Shown here: piece by piece, positions 1-64,000 of the stretch
How positions within the stretch are numbered: the first letter of the stretch is position 1
Layout of the letters: each line of letters begins with the position of its first letter
Translations under genes and position numbers: made by a program
Notes under the pieces: model-generated
What the model was told of the DNA's origin: nothing
Seen by the model: the letters and a program-made list of their open reading frames with translations, nothing else
The model's database searches: none
Assembly (NCBI GenBank): GCA_013115135.1
Contig: JABANP010000083.1
Coordinates: forward strand, 62,001-126,000
From: Perkinsus olseni
Lineage: Eukaryota > Perkinsozoa > Perkinsida > Perkinsidae
Direction of reading: 5' to 3'
DNA: 64,000 bases

Positions 1-42
1 ATGCATTATATATACAGGGTGTTCCCATTCGAATCGAATTTC

Positions 43-81
43 AGTGATTCGCATATCGAATGATTCGATATGCGAATCACT
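43..81. repeat. Perfect palindrome, 19-bp arms, 1-base centre
   Basis: Bases 43-61 are the exact reverse complement of 63-81, with one unpaired G at 62. The flanking bases (42 and 82) do not pair, so the arm ends sharply. It is one of the longer members of the window-wide palindrome class described in the findings. Confidence 0.95.
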
Positions 82-778
82 AAAATTAGTCTAATTCAGC
101 ACATACTACGTGTTTGAGCTGAAACTTGAGTATGATATGCACTAATATATTTATTATTAAGTTTTTTGATATCAGCTAACCGATCGACCGTTTCACTCAC
201 CTGAAGACGCGAAGGTAGCCGTGCCAATTCGTTATACTTCGTTATAATTCGTTTCGCCACACACCGTATGTGTGTCACACATGGTGTGAGATGATTTATA
301 TATGCTTCATATGATGCTTCATTCATGTACAGCCTACGAGTCTCGCAAGAACTTCGCAGAGTACGTCCTTCGGAAGCTTGCCTAGGGTGCTTGTTCGAGT
401 TTCTACTGCTGAGCTTATATGAGAAATACGGGAGATTGCGAGAGAACAGAGGAGAGATTATACACCGCAGGTGCGGATTCGGTTAAATCTCTTCCTCACT
501 CTGGGTCCATGGTTCCTGTGGAGCTGCTCGTATTCGTATTAGTAACTGGCCCTGAGCTTCGAATTTCGGCACATTCAGGACCCACACACGTTTCTCAACT
601 TGACTACGGCTCTTTTCGGGTGCGCAGACCTCCTGCTCTCGGGACCCGAGGGCAACGGGCCGTTGCTGATGAGAAGAAGGACGACAGTCCGACAACTCCA
701 CCAGGTGACTCACTGCAGCCACAATGTGGATTTCACACTGAGCTGTGTTATTGGATAGTGCTCATGCTTCACTGACCA

Positions 779-825
779 TTCCCGTGCAGCCGTCCCTGGA
801 ATTTCCAGGGACGGCTGCACGGGAA
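779..825. repeat. Perfect palindrome, 23-bp arms, 1-base centre
   Basis: Bases 779-801 are the exact reverse complement of 803-825, with a single T at 802. It is GC-rich in the stem and unrelated in sequence to the equally long palindrome at 62194-62240. A 47-nt hairpin could also act as a transcript end, but nothing nearby requires one. Confidence 0.95.
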
Positions 826-1127
826 AGCCAGGCTGGAAAGCCTCTCGGAAGTCTCGGAGGCGGGTAACCTGAAGGGAGACGGCGGAGCTCAGTCGATATG
901 GCTGAGAAGACTCTTGGTAAGCCAGGTCGGGGTCATGTTGGTAATGAAGCTGCGGAGAGTCAAAAGATTCCCACGACCATCCCTCTGCCGCCTACCGCTA
1001 AACTTTGCCTCGTTGGGAATACTTCCCTGAGTTGATGGCCGTATCTCAGGTGAGGAGTTCTCCCTGATGAAGAAGCCAGTAATGGATAGTGAGCACTTGA
1101 AAGAGGAACAAAAGCGTGGAAGGTATA

Positions 1128-1199
1128 TTCCGAGGCCGGGTATTGAACTCGAGTCTCCTGCGTGACAGGCAGGAATACTCGCCAATATACTACCGCGGA
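1128..1199 (-). tRNA. tRNA-Asp (anticodon GTC)
   Basis: On the minus strand the cloverleaf reads in order: a 7-bp acceptor stem with one mismatch (5 against 68), a D-arm beginning TAGTATATTGG, an anticodon loop CTGTCAC giving GTC, and a T-arm with loop TTCAATA. The T-stem has one mismatch. The D-arm and anticodon arm match the usual eukaryotic tRNA-Asp pattern. No CCA is encoded. The two mismatches leave open that this is a decaying copy. Confidence 0.75.
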
Positions 1200-2251
1200 A
1201 CTGATAATTTTTTCCTTCTCCGAACCTGCTCTGATCTTGATGTCTAATGTTGTAGGCCTTGCTCTAGAGAAGGCAGTCTTCGAAGCAGAAAGAAGTGACT
1301 CGGATATTGCTCTGACCGGTGACGTAAATCACAATCCATCTCCATGATGTCTCGAAAGTTTCGAGTCGAAACCCATTAACAGTAAGAACATAAGAATTTC
1401 TTATGTTTGGAGCAGCTGAAGCTCAGCTGCTGAGCTCGTCCAATTCATCTATGCCACAACCCCGGCCCGGGGTAAACACAAAACCTGAAAGAACTGCCAG
1501 CTCCCAGTGGGAAGGACTGCGCAGAATTCAGCCACGACTTGAAGGCGTCGCCTTCGAAATTTATCGGCTTGGTGGCAGCAACTGGTGGCTATAGTATAGC
1601 CGCTATACGGAGTTCACTTCTTTCCAGGAAGACGAGCCCGTTGTTGGGTGATGGTCCGCAGAGGGGCGAGGGACGTGGTGGCTGATATGTACATCGGACC
1701 CACTACAGGGATGATCTCCTACACGGAAACCGAACCTACTAGGTTCAACCTAGTGGGGGGCGCCGTTTTGGGAGCCGCCTAAGGCTGGTGTCGCCCTAGG
1801 ATCTAGGACCTACGGACCGCAGGTCCTGCATCCAAGGGCGACTCACTAGGACTCTGCCCTTTAACACGGGGGAGGCTATCTAGTGCTGTCGTGAAATCTT
1901 CGCTGTGCGCATCAGCTATCTTTCTGTAGACACCGTCTGGAACCAGAACAAGAATGTGAGGGTGCAATTCAAAAGAGCTTAGTGGAAGACAGTGATGTGC
2001 CGGGGAAAAGGGGACCCTAGAACAAGAGATTGAAGAGATTGAATCTAAGAGATCGGAGTTAGTATGGATGCTGGCAACACAAGATACTTTGAGCCAGGCT
2101 CAAAGATGTGTTACACGCTCACATTAACGCAAAGATACGATAGTAACGAGAGCAAGTTCCGTTGAGCTATCTAGCTGATGCTGCGGTCCGAGAGGAGTTC
2201 AACCACGGACGCCCGGCTGCTCTGAAGGTAGGCTGCCAGCCAACTCGGCTA

Positions 2252-3150
2252 GGGGTGCAGGGTGTGCCATTTTTCCGGAAACGCGAAAATATTTCCTTTC
2301 CGGAAATTTCCACTGGAAATATCTGGAAATGAGCGGAAATGATGGAAACACTAAATTTTTGCGCACGCCCTTGCGGGCGCGCAAAATTGTTGACCAATCC
2401 TTGGTCACTTGCTTTCTTGCGCCATTTCGCAACGCACTAAAGGACGGAAACATTATGGAATTACCTCCCCAATGATCGCTTACCGCACCTTCTACCTGTT
2501 GAACACCAGTCATGGCACATGGTAGAGCACCTGGGCCAGGTGACCTGGGCAATGCCCAGTGGGCATCGGGAGAATGTTGATCAATCCTTGGTCACTTGCT
2601 CTCTTGCTTCATTCCTCAGCGTACTCGAGCATGTGAATACGTAAGTAATTGTAAGTGAGTCTTTACTTAAGTTTACTTAAGTAATTGTAAGTTTGCTGGA
2701 CTCCCGAGTCCCTTCGACTCGGCCCATCGACTCAGTCGGTGCGCCAGAAGTCAACGCATAGGCCCAAAGGCCTAAGACTCTTCGGAGCTGAAGACTTATT
2801 GCCCGCCACCAAATGATAGCGCCCACGAAGAAAATAAGTGCCAGTTTTGGCGGAGTTGCGCGTAGACGTAGATCATCCATGGTGGATGACTTACGGCAGA
2901 TCTTCGTCCAGTCCTATCAGGAGTTTTATATTATAAACCACGGAAAAAACAGATTTCATGCGAAAATCGGCAAAAATGGCCGAAAGTGACGTAAATTTTC
3001 TTCGCTTGCGCGAAGGAATGACCCTTCTTCGTGCATACATGTTTCCGGAAATTTCCACGCCGTATATTTCCATCGGAAATTTTCGGAAATTTCCGGAAAG
3101 AAAAATCGCACAAAATGGAAACAGCACACCCTGTAGGGGTGGTCCATGAT
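2252..3150. repeat. Inverted pair of GGAAAT-rich dispersed repeats
   Basis: Two stretches rich in TTTCCGGAAA and GGAAATTTCC words lie about 700 bp apart in opposite orientation: 2252-2360 and 3040-3150. Each has the shared boundary motif CAGGGTGTGC next to TTTCC words, read on the plus strand at the first copy and the minus strand at the second. This supports two diverged copies of one dispersed element rather than simple low complexity. The DNA between them is not part of either copy. Confidence 0.5.
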
Positions 3151-3287
3151 GCTCTGGTAGTCCCTGCTTGATATCGACCAGAGATGGATTTGCATGAGAT
3201 ACTATCGTGAGACACGACCGGATGGGCTCTATTGACAAGATCGGGGAGAAGATCAAAGTCAGTGACTGACCTAAGGTCAGTGACCTT

Positions 3288-3329
3288 GCATCCACGCCTG
3301 TAGCAGGATCCTGCTACAGGCGTGGATGC
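3288..3329. repeat. Perfect 42-bp palindrome without spacer
   Basis: Bases 3288-3308 are the exact reverse complement of 3309-3329 with no unpaired base. It is the only long palindrome I saw in the window with an even centre. An imperfect hairpin (about 3259-3283) lies directly upstream. Confidence 0.9.
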
Positions 3330-3438
3330 GCAGGAACTACTCTTTCGTTCTCGACAGGAGTACTAGCCTGATTGAGACGACTTACTGGAGTATCATCTCG
3401 ACCCGGAGGACCTCCGTTAGAGCAAGACATCTAAACGC

Positions 3439-3510
3439 GGGCTGAGTCGAGAACCGAACTCAAGATCTCTCGCTCCCAAAGCGAGAATCATACCACTAGA
3501 CCACACAGCC
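3439..3510 (-). tRNA. tRNA-Pro (anticodon TGG)
   Basis: On the minus strand the D-arm (TGGTCTAGTGGTATGATTC) and the anticodon arm with loop TTTGGGA match the very conserved eukaryotic tRNA-Pro sequence, giving anticodon TGG. The T-arm loop is TTCGGTT with a five-pair stem including one G-T pair. The acceptor has one mismatch (T6-T67). No CCA is encoded. It lies about 130 bp from a tRNA-Val on the same strand. Confidence 0.85.
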
Positions 3511-3639
3511 TCGAAAGACATGTCGTAGAGGAAGCTAGCGCGCTTCTGTGTCTGTCGCTAGGAGCCGCGGGCCTCCGAAGACGCGGTAGCAACTTCAACG
3601 CGACTGATGATCTAGCACACATATCGAACGATGCTGCAA

Positions 3640-3713
3640 TACTGGAACCGAGAATCGAACTCGGGACCTACTGCGTGTTAGGCAGTCGTCATAACCAACT
3701 AGACCATTCCAGC
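3640..3713 (-). tRNA. tRNA-Val (anticodon AAC)
   Basis: A complete cloverleaf on the minus strand: seven acceptor pairs (one G-T at 1-72), D-arm GTCTAGTTGGTTATGAC, anticodon loop CTAACAC giving AAC, and T-loop TTCGATT in a perfect five-pair stem. The discriminator is A and no CCA is encoded. A 5'-truncated, almost identical copy occurs at 51982-52034. Confidence 0.92.
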
Positions 3714-4302
3714 AAGCTGAAAAGGCTTGCGCTAAGCGCGCAAGCTTCCTCCTCTACATGGACGGGTCCGACCCGGAAGATAGGCACGGGCTGCTAGTTC
3801 TAGCGAAATTGGTCTATCCCAAGCATTAGATGCTATTCCAAGCAGGCGCTGTTAAGTCAAGCACGCCTTGCTAGTTCAAGCGGTGCACATTGCTTGGGAT
3901 AACAACAGTGTTCTACAGTACTATGAGCCCCTGATAACAATAAAGGTTCAACGACGAAAATCGAGCACTTTAGTCAAAGCTCAACTACCGGGTAGTTGCA
4001 GGGTAGTTACTACCCTGCTGTTACACAAAAACGGCTACAACCACCGACATAACAACCCGCACCCCGGAGTCAACTCGGAGCCCTACATATCGTGGAAACA
4101 ACTTAAACATACACCATGAAACAATGGTACTCGCGGGGTATCTTTCGGGCTGGAAATTTCGGCCTGCTACTTATTACCAAGATCTTACAAGCTACAATGC
4201 CTTTCACACATCTTCCAAATTACATTGCCTGCAGACTCCGGTTCCTGCATATCCCCAAATCACCAGTTCTTGGCGCCAAATTAACCTAACAGCATCTTCA
4301 TC
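3714..4302. other. Intergenic between tRNA-Val and the transposase end
   Basis: No gene seen. It includes a run of near repeats of the word pair CAAGC and TTCAAG around 3780-3890. It ends at the stop codon of the MULE-type transposase, which is read from the opposite strand. Confidence 0.5.
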
Positions 4303-7300
4303 CTATGCAAGATGTCTTTCCAAAGAAAATCTCTCTTGAGCTTGGGCACTACTTTCCTCTTCCGCTGAACTACCGCTCGCTTTCTCTCCATCCTGCCAAT
4401 CAGCGCTCGGAATAGACACATTCCCAATTAGCGTCAGTGAACAGCTCGAGCTCGATGAGTTCCGCCCATCTCTTCTATCATCCGCCAGTATTTCGGACCC
4501 AACTTCTGTGTCTCCTCCTTGCCATTCACTGTCGTTCACAGCAGCCGGGAGGCCTGAACCATTTAGTTACGGTCTTCAAATTTTATCATCAACAAGCACA
4601 TCTATCAGTCTCGAGTATCTCCCTTTAAGAATTTACGGTGCTACCTTCTAATAGTGATTCCCCATTATTCACATCGCTTCTATCCAGATTGGCTTCGTCG
4701 GACGACCCCGAGTGTACTCGCCCTGAAAATGAGGCATGTCACGTCAGACATGCCCGCGACCCAACCTTCGACGAAGTTCCATCGCACTACGAATATCGAG
4801 GGTAATGATGTGATGAATAGTAGCACAGCAAGCTCAGGAAGTCGATCAAGGTACACTTACGTCCCACTCCAATGCTGGATTCCGAATTAATCCCATCACT
4901 GTCTCCTACATAGTCTCGGCGTCTATTCTGGTCACGGCGAACAGAAACAGGAACTGCAAAACGATAATCTGGCACCAAGTGCTACTCAAATCCGGGCTAC
5001 CTGGACGGGGCGCTGAAGCAGCCGAGTGGTACCGACCCAAAGCACCAACTCTACGCCTCGTCGGACGTCCTCTACGTACAGTGGGAAGTCCCCGGTTTTC
5101 TGGATGATACCTGATGTCCCAGAAGAAGGAATGAATTTCATTCAATGAAACATGGACGATGTATAGAGCCTCGATAACTGACTGTGAGTCACTTACGGAT
5201 CCTGAGTGCCAGTGAGCACTTCCACTGCGTACCCATGTGAACACGTTCCCCAGTCACGTGAGCTTTTGCAAGTACACGACACTGTTGGCGCCTCACCGCT
5301 GAGGCTGTGATCACCATGGGGTGCTTCGAGGGTGATAAGATTGAAGCTGAAGTAGGTGCGCATCAAAAATTCCAGCGTAGCGGCGTTATCTAAAAAATGA
5401 CATTCGTCACGCTAACGAGCTGCATCCTCGTAGATGCAAGGCGCACTCATTAGCTTAGCTCACCGGTTGGGAAGTCATCCAGCAGAACTCCTCTGAGGAA
5501 CATTTCGATTGCACTATCGTCGTCAAGGTCGTCTGGTGCGCGGACTCCGCGCCGCGGAGGCTTTTGATGACGAAGAAGTTACTGCTCACGTTTTCCTCCA
5601 GTATTTCTTCCACCATGTCCGTCACCTGTTGAACATCCTGCAGAGTTCGACTTTATTTCTGAACCGCTGTACGTCACTACATCTATCACTGCATCAGTTG
5701 CCGCCAGGCTCGTTCCCCGAATACGCGCTGTCTCATTGTATCTTATACGATTTATCACCTCGGGCCTCTTAACGAAATGCTGTGGGCTGGATCCTTTCAA
5801 GGAGTTCACCATCTACAAGCAAATGCTCGAAATTACGAACATCACATGACTCCAGTTACTCCCCCATTCTACCTGTTTGATTCTAGCACCAAGGATGGGC
5901 ATGCGGAGACGGTTGCTGCCGAATATCCTGCATTGAGTTCGGTGGAACGCTTCGACTACATTATTCAACACCTGATACAACGGCTTTTCATTTTTGCAAA
6001 TTCGTAGTGCCATCTGACCTGGGCACAGCGGAGCCCTTCGGAAGTAAGGGCGATGTTTGGATAGCCGTAGCGTTCCACATCCAAAGTATTTCCGAGGTAG
6101 GCAGCGGCATCATCATCGATGAGCTGCACTTCTTCAATGAGGGCAGCAGAGATCATCTCGTACAGCTCGTCTGTGGGACAGGCATGGAGGAAGAACTTAT
6201 GCTGCTTCACCTACGGACATGACGGCGTGATCACAAAGCCGAAACACCTCTACTAATGATACTAATGTGCTTCTGGTTGAATTTCAGCCTACCAGATCGT
6301 ATGCCTCGCCGAGCCTTGTTTTGTTTTCCTTTATGTTTTTCGACAAGTGGAAGTAGCAGCGCCCTGATGTAAAAGTTCCCTCCGAGACGAGCTTCCATAC
6401 ACTTTACTTACCATTTCTGATTCCCGGTAGATAATCTTCGCAGGCACGTATCGCCCCCTGGTGGGCGTCATGGAGACACAGGTTGACTACATCGCTTAGC
6501 TGGCGCGTATCATTCGTCAGCAGCTTAACGAGCTTGTCAAGTTCGGCCAGGAGACCGTAATACGTCTCGTAGCACTCCTCGTCACAAAGGCCCATGAGGA
6601 ATGGAACAAACGTATGATGGGCCTCGTTACGACGATTATACCTTCGAGTAGCGAGCTCAGAATACGACTGATCGCTCTGATTCTCCACCTACCACACGCG
6701 GGTTGTTCCTATCCAAGCAACCTTAAGGCCACCACGGATAATCTTATTTTGTGCATCCATGTATAAGGGAAACCCAGACGGGCAACTCCTGATGAACCAG
6801 TAAAGTGAAGAGATCATACCTGAGATGGGTCTTCATAGGCACATCATTCAAACCCATGCTCCTTCTCACTGGCTCCTCCGACCATGCAGGAGAAGTGCTG
6901 ATCTCCCCAGACACCTCGATGATAAATATACTCTTCGGCTAGCTCTTGATCATCTTTGATCATGTCCACCATGGCTTGGTTCAGCTTGTTATCACCAAGA
7001 GCCTCCTCCAGCTGGTAATAGTTAGTAGTTGGCTGGGCCCCCGCAGCACGCCGTCGAGGCATCGATGACATGATTTCCTGTATCTGTTGTAAGCTAGGCT
7101 GGTGGTGAGACTTCTGTGCGCTGGAGACCCTCACCTTCACTCTATTGATTCGACCAGTGTCCGTGTAATAGCGATGCTGGGATACCATGGCATTGTAAAT
7201 CTGCGAGGCTGTTAATCCCAGGGATGCCTGTTCGAATACGAAACGGGTTATCTGCTTCGGGTGCTGCTGCCTATCTAAATCAATTGGCACTGTGCCATGC

Positions 7301-7577
7301 TCACCTGAAAATCTCAGTCATCCTTCGAACCGATAAACTACTACTCACCGTGCTGGTAAACTCTCACCGTAGTACCCTCCCAAACGAGCTTGTATTTCTT
7401 ACTGCAAGCCAAATGGTCAGCACAAAAATAGACTCCCTGATTTTCCCGCTTATACTGATTGTTAAGGGGAAAAGGGAGACGTAGACGGACCAGTGCCTCC
7501 TCAAACGCATCTTCCCTCTCAGGAGGCGCATCTTCCAGAGTGCTGAGTAGCGTCCAAGCAAGAGGTGCTGGCATCAC
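4303..7577 (-). CDS. MULE-type DDE transposase, 14 exons, intact frame
   Basis: The product would cut and move a Mutator-like DNA element, or it may be a host gene derived from one. Exons (minus): 7577-7349, 7304-6870, 6819-6693, 6641-6412, 6363-6293, 6210-6019, 5971-5873, 5812-5590, 5544-5464, 5389-5197, 5110-5001, 4953-4861, 4722-4645, 4553-4303. All introns are GT-AG, 44-138 nt; the joined length divides by three and gives about 803 aa. Visible domains: a zinc-binding FLYWCH/WRKY-like motif (C52, C58, H76, H79); catalytic candidates D243 (in MDAQNK), D322 (in CLHDAHQG) and E435 (in NNVVEAFHR); the family C-x2-H in RCYFHLSKNIK at 343-346; a SWIM finger (C601, C603, C612, H614); an AT-hook-like RRGRPTRRR; and a Ser/acidic tail. 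I inferred the exon joins from frame and homology. The exon 8/9 junction is the least certain. No terminal inverted repeats were found beside it. Confidence 0.85.
5111..5196 (-). repeat. Intron of the transposase with overlapping palindromes
   Basis: This is intron 10 of the MULE-type gene. Bases 5129-5143 and 5136-5150 are two overlapping one-base-centre palindromes with 7-bp arms, so the right arm of one serves as the left arm of the next. Confidence 0.75.
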
Positions 7578-7909
7578 ACTGAAGCAGAGTAGGAAACCGA
7601 ACTACGGGAAAGACACCTGATGAGTAGTTATCCTGTTGCGAGCAGCACTGGGCTACGCTCATGATTACCCAGGGTGATCTCGGTCCGTGAATCACGGACC
7701 GTGATTCACGGAGCGCATCAGAGTGCGCAGCTTTTGCACCAATGCATTGCGTTCTTGCGAGCTGAAAATTCCAACTTGGAATAGGTGATTCCAATGCACC
7801 ATTATTGACATGACAGACAAAACGCAGGCAAGAACCACATGAAACACCATGCTCGAAACGGAAGATGAAGTCAAATTACACATATGTCGAACGAAATACT
7901 ACGAGAACT
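7578..7909. other. Short intergenic spacer with hairpins
   Basis: This 332-bp stretch separates the start of the transposase from the end of the coiled-coil gene on the same strand. It holds a one-base-centre palindrome at 7681-7701 (10-bp arms) overlapped by another at 7699-7711. Any promoter of the transposase gene should lie here, but I recognise no specific element. Confidence 0.55.
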
Positions 7910-10505
7910 TCATTGCTCCGACTGCATTTCCGGTTGTTTTCCACCTTTCAAACCTTTAACCTCCGACCCGATCACTCCATAATCCGCAGTCCGTACCTGA
8001 CGGTGAGAAGTGAACCATCATAGATGAGTTCGTCTAGTCTACAGATACTCGATGATAGAGCGCAAACACTAGCTTACCTCAGCTCGCAGATTCAGAGTTT
8101 CCTGTCCGGGTCTCAAGCCTAGGACCGCTCCCTCAACCGGTCGCAAGATGCCCGAACGGATAAATTCCTTGCCATTGTAGAGGCTCACGTCCTCTTCGAC
8201 GGTGAATGTGCCGCCAATCATGACACCATATTTATTCGGATCACTGTTGCTCTGGATTACTCGAGCTTGTATTCTCGGTTTCGTAGTCTGAGAGAGATCA
8301 GTGGCTGACTCTTTTCAGTCGAGATAGCATCGTGAAATTATACGAGTATGCGGAAATTGGGTGAAAAATGCAACATGCATCCCCGGCAGATTACCCGCTT
8401 CGTAGATATACACTGCTTGTCTTGAAACGACCGCTTGCTACACGATGAGGACGAAGACGACGGCGGAGTTCGACCCTAAGAAAGTTAGAATGGCCCTCCG
8501 ACAAAATGACAGTCTGTCATTGACTGACATGAAGACGATCAGCTTCAGCTTGGACCAAGTGTGCAAAGACTACCTGCAATCGATTAGATCTCCTCCCAGG
8601 CGTGGGGGGTCCCGAATCGGGACTCCCGATACACCCGGCTTGGCTTTGGCCCCGGCCCTCGATTTCGGTCGAGGCTTCTGTTTGGCAGCGGCCTTGGCCG
8701 CTGCTCTAGCTTTTGGCTTGACGAGCAGAGACGCTGTGAGCGTCGACGCAGACGAGGGTTGCAAGGAGTCGACCTCGGTCTCAGAAGGCTGATCATTCAC
8801 GCTTTCTGGTGATTCGCCGATGGAATCTTGAATTCTGAGTGTAGCCTCCTGATATCACGAAAGATTGTAATACGGAAATTAGAGACATCGTGTTATCTGG
8901 ATGCACATTGTGAACACTCACACCGAAAAACCGTATGACTTGATCAATATGGTGAAAGCTTTCTCACAATCATCGTGGACGATTACAAACTCTCGATATG
9001 CATACTATGACTCTCACTAAGACTGTCTAAGTTGTCACGGTTTCTCACTGTTCACCCAGCAAACTACTACATGGGCCGCTTTCAAAGCCGCAATATGTGC
9101 GCTGAGCGCTTCAATCTGCAGATTTTGTGTATCCTGAAAGTCGGATATAAGCAACTCCTAAGGGAAAGTGCGGCACTTTAAGTGCCACGGCGAGTTACAT
9201 GGATTCTCCTCGCCTCAGCTAGTTCCTTCTTGGTGGTGTCTAACTCTCCTTGCGCCGCCGTAACCTGAGGGGGTTCCCATAGCAGATGCCCGAGAGTGAA
9301 GGTTTCAATGATCGCACTTCTGCAGACTTGAGATCCAGCATTCCGGTCTGCTGTGCAAGATCTGCCTTAGCCTGACGTAGGTCTTCAATCTCCCTCCGGA
9401 GTCCATGGAGCTGAGAGAGCCACCACAATGGTGGCACCACTCAAGCGATCCGAGTTGAAGAGTCAGCACCTCTTCTCCAAGGGCTTCAATGCGCCCTTCC
9501 GACTGCAACGCTTTCTCGTGAGCATCCCGAGCTGCTTTTTTCTGCGCCTCGGCATCCCGCTCCGCCTGCTGCCGAACGTGTATCTCCGACTTGTGAGCCT
9601 ATGGTCGACTGGGTTTGGAAGCATGATATATGCCTGACTTAGGCAGGCATATAGGCAGGCTGCCTACGTTCAAAGCCTGCGTCAACTCAGCCTGCATTTT
9701 CTCCTCGACGTCTCTAACTGTAGCCTCGGACTGCTTCATCCTAGCAATGGCTCGTTCTTTCTGCGATCTCTCGCTGTCACAAACCTACTTAGGACGTACG
9801 ATTCAACGGAACAGAAGTTTCGTAGGCGGGTACTACCCTCCGGGTAGTGTTGAGCACGCCAATTAGTAACCCATCGGATGGGTCCCATCCAGTTACCTCT
9901 TTCGCCTGAACGAGCTCCTTCTTCTCACGAATTAATTGTGCCTCGGCATCTTTGAGCTCACAACGCGTTTTCTCAAGCTTCTTACTCGTGAGGTCGAATC
10001 TAAAATCCACTCGCACACGCTGTGGCACTAGCGGCACTCACCGCGGTGAGTCTCACCTCATCAAGGTACATTCCAAATCAGCTGTTAACATAGCTACCCT
10101 TTCATAGGCATCGAAAGAACTCCCCTCATCAACATCATCGTCAACCAGCACCGCCTGAGAATCCAGGGGAGATCCCGTACAGTAATACTATGACTCGGAC
10201 ACCTGCACGTAGGTCTCAGTCTGAGGCTGTAAGTTCTGATAGGCTCTGAAATTTTCAGAGCCCTGCCCCGGATGGATGTCATACTCAATTTTGTTGGAAT
10301 TCCTGAGGAGATTGAAACATATCTCGTCCCAACAGTTACTTAATCATTACCCTGATAATTCTGTCTGTAGTTTCTGCAGCTTGTCTCTTGTAGCCTCATG
10401 GTCTTCTCTCTACAGGTTACATCGAAATAATGACACTTGCACGGCAGTCTCTCCTACTTGACGAGCAATCATGCGTTTGCGACGTTCTCCCCTCTTGTTG
10501 CCCAT
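7910..10505 (-). CDS. Multi-exon coiled-coil protein of unknown function
   Basis: I do not recognise the family. The start at 10505 opens with MGNKRGERRKRMIARQ. Exon pieces that read through cleanly between GT-AG sites include REDHEATRDKLQKLQTEL, AVLVDDDVDEGSSFDAYER, FDLTSKKLEKTRCELKDAEA, VCDSERSQKERAIARMKQ, LHGLRREIEDLRQAKADL and DTQNLQIEALSAHIAALKAA. The heptad-like Leu/Glu/Lys pattern over roughly 9080-10020 predicts a long coiled coil. Next comes an Ala/Lys/Pro-rich basic stretch (about 8580-8800) and a compact C-terminal part (GVMIGGTFTVEEDVSLYNG, about 8060-8290), with the stop at 7910-7912. One join near 9420-9450 is unresolved: a small inverted repeat sits where the coiled-coil frame changes. 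Several introns carry one-base-centre palindromes. A structural or scaffold role is inferred only from the coiled coil. Confidence 0.6.
9652..9890. repeat. Palindromes inside introns of the coiled-coil gene
   Basis: 9652-9666 (7-bp arms), 9869-9883 and 9876-9890 (7-bp arms, overlapping) are perfect inverted repeats around one base. The pair at 9869-9890 resembles a hairpin at 23025-23047: both read AACCC..C.GA.GGGTCCCATCC on the plus strand. Confidence 0.75.
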
Positions 10506-10704
10506 GGAACCGTGAAAGACTTAGTCTGCTTAATCCACAATCAGATCACTGGGAGTTCGGATTCACAGACTCAACGCAACACCACTGCTGCCACGCATAT
10601 GAGACATGCTGGGCGGAACAGTAGATATCGAAGTTCTCTAGTAGTAGAGCTGAGCTCATCATGCGCCTCTCACGAAGCTGAACCTGAATTGGAAAACACA
10701 AAGG
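10506..10704. other. Intergenic upstream of the coiled-coil gene
   Basis: Short spacer between the coiled-coil start codon and the tandem repeat. No gene or recognisable signal is seen. Confidence 0.4.
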
Positions 10705-11195
10705 CAAACTCTCGGTAAGCGCACGGTGAGCACAAGGCAATCTCCCGGTCATCCCGAGGGAAGCACAAGGCACACACGCTTCCTACTTCGAGGTCTATCT
10801 CGATCAGTATTGAGCAGAAACGAAAGTAGTGGGAGCCAGACTCTCGGTAAGCGCACGGTGAGCACAAGGCAATCTCCCGGCCATCCCGAGGGAAGCACAA
10901 GGCACACACGGTTCCTACACAAGGTCTATCTCGATCAGTATTGAGCAGAAACGAAAGTAGTGGGAGCCAGACTCTCGGTAAGCGCACGGTGAGCACAAGG
11001 CAATCTCCCGGTCATCCCGAGGGAAGCACAAGGCACACACGGTTCCTACACAAGGTCTATCTCGATCAGTATTGAGCAGAAGCGAAAGTAGTGGGAGCCA
11101 GACTCTCGGTAAGCGCACGGTGAGCACAAGGCAATCTCCCGGCCATCCCGAGGGAAGCACGAGGCACACACGCTTCCTACTTCGAGGTCTATCTC
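10705..11195. repeat. Tandem repeat, about 131-bp unit, nearly 4 copies
   Basis: The landmark CTCGGTAAGCGCACGGTGAG recurs at 10711, 10843, 10974 and 11105, a period of 131-132 bp. Units differ by only a few substitutions, for example TCATCCCG or CCATCCCG, and ACACGCTTCC or ACACGGTTCC. The last unit ends near 11195 at AGGTCTATCTC. ORFs through it on both strands are by-products of the period. Confidence 0.92.
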
Positions 11196-13137
11196 CCGAA
11201 CAGTTTGAGATTCGAACGTTGCGCTAAGACGACCCCTCCAGCCCATATTGCCTGTTTGTTGATGATGCATAGCATGCATTGTAGACTCGGATCGTCCTAC
11301 CAGCACTGCCAACTCGACCAAATATGCGGCTGTGGCCAATGAACAATCCTGCGCCAAAAACGCGCGCGCCACGTTCATCGATTATGAGAGCGCGAAATGG
11401 CACCTTTGATGCGGGTTCGAACCCCACAGGATTCATTTTTTGGTGAGATATCGGACTTGAGGAAAATCAACGAACTTCTGAACAAGTGATAAAACTTGTT
11501 CGGTCATTGCTAGTCTTCGAGTTGCCGAACCGGGAGCGCTGTTGCTTCGAGTCGAAGCGCCGCCGACGCTGCGTCGGACGCTGCTTTCATATCTTTGAGT
11601 GCGATGGGCGAGCAGCCGACCGTTAATAACGGTCCGTTACCCTGATGCCAACAACCCGCTGAGGAGCGGGCGACACACACGGCGTTTTGGGCTGGGGACA
11701 TAGTGTGAAGAGCACACATACGACGAGAAACACTGAGATTTACTCGAGCTCAATTGCCCAAAATAAAGCCCCCACCTCGATTTTGTTGGACGCTTAGGGC
11801 TTGGTGCGCACTGCGGACTCAAATAGCCACTTCAGTAAGGGACCCAAGTTGGTTAAATCCTTCAAATTGGACTCAATAAGCTACACAAAACTAGAACTAG
11901 AAGGAAAACTTATATGTTACGCTCATGGACCATCCCGGTGATTATAGATCACAATTTATAATACCTACGAGCTCTGGGGCGAGTCTCGCACATATCGAAC
12001 GGACTAGGCTCACACTCGTTGCGGATAACTAGTATACAAACGCCGGGCGTCTCCGCCAGACGCTGCACAATGATCATATTATGCAAAAGGGGCGCGGGTC
12101 CTGTAGCCAGTAGTTTGATGCAATTGCGGTCCAACAACCCCGAATTAGGGACCTCGCAGAAGCCAGAAGCCCCGACTCAATTTCAAGGAAGGCCCCTCAG
12201 TGAGATTTTCGAACTCCAGGAGGCCGAATGGTCTCTCCCGAGAAGCAGCGCACTCATGCTCAGAGTATAACGTTGTCAGCCTGAAAAGTGGGTTGCCTAA
12301 GAAATTCTTACTAAGAATTTCTCAGCAAAAATCTACTGCGCAGCGCACTATGTGCTACCATAGCGCATAGATTAAGTGGCGCTACTACGGAATCTACGCA
12401 TATGGATCAGTATCGTACTACTGGCGGACGTTGAGTCTTCTTTGGCATGTAAATTTCCTCTTCGCTCGCTTCGCTCGCGAAGCCTGTTACCTTGCTTGGC
12501 CTATCCCCCATACGGTATGGCCAGCTTGAGATAGCAAGATCTGCTTGGGATTACATGGCTTTCTTGGTTTAACAACTATTGCTTGGACTAGCCGTGTCAC
12601 GCCTAGTTCTAGTCTAGTCCATCGGGCAGCGAGGGTACCTTCGTTTCCGAAAAGATCCAAGCTGTGGAGCCTGGAACAACGGAATTCTCGTCGAACCAGA
12701 TATTGAGCCTCAATAATTGAGGTTACCAACGGAACTATATCTAAAGATGATTTCCAGGTGGGTCTCACAATTCAGACCGTTTTTCGACTCTTCGATCATC
12801 ATTAGTTTGTTGAAGCGGGAGTTGTCGACAAGGATATTAAAGCCTTCAGTAAGCTCACTGGCCTTGCGAAAGTCTATGCCATAGACTCTATGGTTGGGAT
12901 GTCGTCGGTGAGATTGGCAAAAGTGCACTCGCGTTGGGACGAAATGACTTTACCTATTTATGTGTTCGTATGGGTAAAGATAAGCCTGATGAAGGGAGGG
13001 CTAGAGGTAGTTGATTTTCATAGTAAGTAATGGATTTGTTAGTTCCATGAATATTTAGGTTGTCGTAGTCTTGAGCCATCGCCGATGGCCCATCGGATCC
13101 CTCCAACTCAAGGGCGGGCTCTGTAGCACAACCTGAG
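11196..13137. other. Gene-poor region with tRNA-like piece and hairpins
   Basis: No convincing gene. It contains the tRNA-like segment at 11344-11435 and one-base-centre palindromes at 11618-11634 (8-bp arms) and 12300-12322 (11-bp arms). ORFs are short and mutually overlapping. An upstream exon of the 13138 gene could lie near its right end, but I cannot place one. Confidence 0.5.
11344..11435 (+). tRNA. tRNA-like sequence, probably degenerate
   Basis: A good T-arm (GCGGGTTCGAACCCCAC) is followed by AGGATT, which pairs with AATCCT at 11345-11350, and then by a run of seven T. The D-arm and anticodon arm do not fold normally, so no amino acid can be assigned. It is either a decayed class-II tRNA or an inserted 3' half. 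Confidence 0.35.
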
Positions 13138-13694
13138 TTGATGGTAGCCTCTCATGGGAGTGAAGAGGGTAATAAGAAGAAGAGAGAGCGTGGTCGCGCT
13201 TATCCTTCGTGGGTCACGCAATTGATGGATGATACTGTTTTTGAGTCCGTGCAAGTTCCATATCGGATGGTTGGACGAAGCTTCCTTTTTTCTGACGTTG
13301 CTAAGCATTTGAAGTATTGGCGGGGATTTCCAGCTGTCGTTACAGCTGAAGTTACAGAAGGTGGTCATCCTCATCTTCAACGCAAAGCTGTTCAATTTAG
13401 GGATGTCTAATCGTGAGGATGGCTTTAATCAGTTGTGTATCCGATTAAGAGAGGATTCGCAGGAGCATCCCGATGACGATGGTGCAGAAGGGGTTCGTAT
13501 GGTCATCAAGCGGCTGTGCGAGTTTGTTGTTGATTGTGGTAGTAAGTCTCATTATTTTATTTCCCGAGGACGCAGATGTTGCGGCTTGTGTCTCATCTGC
13601 GAACCCTCCATCTCAGCGTCGAGCCAGGGGTGGGCCTGGTGTTATTGATGTGAGTTCTAGTGATAGTGATGACAGTGAAGGGGAAACAAAATGA
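13138..13694 (+). CDS. Small protein with acidic SUMO-interaction-like tail
   Basis: Family not recognised. Three exons read in frame if introns near 13353-13392 and 13535-13568 are removed (GT-AG, 34-40 nt). The N-terminal part contains YPSWVTQLMDDTVFES and GRSFLFSDVAKHLKYW. The C-terminal end, PGVIDVSSSDSDDSEGETK, has a hydrophobic core followed by phosphorylatable acidic residues, as in SUMO-interacting motifs. A second, decayed copy lies directly downstream (13944-14600). The start at 13138 is the first in-frame ATG. Exon joins are inferred. Confidence 0.45.
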
Positions 13695-13943
13695 GCAACT
13701 GACAGTTGAAACCATTTCCATTTTTTCTTTCATTCCATATCTACTATCTTGTGTTCGGTTGGTGCTTGGGTAGGTTCATCTTTCGGTATATGGTTGTGTT
13801 ACTTGTTCTAAGATTATTATCCTCTTGATCGACAATATGTCTTGCCTAGCGGTAAAGAACAAAGTTGTGAAGGTGGACATCCAAACCTGTTGTTGTGGAG
13901 GGTGTCGGACCGGAGGGAAGTGAGGTGAGCTCGTGTACAATCG

Positions 13944-14600
13944 TTGCATGTTATATTAGGATTAATTTTTTTGCCGGTCGGCGACTCGCTGGACGTGAGC
14001 CGTCATTTGAAAGATAGTTTTATTCAGTACACGCTTTTACTTGCCAATATGGATGTGCCAATGGATACTATTAGGGATATTGGCAATGCTGCAATCGCTT
14101 TGAGGTTTGTGCAATTCAATGATTGCTCTGATCTTTTGGATGCTTCTAGCTGTAGCCGGAGTGGAGGACGCTAACGTCGTGTGCGTGGGTATCGGGATAC
14201 AGTGGATGATGTTTGTCCCGAATGGCTTGTGGAGTTCATGGTGTCCAAAATCGTGGCTGATATCTCAGATGACTTGAAACTTTTTGGACGGGCTCTATTA
14301 TACTATTGCCCTAGTAACTTACTAGTGGTAAGCAAGTTGTTTATTGGATTGGTTTTGATGCTAAAGTACAGGAGCGGGCCAACAAGGATAATCTCACCTA
14401 TGAAATTCACACTCCGGAGTGGTATTGTAGTGTTAGCCAGTCGGCCTCTGTCGTGGAAAAGTTGTGTACTCAACTGAATGTTTCTTTCGATTGCTTTTAG
14501 AATCTTTAGGGGGTTACTACGGAGTCCAAAAAGTTCGCTCGAGATCGGTCTGAAGAGGTTGTGGCTCAGATGGAAAGTAAGCTTATGAAGGAAGAGTAGC
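13944..14600 (+). pseudogene. Decayed tandem copy of the 13138 gene
   Basis: In broken frames it shows PEWLVEFMVSKIVADISDD, FGRALLYY, KQVVYWIGFDAKVQERAN and VVEKLCTQLNVSFDC. In order, these match PSWVTQLMDDTVFES, VGRSFLF, KHLKYWRGFPAVV and VIKRLCEFVVDC of the upstream gene. A stop (about 14172) and a frame change interrupt it. The frame change falls exactly at a one-base-centre palindrome (14311-14325) flanked by the direct repeat CTAGT, so the break was made by that 11-bp insertion. Confidence 0.5.
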
Positions 14601-14788
14601 TATCGATGGTGTTTGGTTTCCTAGTTTCCTTTTTTTGTTGAGGTGTTTGCTGTTCGGCTGTTGCATTGAGGTTCTACTCTTTATATCGGTGTAGTTTCGG
14701 TCTTCTATTCCATGCACCATCCTCCGGGTCCTCTAGGGTTGTGGCCTGGAGTGTGAGCCCTTCTCATCGATAGATGTCACGAGCTGGA

Positions 14789-14819
14789 GGTACCGGGGAT
14801 ACCTGGTATCCCCGGTACC
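14789..14819. repeat. Perfect palindrome, 15-bp arms, 1-base centre
   Basis: Left arm 14789-14803, single T at 14804, right arm 14805-14819; the arms are exact reverse complements. It lies in non-coding DNA between the decayed gene copy and a minisatellite. Confidence 0.95.
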
Positions 14820-14995
14820 CTGGGCATCAATATCTACCCGTGGGCATTGAACCCTCTTGCCTTCTGGATTGGAAGTGGGTTTTCAGGCGAGTTGGTTAAA
14901 ACAGTGATTTTTCACGCATGTGGCATAAGTTCTAATCTCCCTGAAGGAATTTCAGCTATCTAAATAACTCCTTCACAAATTTGCCGCGATTTGCG

Positions 14996-15195
14996 TAAGG
15001 AGGCAGCTATACCGAATAACACTGTACGAATAAAGCTTGTACCGCTGAATACTGTATGAATGTTCAGTGTGCGGCTGGATAGTGTACAACTTGTCACTGT
15101 ATCTGTGAATACTGTACTGAACGACACTGTATTACTGGCAACTGTACGAACTGTCACTGCACGACTTATCACTGTACGGCTTGAAAGTGTACGAG
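14996..15195. repeat. Degenerate 15-bp minisatellite around ACTGTA
   Basis: Words of the type CACTGTACGACTTGT recur at about 15-bp steps, roughly a dozen times, with frequent substitutions. Because the unit is a multiple of three, both strands have open frames with a five-residue period: NTVLN, DTVLL, ATVRT on plus and RTVAS, NTVSF, STVFT on minus. Whether either frame is translated is unknown. Confidence 0.7.
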
Positions 15196-16286
15196 GGAAA
15201 AGAGATAGAGTCAATAAGGGGCTATGGCTGATTCAGCCGGGCTGAATATATCCAACAGTTGCAGCACTTCAATTGCTCATCTCATCGACCCGATGATTGA
15301 TCATCAAACGTTGATGTCATCCGCACTGCGAGCTATTAGATATAAGATTTGCCCTATAGCAGTTTCCATAGCTGAGCACGCGGTTCACGAACATGCTCAG
15401 CTCGGAGTGGCGCAACTGTGACTGCACGCGGGACTCAGTACTAAGGAGTCCGTGAAACCTCCGACGGCGGGGACTGGGAGAAAGGGACGGTTATGGCACA
15501 CCTGAACAGGGCATGTGCCACGTGCTTCTGTTGAGGACGACAGGCAAAGGAGTGTGAAGACTTGGGAACTCGGAAGTCAGTAGAGGGTGTAGTAGCTCTT
15601 AGACAAGAAGAGCAAAAGCGTGATGGAATGCAATTAGATTATTCGGCACAGGAGCAACGCCGGCCCGTCTGCCATTGCACCGAAGTGCTGGGCGTGCAGA
15701 GAGGCAGTTGGAAGGTGGTCCACGCGTCTGCGCAGGACCACTCCTCGGGACTGCCATGCACAAATTACCACTCCAGAAGTTAGTGATCGTCACGCAGCTA
15801 GAACTAATATCATCATCGGCAACGACTAGTTTGAGTAGTGCAGGATTGTGTGACTACGTCCCCGGCCGCGATGGTTTCACCCTCAGTAAAGCCTGCGGCC
15901 TTCCTTGCACAAGATAATGAACAGGAAACCAATACTTTGAAAACTTCTCTTCCTTGTCTCCCTTCAGCTTCTCATGTCCTTCAAGGACACGTAAAACAAT
16001 CTGTTTCAGGTTACTATCTGGACTATCCTCAAGGTTGAAGTCTCTGTATTTGTTTCGCGTAAGTTACGGAGTGATACCATCTTGACGAGGATGTGATTCT
16101 TGTGTTATCTCAATCTTTTGGCCGTGCAAGTGAAAACGAATCGCTACGCTACACTTGGCAGACTGGCTCTGTCTGACAGGGTCTGTCACCTCGATCCGAT
16201 ATTCTTGAATGGCAGAGAACTCGTCTCAGACGAGTCGTCTGTCGCGAAATCAGACAAAATACCCACTGGGGAGGCCCGCAGTATCT
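15196..16286. other. Intergenic upstream of the C2-domain gene
   Basis: No gene supported. It contains one-base-centre palindromes at 15975-15989, 16219-16235 and 16227-16241, the last two overlapping. The 16219-16241 pair lies in a possible 5' extension of the C2-domain gene, because an upstream ATG at 16209 is in frame with the chosen start at 16287. Confidence 0.5.
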
Positions 16287-19200
16287 ATGGCCGCCGTTCT
16301 TTGTATGACCAGGGCGTATCGGCTCGATCCACGCGAATATAATCTCAAGCTTGTTAGTTATTTCTCCGGTATCATCAGACCGATAACAGTGGATCCCGGC
16401 GGAGAGGAATTCACGAGACTTGTTGCGGAGCTACGTACGGAAGTAGACTCTCGTCGAACGCGTCATCGAGGGCGCCAGCAGCAGTCTGCCCGAGAGAGTC
16501 TTCATCGGAGCTTGGAAGAGCTAGATGAGCAGATTCAGCAACTAAGGAAGAAACCGATGCGGACTGCCGAAAAAGGCATTCATTTGGTGCGTACTACGTG
16601 CGTTTCTTGCTGGCTCTCTGCATCTGTCCTCCTCTTCGTAACTTTGACCAGACTGGTCACTGTGCTGGGTCACGGTATCGAGTACTTTGTCGGCGGGTAG
16701 TACTCGCCTGAGCTCGAGTTCGCACACGAACACAGGAATCCCGAGCCAGGAGCGCCTGGGTTCGTGACCATTACACCTGGTGTGCCTCTCTACCTCAGGA
16801 GCTCACTAGAAAATTGGTATTCCACTCATGATTCTTTGAATGATGAGAACATTACGACACGGTAATGTACCCTCTCTGAGAGAGGCTCGGCTCTCTCGTG
16901 CGCTTCAGGCCTCCCCGGAATCTGCCAGATTCAGGGGAGCTTCTGGTTTGGCAGTGTAACGAAGCAGTGTGTCCGGACACCAAACTTCGGTTGTAGAGAA
17001 ATCACTTTTAATGTTTCGATCATCGGCGCGGAGTCGCCCGGTAGAATCTGCGTGCTGCTCGCGCGCTGAACTCCCTGTTTCTCAACCTTGGAGACCGCGT
17101 CTTCTCCTCTAACGGGTCTAATGATTTTTTTGTTTACTTCTCTAAGAGTCTTAGACGACGACTGTCAAACAGAGACGTATCAGTCTCGTTGACTAGTTTG
17201 GAGTTCGTAGGCGCGACTAGCGAAAGCTATCAACGAAGGAGTGGACCGTGTGGACGATCGAGTGAGGAGTCACATGAGCCAGCTGGACGATAATATACCT
17301 AAAAAAACCCATAAGTGAGTATCCTCTTCTCGGCCAATCCCACTCACATCCCGCCGCAAAGTTGACTTTTATTCTCAGAGAAGACGTCTTTGTTACTCCT
17401 GAGCTAGGATCGTCAGATCGGGTTCCCGACCTCCCGCGGGGCTTTCGAGGGAGCCTTAATCAAGCACGCGAAATTGCTAAGACGATAGAACGGAACGTTA
17501 TTTCCCGAGGTCGGACGAACTCGCAGCGCCCGCCAGATTGCACTGAGACGGCTCGTAACATGTGCGAGGAGTCTCCTAGTTGCGGCGTTGTCGATCATGA
17601 TGATCAGCACAGCTACCGAGTGAAAATGAAAGTGCTAGGAGCTTCGGGCTTACCCGACATGTCTGACGACAAGTGGCTCTGCGGTTGTTGTGACAACTAT
17701 GCTAGAATTGTCTTCAACGGAGAGATAATAGAGACAGCTGCTGTTGACAACTGCAGAGAGCCTGTATGGGATTGTGCTCGTGTATTGGAGAGAATACCTC
17801 AGCGCGAAGTGTGGTTCGAGGTCGAGGTCTGGGACAAAAGGAAAGGGGTCGTGGCCGACGTCCTTATTGGTCAGAGCGACAAGCAGAGTGCTCGCCTGGA
17901 TCTGGTCGGTTCTCCCGAAATTCCAGCAGCAAGGATTGCCTCCATGCAAGGTTTTCCAGCTTAAGGGCGCTGACATCCGTGTGCCAATACGTAACGCCTA
18001 CGGAGAGGGCAACCCGACGGTCACGCTCCGCCTGGAGGCTGAAAGGTGGACGCTTGTTCAGGTGAGCTCCATCTGCTTATGAGATCGTCGGAGCTTCGAA
18101 CAGCTTCGAAATTAGTGGCGGCAACTGCGCTAAATTGCGTTTCTCGCTCGCAAGTCCCCATCGGCACTGACTCTCAGTTCTACGTTACTGCCCTCGAGGC
18201 TGCGGGCGGCTCACATTGGGACGAGGACCACCTCATCAAGCTAAGCTTAAGTGAAGAGTTCAACCGAACAAGCTATCTCCGAATACCGGACAGCAGCGAC
18301 TCCTCGCCTATCGAAGTCTCAACAATCGAGGTACCCTTGAGCCGCCCCGATAGCAAAGTTGAGGCGGTTGCGAGGCTGATGAGAAGGGAGCGACGGTAAT
18401 TCACGTGAGGGCCAGTGGCCCAGGAATCCTGGGTATCTCACTTCGCTCTTTCTGTCCGCCGTGTCTTTTAACCGCGATTCTCACAGATGTGAATAATGAG
18501 TCTCGTCTGGAGCTTCCGAATGATCTCAATCGCTGAGTCTCCCCAGAATGCTCTACTGCAGGTTGATTGGCGACCCTGTAGAGCACGAAGTTGCGATATT
18601 CGAGATTCCGGATATCTCATTGAGCTCGCCGTTGGATACTACACGTGTCTTGTCGACTCGTGATCGACAAAGCCACTACGAGCTCCACTTCTGCTCCCGA
18701 CTCCATCCGGCGCGAGAAAACGGATTCGTCGTCCCGCCAGTACCAGTGCCTGACAGTGCTTGTGGAGAATATGTGAATTGGAATATTTGGGTCGACTATC
18801 CAGATAGATCGTCCCGATGTCCGGTTCACAACGGGCACGAGTTCGTCGCGGAGATTCGGTCTTCTCCGTTTTGGCAGGAGGAAGCTGATGGAAGCTGCTT
18901 CGTCCCTGGTCGTATCCAGCTCAGCGGGCCAGCTACGCAGAATGAGTGCGAGATGGTCCTAATCTTTCGAGACAGCTCGTCGACTGACGGTGTAGCCTTC
19001 AGCCGGTTCATTGCTCGAGAGTCGGGCCCAATATCTCTATCGCCGTCGACGCTGTGTAAGACGTGCTGTTGGACGCGCGTTGAGATCTCGTGTGAACTCA
19101 TGCCGTGGATTTATCTCTACTTGGATACAGCGCGAGGTGAGGTGGAAGCCTCAGTTGGAGAACGAAGGCTCCGACTGGTCACAAACCGTTCGGTGATAGT

Positions 19201-20722
19201 GGCTCTTAACGAGACGTCCACCTTCATAAAATTCCCGCAGCATGAGAAGGAATTCTTCCTGCCGAACTACCTTCAGAGGGAAAGCATGCATCCAGCTTAC
19301 GTGAACATAACTCTCGGCGATACAATGGTTCATCTTAGCTGGAGCTTGTTACCTACTGCCCTTCCAAGCGCCCAATCGAAAATGGGCGACAAATCTGGCA
19401 AGGCTTCTGACGGAGGTCTTAGGCGACTGGCTTTGAAAGTTAACAGCGCGACTAAACTGCCAGCGGAGGCTTGCCTGGTGCGTCTCGATGTCTGTCCAAG
19501 GAATACAGCGATCTCAGCTAGTGCGATGCCTTCGAAAGACGCGGACGAGCTCATCAAGATTGTGTGCAAAGAACCGCGCTACACCAAGAGGGTCGATCCG
19601 AGCCGCCATGTTATCTTCGAAAGTGATTTGACCGTCGACTTGACAAACGGCTCCATTCTAGCGTGCACCGTCATCGACTCAGAAGGTTCAGCACTTTGTC
19701 TCGGGTACCTGGATGCGGATACTCTCGAGGTTGGGAAAGAGCACACTGTCTCACTGCACCCCGCCGGTAGCTTGCTGATTACTTCCTGCCATGACTCCAG
19801 AAAATGGCCGGCCGTGGTACTGCACAAAGTCGAACAGGAATCGGGCTCGGCTGGCCGTCTCGAATGCTTTGCTGGTCATGAGATGACTATCCCCGAGCCT
19901 CATTCACTCTGTTTGAGTGATAGAGACCCTGACGCTGTGGTAGTCCCATCACCGACGGATTCCACTGGACAGGAGATCTCGGGGCAAATGACACGAGATT
20001 TTAAGGAAGATCCGACAAGTAACTTCGCGGATGGAACTCGCCCGCCGGTGACAGAGGAGTACGGTCCTGCTACCACGTCTCCCATGACATTGGAACCCAG
20101 TCCGGCGATCAGTCCTGGGGTCGTAGCTGGAGATTCCCTCAATCGAGAGTTCGAGCCGGTCGAAACCTCCGTGGTACCCAACTTAGAGCCGCGAATCACT
20201 GCAACTCCCCCTGAAACCGGTATGATGGCCGCCACATCTGCAGCCCCTGCAAAGATGGATTGCCAATCAAAGTCCACGTCGCCTGAAGGCTCGGCGCTGG
20301 TCGCTCTGCATGATAAGGTCTCTTCTTCGGGTCGCGCGGTCAAAGTTTCGCAGCCAACTCTTTCCCCGCGTTTCGGTGCCACGGGGACGGCCAGTATCAG
20401 TATCGATATTGAGAGCCTCCATCTGGAGGGAAGGGATCTCGAGCCCTGTATCTACGTGTGTGAGACGGAGCCTTTCCGAATTGTGGAGCGAGTATGCAGT
20501 TCGAGGTCGACCTTCCCGAGATTACCGACAGGAGCTTCTATTTTCCTCACGGGTTCTTCTCATGGACTTTTGGTTGGATGTCATGAGGTTGACATTGAGG
20601 CTGTCACCGAGTCTTCAAATCGGTCCAGATTTCGTCTCCTGGATTCAACAGGTCGGTTGACGGCTGCATCAGGAGAGTTCAGGTTGAAGTTTAACAGCAA
20701 TAGAGGCTCGAGTGAACTATGA
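16287..20722 (+). CDS. Large C2-like domain protein, 8 exons
   Basis: Exons: 16287-16586, 16701-16861, 16909-16945, 17211-17314, 17379-17904, 17960-18061, 18178-18395, 18547-20722. All joins are GT-AG and in phase, giving about 1,207 aa. The start ATGGCCGCC has a good context; an ATG at 16209 would add 26 residues. A coiled-coil stretch (SLHRSLEELDEQIQQLRKK) precedes a clear C2-like domain across exons 5-7, with YRVKMKVLGASGLPDMSDD, EPVWD and VWFEVEVWDK; C2 domains commonly bind membranes or other proteins. The last exon holds two more C2-like segments (starting LRRLALKVNSATKLPAEACL and TASISIDIESLHLEGRDLEP) separated by a Pro/Ser/Thr-rich linker. No transmembrane segment is obvious. The 37-nt exon 3 is the weakest call because it contains a palindrome (16918-16932). 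Family unknown. Confidence 0.75.
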
Positions 20723-21642
20723 GCTCGCGCCGAAGTTGGCTCTGGGACGGCAAATCTGTCAGGCATTATCTGCAGATTGGTTTTTTTATAGCGCTTGAAA
20801 CTGCACATGATTTGCCCTAGCATGATAAGGATGAGTGAGACGCTGAACAGTTTCCTGGATAGATTCTCCCGCGTTGATTTCGCACTAAATTATATCAAGG
20901 TCGAATATTCCCGAATTCGAGCTACGGTAGGGTTATTCGGTACTTTTGGCAGCGAGGCAGGGATTCAATCCGAGTCGTAGTCCGAAGTGGGGTTCGTGGG
21001 TTGTGGTATCGTGGCTGTATAGATCAGCTCCGATGGAAAGATTGTCCAGCCATCTCTCTATTGAATTGCACACTATTTGCATTTGATGTAATGTAATTGT
21101 GTGTGATTTATTATTATCGAGAGAAATCTGATCTCGATCTATCTCGTGTTACGAGTCGTGTATCATCACGCCATCGCCTGCTCTATCCCAGGCTGGGATT
21201 CCCAGCCAACGATAACAATCTTGGAGAGTACTCGAATGTCCGGCGCAGTTGCTGCAAAGCTGGCCCTACTCTAAAACGAAGAAGACAATGCGGTTCACAC
21301 TGAACGCCGTTCCACGGCTGGTTGATATTCCTTTATTGACAGTTAAAAGTTGTAATTACAATTACATTTGTGATTTACAACGCAACGCCTTCATCGACGC
21401 TGGGGTGAAAATAGGAGAGTTAGAAGAATACTAGATTCTTCAAAGTAAAACGTTTTGATAATATGCGAGGTCTTCTACGGGTATAGCCTAAATGAGCAGC
21501 TTGAGGCTGCTGTCAGGCTGAGAAAAATGGTTCTGTCTATGTAACTTCCTCACTATGAGGTTCAAAATGCGTCTTCGGGGAACGTGAAAAGTGAGAGGCG
21601 CTAACTTTGAGCACGTTACCGAGCAATCCACGATTTTTCTTC
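20723..21642. other. Intergenic between C2-domain gene and secreted protein
   Basis: The two genes converge here. Two overlapping palindromes with one-base centres lie at 21185-21199 and 21191-21207. No gene is supported. Confidence 0.5.
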
Positions 21643-22395
21643 CTACAGCCTATCATGCAGCACGCCATCAACAACAGTATCCGTATATAAAAACGGCTTC
21701 TCGTCCTTGTCACCGGCCGACGTGAAAGTGATATGAAAGCTCCAACCTCCTTCCACCTTTTCCATGCGGAACACGTTCCAGATCAATGTAGGTATAGCTG
21801 AGCCCTTATCCATCTCAGGAGTGGCGGACAGCTCCATTTGCTTGCTGCTAGCAAAACCGTTGACTCCATACCAAGAAAACCACGAGTGTTTGTTCTCAGG
21901 ATAGTGAACATCGACCGCAGAGGCCACAGAAACAGGGATTACGGAGGTCCCAGTGAAATGACCAATGTTAGAGGCTGGATTCCAATGGAAGCCTATACCA
22001 TCATGCTCGAACCATAGATGGGCCCAGCCACTAGTCTCCACGCTGACCTTCGTCTCGCCGCTTGTAGGGTCTTTCTTCAAGTCGACTTGGATCCTCATTT
22101 CACCCCATTTTCCATCCATATTGGTTCTAATAACAACGCCGCCGGTCTCTTGATAAACTCCGTCCGGCTTCAACCCTTTCAAACTGAAGATGCAGGAGGG
22201 GGATAGCAGCTCGATTTTATCACCATCTGCCGGGCCAGGGCCATCATAGCAATTTTTGGGATAATCGGCGACAGTTCTGAAAGGTTCGTCAGAACTCGCA
22301 ATCGACATGTGGTACATGCAGGCGAGCAAGAAGACGCTGCGGACCCAGGTGACGCGAGAGGCACTGAAGGAGAGCCTTGTACTCGGGAGAGCCAT
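21643..22395 (-). CDS. Predicted secreted protein, single exon
   Basis: A 250-residue open frame with no recognised family. The N-terminus has a hydrophobic segment (VRSVFLLACMYHMSIASS) that would serve as a signal peptide, preceded by a 16-residue polar lead; starting at the internal Met of MYHMSIAS would lose part of the hydrophobic stretch. The mature part contains paired cysteines (KNCYDG, SPSCIF) and alternates Trp-rich beta-like strings such as WAHLWFEHDGIGFHWNP and NKHSWFSWYGVNGF, suggesting a compact extracellular beta fold. It is one of two intron-less secreted genes on this strand (the other is at 26789-28411). Confidence 0.65.
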   Translation of the reverse strand: MALPSTRLSFSASRVTWVRSVFLLACMYHMSIASSDEPFRTVADYPKNCYDGPGPADGDKIELLSPSCIFSLKGLKPDGVYQETGGVVIRTNMDGKWGEMRIQVDLKKDPTSGETKVSVETSGWAHLWFEHDGIGFHWNPASNIGHFTGTSVIPVSVASAVDVHYPENKHSWFSWYGVNGFASSKQMELSATPEMDKGSAIPTLIWNVFRMEKVEGGWSFHITFTSAGDKDEKPFLYTDTVVDGVLHDRL

Positions 22396-23986
22396 TAGAA
22401 AATGTGTGAACGAGGCTGAGCAATCTAGTTGTAAACCACTTTCTCATCGTCGATTTCGAGAAAAGCGGAACCCGCCCCTGTCTGGATGAGATTTTCAGAG
22501 CCCTCAAAATGAGAGCCTCAATGCCGTAGTTGGCTGGATCGAAGTGCAGGTTCCCGAACTCGCGAGAATGATGAGAGAACACTAATCGACTTAACATCTC
22601 CGAGTGTACGCAAGTGCACCTGCAGTTTGCAGACCAGTCGCACGTCAGTAAGGCGCCGCCGTCGTCTTCGAGATGGTTTGGCGTCTACCTCTGGAATCAA
22701 GATCCGGAAATTCGGAAGCATATTTGAAGCTTTGAAAGTTCAGGCCTGCCAGGCGACCCGCCCATTTGTATGTCGAGTATGCGTCGTCGCATTCGTCAGA
22801 GACCGTTCCGCATAGTCTTCGCTGGGGAGTCCTCAGTGGGGACAGTGGACCCACCACTGGTGACGAAGGGTCTCCGCACTAGCGTCCCCCGTGTCCCAAA
22901 AGGACTGTTCCGGGAATAGTGTTCTCGCCAAAGACGGGCTCACTACGCAAGGGAGCCCAAATCCTGTGTTCGGAGTCCGAAGCATACCGGCATAATTGAG
23001 GTTGCCACAACTTTGGAACCGGCAACCCGTCAGACGGGTCCCATCCCGTGCTCAACGGTTGAGCACTGCTCGATGAGCAGCCACTGGCCGCCAGTTACAC
23101 GCGCCAGTTACTGGCCATAGAGTGTCCATCCCGATGGCTGACTCAATCCATTCGGGTGAGATACTTTCGCCGCTCGACGCCAAGCTAGAACTGAACATTG
23201 TTTGATCTCAGTGAGCAAAAGAGCACAGAAGGGATGGTACAAGTTAGTTGAGGGAGGATCAGACCATTGATTTCAAGAATAATGCTCACCTGTTCGACTG
23301 AGACTTAGGGAACAGCGGTCAGGCTTTCAATGACGTCGGTGCCCAGTCCAACCATGATGGTTGAACCATCGGACCTGCGGTCGAAACTGGCGACCTTTTC
23401 GATCGAGAGTCCGAGCTCATCGAAGCAGCTGGGAAAGCAAAGTTGGAGCCAAGGATCACTGCAACTTCGCTTGTAGCTGTTATAATAACAATAACAATGT
23501 CATTATAGCAGTGTTATTGTACCAGTGACAATGCTCTCAAAATTTGAGAGCGTCGGTCCGATTCAGTCGCCGACTGAAAGTCGGGATCATCTATGCTTGA
23601 TGACTTAGAACAGGTCCTCCTGGACGAATGGCCCAGGACGATCATGGCTCTCGAATCAAGGGTCCTTTTCGATGCGCACGGAGACTCCGTGACGGAGAAG
23701 TTTGCCGACAGTAAGATAGTGAACTCGGAATAGTGAATAGTGAACTCGGACTCGGAATTTCCGAGTCGGAAAGGAGTCCGAGATAGTGAACAGAAAGACA
23801 TGCAATACTTTAAGAGCTTCTCTTTCTCTTCTCTCATCTCTTCTCTCCTCAACTTCTGAAGTCCGTATTGAATACGGACGAGAATTTCTTCGACGGTAAG
23901 AATTTCTTCAATTTGAACTCGTGCTGGAGTTGGCTCTGTTACGGCATATCTGACAGATATTATGGGGCAGGCATTATCTGTAGATT

Positions 23987-24017
23987 GACTTTTTGATGAC
24001 GGCGTCATCAAAAAGTC
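23987..24017. repeat. Perfect palindrome, 15-bp arms, 1-base centre
   Basis: Left arm 23987-24001 and right arm 24003-24017 are exact reverse complements around a single G at 24002. Confidence 0.95.
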
Positions 24018-24111
24018 GATAGTAACAGAATATTGATAACAGAATAGTTAAACCTCGAGTTCACAGTTGCATCGTACTCGTGTCGCAAAGTTTGCTTCGA
24101 AGTAATGCTCA

Positions 24112-24138
24112 AAGATAGTTTGCGACGCAAACTATCTT
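24112..24138. repeat. Perfect palindrome, 13-bp arms, 1-base centre
   Basis: Left arm 24112-24124 and right arm 24126-24138 are exact reverse complements around a single A. It lies 94 bp from the 23987-24017 palindrome, with no sequence in common. Confidence 0.95.
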
Positions 24139-24284
24139 GAAGCATCTGCTTCCCGTTCCCATTTTCCCGGATGCTCCCTGCCGTCTGCGACGGAAGACTT
24201 AAAGCCCAGACGAAGCGAACGATTCGTCGTATCTCTTCGAACACTATACACGGCATAGGAAGCCATCTATGCTAGTTAGTCACC

Positions 24285-24373
24285 GACAGTTTGGCTGAGT
24301 GGTCCAAGCCGCTAGATTCAGGCGTTAGTCCGAAACTTTCGGACGGGCGCGAGTTCGGGTCTCGCAGCTATTA
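24285..24373 (+). tRNA. tRNA-Leu (anticodon CAG)
   Basis: An 89-nt class-II cloverleaf: D-arm GCTGAGTGGTCCAAGC, anticodon loop TTCAGGC giving CAG, a long variable arm GTCCGAAACTTTCGGAC, and T-arm GCGAGTTCGGGTCTCGC. The acceptor has two wobble pairs and one mismatch, and the anticodon stem has one mismatch. No CCA is encoded. It could be functional or slightly decayed. Confidence 0.75.
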
Positions 24374-26788
24374 CGATATCAAAGATCATTTCCAATGGTC
24401 CTGTCAGCTCGGCAGAGAGCGCTCCAAGTTGTAGAGGTAAATCCCGAAGGGGTTTATAAACGGTGAAACCAGGAGGGCAGGGGACGAATTTTGTGTGCTG
24501 GCGTTCTAGGGCGCTAGCCATGATGGATGCAGCTTCTCGATCTAACCACTGATCACCGTCGAGTTAACATCCTAGTACTGTGGAATCTCGTGCTCGACGA
24601 AAGGTAGGCGGCTTTGTGAAACGCGTGAACCGAAGCCATCTTTCGCCTGTCAGTTCGTCTGACAAACTTTGTCATCATGTTTCCTTGGTAAACAATATGA
24701 GCGGCTCTGCAGCCTCTGCGTGAGCCGATCGATCCCAGCCAACGCACCAACCGAGACTACAAGTGAGCCTGGGCCTACCCCAATATCCGGGTTGTAGGCT
24801 GGGCTGGCCGCGGTGCGGCCGCCGCACACACGTACGGGCTGTGAACTTGCTGTGCCGCACAGCCTGTGCGCAGACAAATATGGGAACCGCTGGGGTAGGA
24901 CAGTAGGGAGGTAGTCGTTTGACCCTTTGTTGCCCTCACTGTCACCGCTGCGACTCCCAATCCCCGGAAGGTTTCAGGACCGTGAAAAAGATCACAAAGA
25001 AGAAAAGAGATCACGGCCCCGTAGATGAATGCCAAGTCCTGGACAATGAAGGAGAGCCTCGCGTGGTGCTTGCCTGGAGGCGTCAGGCAGGCACCAGGCT
25101 GGTGCCTCTGGAGCTGTTGCGTCCCAAAAGAGCACAAATGATGAAGTCTCGGCAATTGTGTGGATTGCCTCCTTTTTCCCCCATTCTGATGCCCTTGGGA
25201 CACTCTGTGGGTGGCTAAAGTATCCTGACGCTAGTACGCTAGCTGTGGGTTCAATCATTAATCATTAAGTAAAGTTGTAATTACGCGTTACACTGGTGGT
25301 TACCATCAACCACCTACGTCGTTATATGTCGTGGTAGAGAGTGGGTATTCTCTATCATAGTGCCACTATGATAGTGGTTATTGATATTGTTATTACTACA
25401 AGTCTGGATCAGTGTTTCCAGTTGTTAATCTGGAAGACCGTGGAATATATTAACCGAAAGGGTTCACAGAAGGCGATCAACAGAGCCGCAATCTGCTCGT
25501 TTTCATCGGACTCCGATGATCGGAGAGAGTCCTTGTCACGGTGACAATGTCACCACCCCTGAAGTCGACACCGAGAATCAATCCCTCAAATATCAGCTCG
25601 ACGACCCCGCAATCGAATATGTGGTCGAATTAAGAGACATTTCGAGTCGTGGTCCACGACTCGTGGAACAGCTTGCGCCAATGAGATAGGCGTAGAACTC
25701 GAATGCCTTGCTCCGCCATATTACTGCTGTCGGTAGCATATGGAAGCTACGGCGTAGCTGCTACGCATCGTAGTCCTCCATTATCAGTGTAAGACAAATA
25801 ATTCATTTAGATTCTAAATTTTAGAATCCAACCGGCAAGGGAGCTCTCAGGGTACCAAAAAGAGCCTTAATGAATGGGCGGCTATTACTCAAGTAAATTC
25901 AAATAATTGACCGAAGCCACGTCATTGCTGTACGCCGCAGACAAGGCTGCGCTCTGCGGAGCCTCCGATACCCTATGGGCAGGAGGCTAATGCTTTCAGG
26001 CTGAGAGCACTATCATGTCTACCAACGTCTGAAGACACACAGCATACGCTTAAAGAGGATTCGGGGTCGCCCTTCCAGCACATCGTACGTTTTAAAAAAG
26101 GATTCGGGGTCGCTCAATCGCCCAGATACAGCCGCTCGGGCCTCACTCGTCTCGCCAGCATACTGATTCAGCGTCGCTGAAGTCCTCGGGCATCCTATTT
26201 GAAGTGCGCGGTCACCGCGCCGCGGTGCACTTGAAAGAGGAACTTCGACGGCGCCCTGTCCGCCTCTTTCGGAGCTCCGTCTGCAGTTGCGAGTTGATAT
26301 TGAACTTTCCAACCCAACATCATGAACATTCGAGGCCTTTCACTTTCTGGTATGTAAAAAGCTCAAATAGCTAATAGAGGCAGGCCTGGTTCTGAGGATA
26401 CCGACTACTCGACATGTAACGTCAAAATCTTATTAAATATTATCCTCTTTATTATAATCAGTTTGGTCAAGTTGATTGACTTAAAATGAGTTGACAAAGG
26501 ATATTACATGAAATATCGGCGAAGGATCTACTCTGGTAGACTCGAGTTATGATCCCGAGTATGGTGCAATAACTCATCCTGGAGGGGCGGCGAAAGAGAA
26601 TAGTATCCACCCCATCTTCAAGAGGCCAAGTTTATTTAATCCTAAGTAGAAAGATATTACCGAATCAACAAAGGACGTCTCCTGCAGACCCGGCGAATGA
26701 AGGCATGGGCTTCGCGTTTGCTCAGACCTTGACGAGAAGAGGAGCGGTTAGGAAAAGCAGCAGAGTTAAGACTGCAGTGTAGTGATCT
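24374..26788. other. Gene-poor region with palindrome cluster
   Basis: I could not support a gene, although open frames of about 100-140 codons overlap on both strands at 24775-25258. One-base-centre palindromes cluster here: 25352-25374 (11-bp arms), 25503-25519 (8), 25533-25547 and 25540-25554 (7, overlapping), 25643-25663 (10), 25810-25828 (9) and 26206-26220 (7). Confidence 0.5.
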
Positions 26789-28411
26789 TCAGAAGTATAC
26801 CGGGCTAGCATGCCAGATCTCCCACGACCACCTCCAGTTGTCACTCCACAAGAGGATATTCACCCACGCAGTCACGAATGCCTCCGACTTGAAAGCCCAC
26901 TTGTTCGGCAGGTTGTCGAGTGTGTTCCCCTTGATGTTGATTCCAGCACCAGCGCCAGCGATAAATAGGGATATACTTACGCCAATCTCACCGTAGGCCG
27001 TGATAACGTTGTTGGGAGCCGCTGTGATACCAATCTTTGCATAGATGGTAATGTCCATGATGCTTCCAACCACGGGGAGATTTACTCTAAATGAAACCGC
27101 TATCTTCGCTTCAGCCCTGAATATCTGCTTGGCCGTATCATCAGAGACCTTCCCCTCGATCGAGACCACGATACTCAAACTGGCTCCTTCACCCATCTGC
27201 CACACCGTAACTGATCCCTGGGCCACGAGCTCCAACCTCAGCACACTCTGACCAAGCTCCTTGCCGACTACGATTGCGAGGAAGAGTTGAGCCTTTTTGT
27301 TCTTATCATTCACATCAACGAACGTCATCCCTGCCTTCAGCGTATAAGTCGAGATGGTCGCATCGACGGCGACGAAGAGGCAGAAGTTCAGAAAAGCTGT
27401 TCCACCGGTGTTGTTGCAATTGGGGGGGAACTCAAATTTAAGCAGTTGGAGGAGGCGCCTTTCATATTGGTGATGGAAGAACGTATAAGCCGCAGTGCCC
27501 TCGGCAACGTCGAAGTACGGGATGATATCCTGGCTTTCTGTAGCTCCACGCATCCTCCTGCCAGAAGGTATCCAGTCAACCTCTTGGCCGTCTCCGAAGA
27601 ACTCCCGTTCAGACTCACACACGTAGGGAGCACCCAAGAGATCTTCACATACTTTGGGAACCTCCTGACTCTCTCCAACAGATAATATGCGAGACCCGAT
27701 ACCATACATGGTGTGCACTTCTTTGATAGAGTCCTCCACAGTGAGTGTTTCATCCAAAGTGCGGTAGTTGGAGTACTCTGTGACCCGCAGGACCTTGTTG
27801 CAGAAGGAGTTAGACCCGACCAGCTTCACAGGTTTTGAGTCATCAGAGTCGGTATAGAACGTCCAAACATTAGGCTGCATACAAGTCTGGTAGACGGCTG
27901 TGTAATTGAAGCCAGAGGCCTTATCGATGCCCTGTGGCCCACGCTTGGTCCACTTGTGTAACGTCTTGCTGTCAATATTGGCCAGGCCTCCGTCAGTCCA
28001 ACCATCTTTACTCAGCCCAGCACCGTAGAGGCGCTGAGCTTCGAACTCGGGCGTGCTGTCGACGAGAGCGATGGCTTGGTGGTTGTACAGCTGATGAAGT
28101 TTGACGTTCTTCGGAGTCTCGGTGTACATGAAATACTGATAGGGGCGGCTTGGCATAGCTTTGACCCTGACGTTGCCGTCTCTAGCAATAATGATATGCT
28201 CCCTTGTAGTAAGAGAACCGTCCTCCATACCAGGCAACGTCAGCCCGAGAGTCTCTCTAGCTCGAGATTTGCCACAGGGGACGGGATTGCCATGAGCGTC
28301 CTTCAAATCTCTATTGCAAAGGTTAGTCGTCGTAGCATGGAAGACCGCCGCCCTACCCGTGAACTCCGCGCGGACAGCGTAAATGATGCATAGAATAGTT
28401 AGTTGGATCAT
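26789..28411 (-). CDS. Large secreted protein, single exon, unknown family
   Basis: A 540-residue frame that starts with a textbook signal peptide (MIQLTILCIIYAVRA, then EFTG). The mature part has about ten cysteines, including NLCNRDLKD, HGNPVPCGKS, QTCMQPN and KVCEDLLGAPYVCESE, which fits an extracellular protein held by disulphides. The last third is rich in beta-strand-like hydrophobic alternation (VSISLFIAGAGAGINIKG) and ends with the Trp-rich NILLWSDNWRWSWEIWHASP. I see no intron, no transmembrane segment after the signal, and no known domain. Its length and lack of introns set it apart from its neighbours. Its function is unknown. Confidence 0.75.
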   Translation of the reverse strand: MIQLTILCIIYAVRAEFTGRAAVFHATTTNLCNRDLKDAHGNPVPCGKSRARETLGLTLPGMEDGSLTTREHIIIARDGNVRVKAMPSRPYQYFMYTETPKNVKLHQLYNHQAIALVDSTPEFEAQRLYGAGLSKDGWTDGGLANIDSKTLHKWTKRGPQGIDKASGFNYTAVYQTCMQPNVWTFYTDSDDSKPVKLVGSNSFCNKVLRVTEYSNYRTLDETLTVEDSIKEVHTMYGIGSRILSVGESQEVPKVCEDLLGAPYVCESEREFFGDGQEVDWIPSGRRMRGATESQDIIPYFDVAEGTAAYTFFHHQYERRLLQLLKFEFPPNCNNTGGTAFLNFCLFVAVDATISTYTLKAGMTFVDVNDKNKKAQLFLAIVVGKELGQSVLRLELVAQGSVTVWQMGEGASLSIVVSIEGKVSDDTAKQIFRAEAKIAVSFRVNLPVVGSIMDITIYAKIGITAAPNNVITAYGEIGVSISLFIAGAGAGINIKGNTLDNLPNKWAFKSEAFVTAWVNILLWSDNWRWSWEIWHASPVYF

Positions 28412-31400
28412 TGTGAGGTGTCAAGACTTAACAACTGGCAAAGCAGTATAGGATCTACGGCGAAGTCAACCAATTGTCTACGGGAAGTCGACCAAGGGGG
28501 CTGGCGAGGATACGAAGCTATGGGCTAGCGGCGCGGGGCTTCAGTGGCTCCCTGCCGCTCACTGGTGATTATGCCGAGTGCTCATCCAGCAATACAAATT
28601 TGTTGAACCGTTTAGACAAGCAATGGGCTCTCTCTAATGAGAAAGAGAAAAAGATGAGCCAAGCCGACTTGTCAGTCAACTCGGCCTCAGAGCAGCGGGG
28701 GAACCCCATTCTAAAGGGAGACAGGGAGTACGCTGCGTCCCTGTGCCGCACGCGCACCGGCGTTCTGGGATCCGGGATCAGCACTGGATCGCACCGTGGT
28801 GATGATAATGGTGATGATTAGCACTTCGACCTTCTCCGTGTGCCGGCATAAGAATTCGGAAAGCTTATGTGGGAGTGCTTGGCTATGCTGCCTTTCCGAG
28901 TAAAGGCTGCGGTTGCACCGGGAGGAGTCCTACCACCAGTTCTCTGCCGGAGACAGCTAATGGCAAGGTTTCGTGCCCTGCGATGGCGCTCGTTGAAAAT
29001 CCTCTCTCCAGAACTGTTCATTCAGCAGGGAACACTACACCGACTTTGTAGATCGGCGTAGGGCGTCCGGCGTTCTAACTCAGAACTTCTGATGAGAGCT
29101 GTGCGAATATGCGATATCCCTCGTAGTTCCCTGGCAGTGTTACTCATCATGCGCCGATCTTCTCGTGCATGCGTGCATAGCTGAAACTTCGTCAACCCCG
29201 CATAGATCATAGAAATTCTATGATAGAATAGGCCTCTGCGTCTCTCCCGGCTCAAGGTCACACTATGGGTAACAACCGAGCAAAAGGCAGCCATCCGATC
29301 TGGATGATTCAGAAGCAAACCTACCACCTATCGAATTATCCCGGTTCGGAATAACTCTTCGGAATTCCCGAAGAGTTTCACTGGCGTGGGCCCTTCTCTG
29401 ATAGAAGCTTTCCTTATACATCGTGCTGTACATGGTACATTCGCCACGACGTGGTGGCAACGTCCCTTCTAGTCAGGTTCATCGAATAGGCTCTATTCAA
29501 TAGAGGTGATGCGGCATCACTGATGCGCGCTCAGGCAGCTCTTCTCTCTCCCTGGGTGTGCGAACCATCCACAGCACACCGCACTATCATGTTACTTGTT
29601 CCATGATAGCGCTGACAGGAAGGAATCCTCAAATCGCATCGGGGCGCAATAACCACTAGCAGTTACCTAGAGGGGCTCTGAGAGCCTGGCTCTCTTTGTA
29701 CAACAGACGCCGATGAGCAGTGGTTCAAGTGTGGGCGTCTGCCTTGCCACAGTACGATCTTCAGAAAGACGAAAACGATACTCGTATGAAGAGTCTTTAT
29801 TCGAGCATCTACTGATCTTTCCTGGCGGAACCTCCATACCGCACTGCGTTTTGGAGGCTGCTGTTATCGCACCGCGATTATGATGATCGGATCATACGCA
29901 GCAGCTGGCGAGTGGAAGAGTATTACTCTCAGAGTAATTGAAGACCGCTACAGTATTGTGCAGAATTGGTGTGACACCCGGCACTCTCTTTGCTCAGAGA
30001 CGTGGAGATCGCACCAGGTACAGCACGATGTATAAGAAAAGCTTTCATCGGCGGGACCTCCATTCCCGAAACGGAACCTCCGTTTGGGAACGGTTCCCTA
30101 TCTCAGCCTGGCACAGTCTCTCTGTACGCAGTTTGCCCGGTTTTCCGCTTTTTTCTGTCGTTTTCGCGATGTGATTTGCGTTAGGTGGTTGTCGCGAGGG
30201 ATTACCATACTACGGAAAGACTCCCGTCGAAAGTAACTACGTTAAACCATCCTCTTCCAATCAACGACTCGTCGATCTGTGGAGAGGAGTGATAATACAT
30301 CCCTTTCTATTAGGATGACGTTGGCCTGAATCAGACAGCCTGATGCTACACTATGCAAGAACGTGCAGGGAATTTCCTACCGATTCGGTAGTATCGAATT
30401 CTCAGTGAGAGTCTCTCACCGCCCATCTTAGATGTTGCAGACCTATGACGCGAACCTGTTATGGCGAGCGAGATTTGCATTGGTTGGGCATCTTAGCTAG
30501 GAAATTCCTAGCTAAGATGTGCGACCATTGCTTCCTAGTAGGAAGCTAGACTTTGAGCTACGGTTGCTCTCAGTGAGTTAGAGAGTGTCAGTTTTACTAT
30601 CTCGTACGACTGTGTACTGTTTCATCCTTCTATCTACGGTTATCTCCTGTATCTCTGGTTAATACTAGAGATTCTTAGTTGGCCTATTATTATCGTCTAT
30701 CGTCTTGCACCAAGACTCTTGGTAAACCTGGTATTGTGTTATCAATACCGCGGTCGATATAGGGGGGTCTTCAAATGAAACGCATTCCACAACATACTGT
30801 AGATATCAGTAAGATCATATTACGACTCATAATTTACGAGACTACTAAAAAGAGGTAACCTAGTCGGGTCCTCTTGTGGAGCAGACCCCAGTTGGATGAA
30901 TCAATAGGTAGGAGTACCGTAGGTGTCGTAGGTCTTTGATCCTAATTGGGACAAGCCCAGAGATTCGAGCCAAAACGGACTCTATGCGGAATAATCCTAA
31001 GCATGTTTCTGATGACAACACTTTAACATTAAACCCGTCAACTAGCACGGTTTCGCATCGTCCCTGGGACGGCGTCTCATGAGATATCCAGGGGCCACGG
31101 ATATGATCTTATGCTCTTATCGCAGATGCCGCCCTTGGGGCGGCGCTCTACCTAATGGCGCTGTGCGGCCCGCACAGTGCGGACGCGCGCACGCCACATG
31201 CACCAAACCCGCGGTCTGCAGGATGCGGAACTCCATAACAGTTACTGTAGCGGTAAGGAGGTCGGACCCCTGTTTACACAATGATGCTACTGTCCAAACT
31301 GACAATGTCACTAACAATTTGTTACTGACATTTTGTCACAGAAACTCGAATCTCATTTCTGTCTACCATGATAGCAGTCATTAGGCTGCTGCTTTTCATG

Positions 31401-32571
31401 CCTACAGCCTTCGTGCAGATGATGAACGAGAAAAGGAAGATTGTTCATCTTCGTACCTTGAAATTTCCATATTCTATGTAGTAGTGCACCTCTGGATAAC
31501 CATCCTTTTACTAAGTTGTGGGTATGACTACCTACCCTAAAAGACTCGAGATTTCTGATAATAGAACTGCGCGACGCTTCCCCATAGTCCAGCGAGATTA
31601 TGCCGATTCCGGCATATTCACTGACGAGGAAATCCCAGCCCGACCGCGTCATTGGGGGATGTCTTCTCCGAAAAGATCTCGTGTCACGAATAGATCAACG
31701 GTTGATCAACAATCGGGAAGTAGACGCTCCTGCCACGCGATCTTTTTCCCCTAGAGCAGGGACGGGTGGGACAAAAACATATACAGGACACCCAACACCA
31801 CAGTGCCTGACACCGACCCCTTGCGATTAACGTCTCGGTGGCGTGCACTGCCTCGTACGCACACGCACGGCTGTCTCCTCCAGCGAACTTCCTAGGATTT
31901 TCCCAACAAAAATATACTGATCCGTATTCCCGAGCACCTTGCACTTATTCCGTAAACGGTGTCCAACCTGGCCGATCTCTTGGGCACATTTCATACAGCT
32001 AGGTCGCGGCAGTTTGACACGGCCCTTAGAGGCAGAGTGCCGGCCTAATCCTACTAGGAGACTTGAACTAGAAGTTCTAGTACGTCTCCATGTTGTGGCT
32101 GTTGCACATTATCAGTTGATGATCAACTCATGTTCGTGGATTGTCAGAGGTATGAGGAGCACGCACGACCTGCAAACACCGAACTCAGAAATAGATCCCG
32201 GCACACACCCCTCCCTCTTCACTGAAGGGTCTTCAGTATGAACGCACAAAACGATCGCGCAATTGCCTCTGTTCCTGGCAGGTTCCCGAACCGAGCCGAG
32301 GCTACGCGTTGGCAATATGATCAGGGCCGGAGTGGCGCATGCTCATCACCCTACTCGTCCATGAAGAGCCATCGAAATTCAAACCTTCGATGACCCCTTC
32401 CCTAGCTCAGTGGGGAAGACTGGCACACTTTAAATTCGCCATTCGTGGTCTGATTTCCAGCCAAATTATTCAACTGGAAAAGGTTATGTACCGCAGTTCA
32501 AGCCATAGTTAGGTAAAATTCTGCAGTTGCTCGACACTCAGGCTTATACGAGCTATTCCGTCACCAGCCGA
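28412..32571. other. Gene-poor 4.2-kb region, many palindromes
   Basis: No gene is supported. One-base-centre palindromes: 29206-29224 (9-bp arms), 29491-29505 and 29506-29520 (adjacent), 29680-29694, 29922-29938, 30377-30391, 30405-30419, 30489-30519 (15), 30530-30546, 31693-31707, 32067-32081 and 32114-32128. Two inverted copies of a dispersed word, GTACAGCACGATGTATAAG, lie at about 29400-29455 and 30005-30060. Confidence 0.55.
30489..30519. repeat. Perfect palindrome, 15-bp arms, 1-base centre
   Basis: Left arm 30489-30503 and right arm 30505-30519 are exact reverse complements around a single A. Another palindrome of the same type (30530-30546, 8-bp arms) follows after ten bases. Confidence 0.95.
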
Positions 32572-33293
32572 ATGAGAACTATCTCGGTTTGCGTCTTCGT
32601 TGCTGCCCTATACACCATCCTCTTCATCTCTGGATGCAAGAAATCTAGTGAGCGGGCTCGACTACGGAGAGCGTTGATCACCGATCATGCTTCTCAGGTG
32701 GTAACACTACAACCAGAAGCCCAACTACCAGGGGCCCGACAACAACAACGACTGCCCGTCCAACGGGCCCAACCACGCCGCGTCCTACGTCAACGCCCGG
32801 TCAGGGAGCCAATTATCCCCGTGATCTCTGGAAGCCTGTCTTTCGTCAGGTGCCCCGACCCCTGACGGTACGTACATATATAATGGTACACTCACGCCAA
32901 CAATCAATGGGTCGGCTGAGGTGCATAGTATCAAGAGTACAAGGATTATCGATCGCATGTGAAGTTGCTCCTAGACCCTGCGAATAGGGGGACTTGTATT
33001 CTGTGCAGGGTCGTCGCCAGAGCCAACCCTTACGTTATTATCGGCAAAAACAATGGCTCCATACTGTTCCATATGGTGAATACGGCTGGTAAGGACCAGC
33101 TCATCATCGATAATGTCAATGCTTTGCCTGCGATTTTCAAGTCGTTGATCAAAAGTAAGTCGTTTGCTTTCAAATGCCGTGGACGAGCTTTCTCCGTTCA
33201 GACACAACCATTCTCTTCTTCCAATCGAACAACAGCATCGTCATATCTGTCCCGCCTGTCAAGATCTTCATTGCCCTGCATCATGTACAGTAG
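32572..33293 (+). CDS. Secreted Thr/Pro-rich protein A, 5 exons
   Basis: Exons 32572-32647, 32698-32799, 32850-32958, 33009-33154, 33202-33293 join in frame to 174 aa. Introns are 50, 50, 50 and 47 nt, all GT-AG. The signal peptide MRTISVCVFVAALYTILF precedes a Cys/Lys turn and a mucin-like Thr/Pro linker (about residues 27-60), a likely O-glycosylation region. A C-terminal domain of about 110 residues follows (YIYNGTLTPTINGSAEVHS, VIIGKNNGSILFHMVN, VISVPPVKIFIALHHVQ). That domain looks like an all-beta or C-terminal adhesion fold but matches nothing I know. The first exon and first intron position are shared with the gene at 35046, so the two are paralogues. The second intron, starting GTCAGG, is the least certain. 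Confidence 0.75.
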
Positions 33294-35045
33294 CAGCGAG
33301 CTGCATGGCCGAGGCGACCTGCTACCAGCACGTCTGTGGATGTGCTCAGCCTTGCCATTTACAGCCTTCTCGGCTGATGGGTTGCTTTCCCTCTGCTGTT
33401 GTCAGAGGAGGCTTCACTTTAGTTGGCCAAGCCTTGCACCAAAGATTTCGGAGGTGCCAGTTCTTGTATTTCCATCACGGCGCTCGCATCAACTGCGCTG
33501 GTGGCGCATTCTCTTCTCAACCTGTCTGTCGCGTTCGTGTGAAGTGTAACCAAAACAGGACACGGCAGTTGGGACTTTTAACTTGAGAGCAGTGAATCAA
33601 AGGTGAAGCACTCTGCGTGTTGCACACATCCGACATCGGTAAAGCTTGAACGATTGGGTTCGCCCGGAGCATCCTTGCCGGATAATGCGACAGTAGCAGT
33701 CTCGATAGGTATTGATCAGCTGAGGCCGATGTTAACCAACACAAATGGCAGCTAGGGTAGCCCTTGGTGTGTGTCTCTGCGACACTGTCTCATACTTGCC
33801 TTTACTGACAGGGCGCTCGGCCCACGCCTTTGTGAAGGGAGGGAGCAGGTTGAAGGGAGGGACCTGCCAGGTTCATATCTCTTAGTTCCGCTATAAGGGG
33901 TGGTTGGTATAAATTTCTGGTTGGGAACGCGGCGTTCCGAACGCCTACCCTACCGCGACACAGTTCCACCGGGTAACTGAGGTGCTATTAGATGCATATC
34001 AACCTGGTATTATCAAGTGAGTCCTCGCCGATACACCGGTCCGTAGTAGCACTTCAGGCGTATCTGGACGGCCCACATGCCACAGTCACTGCGACCAGAC
34101 CACGACGGGCCCCGTCGGACGGGGGCTGTTGACCCTCACGACTCGGTTTTCCTGTGGTGCAGGACCTGTACAGTCCAGCCTGTACGGAAAGCTGCCCGCA
34201 GGCTAGTCGATCAGCTCAGTGGGAGGCGGGCCACGTGTTTCCGCAAGAGCGCTGTCCCGACGGCCGCACTAAATGCCTGATGGAGGATCTGTCAGGCATG
34301 CAATGCGGCCGTGACGGAGCTAGCAAAGTATTGCTCGCTAGGTCCGTCGCCTCAACTAGTGAGCGCTTGCCAAGCACTCACTAGTTGAGGCAAAGACAGT
34401 AAATTCTAACTGCTAGAGCGAGCGCAGCCCACAACGGACGGTCTGAGACTTAGAGTCTGAACGCGGAACGATTGTAGGTTGAACCAGCCTGGGTGATGCG
34501 CCCTGGCATGAATCACGGCCCGTGCTGAGTCGTCACTGATGTCTTGTGATTCCACGCTCGGTGAGACATTACGGCCGCATTACACTACACGACCCAGACG
34601 CTGAGCAGCGGGGCGGCAAACCCTTCGCCCTGAAGATACACAGCTTGTGCGTCGCGAGCAGCACATACGCACAGGAGACACAGTTGAATCCAAGAAGGGC
34701 CCTCTCTTCATTTGACGAAGGGGGGCTCTGTCTCTTTCGGGAATCATCGAGAGCACTTATCCCACACAGTGCGACCGCACAAATGTCTCCGCCGCTCGCA
34801 TTCCTCGACGGTTCAGGGTGAGTCTGCGTGTCGTGAGCAGAGGACAACCCTACTGGACCAAGAACAGTCGTTGTCGTTGCATGGCAGGCTAAAATTTTGA
34901 GAATTTTGAGTCGAAATGAGCATCACGCTTCGCCTGTAGTACAGTCGGGACTAAGCGAGCCTAGTAGTGCGCTCTCTTTCTCGAATTGAGATTGGCAATT
35001 TCGCAACACACGCAGGCTGGTACTTCACATCACCTCCTCAGTCCG
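33294..35045. other. Spacer between the two mucin-like paralogues
   Basis: No gene is supported. It contains a 7-bp-arm palindrome at 33924-33938 and a long one at 34349-34391. Confidence 0.5.
34349..34391. repeat. Near-perfect palindrome, 21-bp arms, 1-base centre
   Basis: Bases 34349-34369 and 34371-34391 are reverse complements except for one mismatch, around a single C at 34370. It fits the window-wide class with slight decay. Confidence 0.9.
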
Positions 35046-35623
35046 ATGAAAACCTTCTCAATCTGCGCCTTCTTTGCTGGCGTGTACGCTATTCTCTTCA
35101 TCGCAGGATGCAAAAACTCATGTAAGATGATTCGATTGTGTTAGATAGAGTTACCGGCTGATTTTGCTCAGCTGGGAAACCTGTGACTAGGACTCCGACT
35201 ACCAGGAAGCCGACTACTACGGCGGCGCCTACTGCCGCTACGACTACAACGCCCACGACTGGTACGGCCACGACTACTACGGCGACGACTGGCACGGTCA
35301 CGACTACCACGGCCACGACTACCACGGCCACGACTGGCACGGCCACGACTGGCACGGCCACGACTAGCACTGCCACGACTGGCACGGCCACGACTGGCAC
35401 GGCCACGACTGGCACGGCCACGACTGGCACGGCCACGACTGGCACGGCCACGACTGGCACGGCCACGACTGGCACGGTCACGACTGGTACGACCACGACC
35501 ACCGGGGGACCAAGTACTACAATACCGACTACCGCGGCTACGACCCCCGCAGGCACGACTAGTGCACGTTCGACATCCACACCCGGTATTTTGTTCAATA
35601 TCCCCCCAGTCCCCCTGCAGTAG
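35046..35623 (+). CDS. Secreted Thr-rich mucin-like protein B, 2 exons
   Basis: Exon 1 (35046-35121) encodes the signal peptide MKTFSICAFFAGVYAILF and the sequence IAGCKNS, closely similar to gene A at 32572. A 50-nt GT-AG intron (35122-35171) sits at the same place. Exon 2 encodes a Thr/Ala/Gly-rich tract of five-residue TATTG units, probably heavily O-glycosylated, and stops at 35621-35623 after PVPLQ. The C-terminal domain found in gene A is missing: either it was lost or its exons start from a donor site in this exon and I cannot find them downstream. The open frame on the opposite strand (35098-35598) is produced by the repeat. Confidence 0.7.
35255..35500 (+). repeat. Coding minisatellite, 15-bp unit
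   Basis: The unit GGCACGGCCACGACT repeats about 15 times, with small variants (AGCACT, GGTACG, ACCACG). It encodes TATTG and TTTAT variants in gene B. Since units are a multiple of three, copy number can change without breaking the frame, so length differences between strains are likely. Confidence 0.9.
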
Positions 35624-37233
35624 GGGGTAGGCTATCAGGTGTCACCCTGCTCCACCTTTCCCTCCTCTTCTAGTCGCATCGAGTCTTGCTGATACACTAG
35701 CAATGCAGTATCAGATCAGGTTGGAGTATTTCTCGGGCCTTGTGAAATCTTTACGTCCTAACCGCCTGGCCTAATGTCACAACCGCGTCGTAACTGCCAA
35801 ATCATGAATTAAAGATCCTAAGGTCCCGTCCTTATGCCTTTAACAGAGAAATCGGTCGGAAGGCATTTGGCCTAAAATAGCGTCCTAACCCCCTAGAATC
35901 CTAAGAATGATCGTCTTATTGAATATGCCCCCGAAAAAACGAGGTAGCAGTATGACTTATTCGATGATATCCCATTCGTAGTTGGTATCACTCATCTCCT
36001 AGAGGTCACCTCTGTGCTCAGGTGAGTAAGCACTGGGAGGATTCGACCATGAGACCAGACACCTCGTCGCCGAATCTAACTTGTTTTACTCCGCTAAAGC
36101 TCAACACTCAGTTTTATCAGAAGACGAAGCTCGTCGGCAGCTCAGACGCAAGCGCCTTAAAACACGTAGGGCAACCGCACCGAGTCGATGCCATCGACCG
36201 ACCAATGTAACGGGTTGTGAAACGATAGATTGAGCTTGAATGCGGCAACCCCTGGGCACGGCAGGGGTAACAAGTCGACAGGACCGTGAATTACAATGCA
36301 AGAATCCAAGACAAGGTCGTAGCTCGGCAGGTTAAGTGACGCAATTGCCACCCGCGAGGTCGTGGGTTCGAATCTTGTTGGTCGTACACATTATATGTAC
36401 GTTTCGCGGCAACTCAGGCGCAGGTGCACGTTTCCTCGCGGCGTTTCCTCGGGACAGCAGCGAAGTCGTAGCCCGAGGAGTAGCACCGCAACGCTGGTCC
36501 CTATCGGAGGACATGGGCAAGGGGTGGGACGAGCAAACGTTCCCGTGGCAGGTGACTCTTCATAGCTATCGCATTGCAGGCAAACTCAGGCGGCCGCTTC
36601 GCGCGCCCAACCCTTAATCGTATCGCCCTTCTCCTTGACTATTTCTTCTCCATTTGTTCTTGGCATAGTAGGACGCCTTTAAATTTAGCAGCGGAGCGAT
36701 CGTCAGCATAAGCGTGAAAGTAGGTCGGGCTTCGACCCGCGAATCAACTAAGGAGCCCTTCTCAAAGTGCAGTGCGCAACACCAACCGAACACCGGATTC
36801 GCGTACTGATTGCCATCTTGCAAGAGCTACGTTAGTTTATCTTGAGTGGAAGTGAAAATATCCGGATCTATGCAATGATGCTAAGTGATCCCGGCGTCGT
36901 TCGAAGTCAACGCGCTGCTTCGTTCGCAGGCCTCTCGGATGAAGTTTATTCATGCAAGTCACTCGTTTATGGTACTCTCTTCTTTGGCCGCCCCGTCCTG
37001 TAGTTAGCCTCTTTGTCGAGCAGGTAGGAGTCTACACTGGATGGGTAGAGAAGGTTGTGTAGAACTCAGCGAGAGGACTCTTGCTGCTCAAGGCCGCCCT
37101 CGGGTGTTCAATCAGAAAGATTCTCGCGTATCCAAGGTCGAAGCATGGCGATCATGCGACAGCCTGTCATCGACTGCTTAGCGTTGGACGTCGGAAACAC
37201 GGCCGTCGGTAGTTTTTCTTTCGGCGGTCCATC
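35624..37233. other. Intergenic with one tRNA-like sequence
   Basis: No protein gene is supported. A tRNA-like stretch lies at 36327-36400 (A-box TAGCTCGGCAGG, B-box GGGTTCGAATCTT, loop TTGCCAC suggesting Gly-GCC), but the stems pair poorly. The open frame at 36336-36617 includes the phrase typical of reading through a tRNA T-arm. Confidence 0.45.
36327..36400 (+). tRNA. tRNA-like sequence, poor stems (Gly GCC?)
   Basis: A-box and B-box promoter-like motifs occur at the correct spacing, and the would-be anticodon loop is TTGCCAC. However, two of five anticodon-stem pairs mismatch, the T-stem depends on G-T pairs, and no acceptor stem is found. It is more likely a decayed copy than a working gene. 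Confidence 0.3.
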
Positions 37234-40200
37234 ATGGTTCGTCCCGAGCTCCTTCTATTGTCGACGATGCTGTTATTGGTGCTCGGAGAGGACGGCTTGA
37301 CCGGGTCGTCATCTGCGGGGCTGCTCGCCGGAATCACTGAAGGTAGTTGGGGAGCGAGGCGCGGGATCCGCCGAGTGAAGCTTCTCTCATGCATCCTACT
37401 GTACAATCGCCGCGTCGTTCAGCACAGCGTAGTCTTCCAATCGGGCCAAGTGTCGCTGATCGCGTTTTACTCAACCCACGGATAATTTGGAAATAAATTT
37501 ACGGCAACGGGCGTCTCTGGCGCAGTTCCGTTAGATCTTCCATCGTCCTGTGCGTGGTATGCTCGCCACGTTTCTCAGCACTGAGGGTACCGCCCGCCGC
37601 CACGTAAATGCTACACTTGTGGTCTTAGACCTTCACCTCTAGACACCGCTCGTTGCAGTCCTCAGGGCTTAGCCTACCCTTAAGACGGAAGACTAACTAT
37701 CGCCCTTCGATGATTGTTAGTTTCCTTGTGGGTCTTTCGGGTATCATTTGGTAGCTGTGACCACCCGTCATGACCATTCACGGCATTTTGCGGATTTTTG
37801 GTATTCGGTGAAGTTGGAATTTGGACGCATCCGAAACATCAAGTCCACATTGTTCACCAATATTGTAACTACCTCACGCTCCTGGTCGAAGTCAACTTTT
37901 GGCATCTTAAAACTCGTATTATCGGCGAAGGATGGGCGTGATCTGCGATCGGGCTGGTCGCTGTGAGCTCACGGAACTGTCGTCCACTTGATGGCTGACC
38001 GACGCTCGTTAAACTGATAAGGTTAGGAACGTCGGACGTCTCCGCTCGCTCACAGTATAAGTATAGAGAGAGGTCGAACCTTGTTCGTGACGCAGTAGAC
38101 GGATACCAGTTCCGTGTTTTACCGGAGGCTGGGTCGAATCGCCTCGAGGGAATTATTGCGCCTGAGGAGGGACGCTGTCCTGTGTCAGGCATATCGGCCG
38201 CAACAACGGGCAGCGGTTACCTCGGTGCCTTTCTGGCTTCCTTTCTGATGATACTGTGCGCTGAGATCGGCGACAAGACGTTCTTCATAGCAGCTGTGCT
38301 GTCGATGAAGCATAATCATGTGGTGGTTTTCTTGGGAGCCATTGGAGCCCTGGCATTGATGACAGTAGGAGGGGGAGGTGGCGTGGATGGGGGATGGACT
38401 CAACCCAACAGGATAGGCCCCAAGAGCGGCGCATTCGAAGCTTGATATACTGGAGGTGCACCCCTCTTGTGTGAAACGCAATTGTGGATTACACAAGGCG
38501 CTAGGGCTCTATTTCATGCACGTTACGTGTGGAGTGGTATTACACAACGGTAGCGCTTTTTGTCTGTTCGGCTGGTTCGGGCCATTGGTGAACCTTTCAC
38601 GTGTGATCCGTGTAATCTACCGAGTCAGATGTATGAAATTCCGGAAAAAAGTGTGAAAAACACTGGAAACTTGTAAAACAAAAGAACTGTTGCCCGTCGG
38701 CGCTTTTTACGCCCTTGGCCTTTCTCACGTGATTACTGTTTTACGCACAATGCGGGTGCGAGTCCACTGGATGCTGTTTTAGCGGTGCTTTGATACGAAT
38801 CTTATTTTGCAGCGGACGGGAGGGTAGGCGGAGCGATGCTGGTTTGGCGTTTATTAGGTCCTGTCTGCCGCCCTGGGCTTCCTGCTTCCCACTTTGCTGA
38901 GCAAACACTTTACGCATTACACGTGCATTACTCTGTTTTTGTACTTTGGTGAGTGAGGGGGTTCGAGGAGGTCCCGGGTTCGAACCGCGGCGGAGGCGTT
39001 TTTGATAGAGGGTTGATGCTCAGGCCTCAAGTTGCTGAAAGAGGCATATGAGATGGACGCAGAAGGAGGAGAGAATGAAGAGCTCAAGGAGGTCGAGCTA
39101 GAACTGAAGTAATTTACAAGCGTGCTATGTGGCCGAGTGGACAAGGGCGTTGTCTTCCCTCCGTGAGACCCCGGGATCTATCCCAACATATATCTTTTGA
39201 AAGGATATGGAAATGGAAAAGATTCTTTTCCATTTTCCGAATATCTCGCGTCACCGCAAGTAAGGGAATGCCGCGGACGCCACGATGAATTTGGAACCTT
39301 ATTGATTCTTCGTAGCCGTCCTGAGCTCGTCCGCTCCGCCAGTGGTAGGGCTTGCTGTCGTGGATAGATTCATGCTTAGGGAAGAGGATGATGACTGCAG
39401 CCAGTCGCCGGAATCCGAAGGAGTGCCCGATGATTGCGAAGAGGGTCCTAGTCGTGGACGGGTAGGGGTGCTCCGTCTCGGAGGGGTTGAGGTCCTCCTT
39501 GGCAGGGTTGGGCTTGCTCGGAGGAGACGCTGTTCTCTCGACTAGCGATAAGGGTCTTCACGCAGGTAGGATGGAATTATTCCGGAACTGTGTTTATTTC
39601 ACGAACGATTATATTGCTTGTCGTAATTCCTCCTCACCACCTGTTCGATCAGGCGTTTACGATGACCTTCCTCGCTGAGTGGGGTGACCGGAGTCAAATC
39701 TCCACGATAGCGCTGGCGTCGTCCAAGAACCCTTTGGGAGTCACCGTAGGCGGCGTGCTTGGGCACTGCATCTGTAATATGGGAATTACTGGCAAGTGAT
39801 GATTACTCATTAGTAGTAATGATGGTGATTCGATTATCGCATTGTGATGTGTGTTTTGATCGCTGTGCTGTATCTGCGTGGAATAGATCGTGGAGAACTA
39901 TGAACTCAATACTGCATATCAGATAGCGTAATTCCAGTCGAAGACCGGTATAATACTTTAGTATGATTCTAGTATGATGTGCTGTAGTATAACTCTAGAC
40001 TACCCGCTATTTACGTGTATTAGGATGAGCTCATTGACGGATTGATATGGATACATAATAGCGGAGCGGAGGGACTGGCGCTTCGCGCTCTTTTGGCTGT
40101 TCGTCGGCTGAAGTTATTTCTTTTCGATTATAGTCGATCGATATACCATTGGGAAGCCCGCAATCCGGGTATTGTATAAAGAGTAGAAATCGCTTTATTC

Positions 40201-40554
40201 CTCATTCTACCAGCCGAAATTGTCGTGCGCCGGGAAAAATTACGGAAAAAAGCCTGTGCCGGGGTTTGAACCCGGGCAGTTTCCGTCGAACTCCGCTGTT
40301 CCGTCACGGAGGCCAAGTGCCAATGGTTATTCACTTACTAATAGTCTATCCGTAGTTTTGGTCGTCTAGGTACGGGTGTTGCGGTTATTGGGGGCAAGCT
40401 GTTGGCGAAGCGGATATCAGAGCGACACATTTGCCTTGCCGGCGGCGTCCTTTTTCTGGCGTTCGCGATCACCTCGATTGTGATGGGGGTTGAGGATGAA
40501 AGCGCTTCGCTAAACGGCGGGTTTTCCGTCGATGGGCCTGTTCATGTTCGGTGA
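37234..40554 (+). CDS. GDT1/TMEM165-type cation transporter, 8 exons
   Basis: A member of the UPF0016/GDT1 family, which in yeast and animals moves Ca2+/Mn2+ across Golgi-type membranes and supports glycosylation. Exons: 37234-37342, 38189-38364, 38858-38948, 39024-39108, 39401-39461, 39506-39565, 39653-39773, 40370-40554; in-phase GT-AG joins give 295 aa, within the family's usual range. A signal peptide (MVRPELLLLSTMLLLVLGED) is followed by the first signature AEIGDKTFF, the helices LSAALGFLLPTLL and HYTCITLFLYF, and an acidic cytosolic linker (EMDAEGGENEELKEVELEL). The second signature is AEWGDRSQI, and the end is GGVLFLAFAITSIVMG. Both E-x-GD-K/R-T/S motifs are intact. The donor/acceptor between exons 5 and 6 has an alternative acceptor 18 nt downstream. 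Several introns carry tRNA-like pieces. Confidence 0.9.
38960..40330. other. tRNA T-arm-like pieces in three GDT1 introns
   Basis: Intron 3 holds GGTCCCGGGTTCGAACCGCGG (38968-38990). Intron 4 holds a Leu/Ser-type A-box TGGCCGAGTGGACAAGG plus a B-box CCGGGATCTATCCC (39123-39192). Intron 7 holds, on the minus strand, CCCGGGTTCAAACCCCGG followed by six T (40252-40313). None folds as a full cloverleaf. They look like decayed tRNAs or inserted 3' halves. Confidence 0.4.
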
Positions 40555-40882
40555 GGGCCTGATCTAAATGTTTTATGCGTGCTGTGAGTATTGAGTTAGT
40601 AAGATATGTCAAGATAGGCGACCTATTTCGTATCTTGCCAGCTCGACCTATGGATACGATCGTCAGTAATGAGGAGTCCGTAGCGTGCACGGGTGTGGTT
40701 GACTATGATTATGAAGCCACTGAGTGCTGGGGGAAGAATGACATGTGCGATCGAGGTCGCGGGGACGGCGAAGACGAGGTTGAAGAAGTGGATTTCTTCA
40801 AGTAAAATATGTAGCCTGCAGGGAACTGCACTCGTTCTCAAATTAAGCCAACTGTGAGGATGCTTGCTCTCTGTATTCTTTT
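40555..40882. other. Spacer between GDT1 and cofactor D
   Basis: About 330 bp on the shared strand; it must hold the GDT1 transcript end and the cofactor D start region. A run of GAGGTTGAAGAAGTGGATTT-type purine-rich sequence lies at its right end. No specific signal is recognised. Confidence 0.45.
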
Positions 40883-43800
40883 ATGCATGAGCGAGGACCT
40901 GCTGATCCGGGGCATGGGTCTGTCGGGGGTGAGGGCTCTGAGGAGGAGGAGCAGAACGCTTTTCTTTGGCAAGGACTCGGCACTGAGTCGTCCTTCCCTC
41001 TGCTTTGGGAACGCTCGGTTGAGAAGATCTTCCCGAGTACATTCTCGCGCTCCCCATGAGTAGCTAGTGGCTACTGATGCCGGGTGTAGCCGGCGTGAGA
41101 GTCTTAGGTTAGACCTCAGTTGAGAGATCTCAGTCGGGCATTGAGGGTTCGCTGGCCACTTGTTACGAAGTGAAAAGCGTTCTGTGTGAAGTCTAATCAT
41201 AGTGTTAGAAAATATATAGACAAGCTAGAAGAAGAAAGAAAGGCCCTTCTGGAAAGAGGCGAATCTCAGCGATGGATGAAGGCTCAAGAGCCTTCCCGTT
41301 AAGTCATTGTGAGGACAGAGGCTAGAGTTGGCCGACAGTACGGATACGGTCTAGTACGGAGTACGGTACGGGTACGAGTACGGCTCCGTACCCGTACTAC
41401 CCGTCGCAGCGGTTCCCAAGTACCGTACTAGTCCGCCGTACTTGGAGTACGGCGTAATTTAATACACGTATGCGTTGTTTAATATATTTAATACGTACTA
41501 GTCCTCCGTACCCGTACTAGGTTGACAGTTTGAAACGTACTCCGTACCGTAATTTCCTCGACCCCAGTACGGTTGCCCAGCTCTAAGAGAGGCGCTCTCA
41601 CAATGAGCTTACTGTTAAGCACCCACAGATGCCTCCATGGTCACATCCTCACAAGACCGTAGGCTCCTCAGGCAGTTCGAGTGACTATAACGTCTGCTAG
41701 TCCATCGCTGGCCACTTCTTTCAAGTTCGCATGATCACTTTCAGAGAGAAAGGCAAGTCACTGACCCTCATCGAAAGAGATAGTAGCCCTGGCCGTTGAG
41801 CAGAGAGACCTGCAAAGCACCGGGAAGGCGTTCGAGTCTGTTTTGGGGAGGTGCCAGAGGCTTTGTTATGACCTCAAGGATCTGCTTCAGCCGTGAGAGG
41901 GTTGGCGATTGGCACGTTGTCGATGTCTCGTAATTTTCGGAAACTAGACCCCTTGCCAAATGATAGAGCATTCAATATCTTTTGATCTCTCTGCTACTAC
42001 TGCGATTCAGGTTGGCATTTTGTATGGCGCTTTAGACTTCCGATTTACGATTCTTATTTGAAGATAGAGAGGAATTTCGAAGATGCGCTCGGCGCTTGTT
42101 GTCGAAGGCCTCCTCTCAGGTATCAAGAGAGAGGAGCGCTCCTAGACGCCCACATGGCAGACCTCACCTCACCGCTCATTGCTTTTATTGTGGACCAAGT
42201 GTCTCGGAAGGAGCCGCATGCTTGGCCGAAGAGCTGCCATCTGATATGCTCTACCCTGTATCTTATCTTCAAGGTGGTCCATTGCGGGCTCCATTAAGCT
42301 AGAACTGGCTGGTCAGGTCAGGGGGCTGAGCAAGGCGCCATTCGGTCACTTCCCTCACGAGATCTCCCTCATCGAGCCCGTACTGGACCAGGCGGAGGTG
42401 CTGCTGCTCACAGAGAGTGGCAATGAAGGCTCAGAGGCTCTGGAGGGCTGGGAGTCTAAGTGAGCTCGAATCGATCGGCAGAATGCTCTCACAGAACCCT
42501 CGAGTGGCAGAGCGAAGCGTGGGAGTTGGAAGTTTGGGATATCATAGTACGCACGGCGAAGAATTTCCCCCAGGATGGCCTGGCCAGCCGAGATGGTTCG
42601 GCGCTCCCTCGGTGCTCCGATCGGGGGTTGTTGGCTCTTGAATTGAGCGGCTTCGCGTCCGACGTGGTGGTCGGAGTGGCGGGTGTAGGTTCATAATGCT
42701 TGTTTGGATTTCCGTTCTCCTACTGGCACCCTTCCCGTTCTCATCGTGGCCAACTGCGGATGTGCCCATGAGGATCGCGAGATGGTGAGAGGGCGTCCAT
42801 TAGGTTGAGCGTCTTTTTCTTTGAGATAAGGACGTCTCCGTGCTTGAACGCATTTTTACTGAATTAAACAAGAGTGTACCTTAGCAAGGGACAGCCCCAC
42901 TGCATCGGACAGTCGTCCGGCCTCTACTCTACGAGCGCATCCGCGAGAGACTCTCACCGAGGGTGCTGTCGGGGCTCGATAAGCTCGGCATCTGCTGGTG
43001 AGACAGAAGCCCCTCATTGGATGACGAGTGGTTTTTGAGTCAGCAACAGATCGGTTCTGGCTTTGAGAAGTTCCGATCGAACCATTAAAACTTTCTGTTT
43101 CCATTACGACAGCAATCGGACTTTCTTTCGTAGTCATTGGCCTTCTCAGCTGCACCACAGCACTACAGGGCCATTGTGAACGGCTGCATCGCGCGGCTGC
43201 CTTGTGTCTGGCTCGGCTCATTGCTCGGGAGGATATATTACAGAATAGTGTGAAGAACGACTTCTTTGCCCAACTCAGTGTAAGGGGGCGCTGGTGGAGT
43301 TCTCAGTGTTGATAATGGCAACTCAGCTGCACTCAGTGGCTGGTTTCATGAGCTTAAGATATTTTAACACATCTTGCCGGGATTTTTGGTAATGAATTTC
43401 TATGAGAGAATCTCTTCAATATTGGAAGGCTACTGGTATGGAGGTGGAATGCCATTACTCTGGATGAATAAAGATGCGCTTGATGGTAGCATTAGACAGA
43501 TGGAGAGTTAGAGAGTATTGATTTATTGTTCTCTAGTCTCTTATTTCTGCGTAAGTTATGTGGAGTTGCCGGATGCACGGTACGAAGCGGTATGAAAGTT
43601 CTTGGGGAGAAATCCCAACGCCTTTCAGATCATCATTGCGGCCGCACAGGGCAAACAATGAGATCATCTCCTCCTTTGCATATACCCACCAAAGGAACAT
43701 CTAACGATAGAAAATAGAAAATGTATTATAAAGAAATAGAAAAATTTAATTAAAACTAATTTATTTTCGAATATAATTTGATCCTCATGCAGGCCCTGCC

Positions 43801-46800
43801 GGAGATCACTTCGGTATCAGAGGACCCGAATGGGAGGCAGTCGCCATGCATCTTGGTCGCCCATCAACTCAGCAAGCTCCCTACTCTCCGCAACATGCCC
43901 AATTCTGAGCTCATTGCGATTGCCCAGGCAGCTAGTAGAGCTTGGGGTAAGATTTCCCTGGCTGACCTCTGCGGCGTGTCTATGAGATTTGCTAGGACTC
44001 CGAGGCGTCCCTAAAAAGATCGTGGTCGCCTTGTGCGGGCGTATCTGTGCTGAGCTGGTTGACCGAGAGTGCCCCGACCGTGTCCGTCAAGCTCGGCAGC
44101 AATGGAGGTAGGCGGCGGAGTTGCGCTAGGGTTCTCGTCTTATAATTTTGACCACAAAGCGAAATTCTCCCGCACTATCTGAAGGAAAGCTTGTTGTCTT
44201 TCCCAGTTTCCGGACTCCCGAGATATTTTCGGTAAAACAGTTGGTCATCTCCATGATGACTATTAGTCATTGACTAATCACCACGTCTATCTTCGTTCGA
44301 TCTGAGGGGCCGTCTCGCCACGCCTCAGCTTGGGTGTGGCTGTTGACCATGTTACAATGCGCAACTGTAGGAAGCCGTATGGTGATTTCGGCCGTTAGTT
44401 CGGGTTGAAGTGACGGCAGCGGAACGAGCTATATGGGGCCTTCTGGTGCCGGAGCCGAAGATGGTCGAGATTCCACACTGGATCAAGACTCTCATGTGTT
44501 AGGGAGCTTGTTGCAAGTTGACAGTTTCAACGACTTGCGGGCTCCCAGGGTTACAAAATGACGATAGAAAGTCTTGTTGAAGCGGGAAATGAGGCCTATC
44601 GAGGGATGAGCCTGAGGACATACAGGTGTATTAGTGAGCGTGCTGGTTCAAGCAACCCGCTTTTGGAGGGTGATGAACTGTCAAGCTGTAGAGGATCAAG
44701 AGGAGCGAGTCTCGACGAAGCTTATAATGAGTGGTCCTCATATGTCTCACGCGCTCTACAGTTTGATACTCTTGACGAGGAACTGCGGGTCTTCATCATA
44801 GGCAGGTTCCGTTGTACGGCTTGCTTGGTGGCTCTTGGTTGTACTCTGACGACCTGAAGTGTCGGCTCTCAGATACACGGCTTCGACTTGGGCCGAGGTT
44901 ACGGGAAAAAATAACTGCCAACAGCCTCCACGGTCGCACATCTCATTCAGAACAGAATAACGGAACAGCCCAGCTGTTAAACTATGCCGAATCTTCTCGC
45001 TCAGAAGATATGCATTCATACCAACTATCACTAGCAACAAATCTCCAGGTGTCGAGGAGGAGTGGGATAGGAATACGCACAGCGAAGATTGCCACGAGCA
45101 TATCTTCTGCACAGGGCCTTCTGACCCGGATATCGAGAATCTATGAAGATTCCTCATGAACCCAGAATATCCCCTTCCGAATCAGGAGTTGTGAACTGTC
45201 CGTTTCTTCTTGAGTTTTTCTGTTTCCTCGGGGAAGAGACGCCAGTCCGATCTGAGCTCGGGGCTGTGGTTTTTTTCATCATCGCCTCTCGCACTTGAAC
45301 GGCGATCGTTCCCATAAAGTTACAATGCGATCGGGTTAATATGCAAATCGATCAAAACGCTGTGGAGCTCACAAACTAGAGCTGTGGATTCTAAGTTAGG
45401 AAGCTGGTATATTATATACTAGCTACAGCGTTTTGATCGATAACTAGAGCTGTAACTAGAGCTGTAACTAGAGCTGTAACTAGAGCTGTGGATTCTAAGT
45501 TAGGAAGTTAGTATATATTCGTTGGTCGATGGTGATGCTTGCAGGTATCGTCAGGCGGGCGGCAGACGTCTGTGCTCTCCTCTGCCACAGGAGCCTCTGT
45601 CTGATGCGAAGAAGGAGAAGGTCGACGATGAGATGGCCGTTGGCGAATTTAGCATGCGAGAATCAGTTCAGAACCCTGGTAGGGTCTCGATATCTGCTAG
45701 CTCGGATTTTTGGGTATCTTAGGTTGAAGATGTGATTGGAGAGATCCTTCTGCCTTCCCTGGAGGACCCCGTTACAGTAGTCCGATGGGCTGCCGCCAAG
45801 GTAGGGCCCTTTGGTAGACTGGTCGCTGATGACGCCAGATCAACCTATGGATTCTTTTTTTCTCGAGGAGGATGACAAGGACCGTCCTTATCATCCTCTT
45901 CGAGAAAGTAAGAGTTACGTCCGACGATGCAGAGTCTCTCAGCGTCGTCGGGCAGGCCCCTGCCATCGTAACCTCGAAGCGTTGTACTCTAGTCCTACTA
46001 TTCTCCCACTGAGGATTTCGTGAGCATCTCAGGCGCTAGGCCGGGTTTCGAACGTTCTACCATCGGCAGCAGCAGTGGACGTCCTCGCAGCCCTCACTCC
46101 AGACGGCGATGATGGCCTTAGAAGTCTCGGGTGCGCTCATCGACTGCATGGAACGAGCCTTGCGGTTGCTGAGATGCTACGCAGGTGAGTCTGTCAATGC
46201 ACAATCGGCCCGATGAATTTCGCAACTCGAGCCGGTGACGTGTTCTCATAGCGCAAAGAAGATGGACTGTGCTCTTCCTCGTTGTAATAGTTGTAGAACG
46301 CAGCTTAAGTACATTGGCCTCTACCGCATAGTGAAGAGGTAGAGCAGGTAGAAAGTGAAATAGTTGAGCGAAAGAGTTGATAATACGAAGCTAGTATGAG
46401 CGCAGCTCAGTTGTGTATGTAGACAGTGCCCCTGTCAGCAGTCGGGCTAGCATCGCTTCATGATCCCTGTGATGACGTGATATAATTTCGTGGCGCGCGA
46501 AATCTGATGGATTTCAGGCTGGGATCGACAGCCCTCGCCTTCGATAGCCCTGAGTCTCTCGGGTCCCTGCTCGACAAAGTGGCCAGACCAGCGTTCGAGT
46601 GTCAAGGCCTTGCAGCTACTCGGGACGCCGCCTGCTTCGTCTTGTGGGCGGTGGCGAGGGGTGTTTGCGATCAGGAGATAGTTAGCGGGAATTTGGACAT
46701 GATTTTGAGACTATTGGTGAGAAGCCGCTATTGGTGGCGTATCACGGCGCTCGACGACGAACTGCTCAGCGCAGAATGGAATCCGTCACTGACCGGGAAA

Positions 46801-47777
46801 AATCGGCCCTTAGCTCAACCCGGTATCAAGCTATCCCTGCGCGGATTCTGTTGTGATGGTATCGCGCTCGAGGGCTTCTCGTTCCCGTCCGCCTTGTCCT
46901 GTGACTGCGTCGATTCGTCATTTTTTGTGTTCCGTACGTGTGATTGAGAGTCGATCAGCTCACAAGACTGCTGGCTACAAAATGGACAAAACCTTTATCG
47001 GCAGACCTCGGTGGATTGACCAATGGCTGGGGAGACTTGTCATTTTCCGTCTTTCGAAGTTCTGATGAACAGCCTTCTGGGCTTATCTGATGAACTGGCA
47101 AATAGACTTTGGCAGTCCTCGCGCAAGACCAAGACAAATAGTCCTGGGCTGGTAGCCAAAGGCTACTCGCCAAAATTCGAATTAACGAAGACTTTACCAG
47201 CAGTCCTCGGCAGGTATGCTCCTCCCTTCTCGACCCCAATATAGTGGTCCGGCGTGCGGCCTCGGCTGCAGCCCAGGAGGTCGTCGGTCGGTTGGGATGC
47301 ACCACGGCTGATGATGCCGGCTTCCTCTTCGTCAATCTGGTCGACTACTGGACTGTTGCTAATCGAAGCTACGCGGCCACTACCCTTCTTGGGGACGTTA
47401 CAGGTAGGCTGGGCCGCAGCGAGGGCGACACTCGGTGAAGAGTTCCGGGGCCGATGGGGCCCTACGTGAAGAGGCAGCAATTTCTACGCAACTCCCCTGT
47501 AGTGTCCACCGACACCCAGCCGTTTTTCACGGCCGCTATTTGTCTTTCCCTTGTACCATGAGCTGATTGAAAGTCCTTTCAGGTAAACTGTGTGTCGGAG
47601 ATCCTCATCTAGTGCCTTTCGTCTTGGATCATCTTTGCCGACTGCACCTGAGGTGAGTTGATCTCTGGGCTCCATCTCCACCGTTCGACGATTCGCCTCG
47701 CCTTGTCCTCCCCGTCTTTAACCAAAATCACAAACTCACCTACCTACCTACCTACCTACCTACCTACCTACCTACCT

Positions 47778-47825
<48 letters not shown>

Positions 47826-50800
47826 CTGCCTGCACCAGCGTCACGGTCGGCCGTAGGGGAAATGCTCCACGTTGAACTACGCTTCGTTTCGGAGTCAGTC
47901 GTGGTCGCCGCAGGGCAGGTGAGTGCCAATGCCACTATTCCGCAGAGAGAAATGTTTTCAAGTGAAATGGCGAGCGCTCAATTTCGTGGCGAGTGACGTT
48001 ATCGCGGCGGTAGGAGCCCTGATAAGAAGACTCGAGAACTCGCGGCTCGAAGTATAGGAGCAGTTGTCCCGTTCGTGGATGAAGGTCGCCTTAGCGAGGT
48101 AGGGAGAAAAGTACCGGCTGTGGGAATCGAACCTGGGTCCCCTGCTCAGTATATATCGCATACGCTGTTGCCAGCGAGTCTTGAGGAGGCCGCCTCTCAC
48201 CCGACGACCTTCCGTCATGGAGCGCTGCTGGCCGTTTCTGAAGTTGTGGTGGCCTGCGAGAATCTGGTAAGTGCCAAGGGAAGAGTTCTAGCCTCTCCTT
48301 GGGGGGACGGCGGCGTACACAGGAACAACCCAACTGGATCAGTGCGTTCGATGTTGATACTCATGTCCCGGGAAAATGAGATTTTTACGAAGTTTTTACA
48401 GACCTTAGTTGGGCTGCTCTTCGGGACTTGCATGTCAAAATCACAAAAAAGGTTGAGCGTTGTTGATACCTGGACGCAGCGTCAGTGTTACAGGCCCTCA
48501 ACCTCCATGCGGATGTGACTTTGTTGAGGGCTAGTAGCGAAAGGGATGGGTTCTGATGGTATTCCAGCTCCTTCGGTAGTCCGAAAATATCAAATATTAT
48601 TCAGACGAGGGTCCCCCGGGGATGTTCCTAAACCATTTTCAAGGTATGGCTCGCCCCGGTAGAAGGGATACTCACAATCTGCCCTACACCGTAATGGTCG
48701 TATTTCTCAATCAGGTGCGCAGAGATGGATCGCGCAGCGGGAGGATTTTGGATGCCCCTACTGTACGTTGATCCGGAACGTAGTCCCCAAACTCGAGAAG
48801 GCTCGACTGTATCGGGGACGGGGAGGAGAGATGATTCGAGCGGCGGCTTGCTCGTTGGTGCAGGCCGTGTTTTACGTAAGTTGAAACGCCGCCGACCCTC
48901 GTGTCTGCTGATGGCTGGCCATTGTCTTTGTAACGTAGATTTCTGAATATCTCTAGGGGACTCCTAGGCAATGCAAGTTCGCAAGTTAAGGCGACAAGTT
49001 GAATTGGCCGTTCATCGAGGAAGCGCTTTGAACGGGCGCCTTATCAGACGCATTCGTACCAAAACTTCACGAACATTCAGAAGAATATTCGAGCAGGGAT
49101 CATGCCAACTGTTCTATAGCAATGGAGTGAACGCAACCCTTTAGCTGTCATGATCCTTCCCCAAGATGAACCATTGCTTAGAGTCATAGCTGCTCCTCCT
49201 GGGAGACCGGTCTGCCTTCGACTGCCTCGGGTTTTGTGAATCAGGCCCGCAGTTGCATTCCGTTGAAGCCCAACACGATCCCTCGGTACATTCAAAGCAT
49301 CAACTCCAGTATACGTCACTTCACTGCAGCGGTAGTGACGGTGATCATCGGCTCAGGACAAAAAACTTCGCTCCGCCTTTTTTAGGTCCAAGTTGCTGCT
49401 GCGGAGGCGTTGATGGCTTTGGTCGTGTGTCGGCCCGGCGAGGCAACCGATGATGAAATCACAAAAGCTGAGGCTGATTATGTGAAAAAACTTGAAGTCT
49501 CGAATGAGAACGTTGCCGCTCGCCGAGGATACGTGTTGGCCTTGGCCGTATTGACGAGGGCTCGAGAGGCCCCTCCCCAACCTGAAGTGGTTTCCCTCTT
49601 TATACGGGAGGCCACTGCCTGGCCGGAGCATCCGATCTCGAAAGATGTCGTCGACGCGGAAACTCGTCGCTGGGCTGTCGTCGGGTTGCTAGCGGTGGCC
49701 GAGAAGGGCGGGTCTGAAGTTGCTGCGAAGGTCGTCAGGGCGTTGGTGAGATGTATGGTGATCGACTATGCCACGGACACTCGAGGCGATGTGGGACGGT
49801 GGATTCGACAGGACGCGGCCAGAGGGGTTTCGGCTTTGGTCGCCCTGGCTTTAGCGGGAGGGCTATCTTCATGGTGGCGAGAGGCGCTTCTGGCGGATGA
49901 AACTTTGGCCGGGTTGATCGCGGCGAGTGTGAGCCGATTGAACCACGTCAGAGTGGTGGCCCTTCGCGGCATTGAGGATATTGCCATGGGGCGGCGGCGA
50001 CAGGAAGGGGGAGCCTTCGCCCTGGTGGGTGCAGCTGGGTCGGCGTTTTCTCTCTGAGAGTCGTCGTATGTGTGACGCAGAAGCCTCTAAGAGGTTTCCA
50101 CTTTGGAATACTGCAATTGAGCCCGGGCAGGCTGCCAAAAGACGAAAAACTGTAACAACTGGAAACTTTGCAACTGGAAGTAGATTTTCTGAGATGACTC
50201 TATTTGCACGCTGTAGCGCAAGAGTTCGCGTAACTCAGTGATAGAGTGACCAGTTGGTGTGTGGCTATCGCAGCTCAGCCCAGGACCGCCATTGTGTGGC
50301 GCATAGAATCGATTTTACTGGTAATGGTTTATTGAACTCCCTGTTAGAGGGGTAAAAACTACGCGGCTTGGTCGAGCAAGTTGTGGAGTTGTGAACCTCT
50401 GAATCAATTCTGAAGCCTCTGATTTTACACGTAAAATGCGGTACGAGAAAGTAGAGCAACAAGGCAACTTGAAGGATGAGTTTGTATGCTTAGTGATAGG
50501 CTAACAATGGAAGTGTCTACCGGTAGCTAGCCTAGCGCTAGCCTTGTGTCGTCTCAGTAGAGACTTCGTCGGTTTCGGCTTGAGCGAGTTTATCAGGCAA
50601 TTTGCTACTGCTGATAATGCAAGCTAGTCCCTGTTCAGGTCTATGAGTCAATTCGGAAAGGCTACGAAGCACCACCGCGTATCCAGGTCTACCCGCCGGT
50701 CGTCGCTGAGGACTTGACGGAGTCCCCGACTTGGCCGACACTCTGGGGTGGCGTGTTGAGCCTCTATCGAGAACAACCGAAGATGAACCCTTTCCTAGCG

Positions 50801-51550
50801 GGGTTGAGGGCGATCGGGGAGTTCCCTGAGGCCCGCGATAAGCTCACCATTCTGTCGTCGTTGGTGTCCTCAGCGGGCAGCCTCTCGCATGCGGTATCGC
50901 GAGACGCTTCGGCGGCCCTCACCCACTCGTTGAAGAATGATGATTCACTCCGGGCAGATTTGGCAGGTCTGCTGCTCCTTCTGCGTCGGAAGATCACCAC
51001 CGTTGCGGTTTTCCCGACCAGAGCTGATCGAGACAGCCGCTTTGCCGTACCTTGGTTGACGACTCTTGAGCTTCTGCTCGATAGGGAGCTGCTGTCGTTG
51101 GGGGAGGACCAAGTCGCCGAAGTGACCAGAGCGATTCTGGCCGAGTGCCGCGGGTCTCGGAACATTGGAAAGCTACGCGCATGCGCTGCTTGTCTTTCCA
51201 CCCTTTATTTTGGCATGTTCTCTGTGAAGGTGGAAGCAAAAACTGCCGTCAAGGAGGCCCTCTTCGGTCGTCTATTGTGTCACGGCTTCCCGAAAGTCCG
51301 TCACGCTACCGCTAAGGTGATGTATGAAAAATCTTTGCAGTGCGCACGGGACGTGGCCGATGAAGAGACGTTTGACATGATTATAGAAACGGACTGGACC
51401 GAGGACAAGACCGCCTGGGAGGAGGTTCACTCGAAGATCTGCAGCCGTGTGGGGGTCCAAGCGTCAGCGGATGAAGAGGCTCCGGTATCGCTCAGCGCAC
51501 CATCACATGTGTTTGGTTATGCCGACTTCGTTAAGGAAGAATATCGTTGA
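40883..51550 (+). CDS. Tubulin folding cofactor D (TBCD), many exons
   Basis: TBCD binds beta-tubulin and, with cofactors C and E, completes alpha/beta-tubulin dimers in the cytosol; it is a long alpha-helical HEAT-repeat protein. In order, separated by GT-AG introns, the plus strand shows family landmarks: the N-terminus from 40883; RYQERGALLDAHMADLTSP (ending 42273); KVRGLS...HFPHEISLIEPVLD (42317-42459); FIMLVWISVLLLAPFPFSSW (42689-42784); LHRAAALCLARLIARED (43150-43279); RGVPKKIVVALCGRICAE (43996-44107); LPSLEDPVTVVRWAAAK (45723-45800); ALGRVSNVLPSAAA...LHGTSLAVAEMLRR (46033-46184); TRDAACFVLWAVARGV (46518-46716); VVRRAASAAAQEVVGRLG (about 47240-47400); FRHGALLAVSEVVVACENL (about 48143-48269); ARLYRGRGGEMIRAA (about 48770-48877); DYATDTRGDVGRWIRQDAA (exon from 49386); and the C-terminal exon 50687-51550. 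The exon 1/2 join and a few others are unresolved. The gene looks intact. Confidence 0.88.
41338..41580. repeat. GTACGG/CCGTAC-rich tract in first TBCD intron
   Basis: Short words GTACGG, CGTACC and ACTAGT recur in both orientations over about 240 bp, so the tract can fold in many ways. It lies between the N-terminal exon and the next recognisable TBCD exon. Confidence 0.6.
44108..45544. other. Long TBCD intron with inserted sequences
   Basis: About 1.4 kb separates two adjoining TBCD coding segments (ending QARQQW and resuming RYRQAGGRRLC). It holds overlapping palindromes at 44256-44270 and 44262-44278, a 99-codon open frame at 44558-44857 that has no TBCD counterpart, and the inverted/tandem repeat at 45344-45514. 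Confidence 0.55.
45344..45514. repeat. Inverted repeat enclosing a 12-bp tandem repeat
   Basis: A 17-bp word (ATCGATCAAAACGCTGT near 45346) is repeated in inverse near 45425-45441. A segment ACTAGAGCTGTGGATTCTAA occurs twice (about 45377 and 45479), and the unit AACTAGAGCTGT is repeated four times at about 45443-45490. All of it lies within a TBCD intron. Confidence 0.75.
45861..45905. repeat. Near-perfect palindrome, 22-bp arms, 1-base centre
   Basis: Bases 45861-45882 and 45884-45905 are reverse complements with two mismatches, around a single C. It lies in the TBCD intron that follows the VVRWAAAK exon. Confidence 0.85.
47739..47823. repeat. Microsatellites (CCTA)n and (TTG)n
   Basis: About nine CCTA units (47739-47776) run directly into about fifteen TTG units (47777-47823). 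They lie in a TBCD intron, so length changes should not affect the protein. Confidence 0.97.
48106..48142 (-). tRNA. tRNA 3'-half-like insert next to a TBCD acceptor site
   Basis: On the minus strand GGGGACCCAGGTTCGATTCCC is a good tRNA T-arm, but no upstream D-arm or anticodon arm pairs. On the plus strand the fragment ends at the CTGCTCAG acceptor of the TBCD exon beginning YISHTLLPAS. It looks like a tRNA 3' half lying in the intron. Confidence 0.4.
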
Positions 51551-51981
51551 ATTAACTAGCTCGTGTTTCGAAGCTGCTGTGGTGTTGCGTGGATGATGGT
51601 CTGGCGTTGCGGTGAAAGCTAGTGTGGGGTCCCCACTGTCCTCATCATCTTCACTGATCTATTGCGGGCGAGCAAGCTTCACCTAGCATGCCGCGCGCGC
51701 CATCGCCATCACCGCGATGAGAGCCGCTCTAGCACGTAGACCTTTCCAAAAGCCAGGAGCGTGGCGCTGTAGTACTCGAAGCATCAACACAACTTTACAT
51801 GCTGGGAGCAAGATGATGCCATCATCATGATAGCCTTATACTCGATCCGCGTAGGTCCTGCGTGTAAGCCCGTCGTCATCACCGACCGGGCTACTCCACC
51901 GAGATCACAGGTCTCTGAGCGATGCAGCCGTAGGCGATGCATAATGGCATACTCGACTGTCCAAAGCAGCCAACGAACAAA
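51551..51981. other. Intergenic downstream of TBCD
   Basis: No gene is supported. This is the region after the TBCD stop and before a truncated tRNA-Val. Confidence 0.45.
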
Positions 51982-52034
51982 TACTGGAACCGAGAATCGA
52001 ACTCGAGACCTACTGCGTGTTAGGCAGTCGTCAT
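51982..52034 (-). pseudogene. 5'-truncated tRNA-Val copy
   Basis: It is nearly identical to the 3' two-thirds of the intact tRNA-Val at 3640-3713 (anticodon loop CTAACAC, T-arm, acceptor 3' strand) with one substitution in the T-stem. The copy stops abruptly inside the D-arm, where the CGAAATTGAT repeat region begins. A copy lacking the 5' end fits reverse transcription of a tRNA that stopped early, or a retained primer-binding fragment. Confidence 0.75.
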
Positions 52035-52043
52035 AGAATCTAC

Positions 52044-52245
52044 TACCAGCGAAATTGATTTCCGCATTTCGTCGAAATTGAACTTACTTCGGGTGTGCCG
52101 GCGAAATTGATTGTACTATCACGCGAGCTGGCGAAATTGATCGTACTATCGCGCGCGCTGGCGAAATTGATCTTACTAAGGCATATCTTGGCACGGGTGA
52201 TCGCTCGCCCTGCGAAATTGATCTTACTGATCGCGAAATAGGCAT
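52044..52245. repeat. Dispersed CGAAATTGAT motif array
   Basis: The core CGAAATTGA(T/A) occurs at least six times with spacings of about 25-40 bp, usually as GGCGAAATTGATCGTACTA with CG-rich spacers. The array sits between the truncated tRNA-Val and the gypsy-like coding remnant, where a retroelement's 5' end could be expected. Whether it belongs to the element is unknown. Confidence 0.6.
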
Positions 52246-52367
52246 TTAAAAGGTGTAGTTAGTTGTTCGACCAGCGCCACGACCTCATATACGAGAAGGT
52301 AGCGCCTGCATGATGAAGCCTTAGGCTTCATCCTCGCTGATGCAGACGTTGTTCGGACAGTAAATCT

Positions 52368-53380
52368 ATGCCTGAGCCCCCTCCCTCGGATCGTCAAGCC
52401 TCTGCACTCTCACCTAAGGAACTCGAGGAGCTCTACACTCAACATTCGTGTCTCTCGTCCAAGGAGCTTGGCTGCACGAACCTCGGGGAATTCGACTTCG
52501 AGACTCTCTCAGAGGAGCCGGTCTACATCAGACCATTTTGGCTCAACCCCAAGAAGGCCCAAAAGGTGGAGGCACTACGGAGAGATTTTGAGAAACAGGG
52601 GTTCATCGAACCTGCAAGGTCGGACTACTCTTCCCCAGAGTTCGTAATCCCCAAGAAGGACGGTTCGAACCGGTTAGTCATTGACTACCGAGCGTTGAAC
52701 AAGCGCACGAAGATTGCTCCGCCTCCCTGTTGTCAGAGGAGCAGTGATCGGTTTATAGAACGCATCCAGCAACCAGCGGTTGGTGTGTGTGAGTAAGGTG
52801 ATCCTGCGCTCTAGCAAATGGTCTTCGGTCGCATGAACATCATTGCTCCGCCTCCCGGGATCGATACATTGGGCCAGCCGTATATCAAATCATCACAGGG
52901 CTGAGTGAGGCTAGATGCTTTAGTAGCATCGACCTCAAGCATGGGTTCCACCAAATTAGGGTGTCTGCATCGGCTAAGCGGAAGCTGGCGTTCTCGGTCG
53001 GTGGTCGGCAATACACATGGGCTCCTATGAGTATGGGGTGTTGCAATGCTCCTAGCTGTATCCAAAGGATCATCGACAAGGCCTTGGGCCCGCTCGTCGG
53101 GGTATGCTGCTATGTGTACTTCGACGACATCATAATCTTTCCGAGAGACCGCGCCTCTCACATCGATGACATCCATAAGGTGCTGGCCGCACTCGACCGA
53201 GCTCAATTTACGACGAAAGTCGAGAAATGTCGGTTTATGGTGGACATTGTCCACTGGACAACATTGCCTTCCTCGGTCATGAGATCTCGGAAGGGGCTAT
53301 ACGGCCCTTGTCACAAAATGTTCGGCGAATCATGGCCCAAACCCGTCATGCTTGATCTAGGTCTCTTGTTGCGTTGTTAA
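52368..53380 (+). mobile_element. Broken Ty3/gypsy retrotransposon (reverse transcriptase remnant)
   Basis: The reverse transcriptase of a gypsy-type LTR element: upstream residues YIRPFWLNPKKAQKVEALRR, the fingers motif VIPKKDGSNRLVIDYRALNK, then LKHGFHQIRVSASAKRKLAF and the catalytic YVYFDDIIIF. At least three breaks are visible: a 129-bp in-frame duplication-like insertion bounded by a 15-bp direct repeat (52713 and 52842), a single-base frame change near 52880-52900, and a 14-bp insertion at about 53247-53260 that forms a palindrome. No LTRs, gag, protease, RNase H or integrase are recognisable, so it cannot be active. Confidence 0.85.
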
Positions 53381-54763
53381 TTCCAGGGACGATACACTTA
53401 GAGTATTAAACTCTCGGAGCACTATTGGAGTCCAATCATCTGTTTCGGGAACCACTGAGCAGGCGATATGGGTGGGGGAATGTGGCGTCTTAGCCACCAG
53501 CATCCTCTCTGTCGCGACGACAGTGTCGTCTGTCCAGCGGGGAACCAACAGGTCTATTTGGGTTATGGTACATTCCGTACCATGTCTCCCATAGGGCGGC
53601 CATCTCTAAAGGGGTCGTCTGTCTAGCCGGTTCCAAAGGACACTGATGAGCTCCCTTGGCAGGGGCGAATCGACACCTAAGCAGACTAGGGTAAGAAACG
53701 CCCCTCAGCGTCTAGAATGGTTACCATTCCGTGGCAGGTCGAAGCTGAAACGTATGTTAGTAACTTGGCCATATATTTATGTTAGAGTTGTTAGTAGAGC
53801 CGTTTAGGTTCGGCGCGCCAATGCATATGCCTACGCAAATTAAGTCGATCGATCTTCACGAGTTAGCTATTCTCGCAGTTGTCCCTTTTCATGTACTGGC
53901 TCTTCCCGGCCTATCGTGTTCGTCAATCGTGGGCTGGTCCTACGATCGTTAGTGCTCCTACGACTCCCTAACATTTATAAAGCATATAATTGTATTTATA
54001 TTGATATATAGCGGATTATATATATTAGTTTATACCCCATGAGACTATTATAATATTTGAATCAATGGCTATATATGGTTACCATATTATGGTACATAAA
54101 ATGTATTTCTATTTTTAAAGTATTATCCCCTCAAGGATTTATACCCAATATTCTGTATCAACTATTTATAAATTATTATATTTAAAATAATGGGTGCATT
54201 ATAACTAAATTTAGTATATAAATATATAATAAAGGCCCGCTGGTTCCGATCAAACCCTTCCTTTCAACCATCGCCTTGAAAAGCTGATAAAGACAAAACA
54301 TCAGGCTTCTTGTCTCGAGTCTTTAGACCTGGGACTCAAGTACCTTTTGCCAAGTTTGTTTATCGAAGCATGCCGCCGAGCCGTCACACAATACACGAAC
54401 GGGATGAGGGCGAAAGGGGCTGTTGACTTTAAACCTATCGAGATTTCCTTCAACGTCAGATCCGCCGAATATCCCAGCGACTCGGAAAACGCAACCTTGA
54501 GCGTCCAGAAGGTATGACTTATAAAAATCATGAGGCGAATCCGGTAAAATACTTGTACAGTAGCGTGGTAAGCCTGTAGCACGCTACCCAGATGCAGAAT
54601 CGTACTCGACCCACAGCGAGTTCCGCGACAGGGCGAGCAGAGGACAAAGTGGCCCAGTTCAACTGGGTAGCCATCTAAATAAAAAGGATTCGTTGTGAAC
54701 GAGCCAGCGAGGAGAAATTCGCCAGAATTGGTGAGCGTTTTTGTGCTCCCGCGCGAGTGCTCT
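53381..54763. other. Intergenic with an AT-rich island
   Basis: No gene is supported. About 53960-54240 is strikingly AT-rich compared with the rest of the window. Palindromes with one-base centres occur at 53715-53729 and 54073-54087. The left part could be further remnant of the retroelement, but nothing is recognisable. Confidence 0.5.
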
Positions 54764-55471
54764 TCATACGGATAAGAGAATGCGGCCATTAGGGGCACCG
54801 TTGCCACCATCACCGCCGCGCCCGCCACCGCTATTGCCGCCCCTGCCGCCTGGGCCGCCGTTGCCGCCGTTATTATTGGCACCGTTGCCGCCATTACCGC
54901 CATCGCCCCCATCACCGTCTGGGCCGTACATACCGCCATTGCCGCCAGCACCACCTCTGCCGCCTCTGTTGCTGCCACCTCTGCCGCCATTACCACCGTT
55001 GCCGCCAGAACCTTCGCCGCTGCCAGTACCACCATTACCGCCAGCACCGCCGTCGCCGCCAGGGCCGAGGGGGCCGGAAGCGCCGCCGGCCCCGCCAGCA
55101 CCACCGCGGCCCCCATCATTGTCGCCACCGCGGCCGCCAGCACCGCCATTGCCGCCAGCGCTACCGCCGCCACCACGACCACCATTACCGCCAGCGCCAC
55201 CGTTGCCGCCAGGACCGGCCGGGCCGCCATTGCCGCCATTACCACCAGCACCACCGTTACCGCCTTGCAGGAAGCGGAGAGCATCGCTTGTCAGAGAACG
55301 ACCAGTGAAGGGATCTAGAGCACTGACGACTGAGTCATCATGGAACAAGTAGCGCTTCCTTGCGTCGCCATCGCAGTCGGACATTCTCACAGCGGTGTCC
55401 TGAGGGTCATCTTCCTGAATAGCAACGACGAGAGAGATGAGGAGTGGAGCCTTCACGGTGAAGAACTTCAT
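54764..55471 (-). CDS. Secreted glycine-rich repeat protein
   Basis: I chose the start at 55471 because it puts a signal peptide (MKFFTVKAPLLISLVVA) at the N-terminus; an earlier in-frame Met at 55564 would bury it. A short acidic, Cys-containing segment (EDDPQDTAVRMSDCDGDA) and KRYLFHDDSVVSALDPFTGR precede about 150 residues of GGNGG, GGAGG and GGRGG units with Asn, Ala and Arg as the variable residues, ending NGRILLSV. Such repeats occur in structural, matrix or wall proteins. The long frames on the other strand and in the other minus frame are by-products of the (GCC)n-like composition. A downstream exon after a GTATGA donor is possible. Confidence 0.6.
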   Translation of the reverse strand: MKFFTVKAPLLISLVVAIQEDDPQDTAVRMSDCDGDARKRYLFHDDSVVSALDPFTGRSLTSDALRFLQGGNGGAGGNGGNGGPAGPGGNGGAGGNGGRGGGGSAGGNGGAGGRGGDNDGGRGGAGGAGGASGPLGPGGDGGAGGNGGTGSGEGSGGNGGNGGRGGSNRGGRGGAGGNGGMYGPDGDGGDGGNGGNGANNNGGNGGPGGRGGNSGGGRGGDGGNGAPNGRILLSV

Positions 55472-55574
55472 GCTTACTATAAAACGAAGCTGCTGGTCGA
55501 TTCGACGACTGGAACCCGCGCTCAGTTCGGCCCCGAGAGAGACGGAAGTTCGATCAGTCCTCAATCTGCAGGCT

Positions 55575-56037
55575 TCAATAGTCAGCTGAATAAAACGCGA
55601 GTGGCATCATCATAGGGCCTAGATCAGGTAGCCAGGCTGGCCGTGGATAGGTGCGCCACAGCTGCTCGAAATTGTCCAACTCGACGTTCATTGCCGTGGA
55701 CTTAGCTCTTTTTCGGCTGAGCATAGAATCGATCGCGTCCAGCGGTAACGGCCGACCTGCACGCATGGGCTCGGTACCAGTACTCACAACGACTGAACGA
55801 TTTCACTAGCTTCTCATGAAATATCGAAGAGGTAAAACAACGAGGAATGATCTCCGCCAATGTACAGTCAAGGAGATGAGCCACAAACCCACTCACGAGT
55901 GAATGTGAAGACAGATCGAGAAAGAGCATTTGGAGACAGCAGAGGGACAACTCGCGTGACATAGTAGCTCGATCCGCGCAGATGGCATCTATTCTCTTTC
56001 CCCTAAAGGGCTCCAGATCCCCTTGTCTCGCCCTCAC
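55575..56037 (-). CDS. Small two-exon gene, unknown function
   Basis: Exon 1 starts MRARQGDLEPFRGKRIDA and contains LSLCCLQMLFLDLSSHSLVS. A 31-nt GTGAGT...GCAG intron (about 55786-55756) brings the downstream frame in phase, continuing RPLPLDAIDSMLSRKRAKS and ending PMMMPLAFYSADY. The joined product is about 143 aa. It may be the 3' part of a longer gene extending upstream. No family is recognised. Confidence 0.4.
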
Positions 56038-57488
56038 TTTTAGGGCGTCACTGGAAACTTAGCGAGCACACTATCACTCATAAGCTGTGGAACTTGATCG
56101 GTTCTAAGGTTTCAACCAGAAACTACGGAGATTGTCTGCACACAGCTTCCCTGGTGCCTCGTGTCCCGTCATAGCGCCGCTGTCCCCGACGCTGTAAGTG
56201 TGTATTACTAGTCCCGCTGTGGATGGAAGCTGTCGTTATTGTTGTGCAGTCAGTAGGACGTGGTTTAATTCCGCGTATACTTGGCCAAGCGAAAGGTTGC
56301 AGACACCCCAAGCCCGACGGCCCTCGCTCATTATGCGCCTTTAGCACTATCTGTGTGATAGTATAACACAGGGCGCTGAGCGCGCACGTGCAGCCTGATG
56401 AGCTGTCTGCAATATGGCGGCAACATGGTGACGAATAGAGTATCGGTGCGACCCACGTCACGTGGGTCACGTGTCACCGCAGGGAGGCGGCACGGCAACC
56501 AGATGCAGATTGACGACTAAACAGCAAAACACTAGAAACTCCAAACTGCTTAACAAATTCTGAGCGAAAATGGTTTTGGGGATGTTCTCTTCATCCACGT
56601 GACGTGAGCTACGCCACGTCACCTTGAGACCAGTCCATCAATCTTGTTCATTGCTTGCAGCAGCTCTCTGACTCACGTTCGTCAATCGGGGACTTCGGGA
56701 GGTGCCGACGACATGATGACGCCCTTGCTTCTCCGTCGTTACTCGTAGTGAAGGCAAAGCGAGAATGAGTGTAAAGCTGATTTACCTACCCTTCTTAGCT
56801 TACTCTCTCGTGGGGAATCAGCTATGCACGCATGCACAAGACGACGGTCTGGGCGGCCAGACCCGGGGTTGACTGTGCCTTTGTGGCTTGGGATGATGAC
56901 GAGGTCGTGGACGATGCTCCACCTCCTGGGGAGGCTGCTGAGGCGGCGGCTGACCAGGCTGGTGGTGGTGGTGGTGGTGTTCTTGCCGAAGCGCAAGCTC
57001 CTAGGGCCGCGCTGCTAGCTGTTGTGTCCCTCAGGCTGCTGACGCTGTCATTGTTGTGGCCGTACGAGACAACTCCGGGTCATTGGATCCAATCATCAGC
57101 TCGTCCGATTCCGCCTTGCAGGCGACGCCTTTACACTCTAGCGAACCATTAGCCTACTACGAGTCCCGAAACAGGTAGCCCGTGTGAGCCCTGGCTCCGG
57201 CAGCACACGGGCCCTGTTCTCTATTCAAGCCAGGGACCAGGAAAGGCTGCTAACTTGCTCATATTGTCGTAGTCGACTTACACGAAGTAACTTGCACACT
57301 TCCTAGATGCTGATGTAAGTCGCTACCGAGACCTCGTCCTTTTCAATGAGAAATGCAATGAAAGGCAAATGAAATATGAAAAATTTTCATACGACAGTAG
57401 TTTCTACCAAGTCTTGCTTTTTATGCACCGATCTCTTCTCGTCTATCCATGCATAGCGATTCCCTGCCGATGCTTATTCGTAAGTGAT
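56038..57488. other. Intergenic with hairpin and Gly/acidic open frame
   Basis: A one-base-centre palindrome lies at 56450-56468 (9-bp arms). An open frame at about 56832-57152 (plus) has WDDDEVVDDAPPPGEAAEAA then a Gly run; it could be part of a gene but has no supporting exon structure. Confidence 0.4.
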
Positions 57489-57955
57489 TGAGCTACTGAG
57501 TATCGCTGCCTTGATGCTCCCTTACGCGTGATGATGATGCTAGGGGCTGAGCTACTGAGTATCGCTGCCTTGATGCTCCCTTACGCGTGATGATGCTGAG
57601 GGCTGAGCTACTGAGTATCGCTGCCTTGATGCTCCCTTACGCGTGATGATGATGCTAGGGGCTGAGCTACTGAGTATCGCTGCCTTGATGCTCCCTTACG
57701 CGTGATGATGCTAGGGGCTGAGCTACTGAGTATCGCTGCCTTGATGCTCCCTTACGCGTGATGATGCTAGGGGCTGAGCTACTGAGTATCGCTGCCTTGA
57801 TGCTCCCTTACGCGTGATGATGCTAGGGGCTGAGCTACTGAGTATCGCTGCCTTGATGCTCCCTTACGCGTGATGATGATGCTAGGGGCTGAGCTACTGA
57901 GTATCGCTGCCTTGATGCTCCCTTACGCGTGATGATGATGATGCTAGGGGCTGAG
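57489..57955. repeat. Tandem repeat, about 57-bp unit, 8 copies
   Basis: GAGCTACTGAGTATCGCTGC recurs eight times at steps of about 55-59 bp. Units are almost identical; length differences come mainly from two, three or four GAT triplets before GCTAGGGGCT. Contiguous copies without unique spacers exclude a CRISPR array. Confidence 0.95.
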
Positions 57956-59486
57956 AATGACAGTCTTGAGGGATGTTTAGAGAATCAATTCTGGAATCGA
58001 TTTTGAACCCTTACATGCGATTCCGGAATGAATTCTGAAATTCAATTTCCTCTGAACAACCCCCTTTTTCCCAAGACTTGGGCTGCTCTGTTACGCTCCG
58101 CCTGTGTCCCAAGTATGAGTAAAAAGACTACAGCAAGCTCTGCCTTATTGCACGCTATGCACAAGCTTCCGACAGGCTTCGACAGAGAATTCACTGGCCC
58201 TTGTTACACTGCCACCAATAAGCGTGTAAGGAGACTGGCTAATTGAGAACAGAACGCCCGAGATTTGCCCTCTGGAACCAATCCTTGACCCTTTGTCTTC
58301 TTATCATCAGCGTTTGCGAGTCTCTCATCGGAGCAAGGTAGGATCAGCGATTTTAACATCACAAGCGCCAACTAATTTCTCGAGGTCAATTTATTGGGCA
58401 GATTAATTCGAATCAGGATGACGCAGGCGTGCTAGCTAGACACTGACACAATTGCGCGCGCGTGCAGGAAGATTCGAGCCACCTTCGCGGGAGTGCGGGA
58501 TACCCCGTGAAGAGCTACATAAGCTCTTGCCCAGCGGCAATGCTGCGCCCAAGGCGCAAGGGATAAGTATAAGCGCTAGTAGCGCGATCCCCAATCTTTT
58601 TTCCACCCGCCCGCCCAGGCGGTGCCCCTCGAGCCCAGGCTCTTGGGGCACGGGTCAGGCAGCTGCCTAGCCTCGCGTGCTAGCACAGCCACCCGACCTA
58701 CTACCCAACGCCTGGTCGGAAGGACAGAGAATTATATCAGCGTATGTCTGTCACGCCGTCAATCCAGGAGTCTGTGTTCACCTAGGTTGAATGAGTTGCT
58801 TAGTCAACGGGAAATCTCAAAGAAAAAATTTCGTGTCCGAGTCCAACAACCCACTACGAACACAAAGCTGTTGATAATGAGAAAGTTACATTATGAATTG
58901 TTCTGCCAACGAGGGCTGCTGTCTTCAGCTGGACGTCCGATAGTTTCAGAGTCCCTGACCCAGATTGACTGACACTCTCAAGCTCGAATCTGGAAATGCT
59001 TACCCGACTTCTTGCAGCTCCTCCCAGCCGTCACCGACTCTTAGTCGGATATCCCGGAATACCGACGAAAACAACTAAACGGAAGAAATAATGCCACTGC
59101 CCGACTTGAGAGCGAGAGGTTCCGTTTCATTGATTTAACGTCGCTGGGTAACAACAGTTGTCTCTGGGTAGCAAGGAGTGAAATAGAAGTATTCGCATTC
59201 ACTAGTGAATGTCACTAATAGCACAGAAGAAAACCAAAGTAATGGATTTCCTTCACGCGTACAAAGAATCTATAATTTCGATACTTTCTTGAAAACTATC
59301 CTCTCAGGTAGGGCGCAAAGTATCCTCTCAATGCCAAGAATGAAAGCTACGTCCGTTCAGTATTCCACGGGGGAGCGAATGTCGATCGCCACGCATCGAC
59401 AATCCCCCCGTTCAATAGGCTGATTCTGAATCTCACGATTCTAGAAGTGATTTTTACGAAGTGAAAGGTGGTGCCAGAATCGATTC
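57956..59486. other. Gene-poor intergenic region
   Basis: I support no gene. GC-rich imperfect hairpins occur around 58545-58660, where GTGCCCC and GGGGCAC enclose GAGCC and GGCTC. Confidence 0.45.
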
Positions 59487-60760
59487 TCAGTTCACACCCC
59501 CAGTATTCAGGACTGAATCAGCGGTACTTACCACTCCGACAGTGATGCTGAGCCAACCGACCCCGATGAGAATGAATGTGATTAGACCAGCCGTCCTGAG
59601 CTGCCCAACGGCGGAATGAGACGCTAACACTGATATTAAAAATCCAAAAACAATCTGAGGGAAGATGATTCTCCATGAGTACGCAGCAATTGTTCTTCGG
59701 TAGACGTACCATGGCTCCAATTGTTGTCAACATCCAGAAAAAAGCAGCCAGACGCGGCGGATTCCGGAAGAGCTGACGGAAAAGCAAACAACAGTAATTG
59801 TCATACGCAAGATGCACGCGCTGGGAATTATACTGGATGATTCGCAACAGCAGCCCGGGGCCGAAATTTCTTTCAAGAGCTGCAAAATTTTTACTCGAAA
59901 ATGGCCCATCCGTCATACTTCTTAGTTGCGGACGAGCTTCCACTTCGGGTGAGCAGCAATCGAAAGCTCTCATCGGGAAGTGGACGACGCTGGAGCCGCA
60001 CGCTCTTCGTATTAATGAGCGAACGCTGCAAAATTTCCAACAATCGATGGCGTGGCGAAGAATTTCATAGGTCACCTGCGTGTGAATGAGAGCAAGCTCT
60101 GATGCAGCCGCAGTGGACATGCTCCTGCATTGGTCGAACAAAAACGCTTTTTGTGTAGCAAAGCGAACGAAAATATTATCTGCATCCCGCTCCCTCACCA
60201 CTACCCATCCGAAGCCTTTGGTAACAGCCTTCGCCAACAACGGCTGGGTGCGCTCAGAGTAGATCACGATGCCCGCTTGGAGGGATATCAGGCACGCAAA
60301 AAGCAGCGATAAGAGAATCAACTGAGGAACTTCGTTTAGTACTAACGCTGTAGAAATGCTATTACATCCGACTGGCGTTGGTTGGCAGCGAAAATTGCAA
60401 AGATGACGGAAGCGATCACTGAGAGCACCGACCACATGACGCAGAAAACGAGGAGGATCTGAAGTGACGAAAACTGATGAGACCGGAAAAGGAAAACTTC
60501 TCTGCTCTGCTATTTCGTTCTTGTTCGTATTTTCATTTATTTTTTGTTTTATTTTCAAGGCTCTGGAATGCACGGTCGATCATGTCAACTGCCTTTCTGA
60601 AGGGCTCTTCGTGTGAACGACGGCTCGGGACACATCACCACAATGACCACCATCTAACGCATACTCCCCTGAGGTCGGGGATGATCCCCACCGACTCGGT
60701 GGCACCGAGTAGAGCGATGATAAAGATCACGTTCCGTGCACAGGGCTAGTGTGACTGCGA
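59487..60760 (-). CDS. Multi-exon membrane protein, four predicted helices
   Basis: Exon fragments on the minus strand read as coding between GT-AG sites: an upstream piece EEPFRKAVDMIDRAFQSLEN (near 60600); helix 1 ILLVFCVMWSVLSVIASVIF; helix 2 VPQLILLSLLFACLISLQAG, followed by a soluble part ERTQPLLAKAVTKGFGWVVV and ASELALIHTQ; a 50-nt intron; a basic loop RSLINTKSVRLQRRPLPDES; helix 3 RLAAFFWMLTTIGAMIVFGF; and helix 4 TAGLITFILIGVGWLSITVG. Four helices with a large loop suggest a tetraspanin-like layout, but conserved motifs are absent. Gene ends and the join between helices 1 and 2 are uncertain, and overlapping palindromes at 60688-60710 lie near the 5' end. I do not recognise the family. 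Confidence 0.5.
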
Positions 60761-60993
60761 GGAGCTCCACTTACTACTCTTACATTTCTCACTGCTGATA
60801 TCCAAGCGTTTCGCCCCGTAGAGAACCCTTCGACCTATTGAGTAGTTGAACTATCATTAGTAGACGACTGTTAGTGAGCTGCAGTACTGTCATCTCGCCC
60901 AACAGGTTTACCGGACTTTTCACTAGTTCATTTATACATGACTAACCTAGTGAAGACTCAGGCCTATGCCGCGTCAAGTCAAGATGTTCCAAT

Positions 60994-61776
60994 ATGTTCA
61001 CAGCTGGCAGTGTCGGTTTCAATTGGCGACCTACCATTCTCGAATGTCCTCTTTCCATGGCTCTCTCATCTTCTGGTTCATCGAATTCCGCACCTTCCAC
61101 GCCGCCGGCTCGCCTACGACGACGACTCCGTCTGCTTGACACTCCTGTGTTGTCATTCGTGGTCATGATAACTCTGAAAGATTCTCAACTCATCGCCAGG
61201 AGGCTCACCGTGTCTCCACTTTTGTACCAATCCACTTTTGAACCAAACGTTTTTGGTGGTGCAAAAATATACGAATTCGTGACAAACTCAAGCACCGACG
61301 ATTGTGTTGTACCAAATTTTATACTGGGGAAATTGTCCACTTCTATACCAAATGGGCGAGCGCTCAGCGTCCCTACCACACCTAACTCAACCAACTTAAC
61401 TTTCGAAGGAGTGGGCGTATGTCACTTTTGGATAGAATGGTATGCGTGTTCGTTTGGTGCGATGGTCAGAGTCGTGGGGTGCTCATCGGGCGGTAATGGG
61501 TACGAATCGTACCGTACGATACTGGCTAGCAGTGAGTTACTTTCAAAGGAACGGCTCAGTCCAACCCCCGTCCATCATCTTCGGCTTCGTATCGACATCT
61601 TTCTTTGCGTTCCTTCCGACCACCCCACCACAACTCAACCCTATCATTCTTACATTGAAAAACGTGTAGATTGCTCCGAGCTCGATCACTTAAATTACAA
61701 ACTTCCCCGACCCCTCGACGAGGCTGACGGCTCTGGCTCAACAACTGCGATCGATTCCGCCGTCAAACTTCATTGA
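60994..61776 (+). CDS. Open reading frame of 260 codons, doubtful
   Basis: An uninterrupted frame starting MFTAGSVGFNWRPTILECPL with one hydrophobic segment (TPVLSFVVMITL). No family is recognised. The DNA contains repeats of a CCACTTTTGNACCAA word, so the frame may simply reflect low stop-codon density. Reported because 783 bp without a stop is longer than most chance frames here. Confidence 0.25.
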   Translation: MFTAGSVGFNWRPTILECPLSMALSSSGSSNSAPSTPPARLRRRLRLLDTPVLSFVVMITLKDSQLIARRLTVSPLLYQSTFEPNVFGGAKIYEFVTNSSTDDCVVPNFILGKLSTSIPNGRALSVPTTPNSTNLTFEGVGVCHFWIEWYACSFGAMVRVVGCSSGGNGYESYRTILASSELLSKERLSPTPVHHLRLRIDIFLCVPSDHPTTTQPYHSYIEKRVDCSELDHLNYKLPRPLDEADGSGSTTAIDSAVKLH

Positions 61777-63377
61777 ATGCCGTCCGTGCAGGCATTACTT
61801 GGTAATTGTCCTACAACACGAAGACGATTGTTAGCTGGAGTATCCAGCCTGGAGACCCGATCTTCATCAGCCTCGCACCAACCCACAGAATTGTCTTCCA
61901 AAACAGCTTTCCTCTGGGCTACCGACTACTTCTCGTACTCTACCGCTCTATCCATCGTTGTCACAGGCTCGTACTGACGATGGATAATCGTAATAATCAT
62001 GAGTGAGACTTGTAGAAAAGTTAATAACTTTAAGTTATTACTCTGATGGCAGCGGTGCCAGTAGGATCCCCTTTAATATGCATTTTACCAACACCCTTCC
62101 GTGCCTCCACGTGCATCGTCAATTGCTGATTCCTTCGCAGTTTGGCAATCGTTTGGCAATGCCGGTAGAGTTAGAGCAGGATGAATAACATAGACAAACT
62201 TTTGGATCACTATAGCGGCTATAGTGATCCAAAAGTTTGTTCGGCTATAGTATAGCCGCCCACTTCCTTTGAGTTGATCCGCAGTAGCCCCAAGCGTTGG
62301 GCTATAAACTATTCAACAACGCATGTAAAAGATTCAATTCGGCCCAGGGTACTATTGATACTACCTCGTCAAAGAGAAGACTACTATTCTCCTCAATCGT
62401 AACCGGAGTGTTCGTGCCATCGATTAGGCCCCACCGTATCAATTCCCGATGTCGGCAGCTGATACCTGTGTCTGATCACCAATGACATCCATTGCTAAGA
62501 GCTTCCTCTCACGCTTGACAATGTCCAAAGATTCCTTCTCAGAAAACTTAGGCAGTTCAACAACTTTCAGATCCGTTGCACAGACTGTTACTTAACCGAT
62601 ATCACGCGGGGTATTGAAGATTCGCTGATCCCTGCAATACACAGATACTATAATACTAAGCCATGTCGTAGAATACCTTGCCATGAGACACACGGCTAAC
62701 TTATCAATGTGAGGACAATCCCTGGGAAACTTCCATTTAAATGTGTTCAACCAAACTCCCACCTCGGTCCGGCACTATCCCCCCGAGTACTACCATTTTT
62801 CTCATTTCTCGAAGCCTCAAATGAGGCTACTGAGGCCCTCGTGGTTCCAGCAGCAATCATTTTCTTGTCACTTCATACATTCCTCAAGTACCCTGCCCAA
62901 AAAAGAAGGCTCGACCATCAAAGAAAGAAAAATGAACAAAATTAACTCTGTGCAATGTCAGTGAAATTATGTCACGAGAAGTCAAATAGGAAGTGCCATG
63001 AGTCTCGAGTGCGATAAAAACATTTCTAGGACATCAGTACTGAATATGCCACAAGCGTCAAGCGATTTGTAGTATGCGTCGCATACTATGCGATCGCCAC
63101 TTCAGAGTGTGACAATCCAAAGTTCAGTCGATTCGCGAAAGAGTGGTACTCAACCCACTTTTCCAAACATATGCGAGAAATACTCCGAAATAGGAACGAT
63201 TATGGTACAAAAGTGGTTCGCGAAGCGAACCGCTTCCCGAAGGGAAGCTTTCCAGAAGGGGGCGCGCGCTACTTGATTTGGTTCAAATGTGGATTAGTAC
63301 ATAAGTGGCTGGATCAGGCTCACGAGGAATCGATTACGATGGCTCGCGCTTTTTACGTTGCAAGATCGCCATTCGAC
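61777..63377. other. Intergenic with long palindromes
   Basis: No gene is supported. One-base-centre palindromes lie at 62022-62040 (9-bp arms), 62194-62240 (23), 62242-62258 (8) and 63070-63088 (9). Two adjacent hairpins with a GAA loop (GGTTCGC/GCGAACC and GCTTCCC/GGGAAGC) lie at 63213-63250. Confidence 0.55.
62194..62258. repeat. Paired palindromes: 23-bp arms then 8-bp arms
   Basis: 62194-62216 and 62218-62240 are exact reverse complements around one G. One base later, 62242-62258 is another palindrome (CGGCTATA, G, TATAGCCG). The second reuses the core GGCTATAG of the first palindrome's centre, and the same core palindrome appears at 1587-1601. Confidence 0.95.
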
Positions 63378-63643
63378 GGGTGAAGTACAAAATCCAAGGG
63401 AAAAGTACAAAATCCAAGGAAGCGCGTGCGGCAGGGAGGCAAAATCAGCAGAAAAAAACCCTGAACTGCGGGTGAAGGCAGGAACGGGAAACCAGAAACC
63501 CCTCCCGAAACCCGACAGGGCAACCCGATCCCGAAACTGTTACCCAGGGCAACCAGAAACCGGAACTATTACCGTGGGCAACACGATCCCCGAAAGTGCC
63601 TCCTTGGATTTTGAACCTTTCCCTTGGATTTTGGGAATTACCC
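63378..63643. mobile_element. MULE-type MITE with 9-bp target duplication
   Basis: The 266-bp element begins GGGTGAAGTACAAAATCC and ends with the inverse of GGGTAATTCCCAAAATCC, so both ends carry matching terminal inverted repeats, extending about 40 bp inward (63384-63425 against 63596-63638). It is bordered by the direct repeat CCATTCGAC at 63369-63377 and 63644-63652. Short non-coding elements with TIRs and 9-bp duplications are typical of Mutator-like families. The interior has repeated CCCGAAAC and GGGCAACC words and no coding potential. The small number of TIR mismatches suggests moderate age. Confidence 0.75.
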
Positions 63644-63691
63644 CCATTCGACGCATTCTCAACGTTAGAAGTTGAGCTACTTATCATCGTA

Positions 63692-64000
63692 ATGTTGCGA
63701 CCCTTCCTTTCTACCGGTGCCGTTGTTCGCATTACTCCTGCGTATTCATGTGCAGCCCAGAGGAGGTAAGTCATCGCAAACCTGATGAGGGCTTTATAGT
63801 CATCGATGCAGGTTCTATCATGACAACGTGCTGGACCACTTCAAGAACCCTAGGAATGCTGGCAAGCTCGACAAGAAGGACCCCAACGTTGGCACTGCTG
63901 TTGTTGGTGAGAACACCAGTCCTGTTGAGTCCACAGTATCGTTCTACATGTGTTGAAACACCACTGTGTTGTTTACGGATTTGTTAGGGTTTCTCTCCGC
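63692..64000 (+). CDS. Mitochondrial iron-sulfur scaffold IscU, 5' part
   Basis: IscU is the scaffold on which mitochondrial Fe-S clusters are built from cysteine desulfurase sulfur. Exon 1 (63692-63765) encodes an N-terminal leader (MLRPFLSTGAVVRITPAYS) rich in Arg, Ser and hydrophobics and without acidic residues, as in mitochondrial presequences. A 46-nt GT-AG intron follows. Exon 2 (63812-63906) gives YHDNVLDHFKNPRNAGKLDK and DPNVGTAVV, the family's N-terminal signature. A donor GTGAGA at 63907 opens a second intron. A possible acceptor at 63987 leaves ten or so bases of the next exon, but the real one may lie beyond the window. The three cluster-binding cysteines lie outside this window. 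Confidence 0.9.

What the first reader, a model, noticed from the sequence alone, without database searches (positions are those of the whole stretch)
1..64000. Large family of unrelated perfect palindromes with exactly one central base
Seen directly: 19 perfect inverted repeats with arms of 9-23 bp and a one-base centre: 43-81, 779-825, 7681-7701, 10242-10262, 12300-12322, 14789-14819, 23048-23066, 23861-23879, 23987-24017, 24112-24138, 25352-25374, 25643-25663, 25810-25828, 29206-29224, 30489-30519, 56450-56468, 62022-62040, 62194-62240, 63070-63088. At least 35 more have arms of 7-8, and two near-perfect ones have arms of 21-22 (34349, 45861). A random 64-kb sequence should give about 0.25 with arms of 9 or more (64,000/4^9) and about 4 with arms of 7 or more. 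Most arms share no sequence, so this is not one repeat family; what they share is the odd-length geometry. Only one long even palindrome was seen (3288-3329). They concentrate in introns and intergenic DNA. Inference: a specific mutational process (hairpin-primed repair synthesis, polymerase-theta-like snap-back, or opening of transposase-made hairpins) repeatedly writes inverted copies in this genome.
Basis: partly seen in the sequence, partly recalled or inferred. Interest (0 to 1): 0.9.

Follow-up and report, generated by a model that had tools for sequence, protein, structure and literature searches.

The report
Hairpin scars of jumping-gene excision
The odd one-base-centre palindromes scattered through this Perkinsus olseni genome are most likely scars left where hAT-type jumping genes cut themselves out and the cell repaired the hairpin-capped break in one strikingly uniform way.

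Summary
The window has 140 odd palindromes with arms of 7 or more (about 4 expected), and arm length peaks at exactly 7 (92 of 140). The cause is one 22-bp structure: T1-7, then the reverse complement of T1-8, then T2-8, T being any 8-mer. It occurs perfectly 36 times, 0 times in shuffles, and 0 times for 6, 7, 9 or 10-bp versions of the design. Paralogous copies show the ancestral state: T once, 14 bp shorter. This is what a hAT transposon predicts: 8-bp target duplication; flank hairpins whose one-base centre is the complement of the base next to the element; hairpins opened to long 3' tails; tails annealed through the 8-nt duplication. T carries a hAT-type bias (T at 2, A at 7). The genome has hAT transposase domains and near-identical short elements with perfect 8-bp duplications. 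Known: hAT hairpin footprints. New here: many natural scars (an estimated 10^4 genome-wide) with essentially one repair product, unlike the heterogeneous Ac/Ds footprints. Verdict: new variant of a known kind.

The parts
1351..1372 (.). perfect 22-bp footprint T1-7|rc(T)|T2-8, T=CTCGAAAC
1587..1608 (.). perfect footprint, T=GGCTATAC
1732..1753 (.). perfect footprint, T=GAACCTAG
2545..2566 (.). perfect footprint, T=CTGGGCAT
3266..3287 (.). perfect footprint, T=CTGACCTT
5129..5150 (.). perfect footprint, T=GAATGAAA
5538..5559 (.). perfect footprint, T=GCGCGGAG
7684..7705 (.). perfect footprint, T=TCCGTGAT; a second overlapping one (1 mismatch) at 7691-7712
8609..8630 (.). perfect footprint, T=GTCCCGAT
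9165..9186 (.). perfect footprint, T=AAAGTGCC
9869..9890 (.). perfect footprint, T=ACCCATCC
12701..12722 (.). perfect footprint, T=TATTGAGG
12872..12893 (.). perfect footprint, T=GTCTATGG
13075..13096 (.). perfect footprint, T=GCCATCGG
16220..16241 (.). perfect footprint, T=CTCGTCTG
21185..21206 (.). perfect footprint, T=ATCCCAGC
23349..23370 (.). perfect footprint, T=CAACCATC
23751..23772 (.). perfect footprint, T=CTCGGAAA
24849..24870 (.). perfect footprint, T=GCTGTGCG
25356..25377 (.). perfect footprint, T=CATAGTGG
25504..25525 (.). perfect footprint, T=CATCGGAG
25533..25554 (.). perfect footprint, T=TTGTCACC
25646..25667 (.). perfect footprint, T=GTCGTGGA
25745..25766 (.). perfect footprint, T=AGCTACGC
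25805..25826 (.). perfect footprint, T=ATTTAGAA
26206..26227 (.). perfect footprint, T=GCGCGGTG
29208..29229 (.). perfect footprint, T=CATAGAAT
33924..33945 (.). perfect footprint, T=GGAACGCC
34103..34124 (.). perfect footprint, T=CGACGGGG
44256..44277 (.). perfect footprint, T=ATGACTAA
53240..53261 (.). perfect footprint, T=GTGGACAA
54073..54094 (.). perfect footprint, T=ATATGGTA
60688..60709 (.). perfect footprint, T=CCACCGAG
61499..61520 (.). perfect footprint, T=GGTACGAT
62017..62038 (.). perfect footprint, T=AAAGTTAT
63072..63093 (.). perfect footprint, T=GTATGCGA
43..81 (.). long palindrome (arm 19): deeply opened hairpin; the other TSD copy (CATTCGA) lies to its left
779..839 (.). long palindrome 779-825 (arm 23): deeply opened left hairpin; second TSD copy CTGGAAA at 833-839, preceded by the predicted G
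23861..23879 (.). long palindrome (arm 9), centre G; paralogue L053 reads TCGTATTC, so the centre is the complement of the 8th base
   Evidence: read by eye
23987..24017 (.). long palindrome (arm 15), centre G; paralogue L053 reads GATGACGC, followed by roughly 300 bp that the window lacks
   Evidence: read by eye
62194..62258 (.). arm-23 palindrome 62194-62240 plus a right-side palindrome 62242-62258 around the second TSD copy (TATAGCC): read as both hairpins opened deeply and joined without annealing
2250..3141 (.). candidate resident hAT-like element: terminal repeats CAGGGTGTGCCATT / CAGGGTGTGCTGTT flanked by an 8-bp duplication TAGGGGTG (which lacks T at 2 and A at 7); holds footprints itself. 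No transposase shown.

Best explanation
The palindromes are excision scars of hAT-type cut-and-paste transposons. (1) An element sits between two copies of an 8-bp target duplication T. (2) On excision the transposase nicks 1 nt inside the flank and joins the flank strands into hairpins, so each hairpin reads T1-7, complement of T8, complement of T7-1: a palindrome with one central base. (3) The hairpins are opened well away from the tip, on the strand that leaves 3' tails of 8 nt or more. (4) The two tails are complementary over T8'..T1' because both flanks carry T; they anneal, flaps are trimmed, gaps filled. Product: T1-7 + rc(T) + T2-8, 22 bp replacing 8. (5) When a hairpin is opened deeper and joined without that annealing, a longer odd palindrome remains with the other T copy nearby. 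Shown here: the structure, the ancestral empty sites, the base identities, hAT domains and 8-bp duplications in the genome. Inferred: steps 2-4 as enzymology, and the identity of the nucleases (Mre11-type or SNM1/Pso2-type) and polymerase.
For: Only one unit length works: with the design T[1..L-1]|rc(T)|T[2..L], perfect hits in the window are 36 for L=8 and 0 for L=6, 7 and 9-14 (L=5: 5, against 1.7 in shuffles); three Markov shuffles gave 0 for L=8. With majority-rule T, 36/34/23 hits with 0/1/2 mismatches versus 0/0/0-1 in four shuffles; pooled 318 kb 105/73/68 versus 0/0/2 in one shuffle. Of 46 places with w-x-w'-y-w (w 6 nt), 36 have both outer bases as predicted for 3' tails, 5 have one side as for 5' tails, 5 one side with neither; the full 5'-tail product occurs 0 times. 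Of 140 palindromes with arm >=7, 104 lie in 22-mers with up to 2 mismatches; of the other 36, 11 have the second T copy within 40 bp with T8 or T1 = complement of the centre, against 1 with the wrong base. Empty sites: of 30 footprints covered by an alignment to another place, 10 were scored empty (8 bp; 9 with T exact, the tenth, L053:393, doubtful), 13 shared, 7 other, of which L001:989 holds T exactly and is 14 bp shorter when read by eye. Among direct repeats of T2-7, the predicted end bases are found in 127 of 289 at an 8-nt interval, against 2-20 at every other interval from 2 to 30. T bias: T2=T plus T7=A 143 of 356, P=2e-10; T1=T or T8=A depleted, 51 of 356, matching the Hermes and hobo preference nTnnnnAn (PMC10368747, PMC11226609, passages). 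hAT dimerisation domain: 21 hits; one 581-aa ORF with DUF4371 and Dimer_Tnp_hAT; L004 element with terminal repeat TAGAGATGGGCA and 8-bp duplication GTCCGGAG; a 506-bp family with 12 copies 99-100% identical: perfect 8-bp duplications at 11 of 11 insertions checked (ten 504-506-bp copies counting L038, and one 2.87-kb relative). The same centre rule is described for Ac/Ds footprints (PMC5873905, passages).
Against: I ran no search for filled alleles and saw no locus in all three states (filled, scar, empty). No scar could be tied to a named element family; the 506-bp family shows T at 2 in 8 of 11 but A at 7 in only 4 of 11. MULE transposases are also present (38 hits, 32 over the cut-off). 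Known hAT footprints are short and heterogeneous, whereas here intervals 2-7 are not enriched, so a special repair habit must be assumed; a small excess at interval 22 (13 of 105, chance about 7) is unexplained. 25 of 36 window palindromes outside 22-mers, and 30 of 35 in the random loci, lack a recognisable second T copy, which must be put down to deletion or decay. In the hAT loci the wrong-base control reached 2 against 6 of 22. The right flank of the L004 element holds extra TCCGGAG copies, so its duplication is not a clean case. The T2/A7 bias is moderate (40%), and shared scars in duplicated loci were not removed from that count.
Confidence: 0.9

Rival explanations
1. Same scar chemistry but made by another hairpin-forming cut-and-paste superfamily, such as Mutator-like (MULE) elements with 8-bp duplications.
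For: 38 MULE-domain hits in the genome, 32 over the cut-off; from memory, some MULEs make flank hairpins and 8-9 bp duplications. The superfamily of the 506-bp elements was not established.
Against: Unit is strictly 8, never 9; T2/A7 bias fits hAT; the elements with 8-bp duplications have hAT-like termini, by recalled resemblance.
Confidence: 0.06
2. Replication template switching or snap-back synthesis (hairpin-primed, polymerase-theta-like) writes inverted copies.
For: Produces inverted copies in principle; long single palindromes exist.
Against: No reason for a fixed 8-nt unit, a 1-nt centre, a third direct copy, a centre equal to the complement of the 8th base of the empty site, or a target-site bias.
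Confidence: 0.02
3. Assembly or amplification artefact.
For: Reads were not available.
Against: Scars show graded decay (36/34/23 with 0/1/2 mismatches), some are shared with paralogues about 7% diverged (L001/L033, window/L053), and they sit at T-biased sites.
Confidence: 0.01
4. Functional palindromic sites, for example dimeric protein binding sites.
For: Dyad symmetry.
Against: Arms share no sequence (only one 15-bp core occurs twice among 140), and some paralogues lack them cleanly.
Confidence: 0.01

Closest known systems
Ac/Ds (hAT) excision footprints in yeast, Candida and plants
   Same: Inverted repeats centred on the complement of the base bordering the transposon, from hairpin resolution (PMC5873905, passages).
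   Different: There, per that paper, 28 different footprints among 128 C. albicans revertants with P insertions up to 3 nt, and palindrome arms up to 20 nt in S. cerevisiae. Here one product, the whole 8-nt duplication inverted between its two copies, dominates.
Hermes / hobo hAT transposition
   Same: 8-bp target sites nTnnnnAn (passages); flank hairpins with a 1-nt offset (recalled).
   Different: Target bias is weaker here; the element responsible is not identified.
TcBuster (hAT) footprints in human cells
   Same: Short complementary insertions attributed to hairpin opening (PMC3499496, passages).
   Different: nnnTAnnn target and short, varied insertions or deletions; no triple copy in the passages seen.
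mPing excision repaired through duplication microhomology
   Same: The target duplication guides repair (PMC4561436, listing with title and start of abstract only).
   Different: By its title mPing repair is precise; here the hairpin-derived tails anneal and leave a 22-bp scar (inference).
V(D)J coding-joint P nucleotides
   Same: Off-centre hairpin opening leaves palindromic additions (recalled).
   Different: No target duplication to align the ends; additions are short (recalled).

Membership tests
hAT excision footprint | 8-bp target duplication underlies the scar | tested here: met
   unit length 8 only; empty paralogues hold T once (9 exact of 30 aligned)
hAT excision footprint | centre base is the complement of the base that bordered the element | tested here: met
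   36 of 46 triple copies on both sides, full 5'-tail alternative 0; paralogue L053 (by eye); 127 of 289 at the 8-nt interval
hAT excision footprint | target bias nTnnnnAn | tested here: met
   143 of 356, P=2e-10; moderate strength
hAT excision footprint | hAT transposase and elements with 8-bp duplications in the same genome | tested here: met
   for hAT; for the 506-bp family, whose superfamily is not established
hAT excision footprint | usual outcome (not defining): short heterogeneous insertions or deletions with opening near the tip | tested here: not met
   intervals 2-7 not enriched for the predicted bases; intervals 0 and 1 could not be scored this way
hAT excision footprint | filled allele of a scar site holds a hAT element | not tested
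MULE footprint | 9-bp duplication (recalled as typical) | tested here: not met
   0 perfect hits for L=9; MULEs with 8 bp cannot be excluded
Template-switch mutation | variable arm and spacer lengths, no fixed unit | tested here: not met

The most novel reading that the evidence does not exclude
In this lineage hairpin-capped breaks are repaired through essentially one channel: hairpins are opened 8 nt or more from the tip into 3' tails and rejoined by annealing the duplication-derived tails, so that nearly every visible excision writes the same 22-bp triple copy. The genome then holds of the order of 10,000 natural, datable repair events of one defined lesion, an archive from which excision rate, hairpin-opening depth and end-joining rules can be read directly.
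Probability: 0.55. Interest if true: 0.75.

Novelty: new variant of a known kind. Interest (0 to 1): 0.62.

Why it matters
Transposon excision is often hard to see once the element has left. Here each such excision leaves an unmistakable, alignable 22-bp mark that records the exact 8-bp insertion site. That makes historic excision rates, target preference and the in vivo handling of DNA hairpins measurable from sequence alone, in an alveolate far from the usual models, and it explains how odd palindromes can come to litter a genome. The same scan can be run on any genome.

Tried and rejected
One shared repeat family: rejected, only one palindrome core occurs twice among 140. Even or longer-spacer palindromes: no comparable excess. 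The apparent L=10, offset 3 signal (62 hits at up to 2 mismatches) is, by reasoning, the same 22-mers read with a shifted frame. Full 5'-tail product: 0. Tip-opened Ac/Ds-like scars: no enrichment (that script dropped simple 6-mers and could not score intervals 0 and 1). The search for duplication plus terminal repeats gave 9 rows, several of them probably chance (with 6-bp duplications 17 rows, 7-bp 6, 9 and 10-bp 0). tRNA-Leu 24285-24374 overlaps an 8-1-8 palindrome; this may just be its variable arm. The 18S rRNA search did not complete twice, so the organism rests on protein identity. The two readings of long palindromes against L053 were made by eye because the MAFFT alignment was poor in parts. 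In one search the first BLAST setting failed and the script fell back to another. One search opened an unrelated paper (PMC3239319, outline only) through a mistaken identifier; it was not used.


Full report
Observation. All 19 listed palindromes are there. Spacer 1 stands out: 48 maximal inverted repeats with arms of 8 or more against 0-3 for each of spacers 0 and 2-12 in the window, and 40 against 2-9 for each of spacers 0 and 2-7 in twenty 10-kb contig starts elsewhere in the genome. Forty Markov simulations give a mean of 4.2 (maximum 12) with arms of 7 or more where the window has 140.

What it is. The arm-length histogram is not a decay curve: 45 with 6, 92 with 7, 20 with 8. Listing them showed overlapping pairs offset by 7 bp. 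The underlying object is T1-7 | rc(T1-8) | T2-8, 22 bp, with T an arbitrary 8-mer. A scan over unit lengths 5-14 and offsets 0-3 found 36 perfect cases at length 8, offset 1, none at lengths 6, 7 and 9-14 with offset 1, and none for length 8 in three Markov shuffles. Allowing decay, 36, 34 and 23 non-overlapping cases have 0, 1 and 2 mismatches, against at most one in each of four shuffles. In 318 kb pooled (window plus 38 loci; L009 and L015 dropped as near-duplicates of L007 and L004) the numbers are 105, 73, 68 against 0, 0, 2 in one shuffle; beyond that the background takes over (95 against 33 with 3 mismatches, 329 against 277 with 4). Of the 140 palindromes in the window 104 lie inside 22-mers with up to 2 mismatches.

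Ancestral state. In the window, 38 loci and L053, 30 of 250 footprints (up to 2 mismatches) are covered by an alignment to another place. In 10 the other copy has 8 bp where this one has 22 (in 9 of them T exactly; the tenth, L053:393, has one mismatch in a doubtful alignment). In 13 the other copy has the same scar; pairs are counted from both sides here, so these are about 7 distinct scars, one of them (window 15295) in a weak alignment. 7 are otherwise, 6 of them in alignments of 70-76% identity; the seventh, L001:989, contains T once and is 14 bp shorter by eye. So a single T was turned into the 22-mer, a net gain of exactly 14 bp. Some scars lie inside hAT elements themselves (L001:989 is in a stretch homologous to the L004 element).

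Mechanism. In Ac/Ds footprints the inverted repeats are centred on the complement of the base bordering the transposon and are explained by hairpins on the flanks (PMC5873905, passages read). Write the left flank as T1-8. A nick 1 nt inside the flank and hairpin closure give T1-7, T8', T7'...T1': the 7-1-7 palindrome. Opening on the strand that leaves a 3' tail, on both sides, gives tails T8'..T1' and T1..T8, which are complementary. Annealing and filling give T1-7 T8'..T1' T2-8, the observed 22-mer; deeper opening gives the same product after flap removal. Opening to 5' tails would give T, rc(T2-7), T, which occurs 0 times; of 46 triple copies of a 6-mer in the window 36 fit the 3'-tail product on both sides, 5 show a 5'-type base on one side and 5 neither on one side. 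Among direct repeats of the 6-mer core, the predicted end bases occur in 127 of 289 at interval 8, against 2-20 at each other interval from 2 to 30; interval 3 (20 of 227) and interval 22 (13 of 105) exceed the 1/16 expected only slightly. So the short, tip-opened scars typical of Ac/Ds are essentially missing. This derivation is my inference; the 1-nt offset of hAT cleavage is recalled.

Long palindromes. 36 of the 140 window palindromes are outside 22-mers. In 11 the second T copy lies within 40 bp with the base predicted from the centre, against 1 with the wrong base; in the 20 random loci 5 of 35 against 0; in the 20 hAT loci (near-duplicates not removed) 6 of 22 against 2. Clear examples are 43-81, 779-839 and 62194-62258. 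Most of the rest have no recognisable second copy. For 23987-24017 and 23861-23879 a paralogue on contig C367 (L053) shows the unscarred site, and the centre base is the complement of the 8th base there (read by eye). Palindromes with a second T copy reach arms of 23 in the window and 30 in L024, so hairpins can be opened far beyond 8 nt, which favours deep opening followed by annealing over a nuclease that cuts at exactly 8.

Which transposon. T has T at position 2 or A at position 7 in 143 of 356 positions (178 scars with up to 1 mismatch; P=2e-10), and T1=T or T8=A is depleted (51 of 356). Hermes and hobo prefer nTnnnnAn (PMC10368747 and PMC11226609, passages). The genome has 21 hAT dimerisation-domain hits, including a 581-aa frame with DUF4371 and Dimer_Tnp_hAT. 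Element L004 529-1975 has hAT-like termini (TAGAGATGGGCA, recalled resemblance) and the duplication GTCCGGAG, with further TCCGGAG copies on its right. A 506-bp family with termini CAGTGTGTTG has 12 copies 99-100% identical and three 2.87-kb relatives. All 10 insertions whose ends were fetched (nine short copies and the C153 relative) plus the L038 copy carry perfect 8-bp duplications, with T at position 2 in 8 of 11, never T at position 1, and A at position 7 in 4 of 11. That family is young, so transposition may be current; its superfamily was not established. MULE domains are also present (38 hits, 32 over the cut-off), which keeps a rival open.

Host. A window protein is 97% identical to Perkinsus olseni FOZ60_010481, and contig C367 has the same length, 45,952, as the longest contig listed for that protein. 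Domain searches find Mre11 (one hit, with a TAG inside), an SNM1/Pso2-type DRMBL domain, family-A polymerase hits on four contigs, one of them next to a 1441-aa frame (a theta-type candidate, my guess), and one weak Ku exon; so candidate hairpin openers and end-joiners exist, but none is linked to the scars.

Numbers. Twenty contig starts hold 38 perfect scars in 200 kb (15 of them in one locus, L039), the window 36 in 64 kb. Scaled by length the former is about 12,000 perfect scars in 61.5 Mb, or about 7,000 without L039; the sample is 0.3% of the genome, all from contig starts, so this is an order of magnitude only.

Known or new. Hairpin-derived hAT footprints are known. In the open-access library I found no description of this 22-bp product, of a genome-wide set of such scars, or of hAT elements in Perkinsus (searches; for the longer result lists only the first 15-20 entries were seen, as listings). 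Yu 2004 on Ac/Ds hairpins in yeast is not held; Lazarow 2012 and Huefner 2011 were seen only as cited in PMC5873905. Introner elements of the related Amoebophrya (PMC7789003, passages) have 3-5 nt direct repeats and look like a different thing.

Noticed in passing
window 3288-3329: The only long even palindrome (arm 21, no centre base) starts directly after footprint 3266-3287; unexplained, possibly a second event without the 1-nt offset.
   Followed up: partly
window 34347-34393 and 45859-45907: Two near-perfect odd palindromes (arms 23 and 24 with up to 2 mismatches) look like decayed long hairpin scars.
   Followed up: partly
window 24285-24374: A predicted tRNA-Leu contains the 8-1-8 palindrome 24328-24344; probably its variable arm, or a scar in a tRNA gene.
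   Followed up: no
L038 1428-1933 and 11 further places: A 506-bp transposable element family, 12 copies 99-100% identical, and three 2.87-kb relatives on C153, C534, C759; perfect 8-bp duplications at all 11 insertions checked: a recently active family.
   Followed up: partly
window 36000-52000: Scars are nearly absent here (3 with up to 1 mismatch in 16 kb against 70 in the whole window); reason not established (coding density or younger DNA).
   Followed up: no
window 26789-28411 (-): DUF6740 protein of a family with many paralogues; 20 of 22 hits carry a Perkinsus name, the other two (P0011, P0020) name no organism.
   Followed up: no
L039 (contig C910): Local hot spot: 15 perfect scars in 10 kb, in a short contig with diverged internal repeats.
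   Followed up: no
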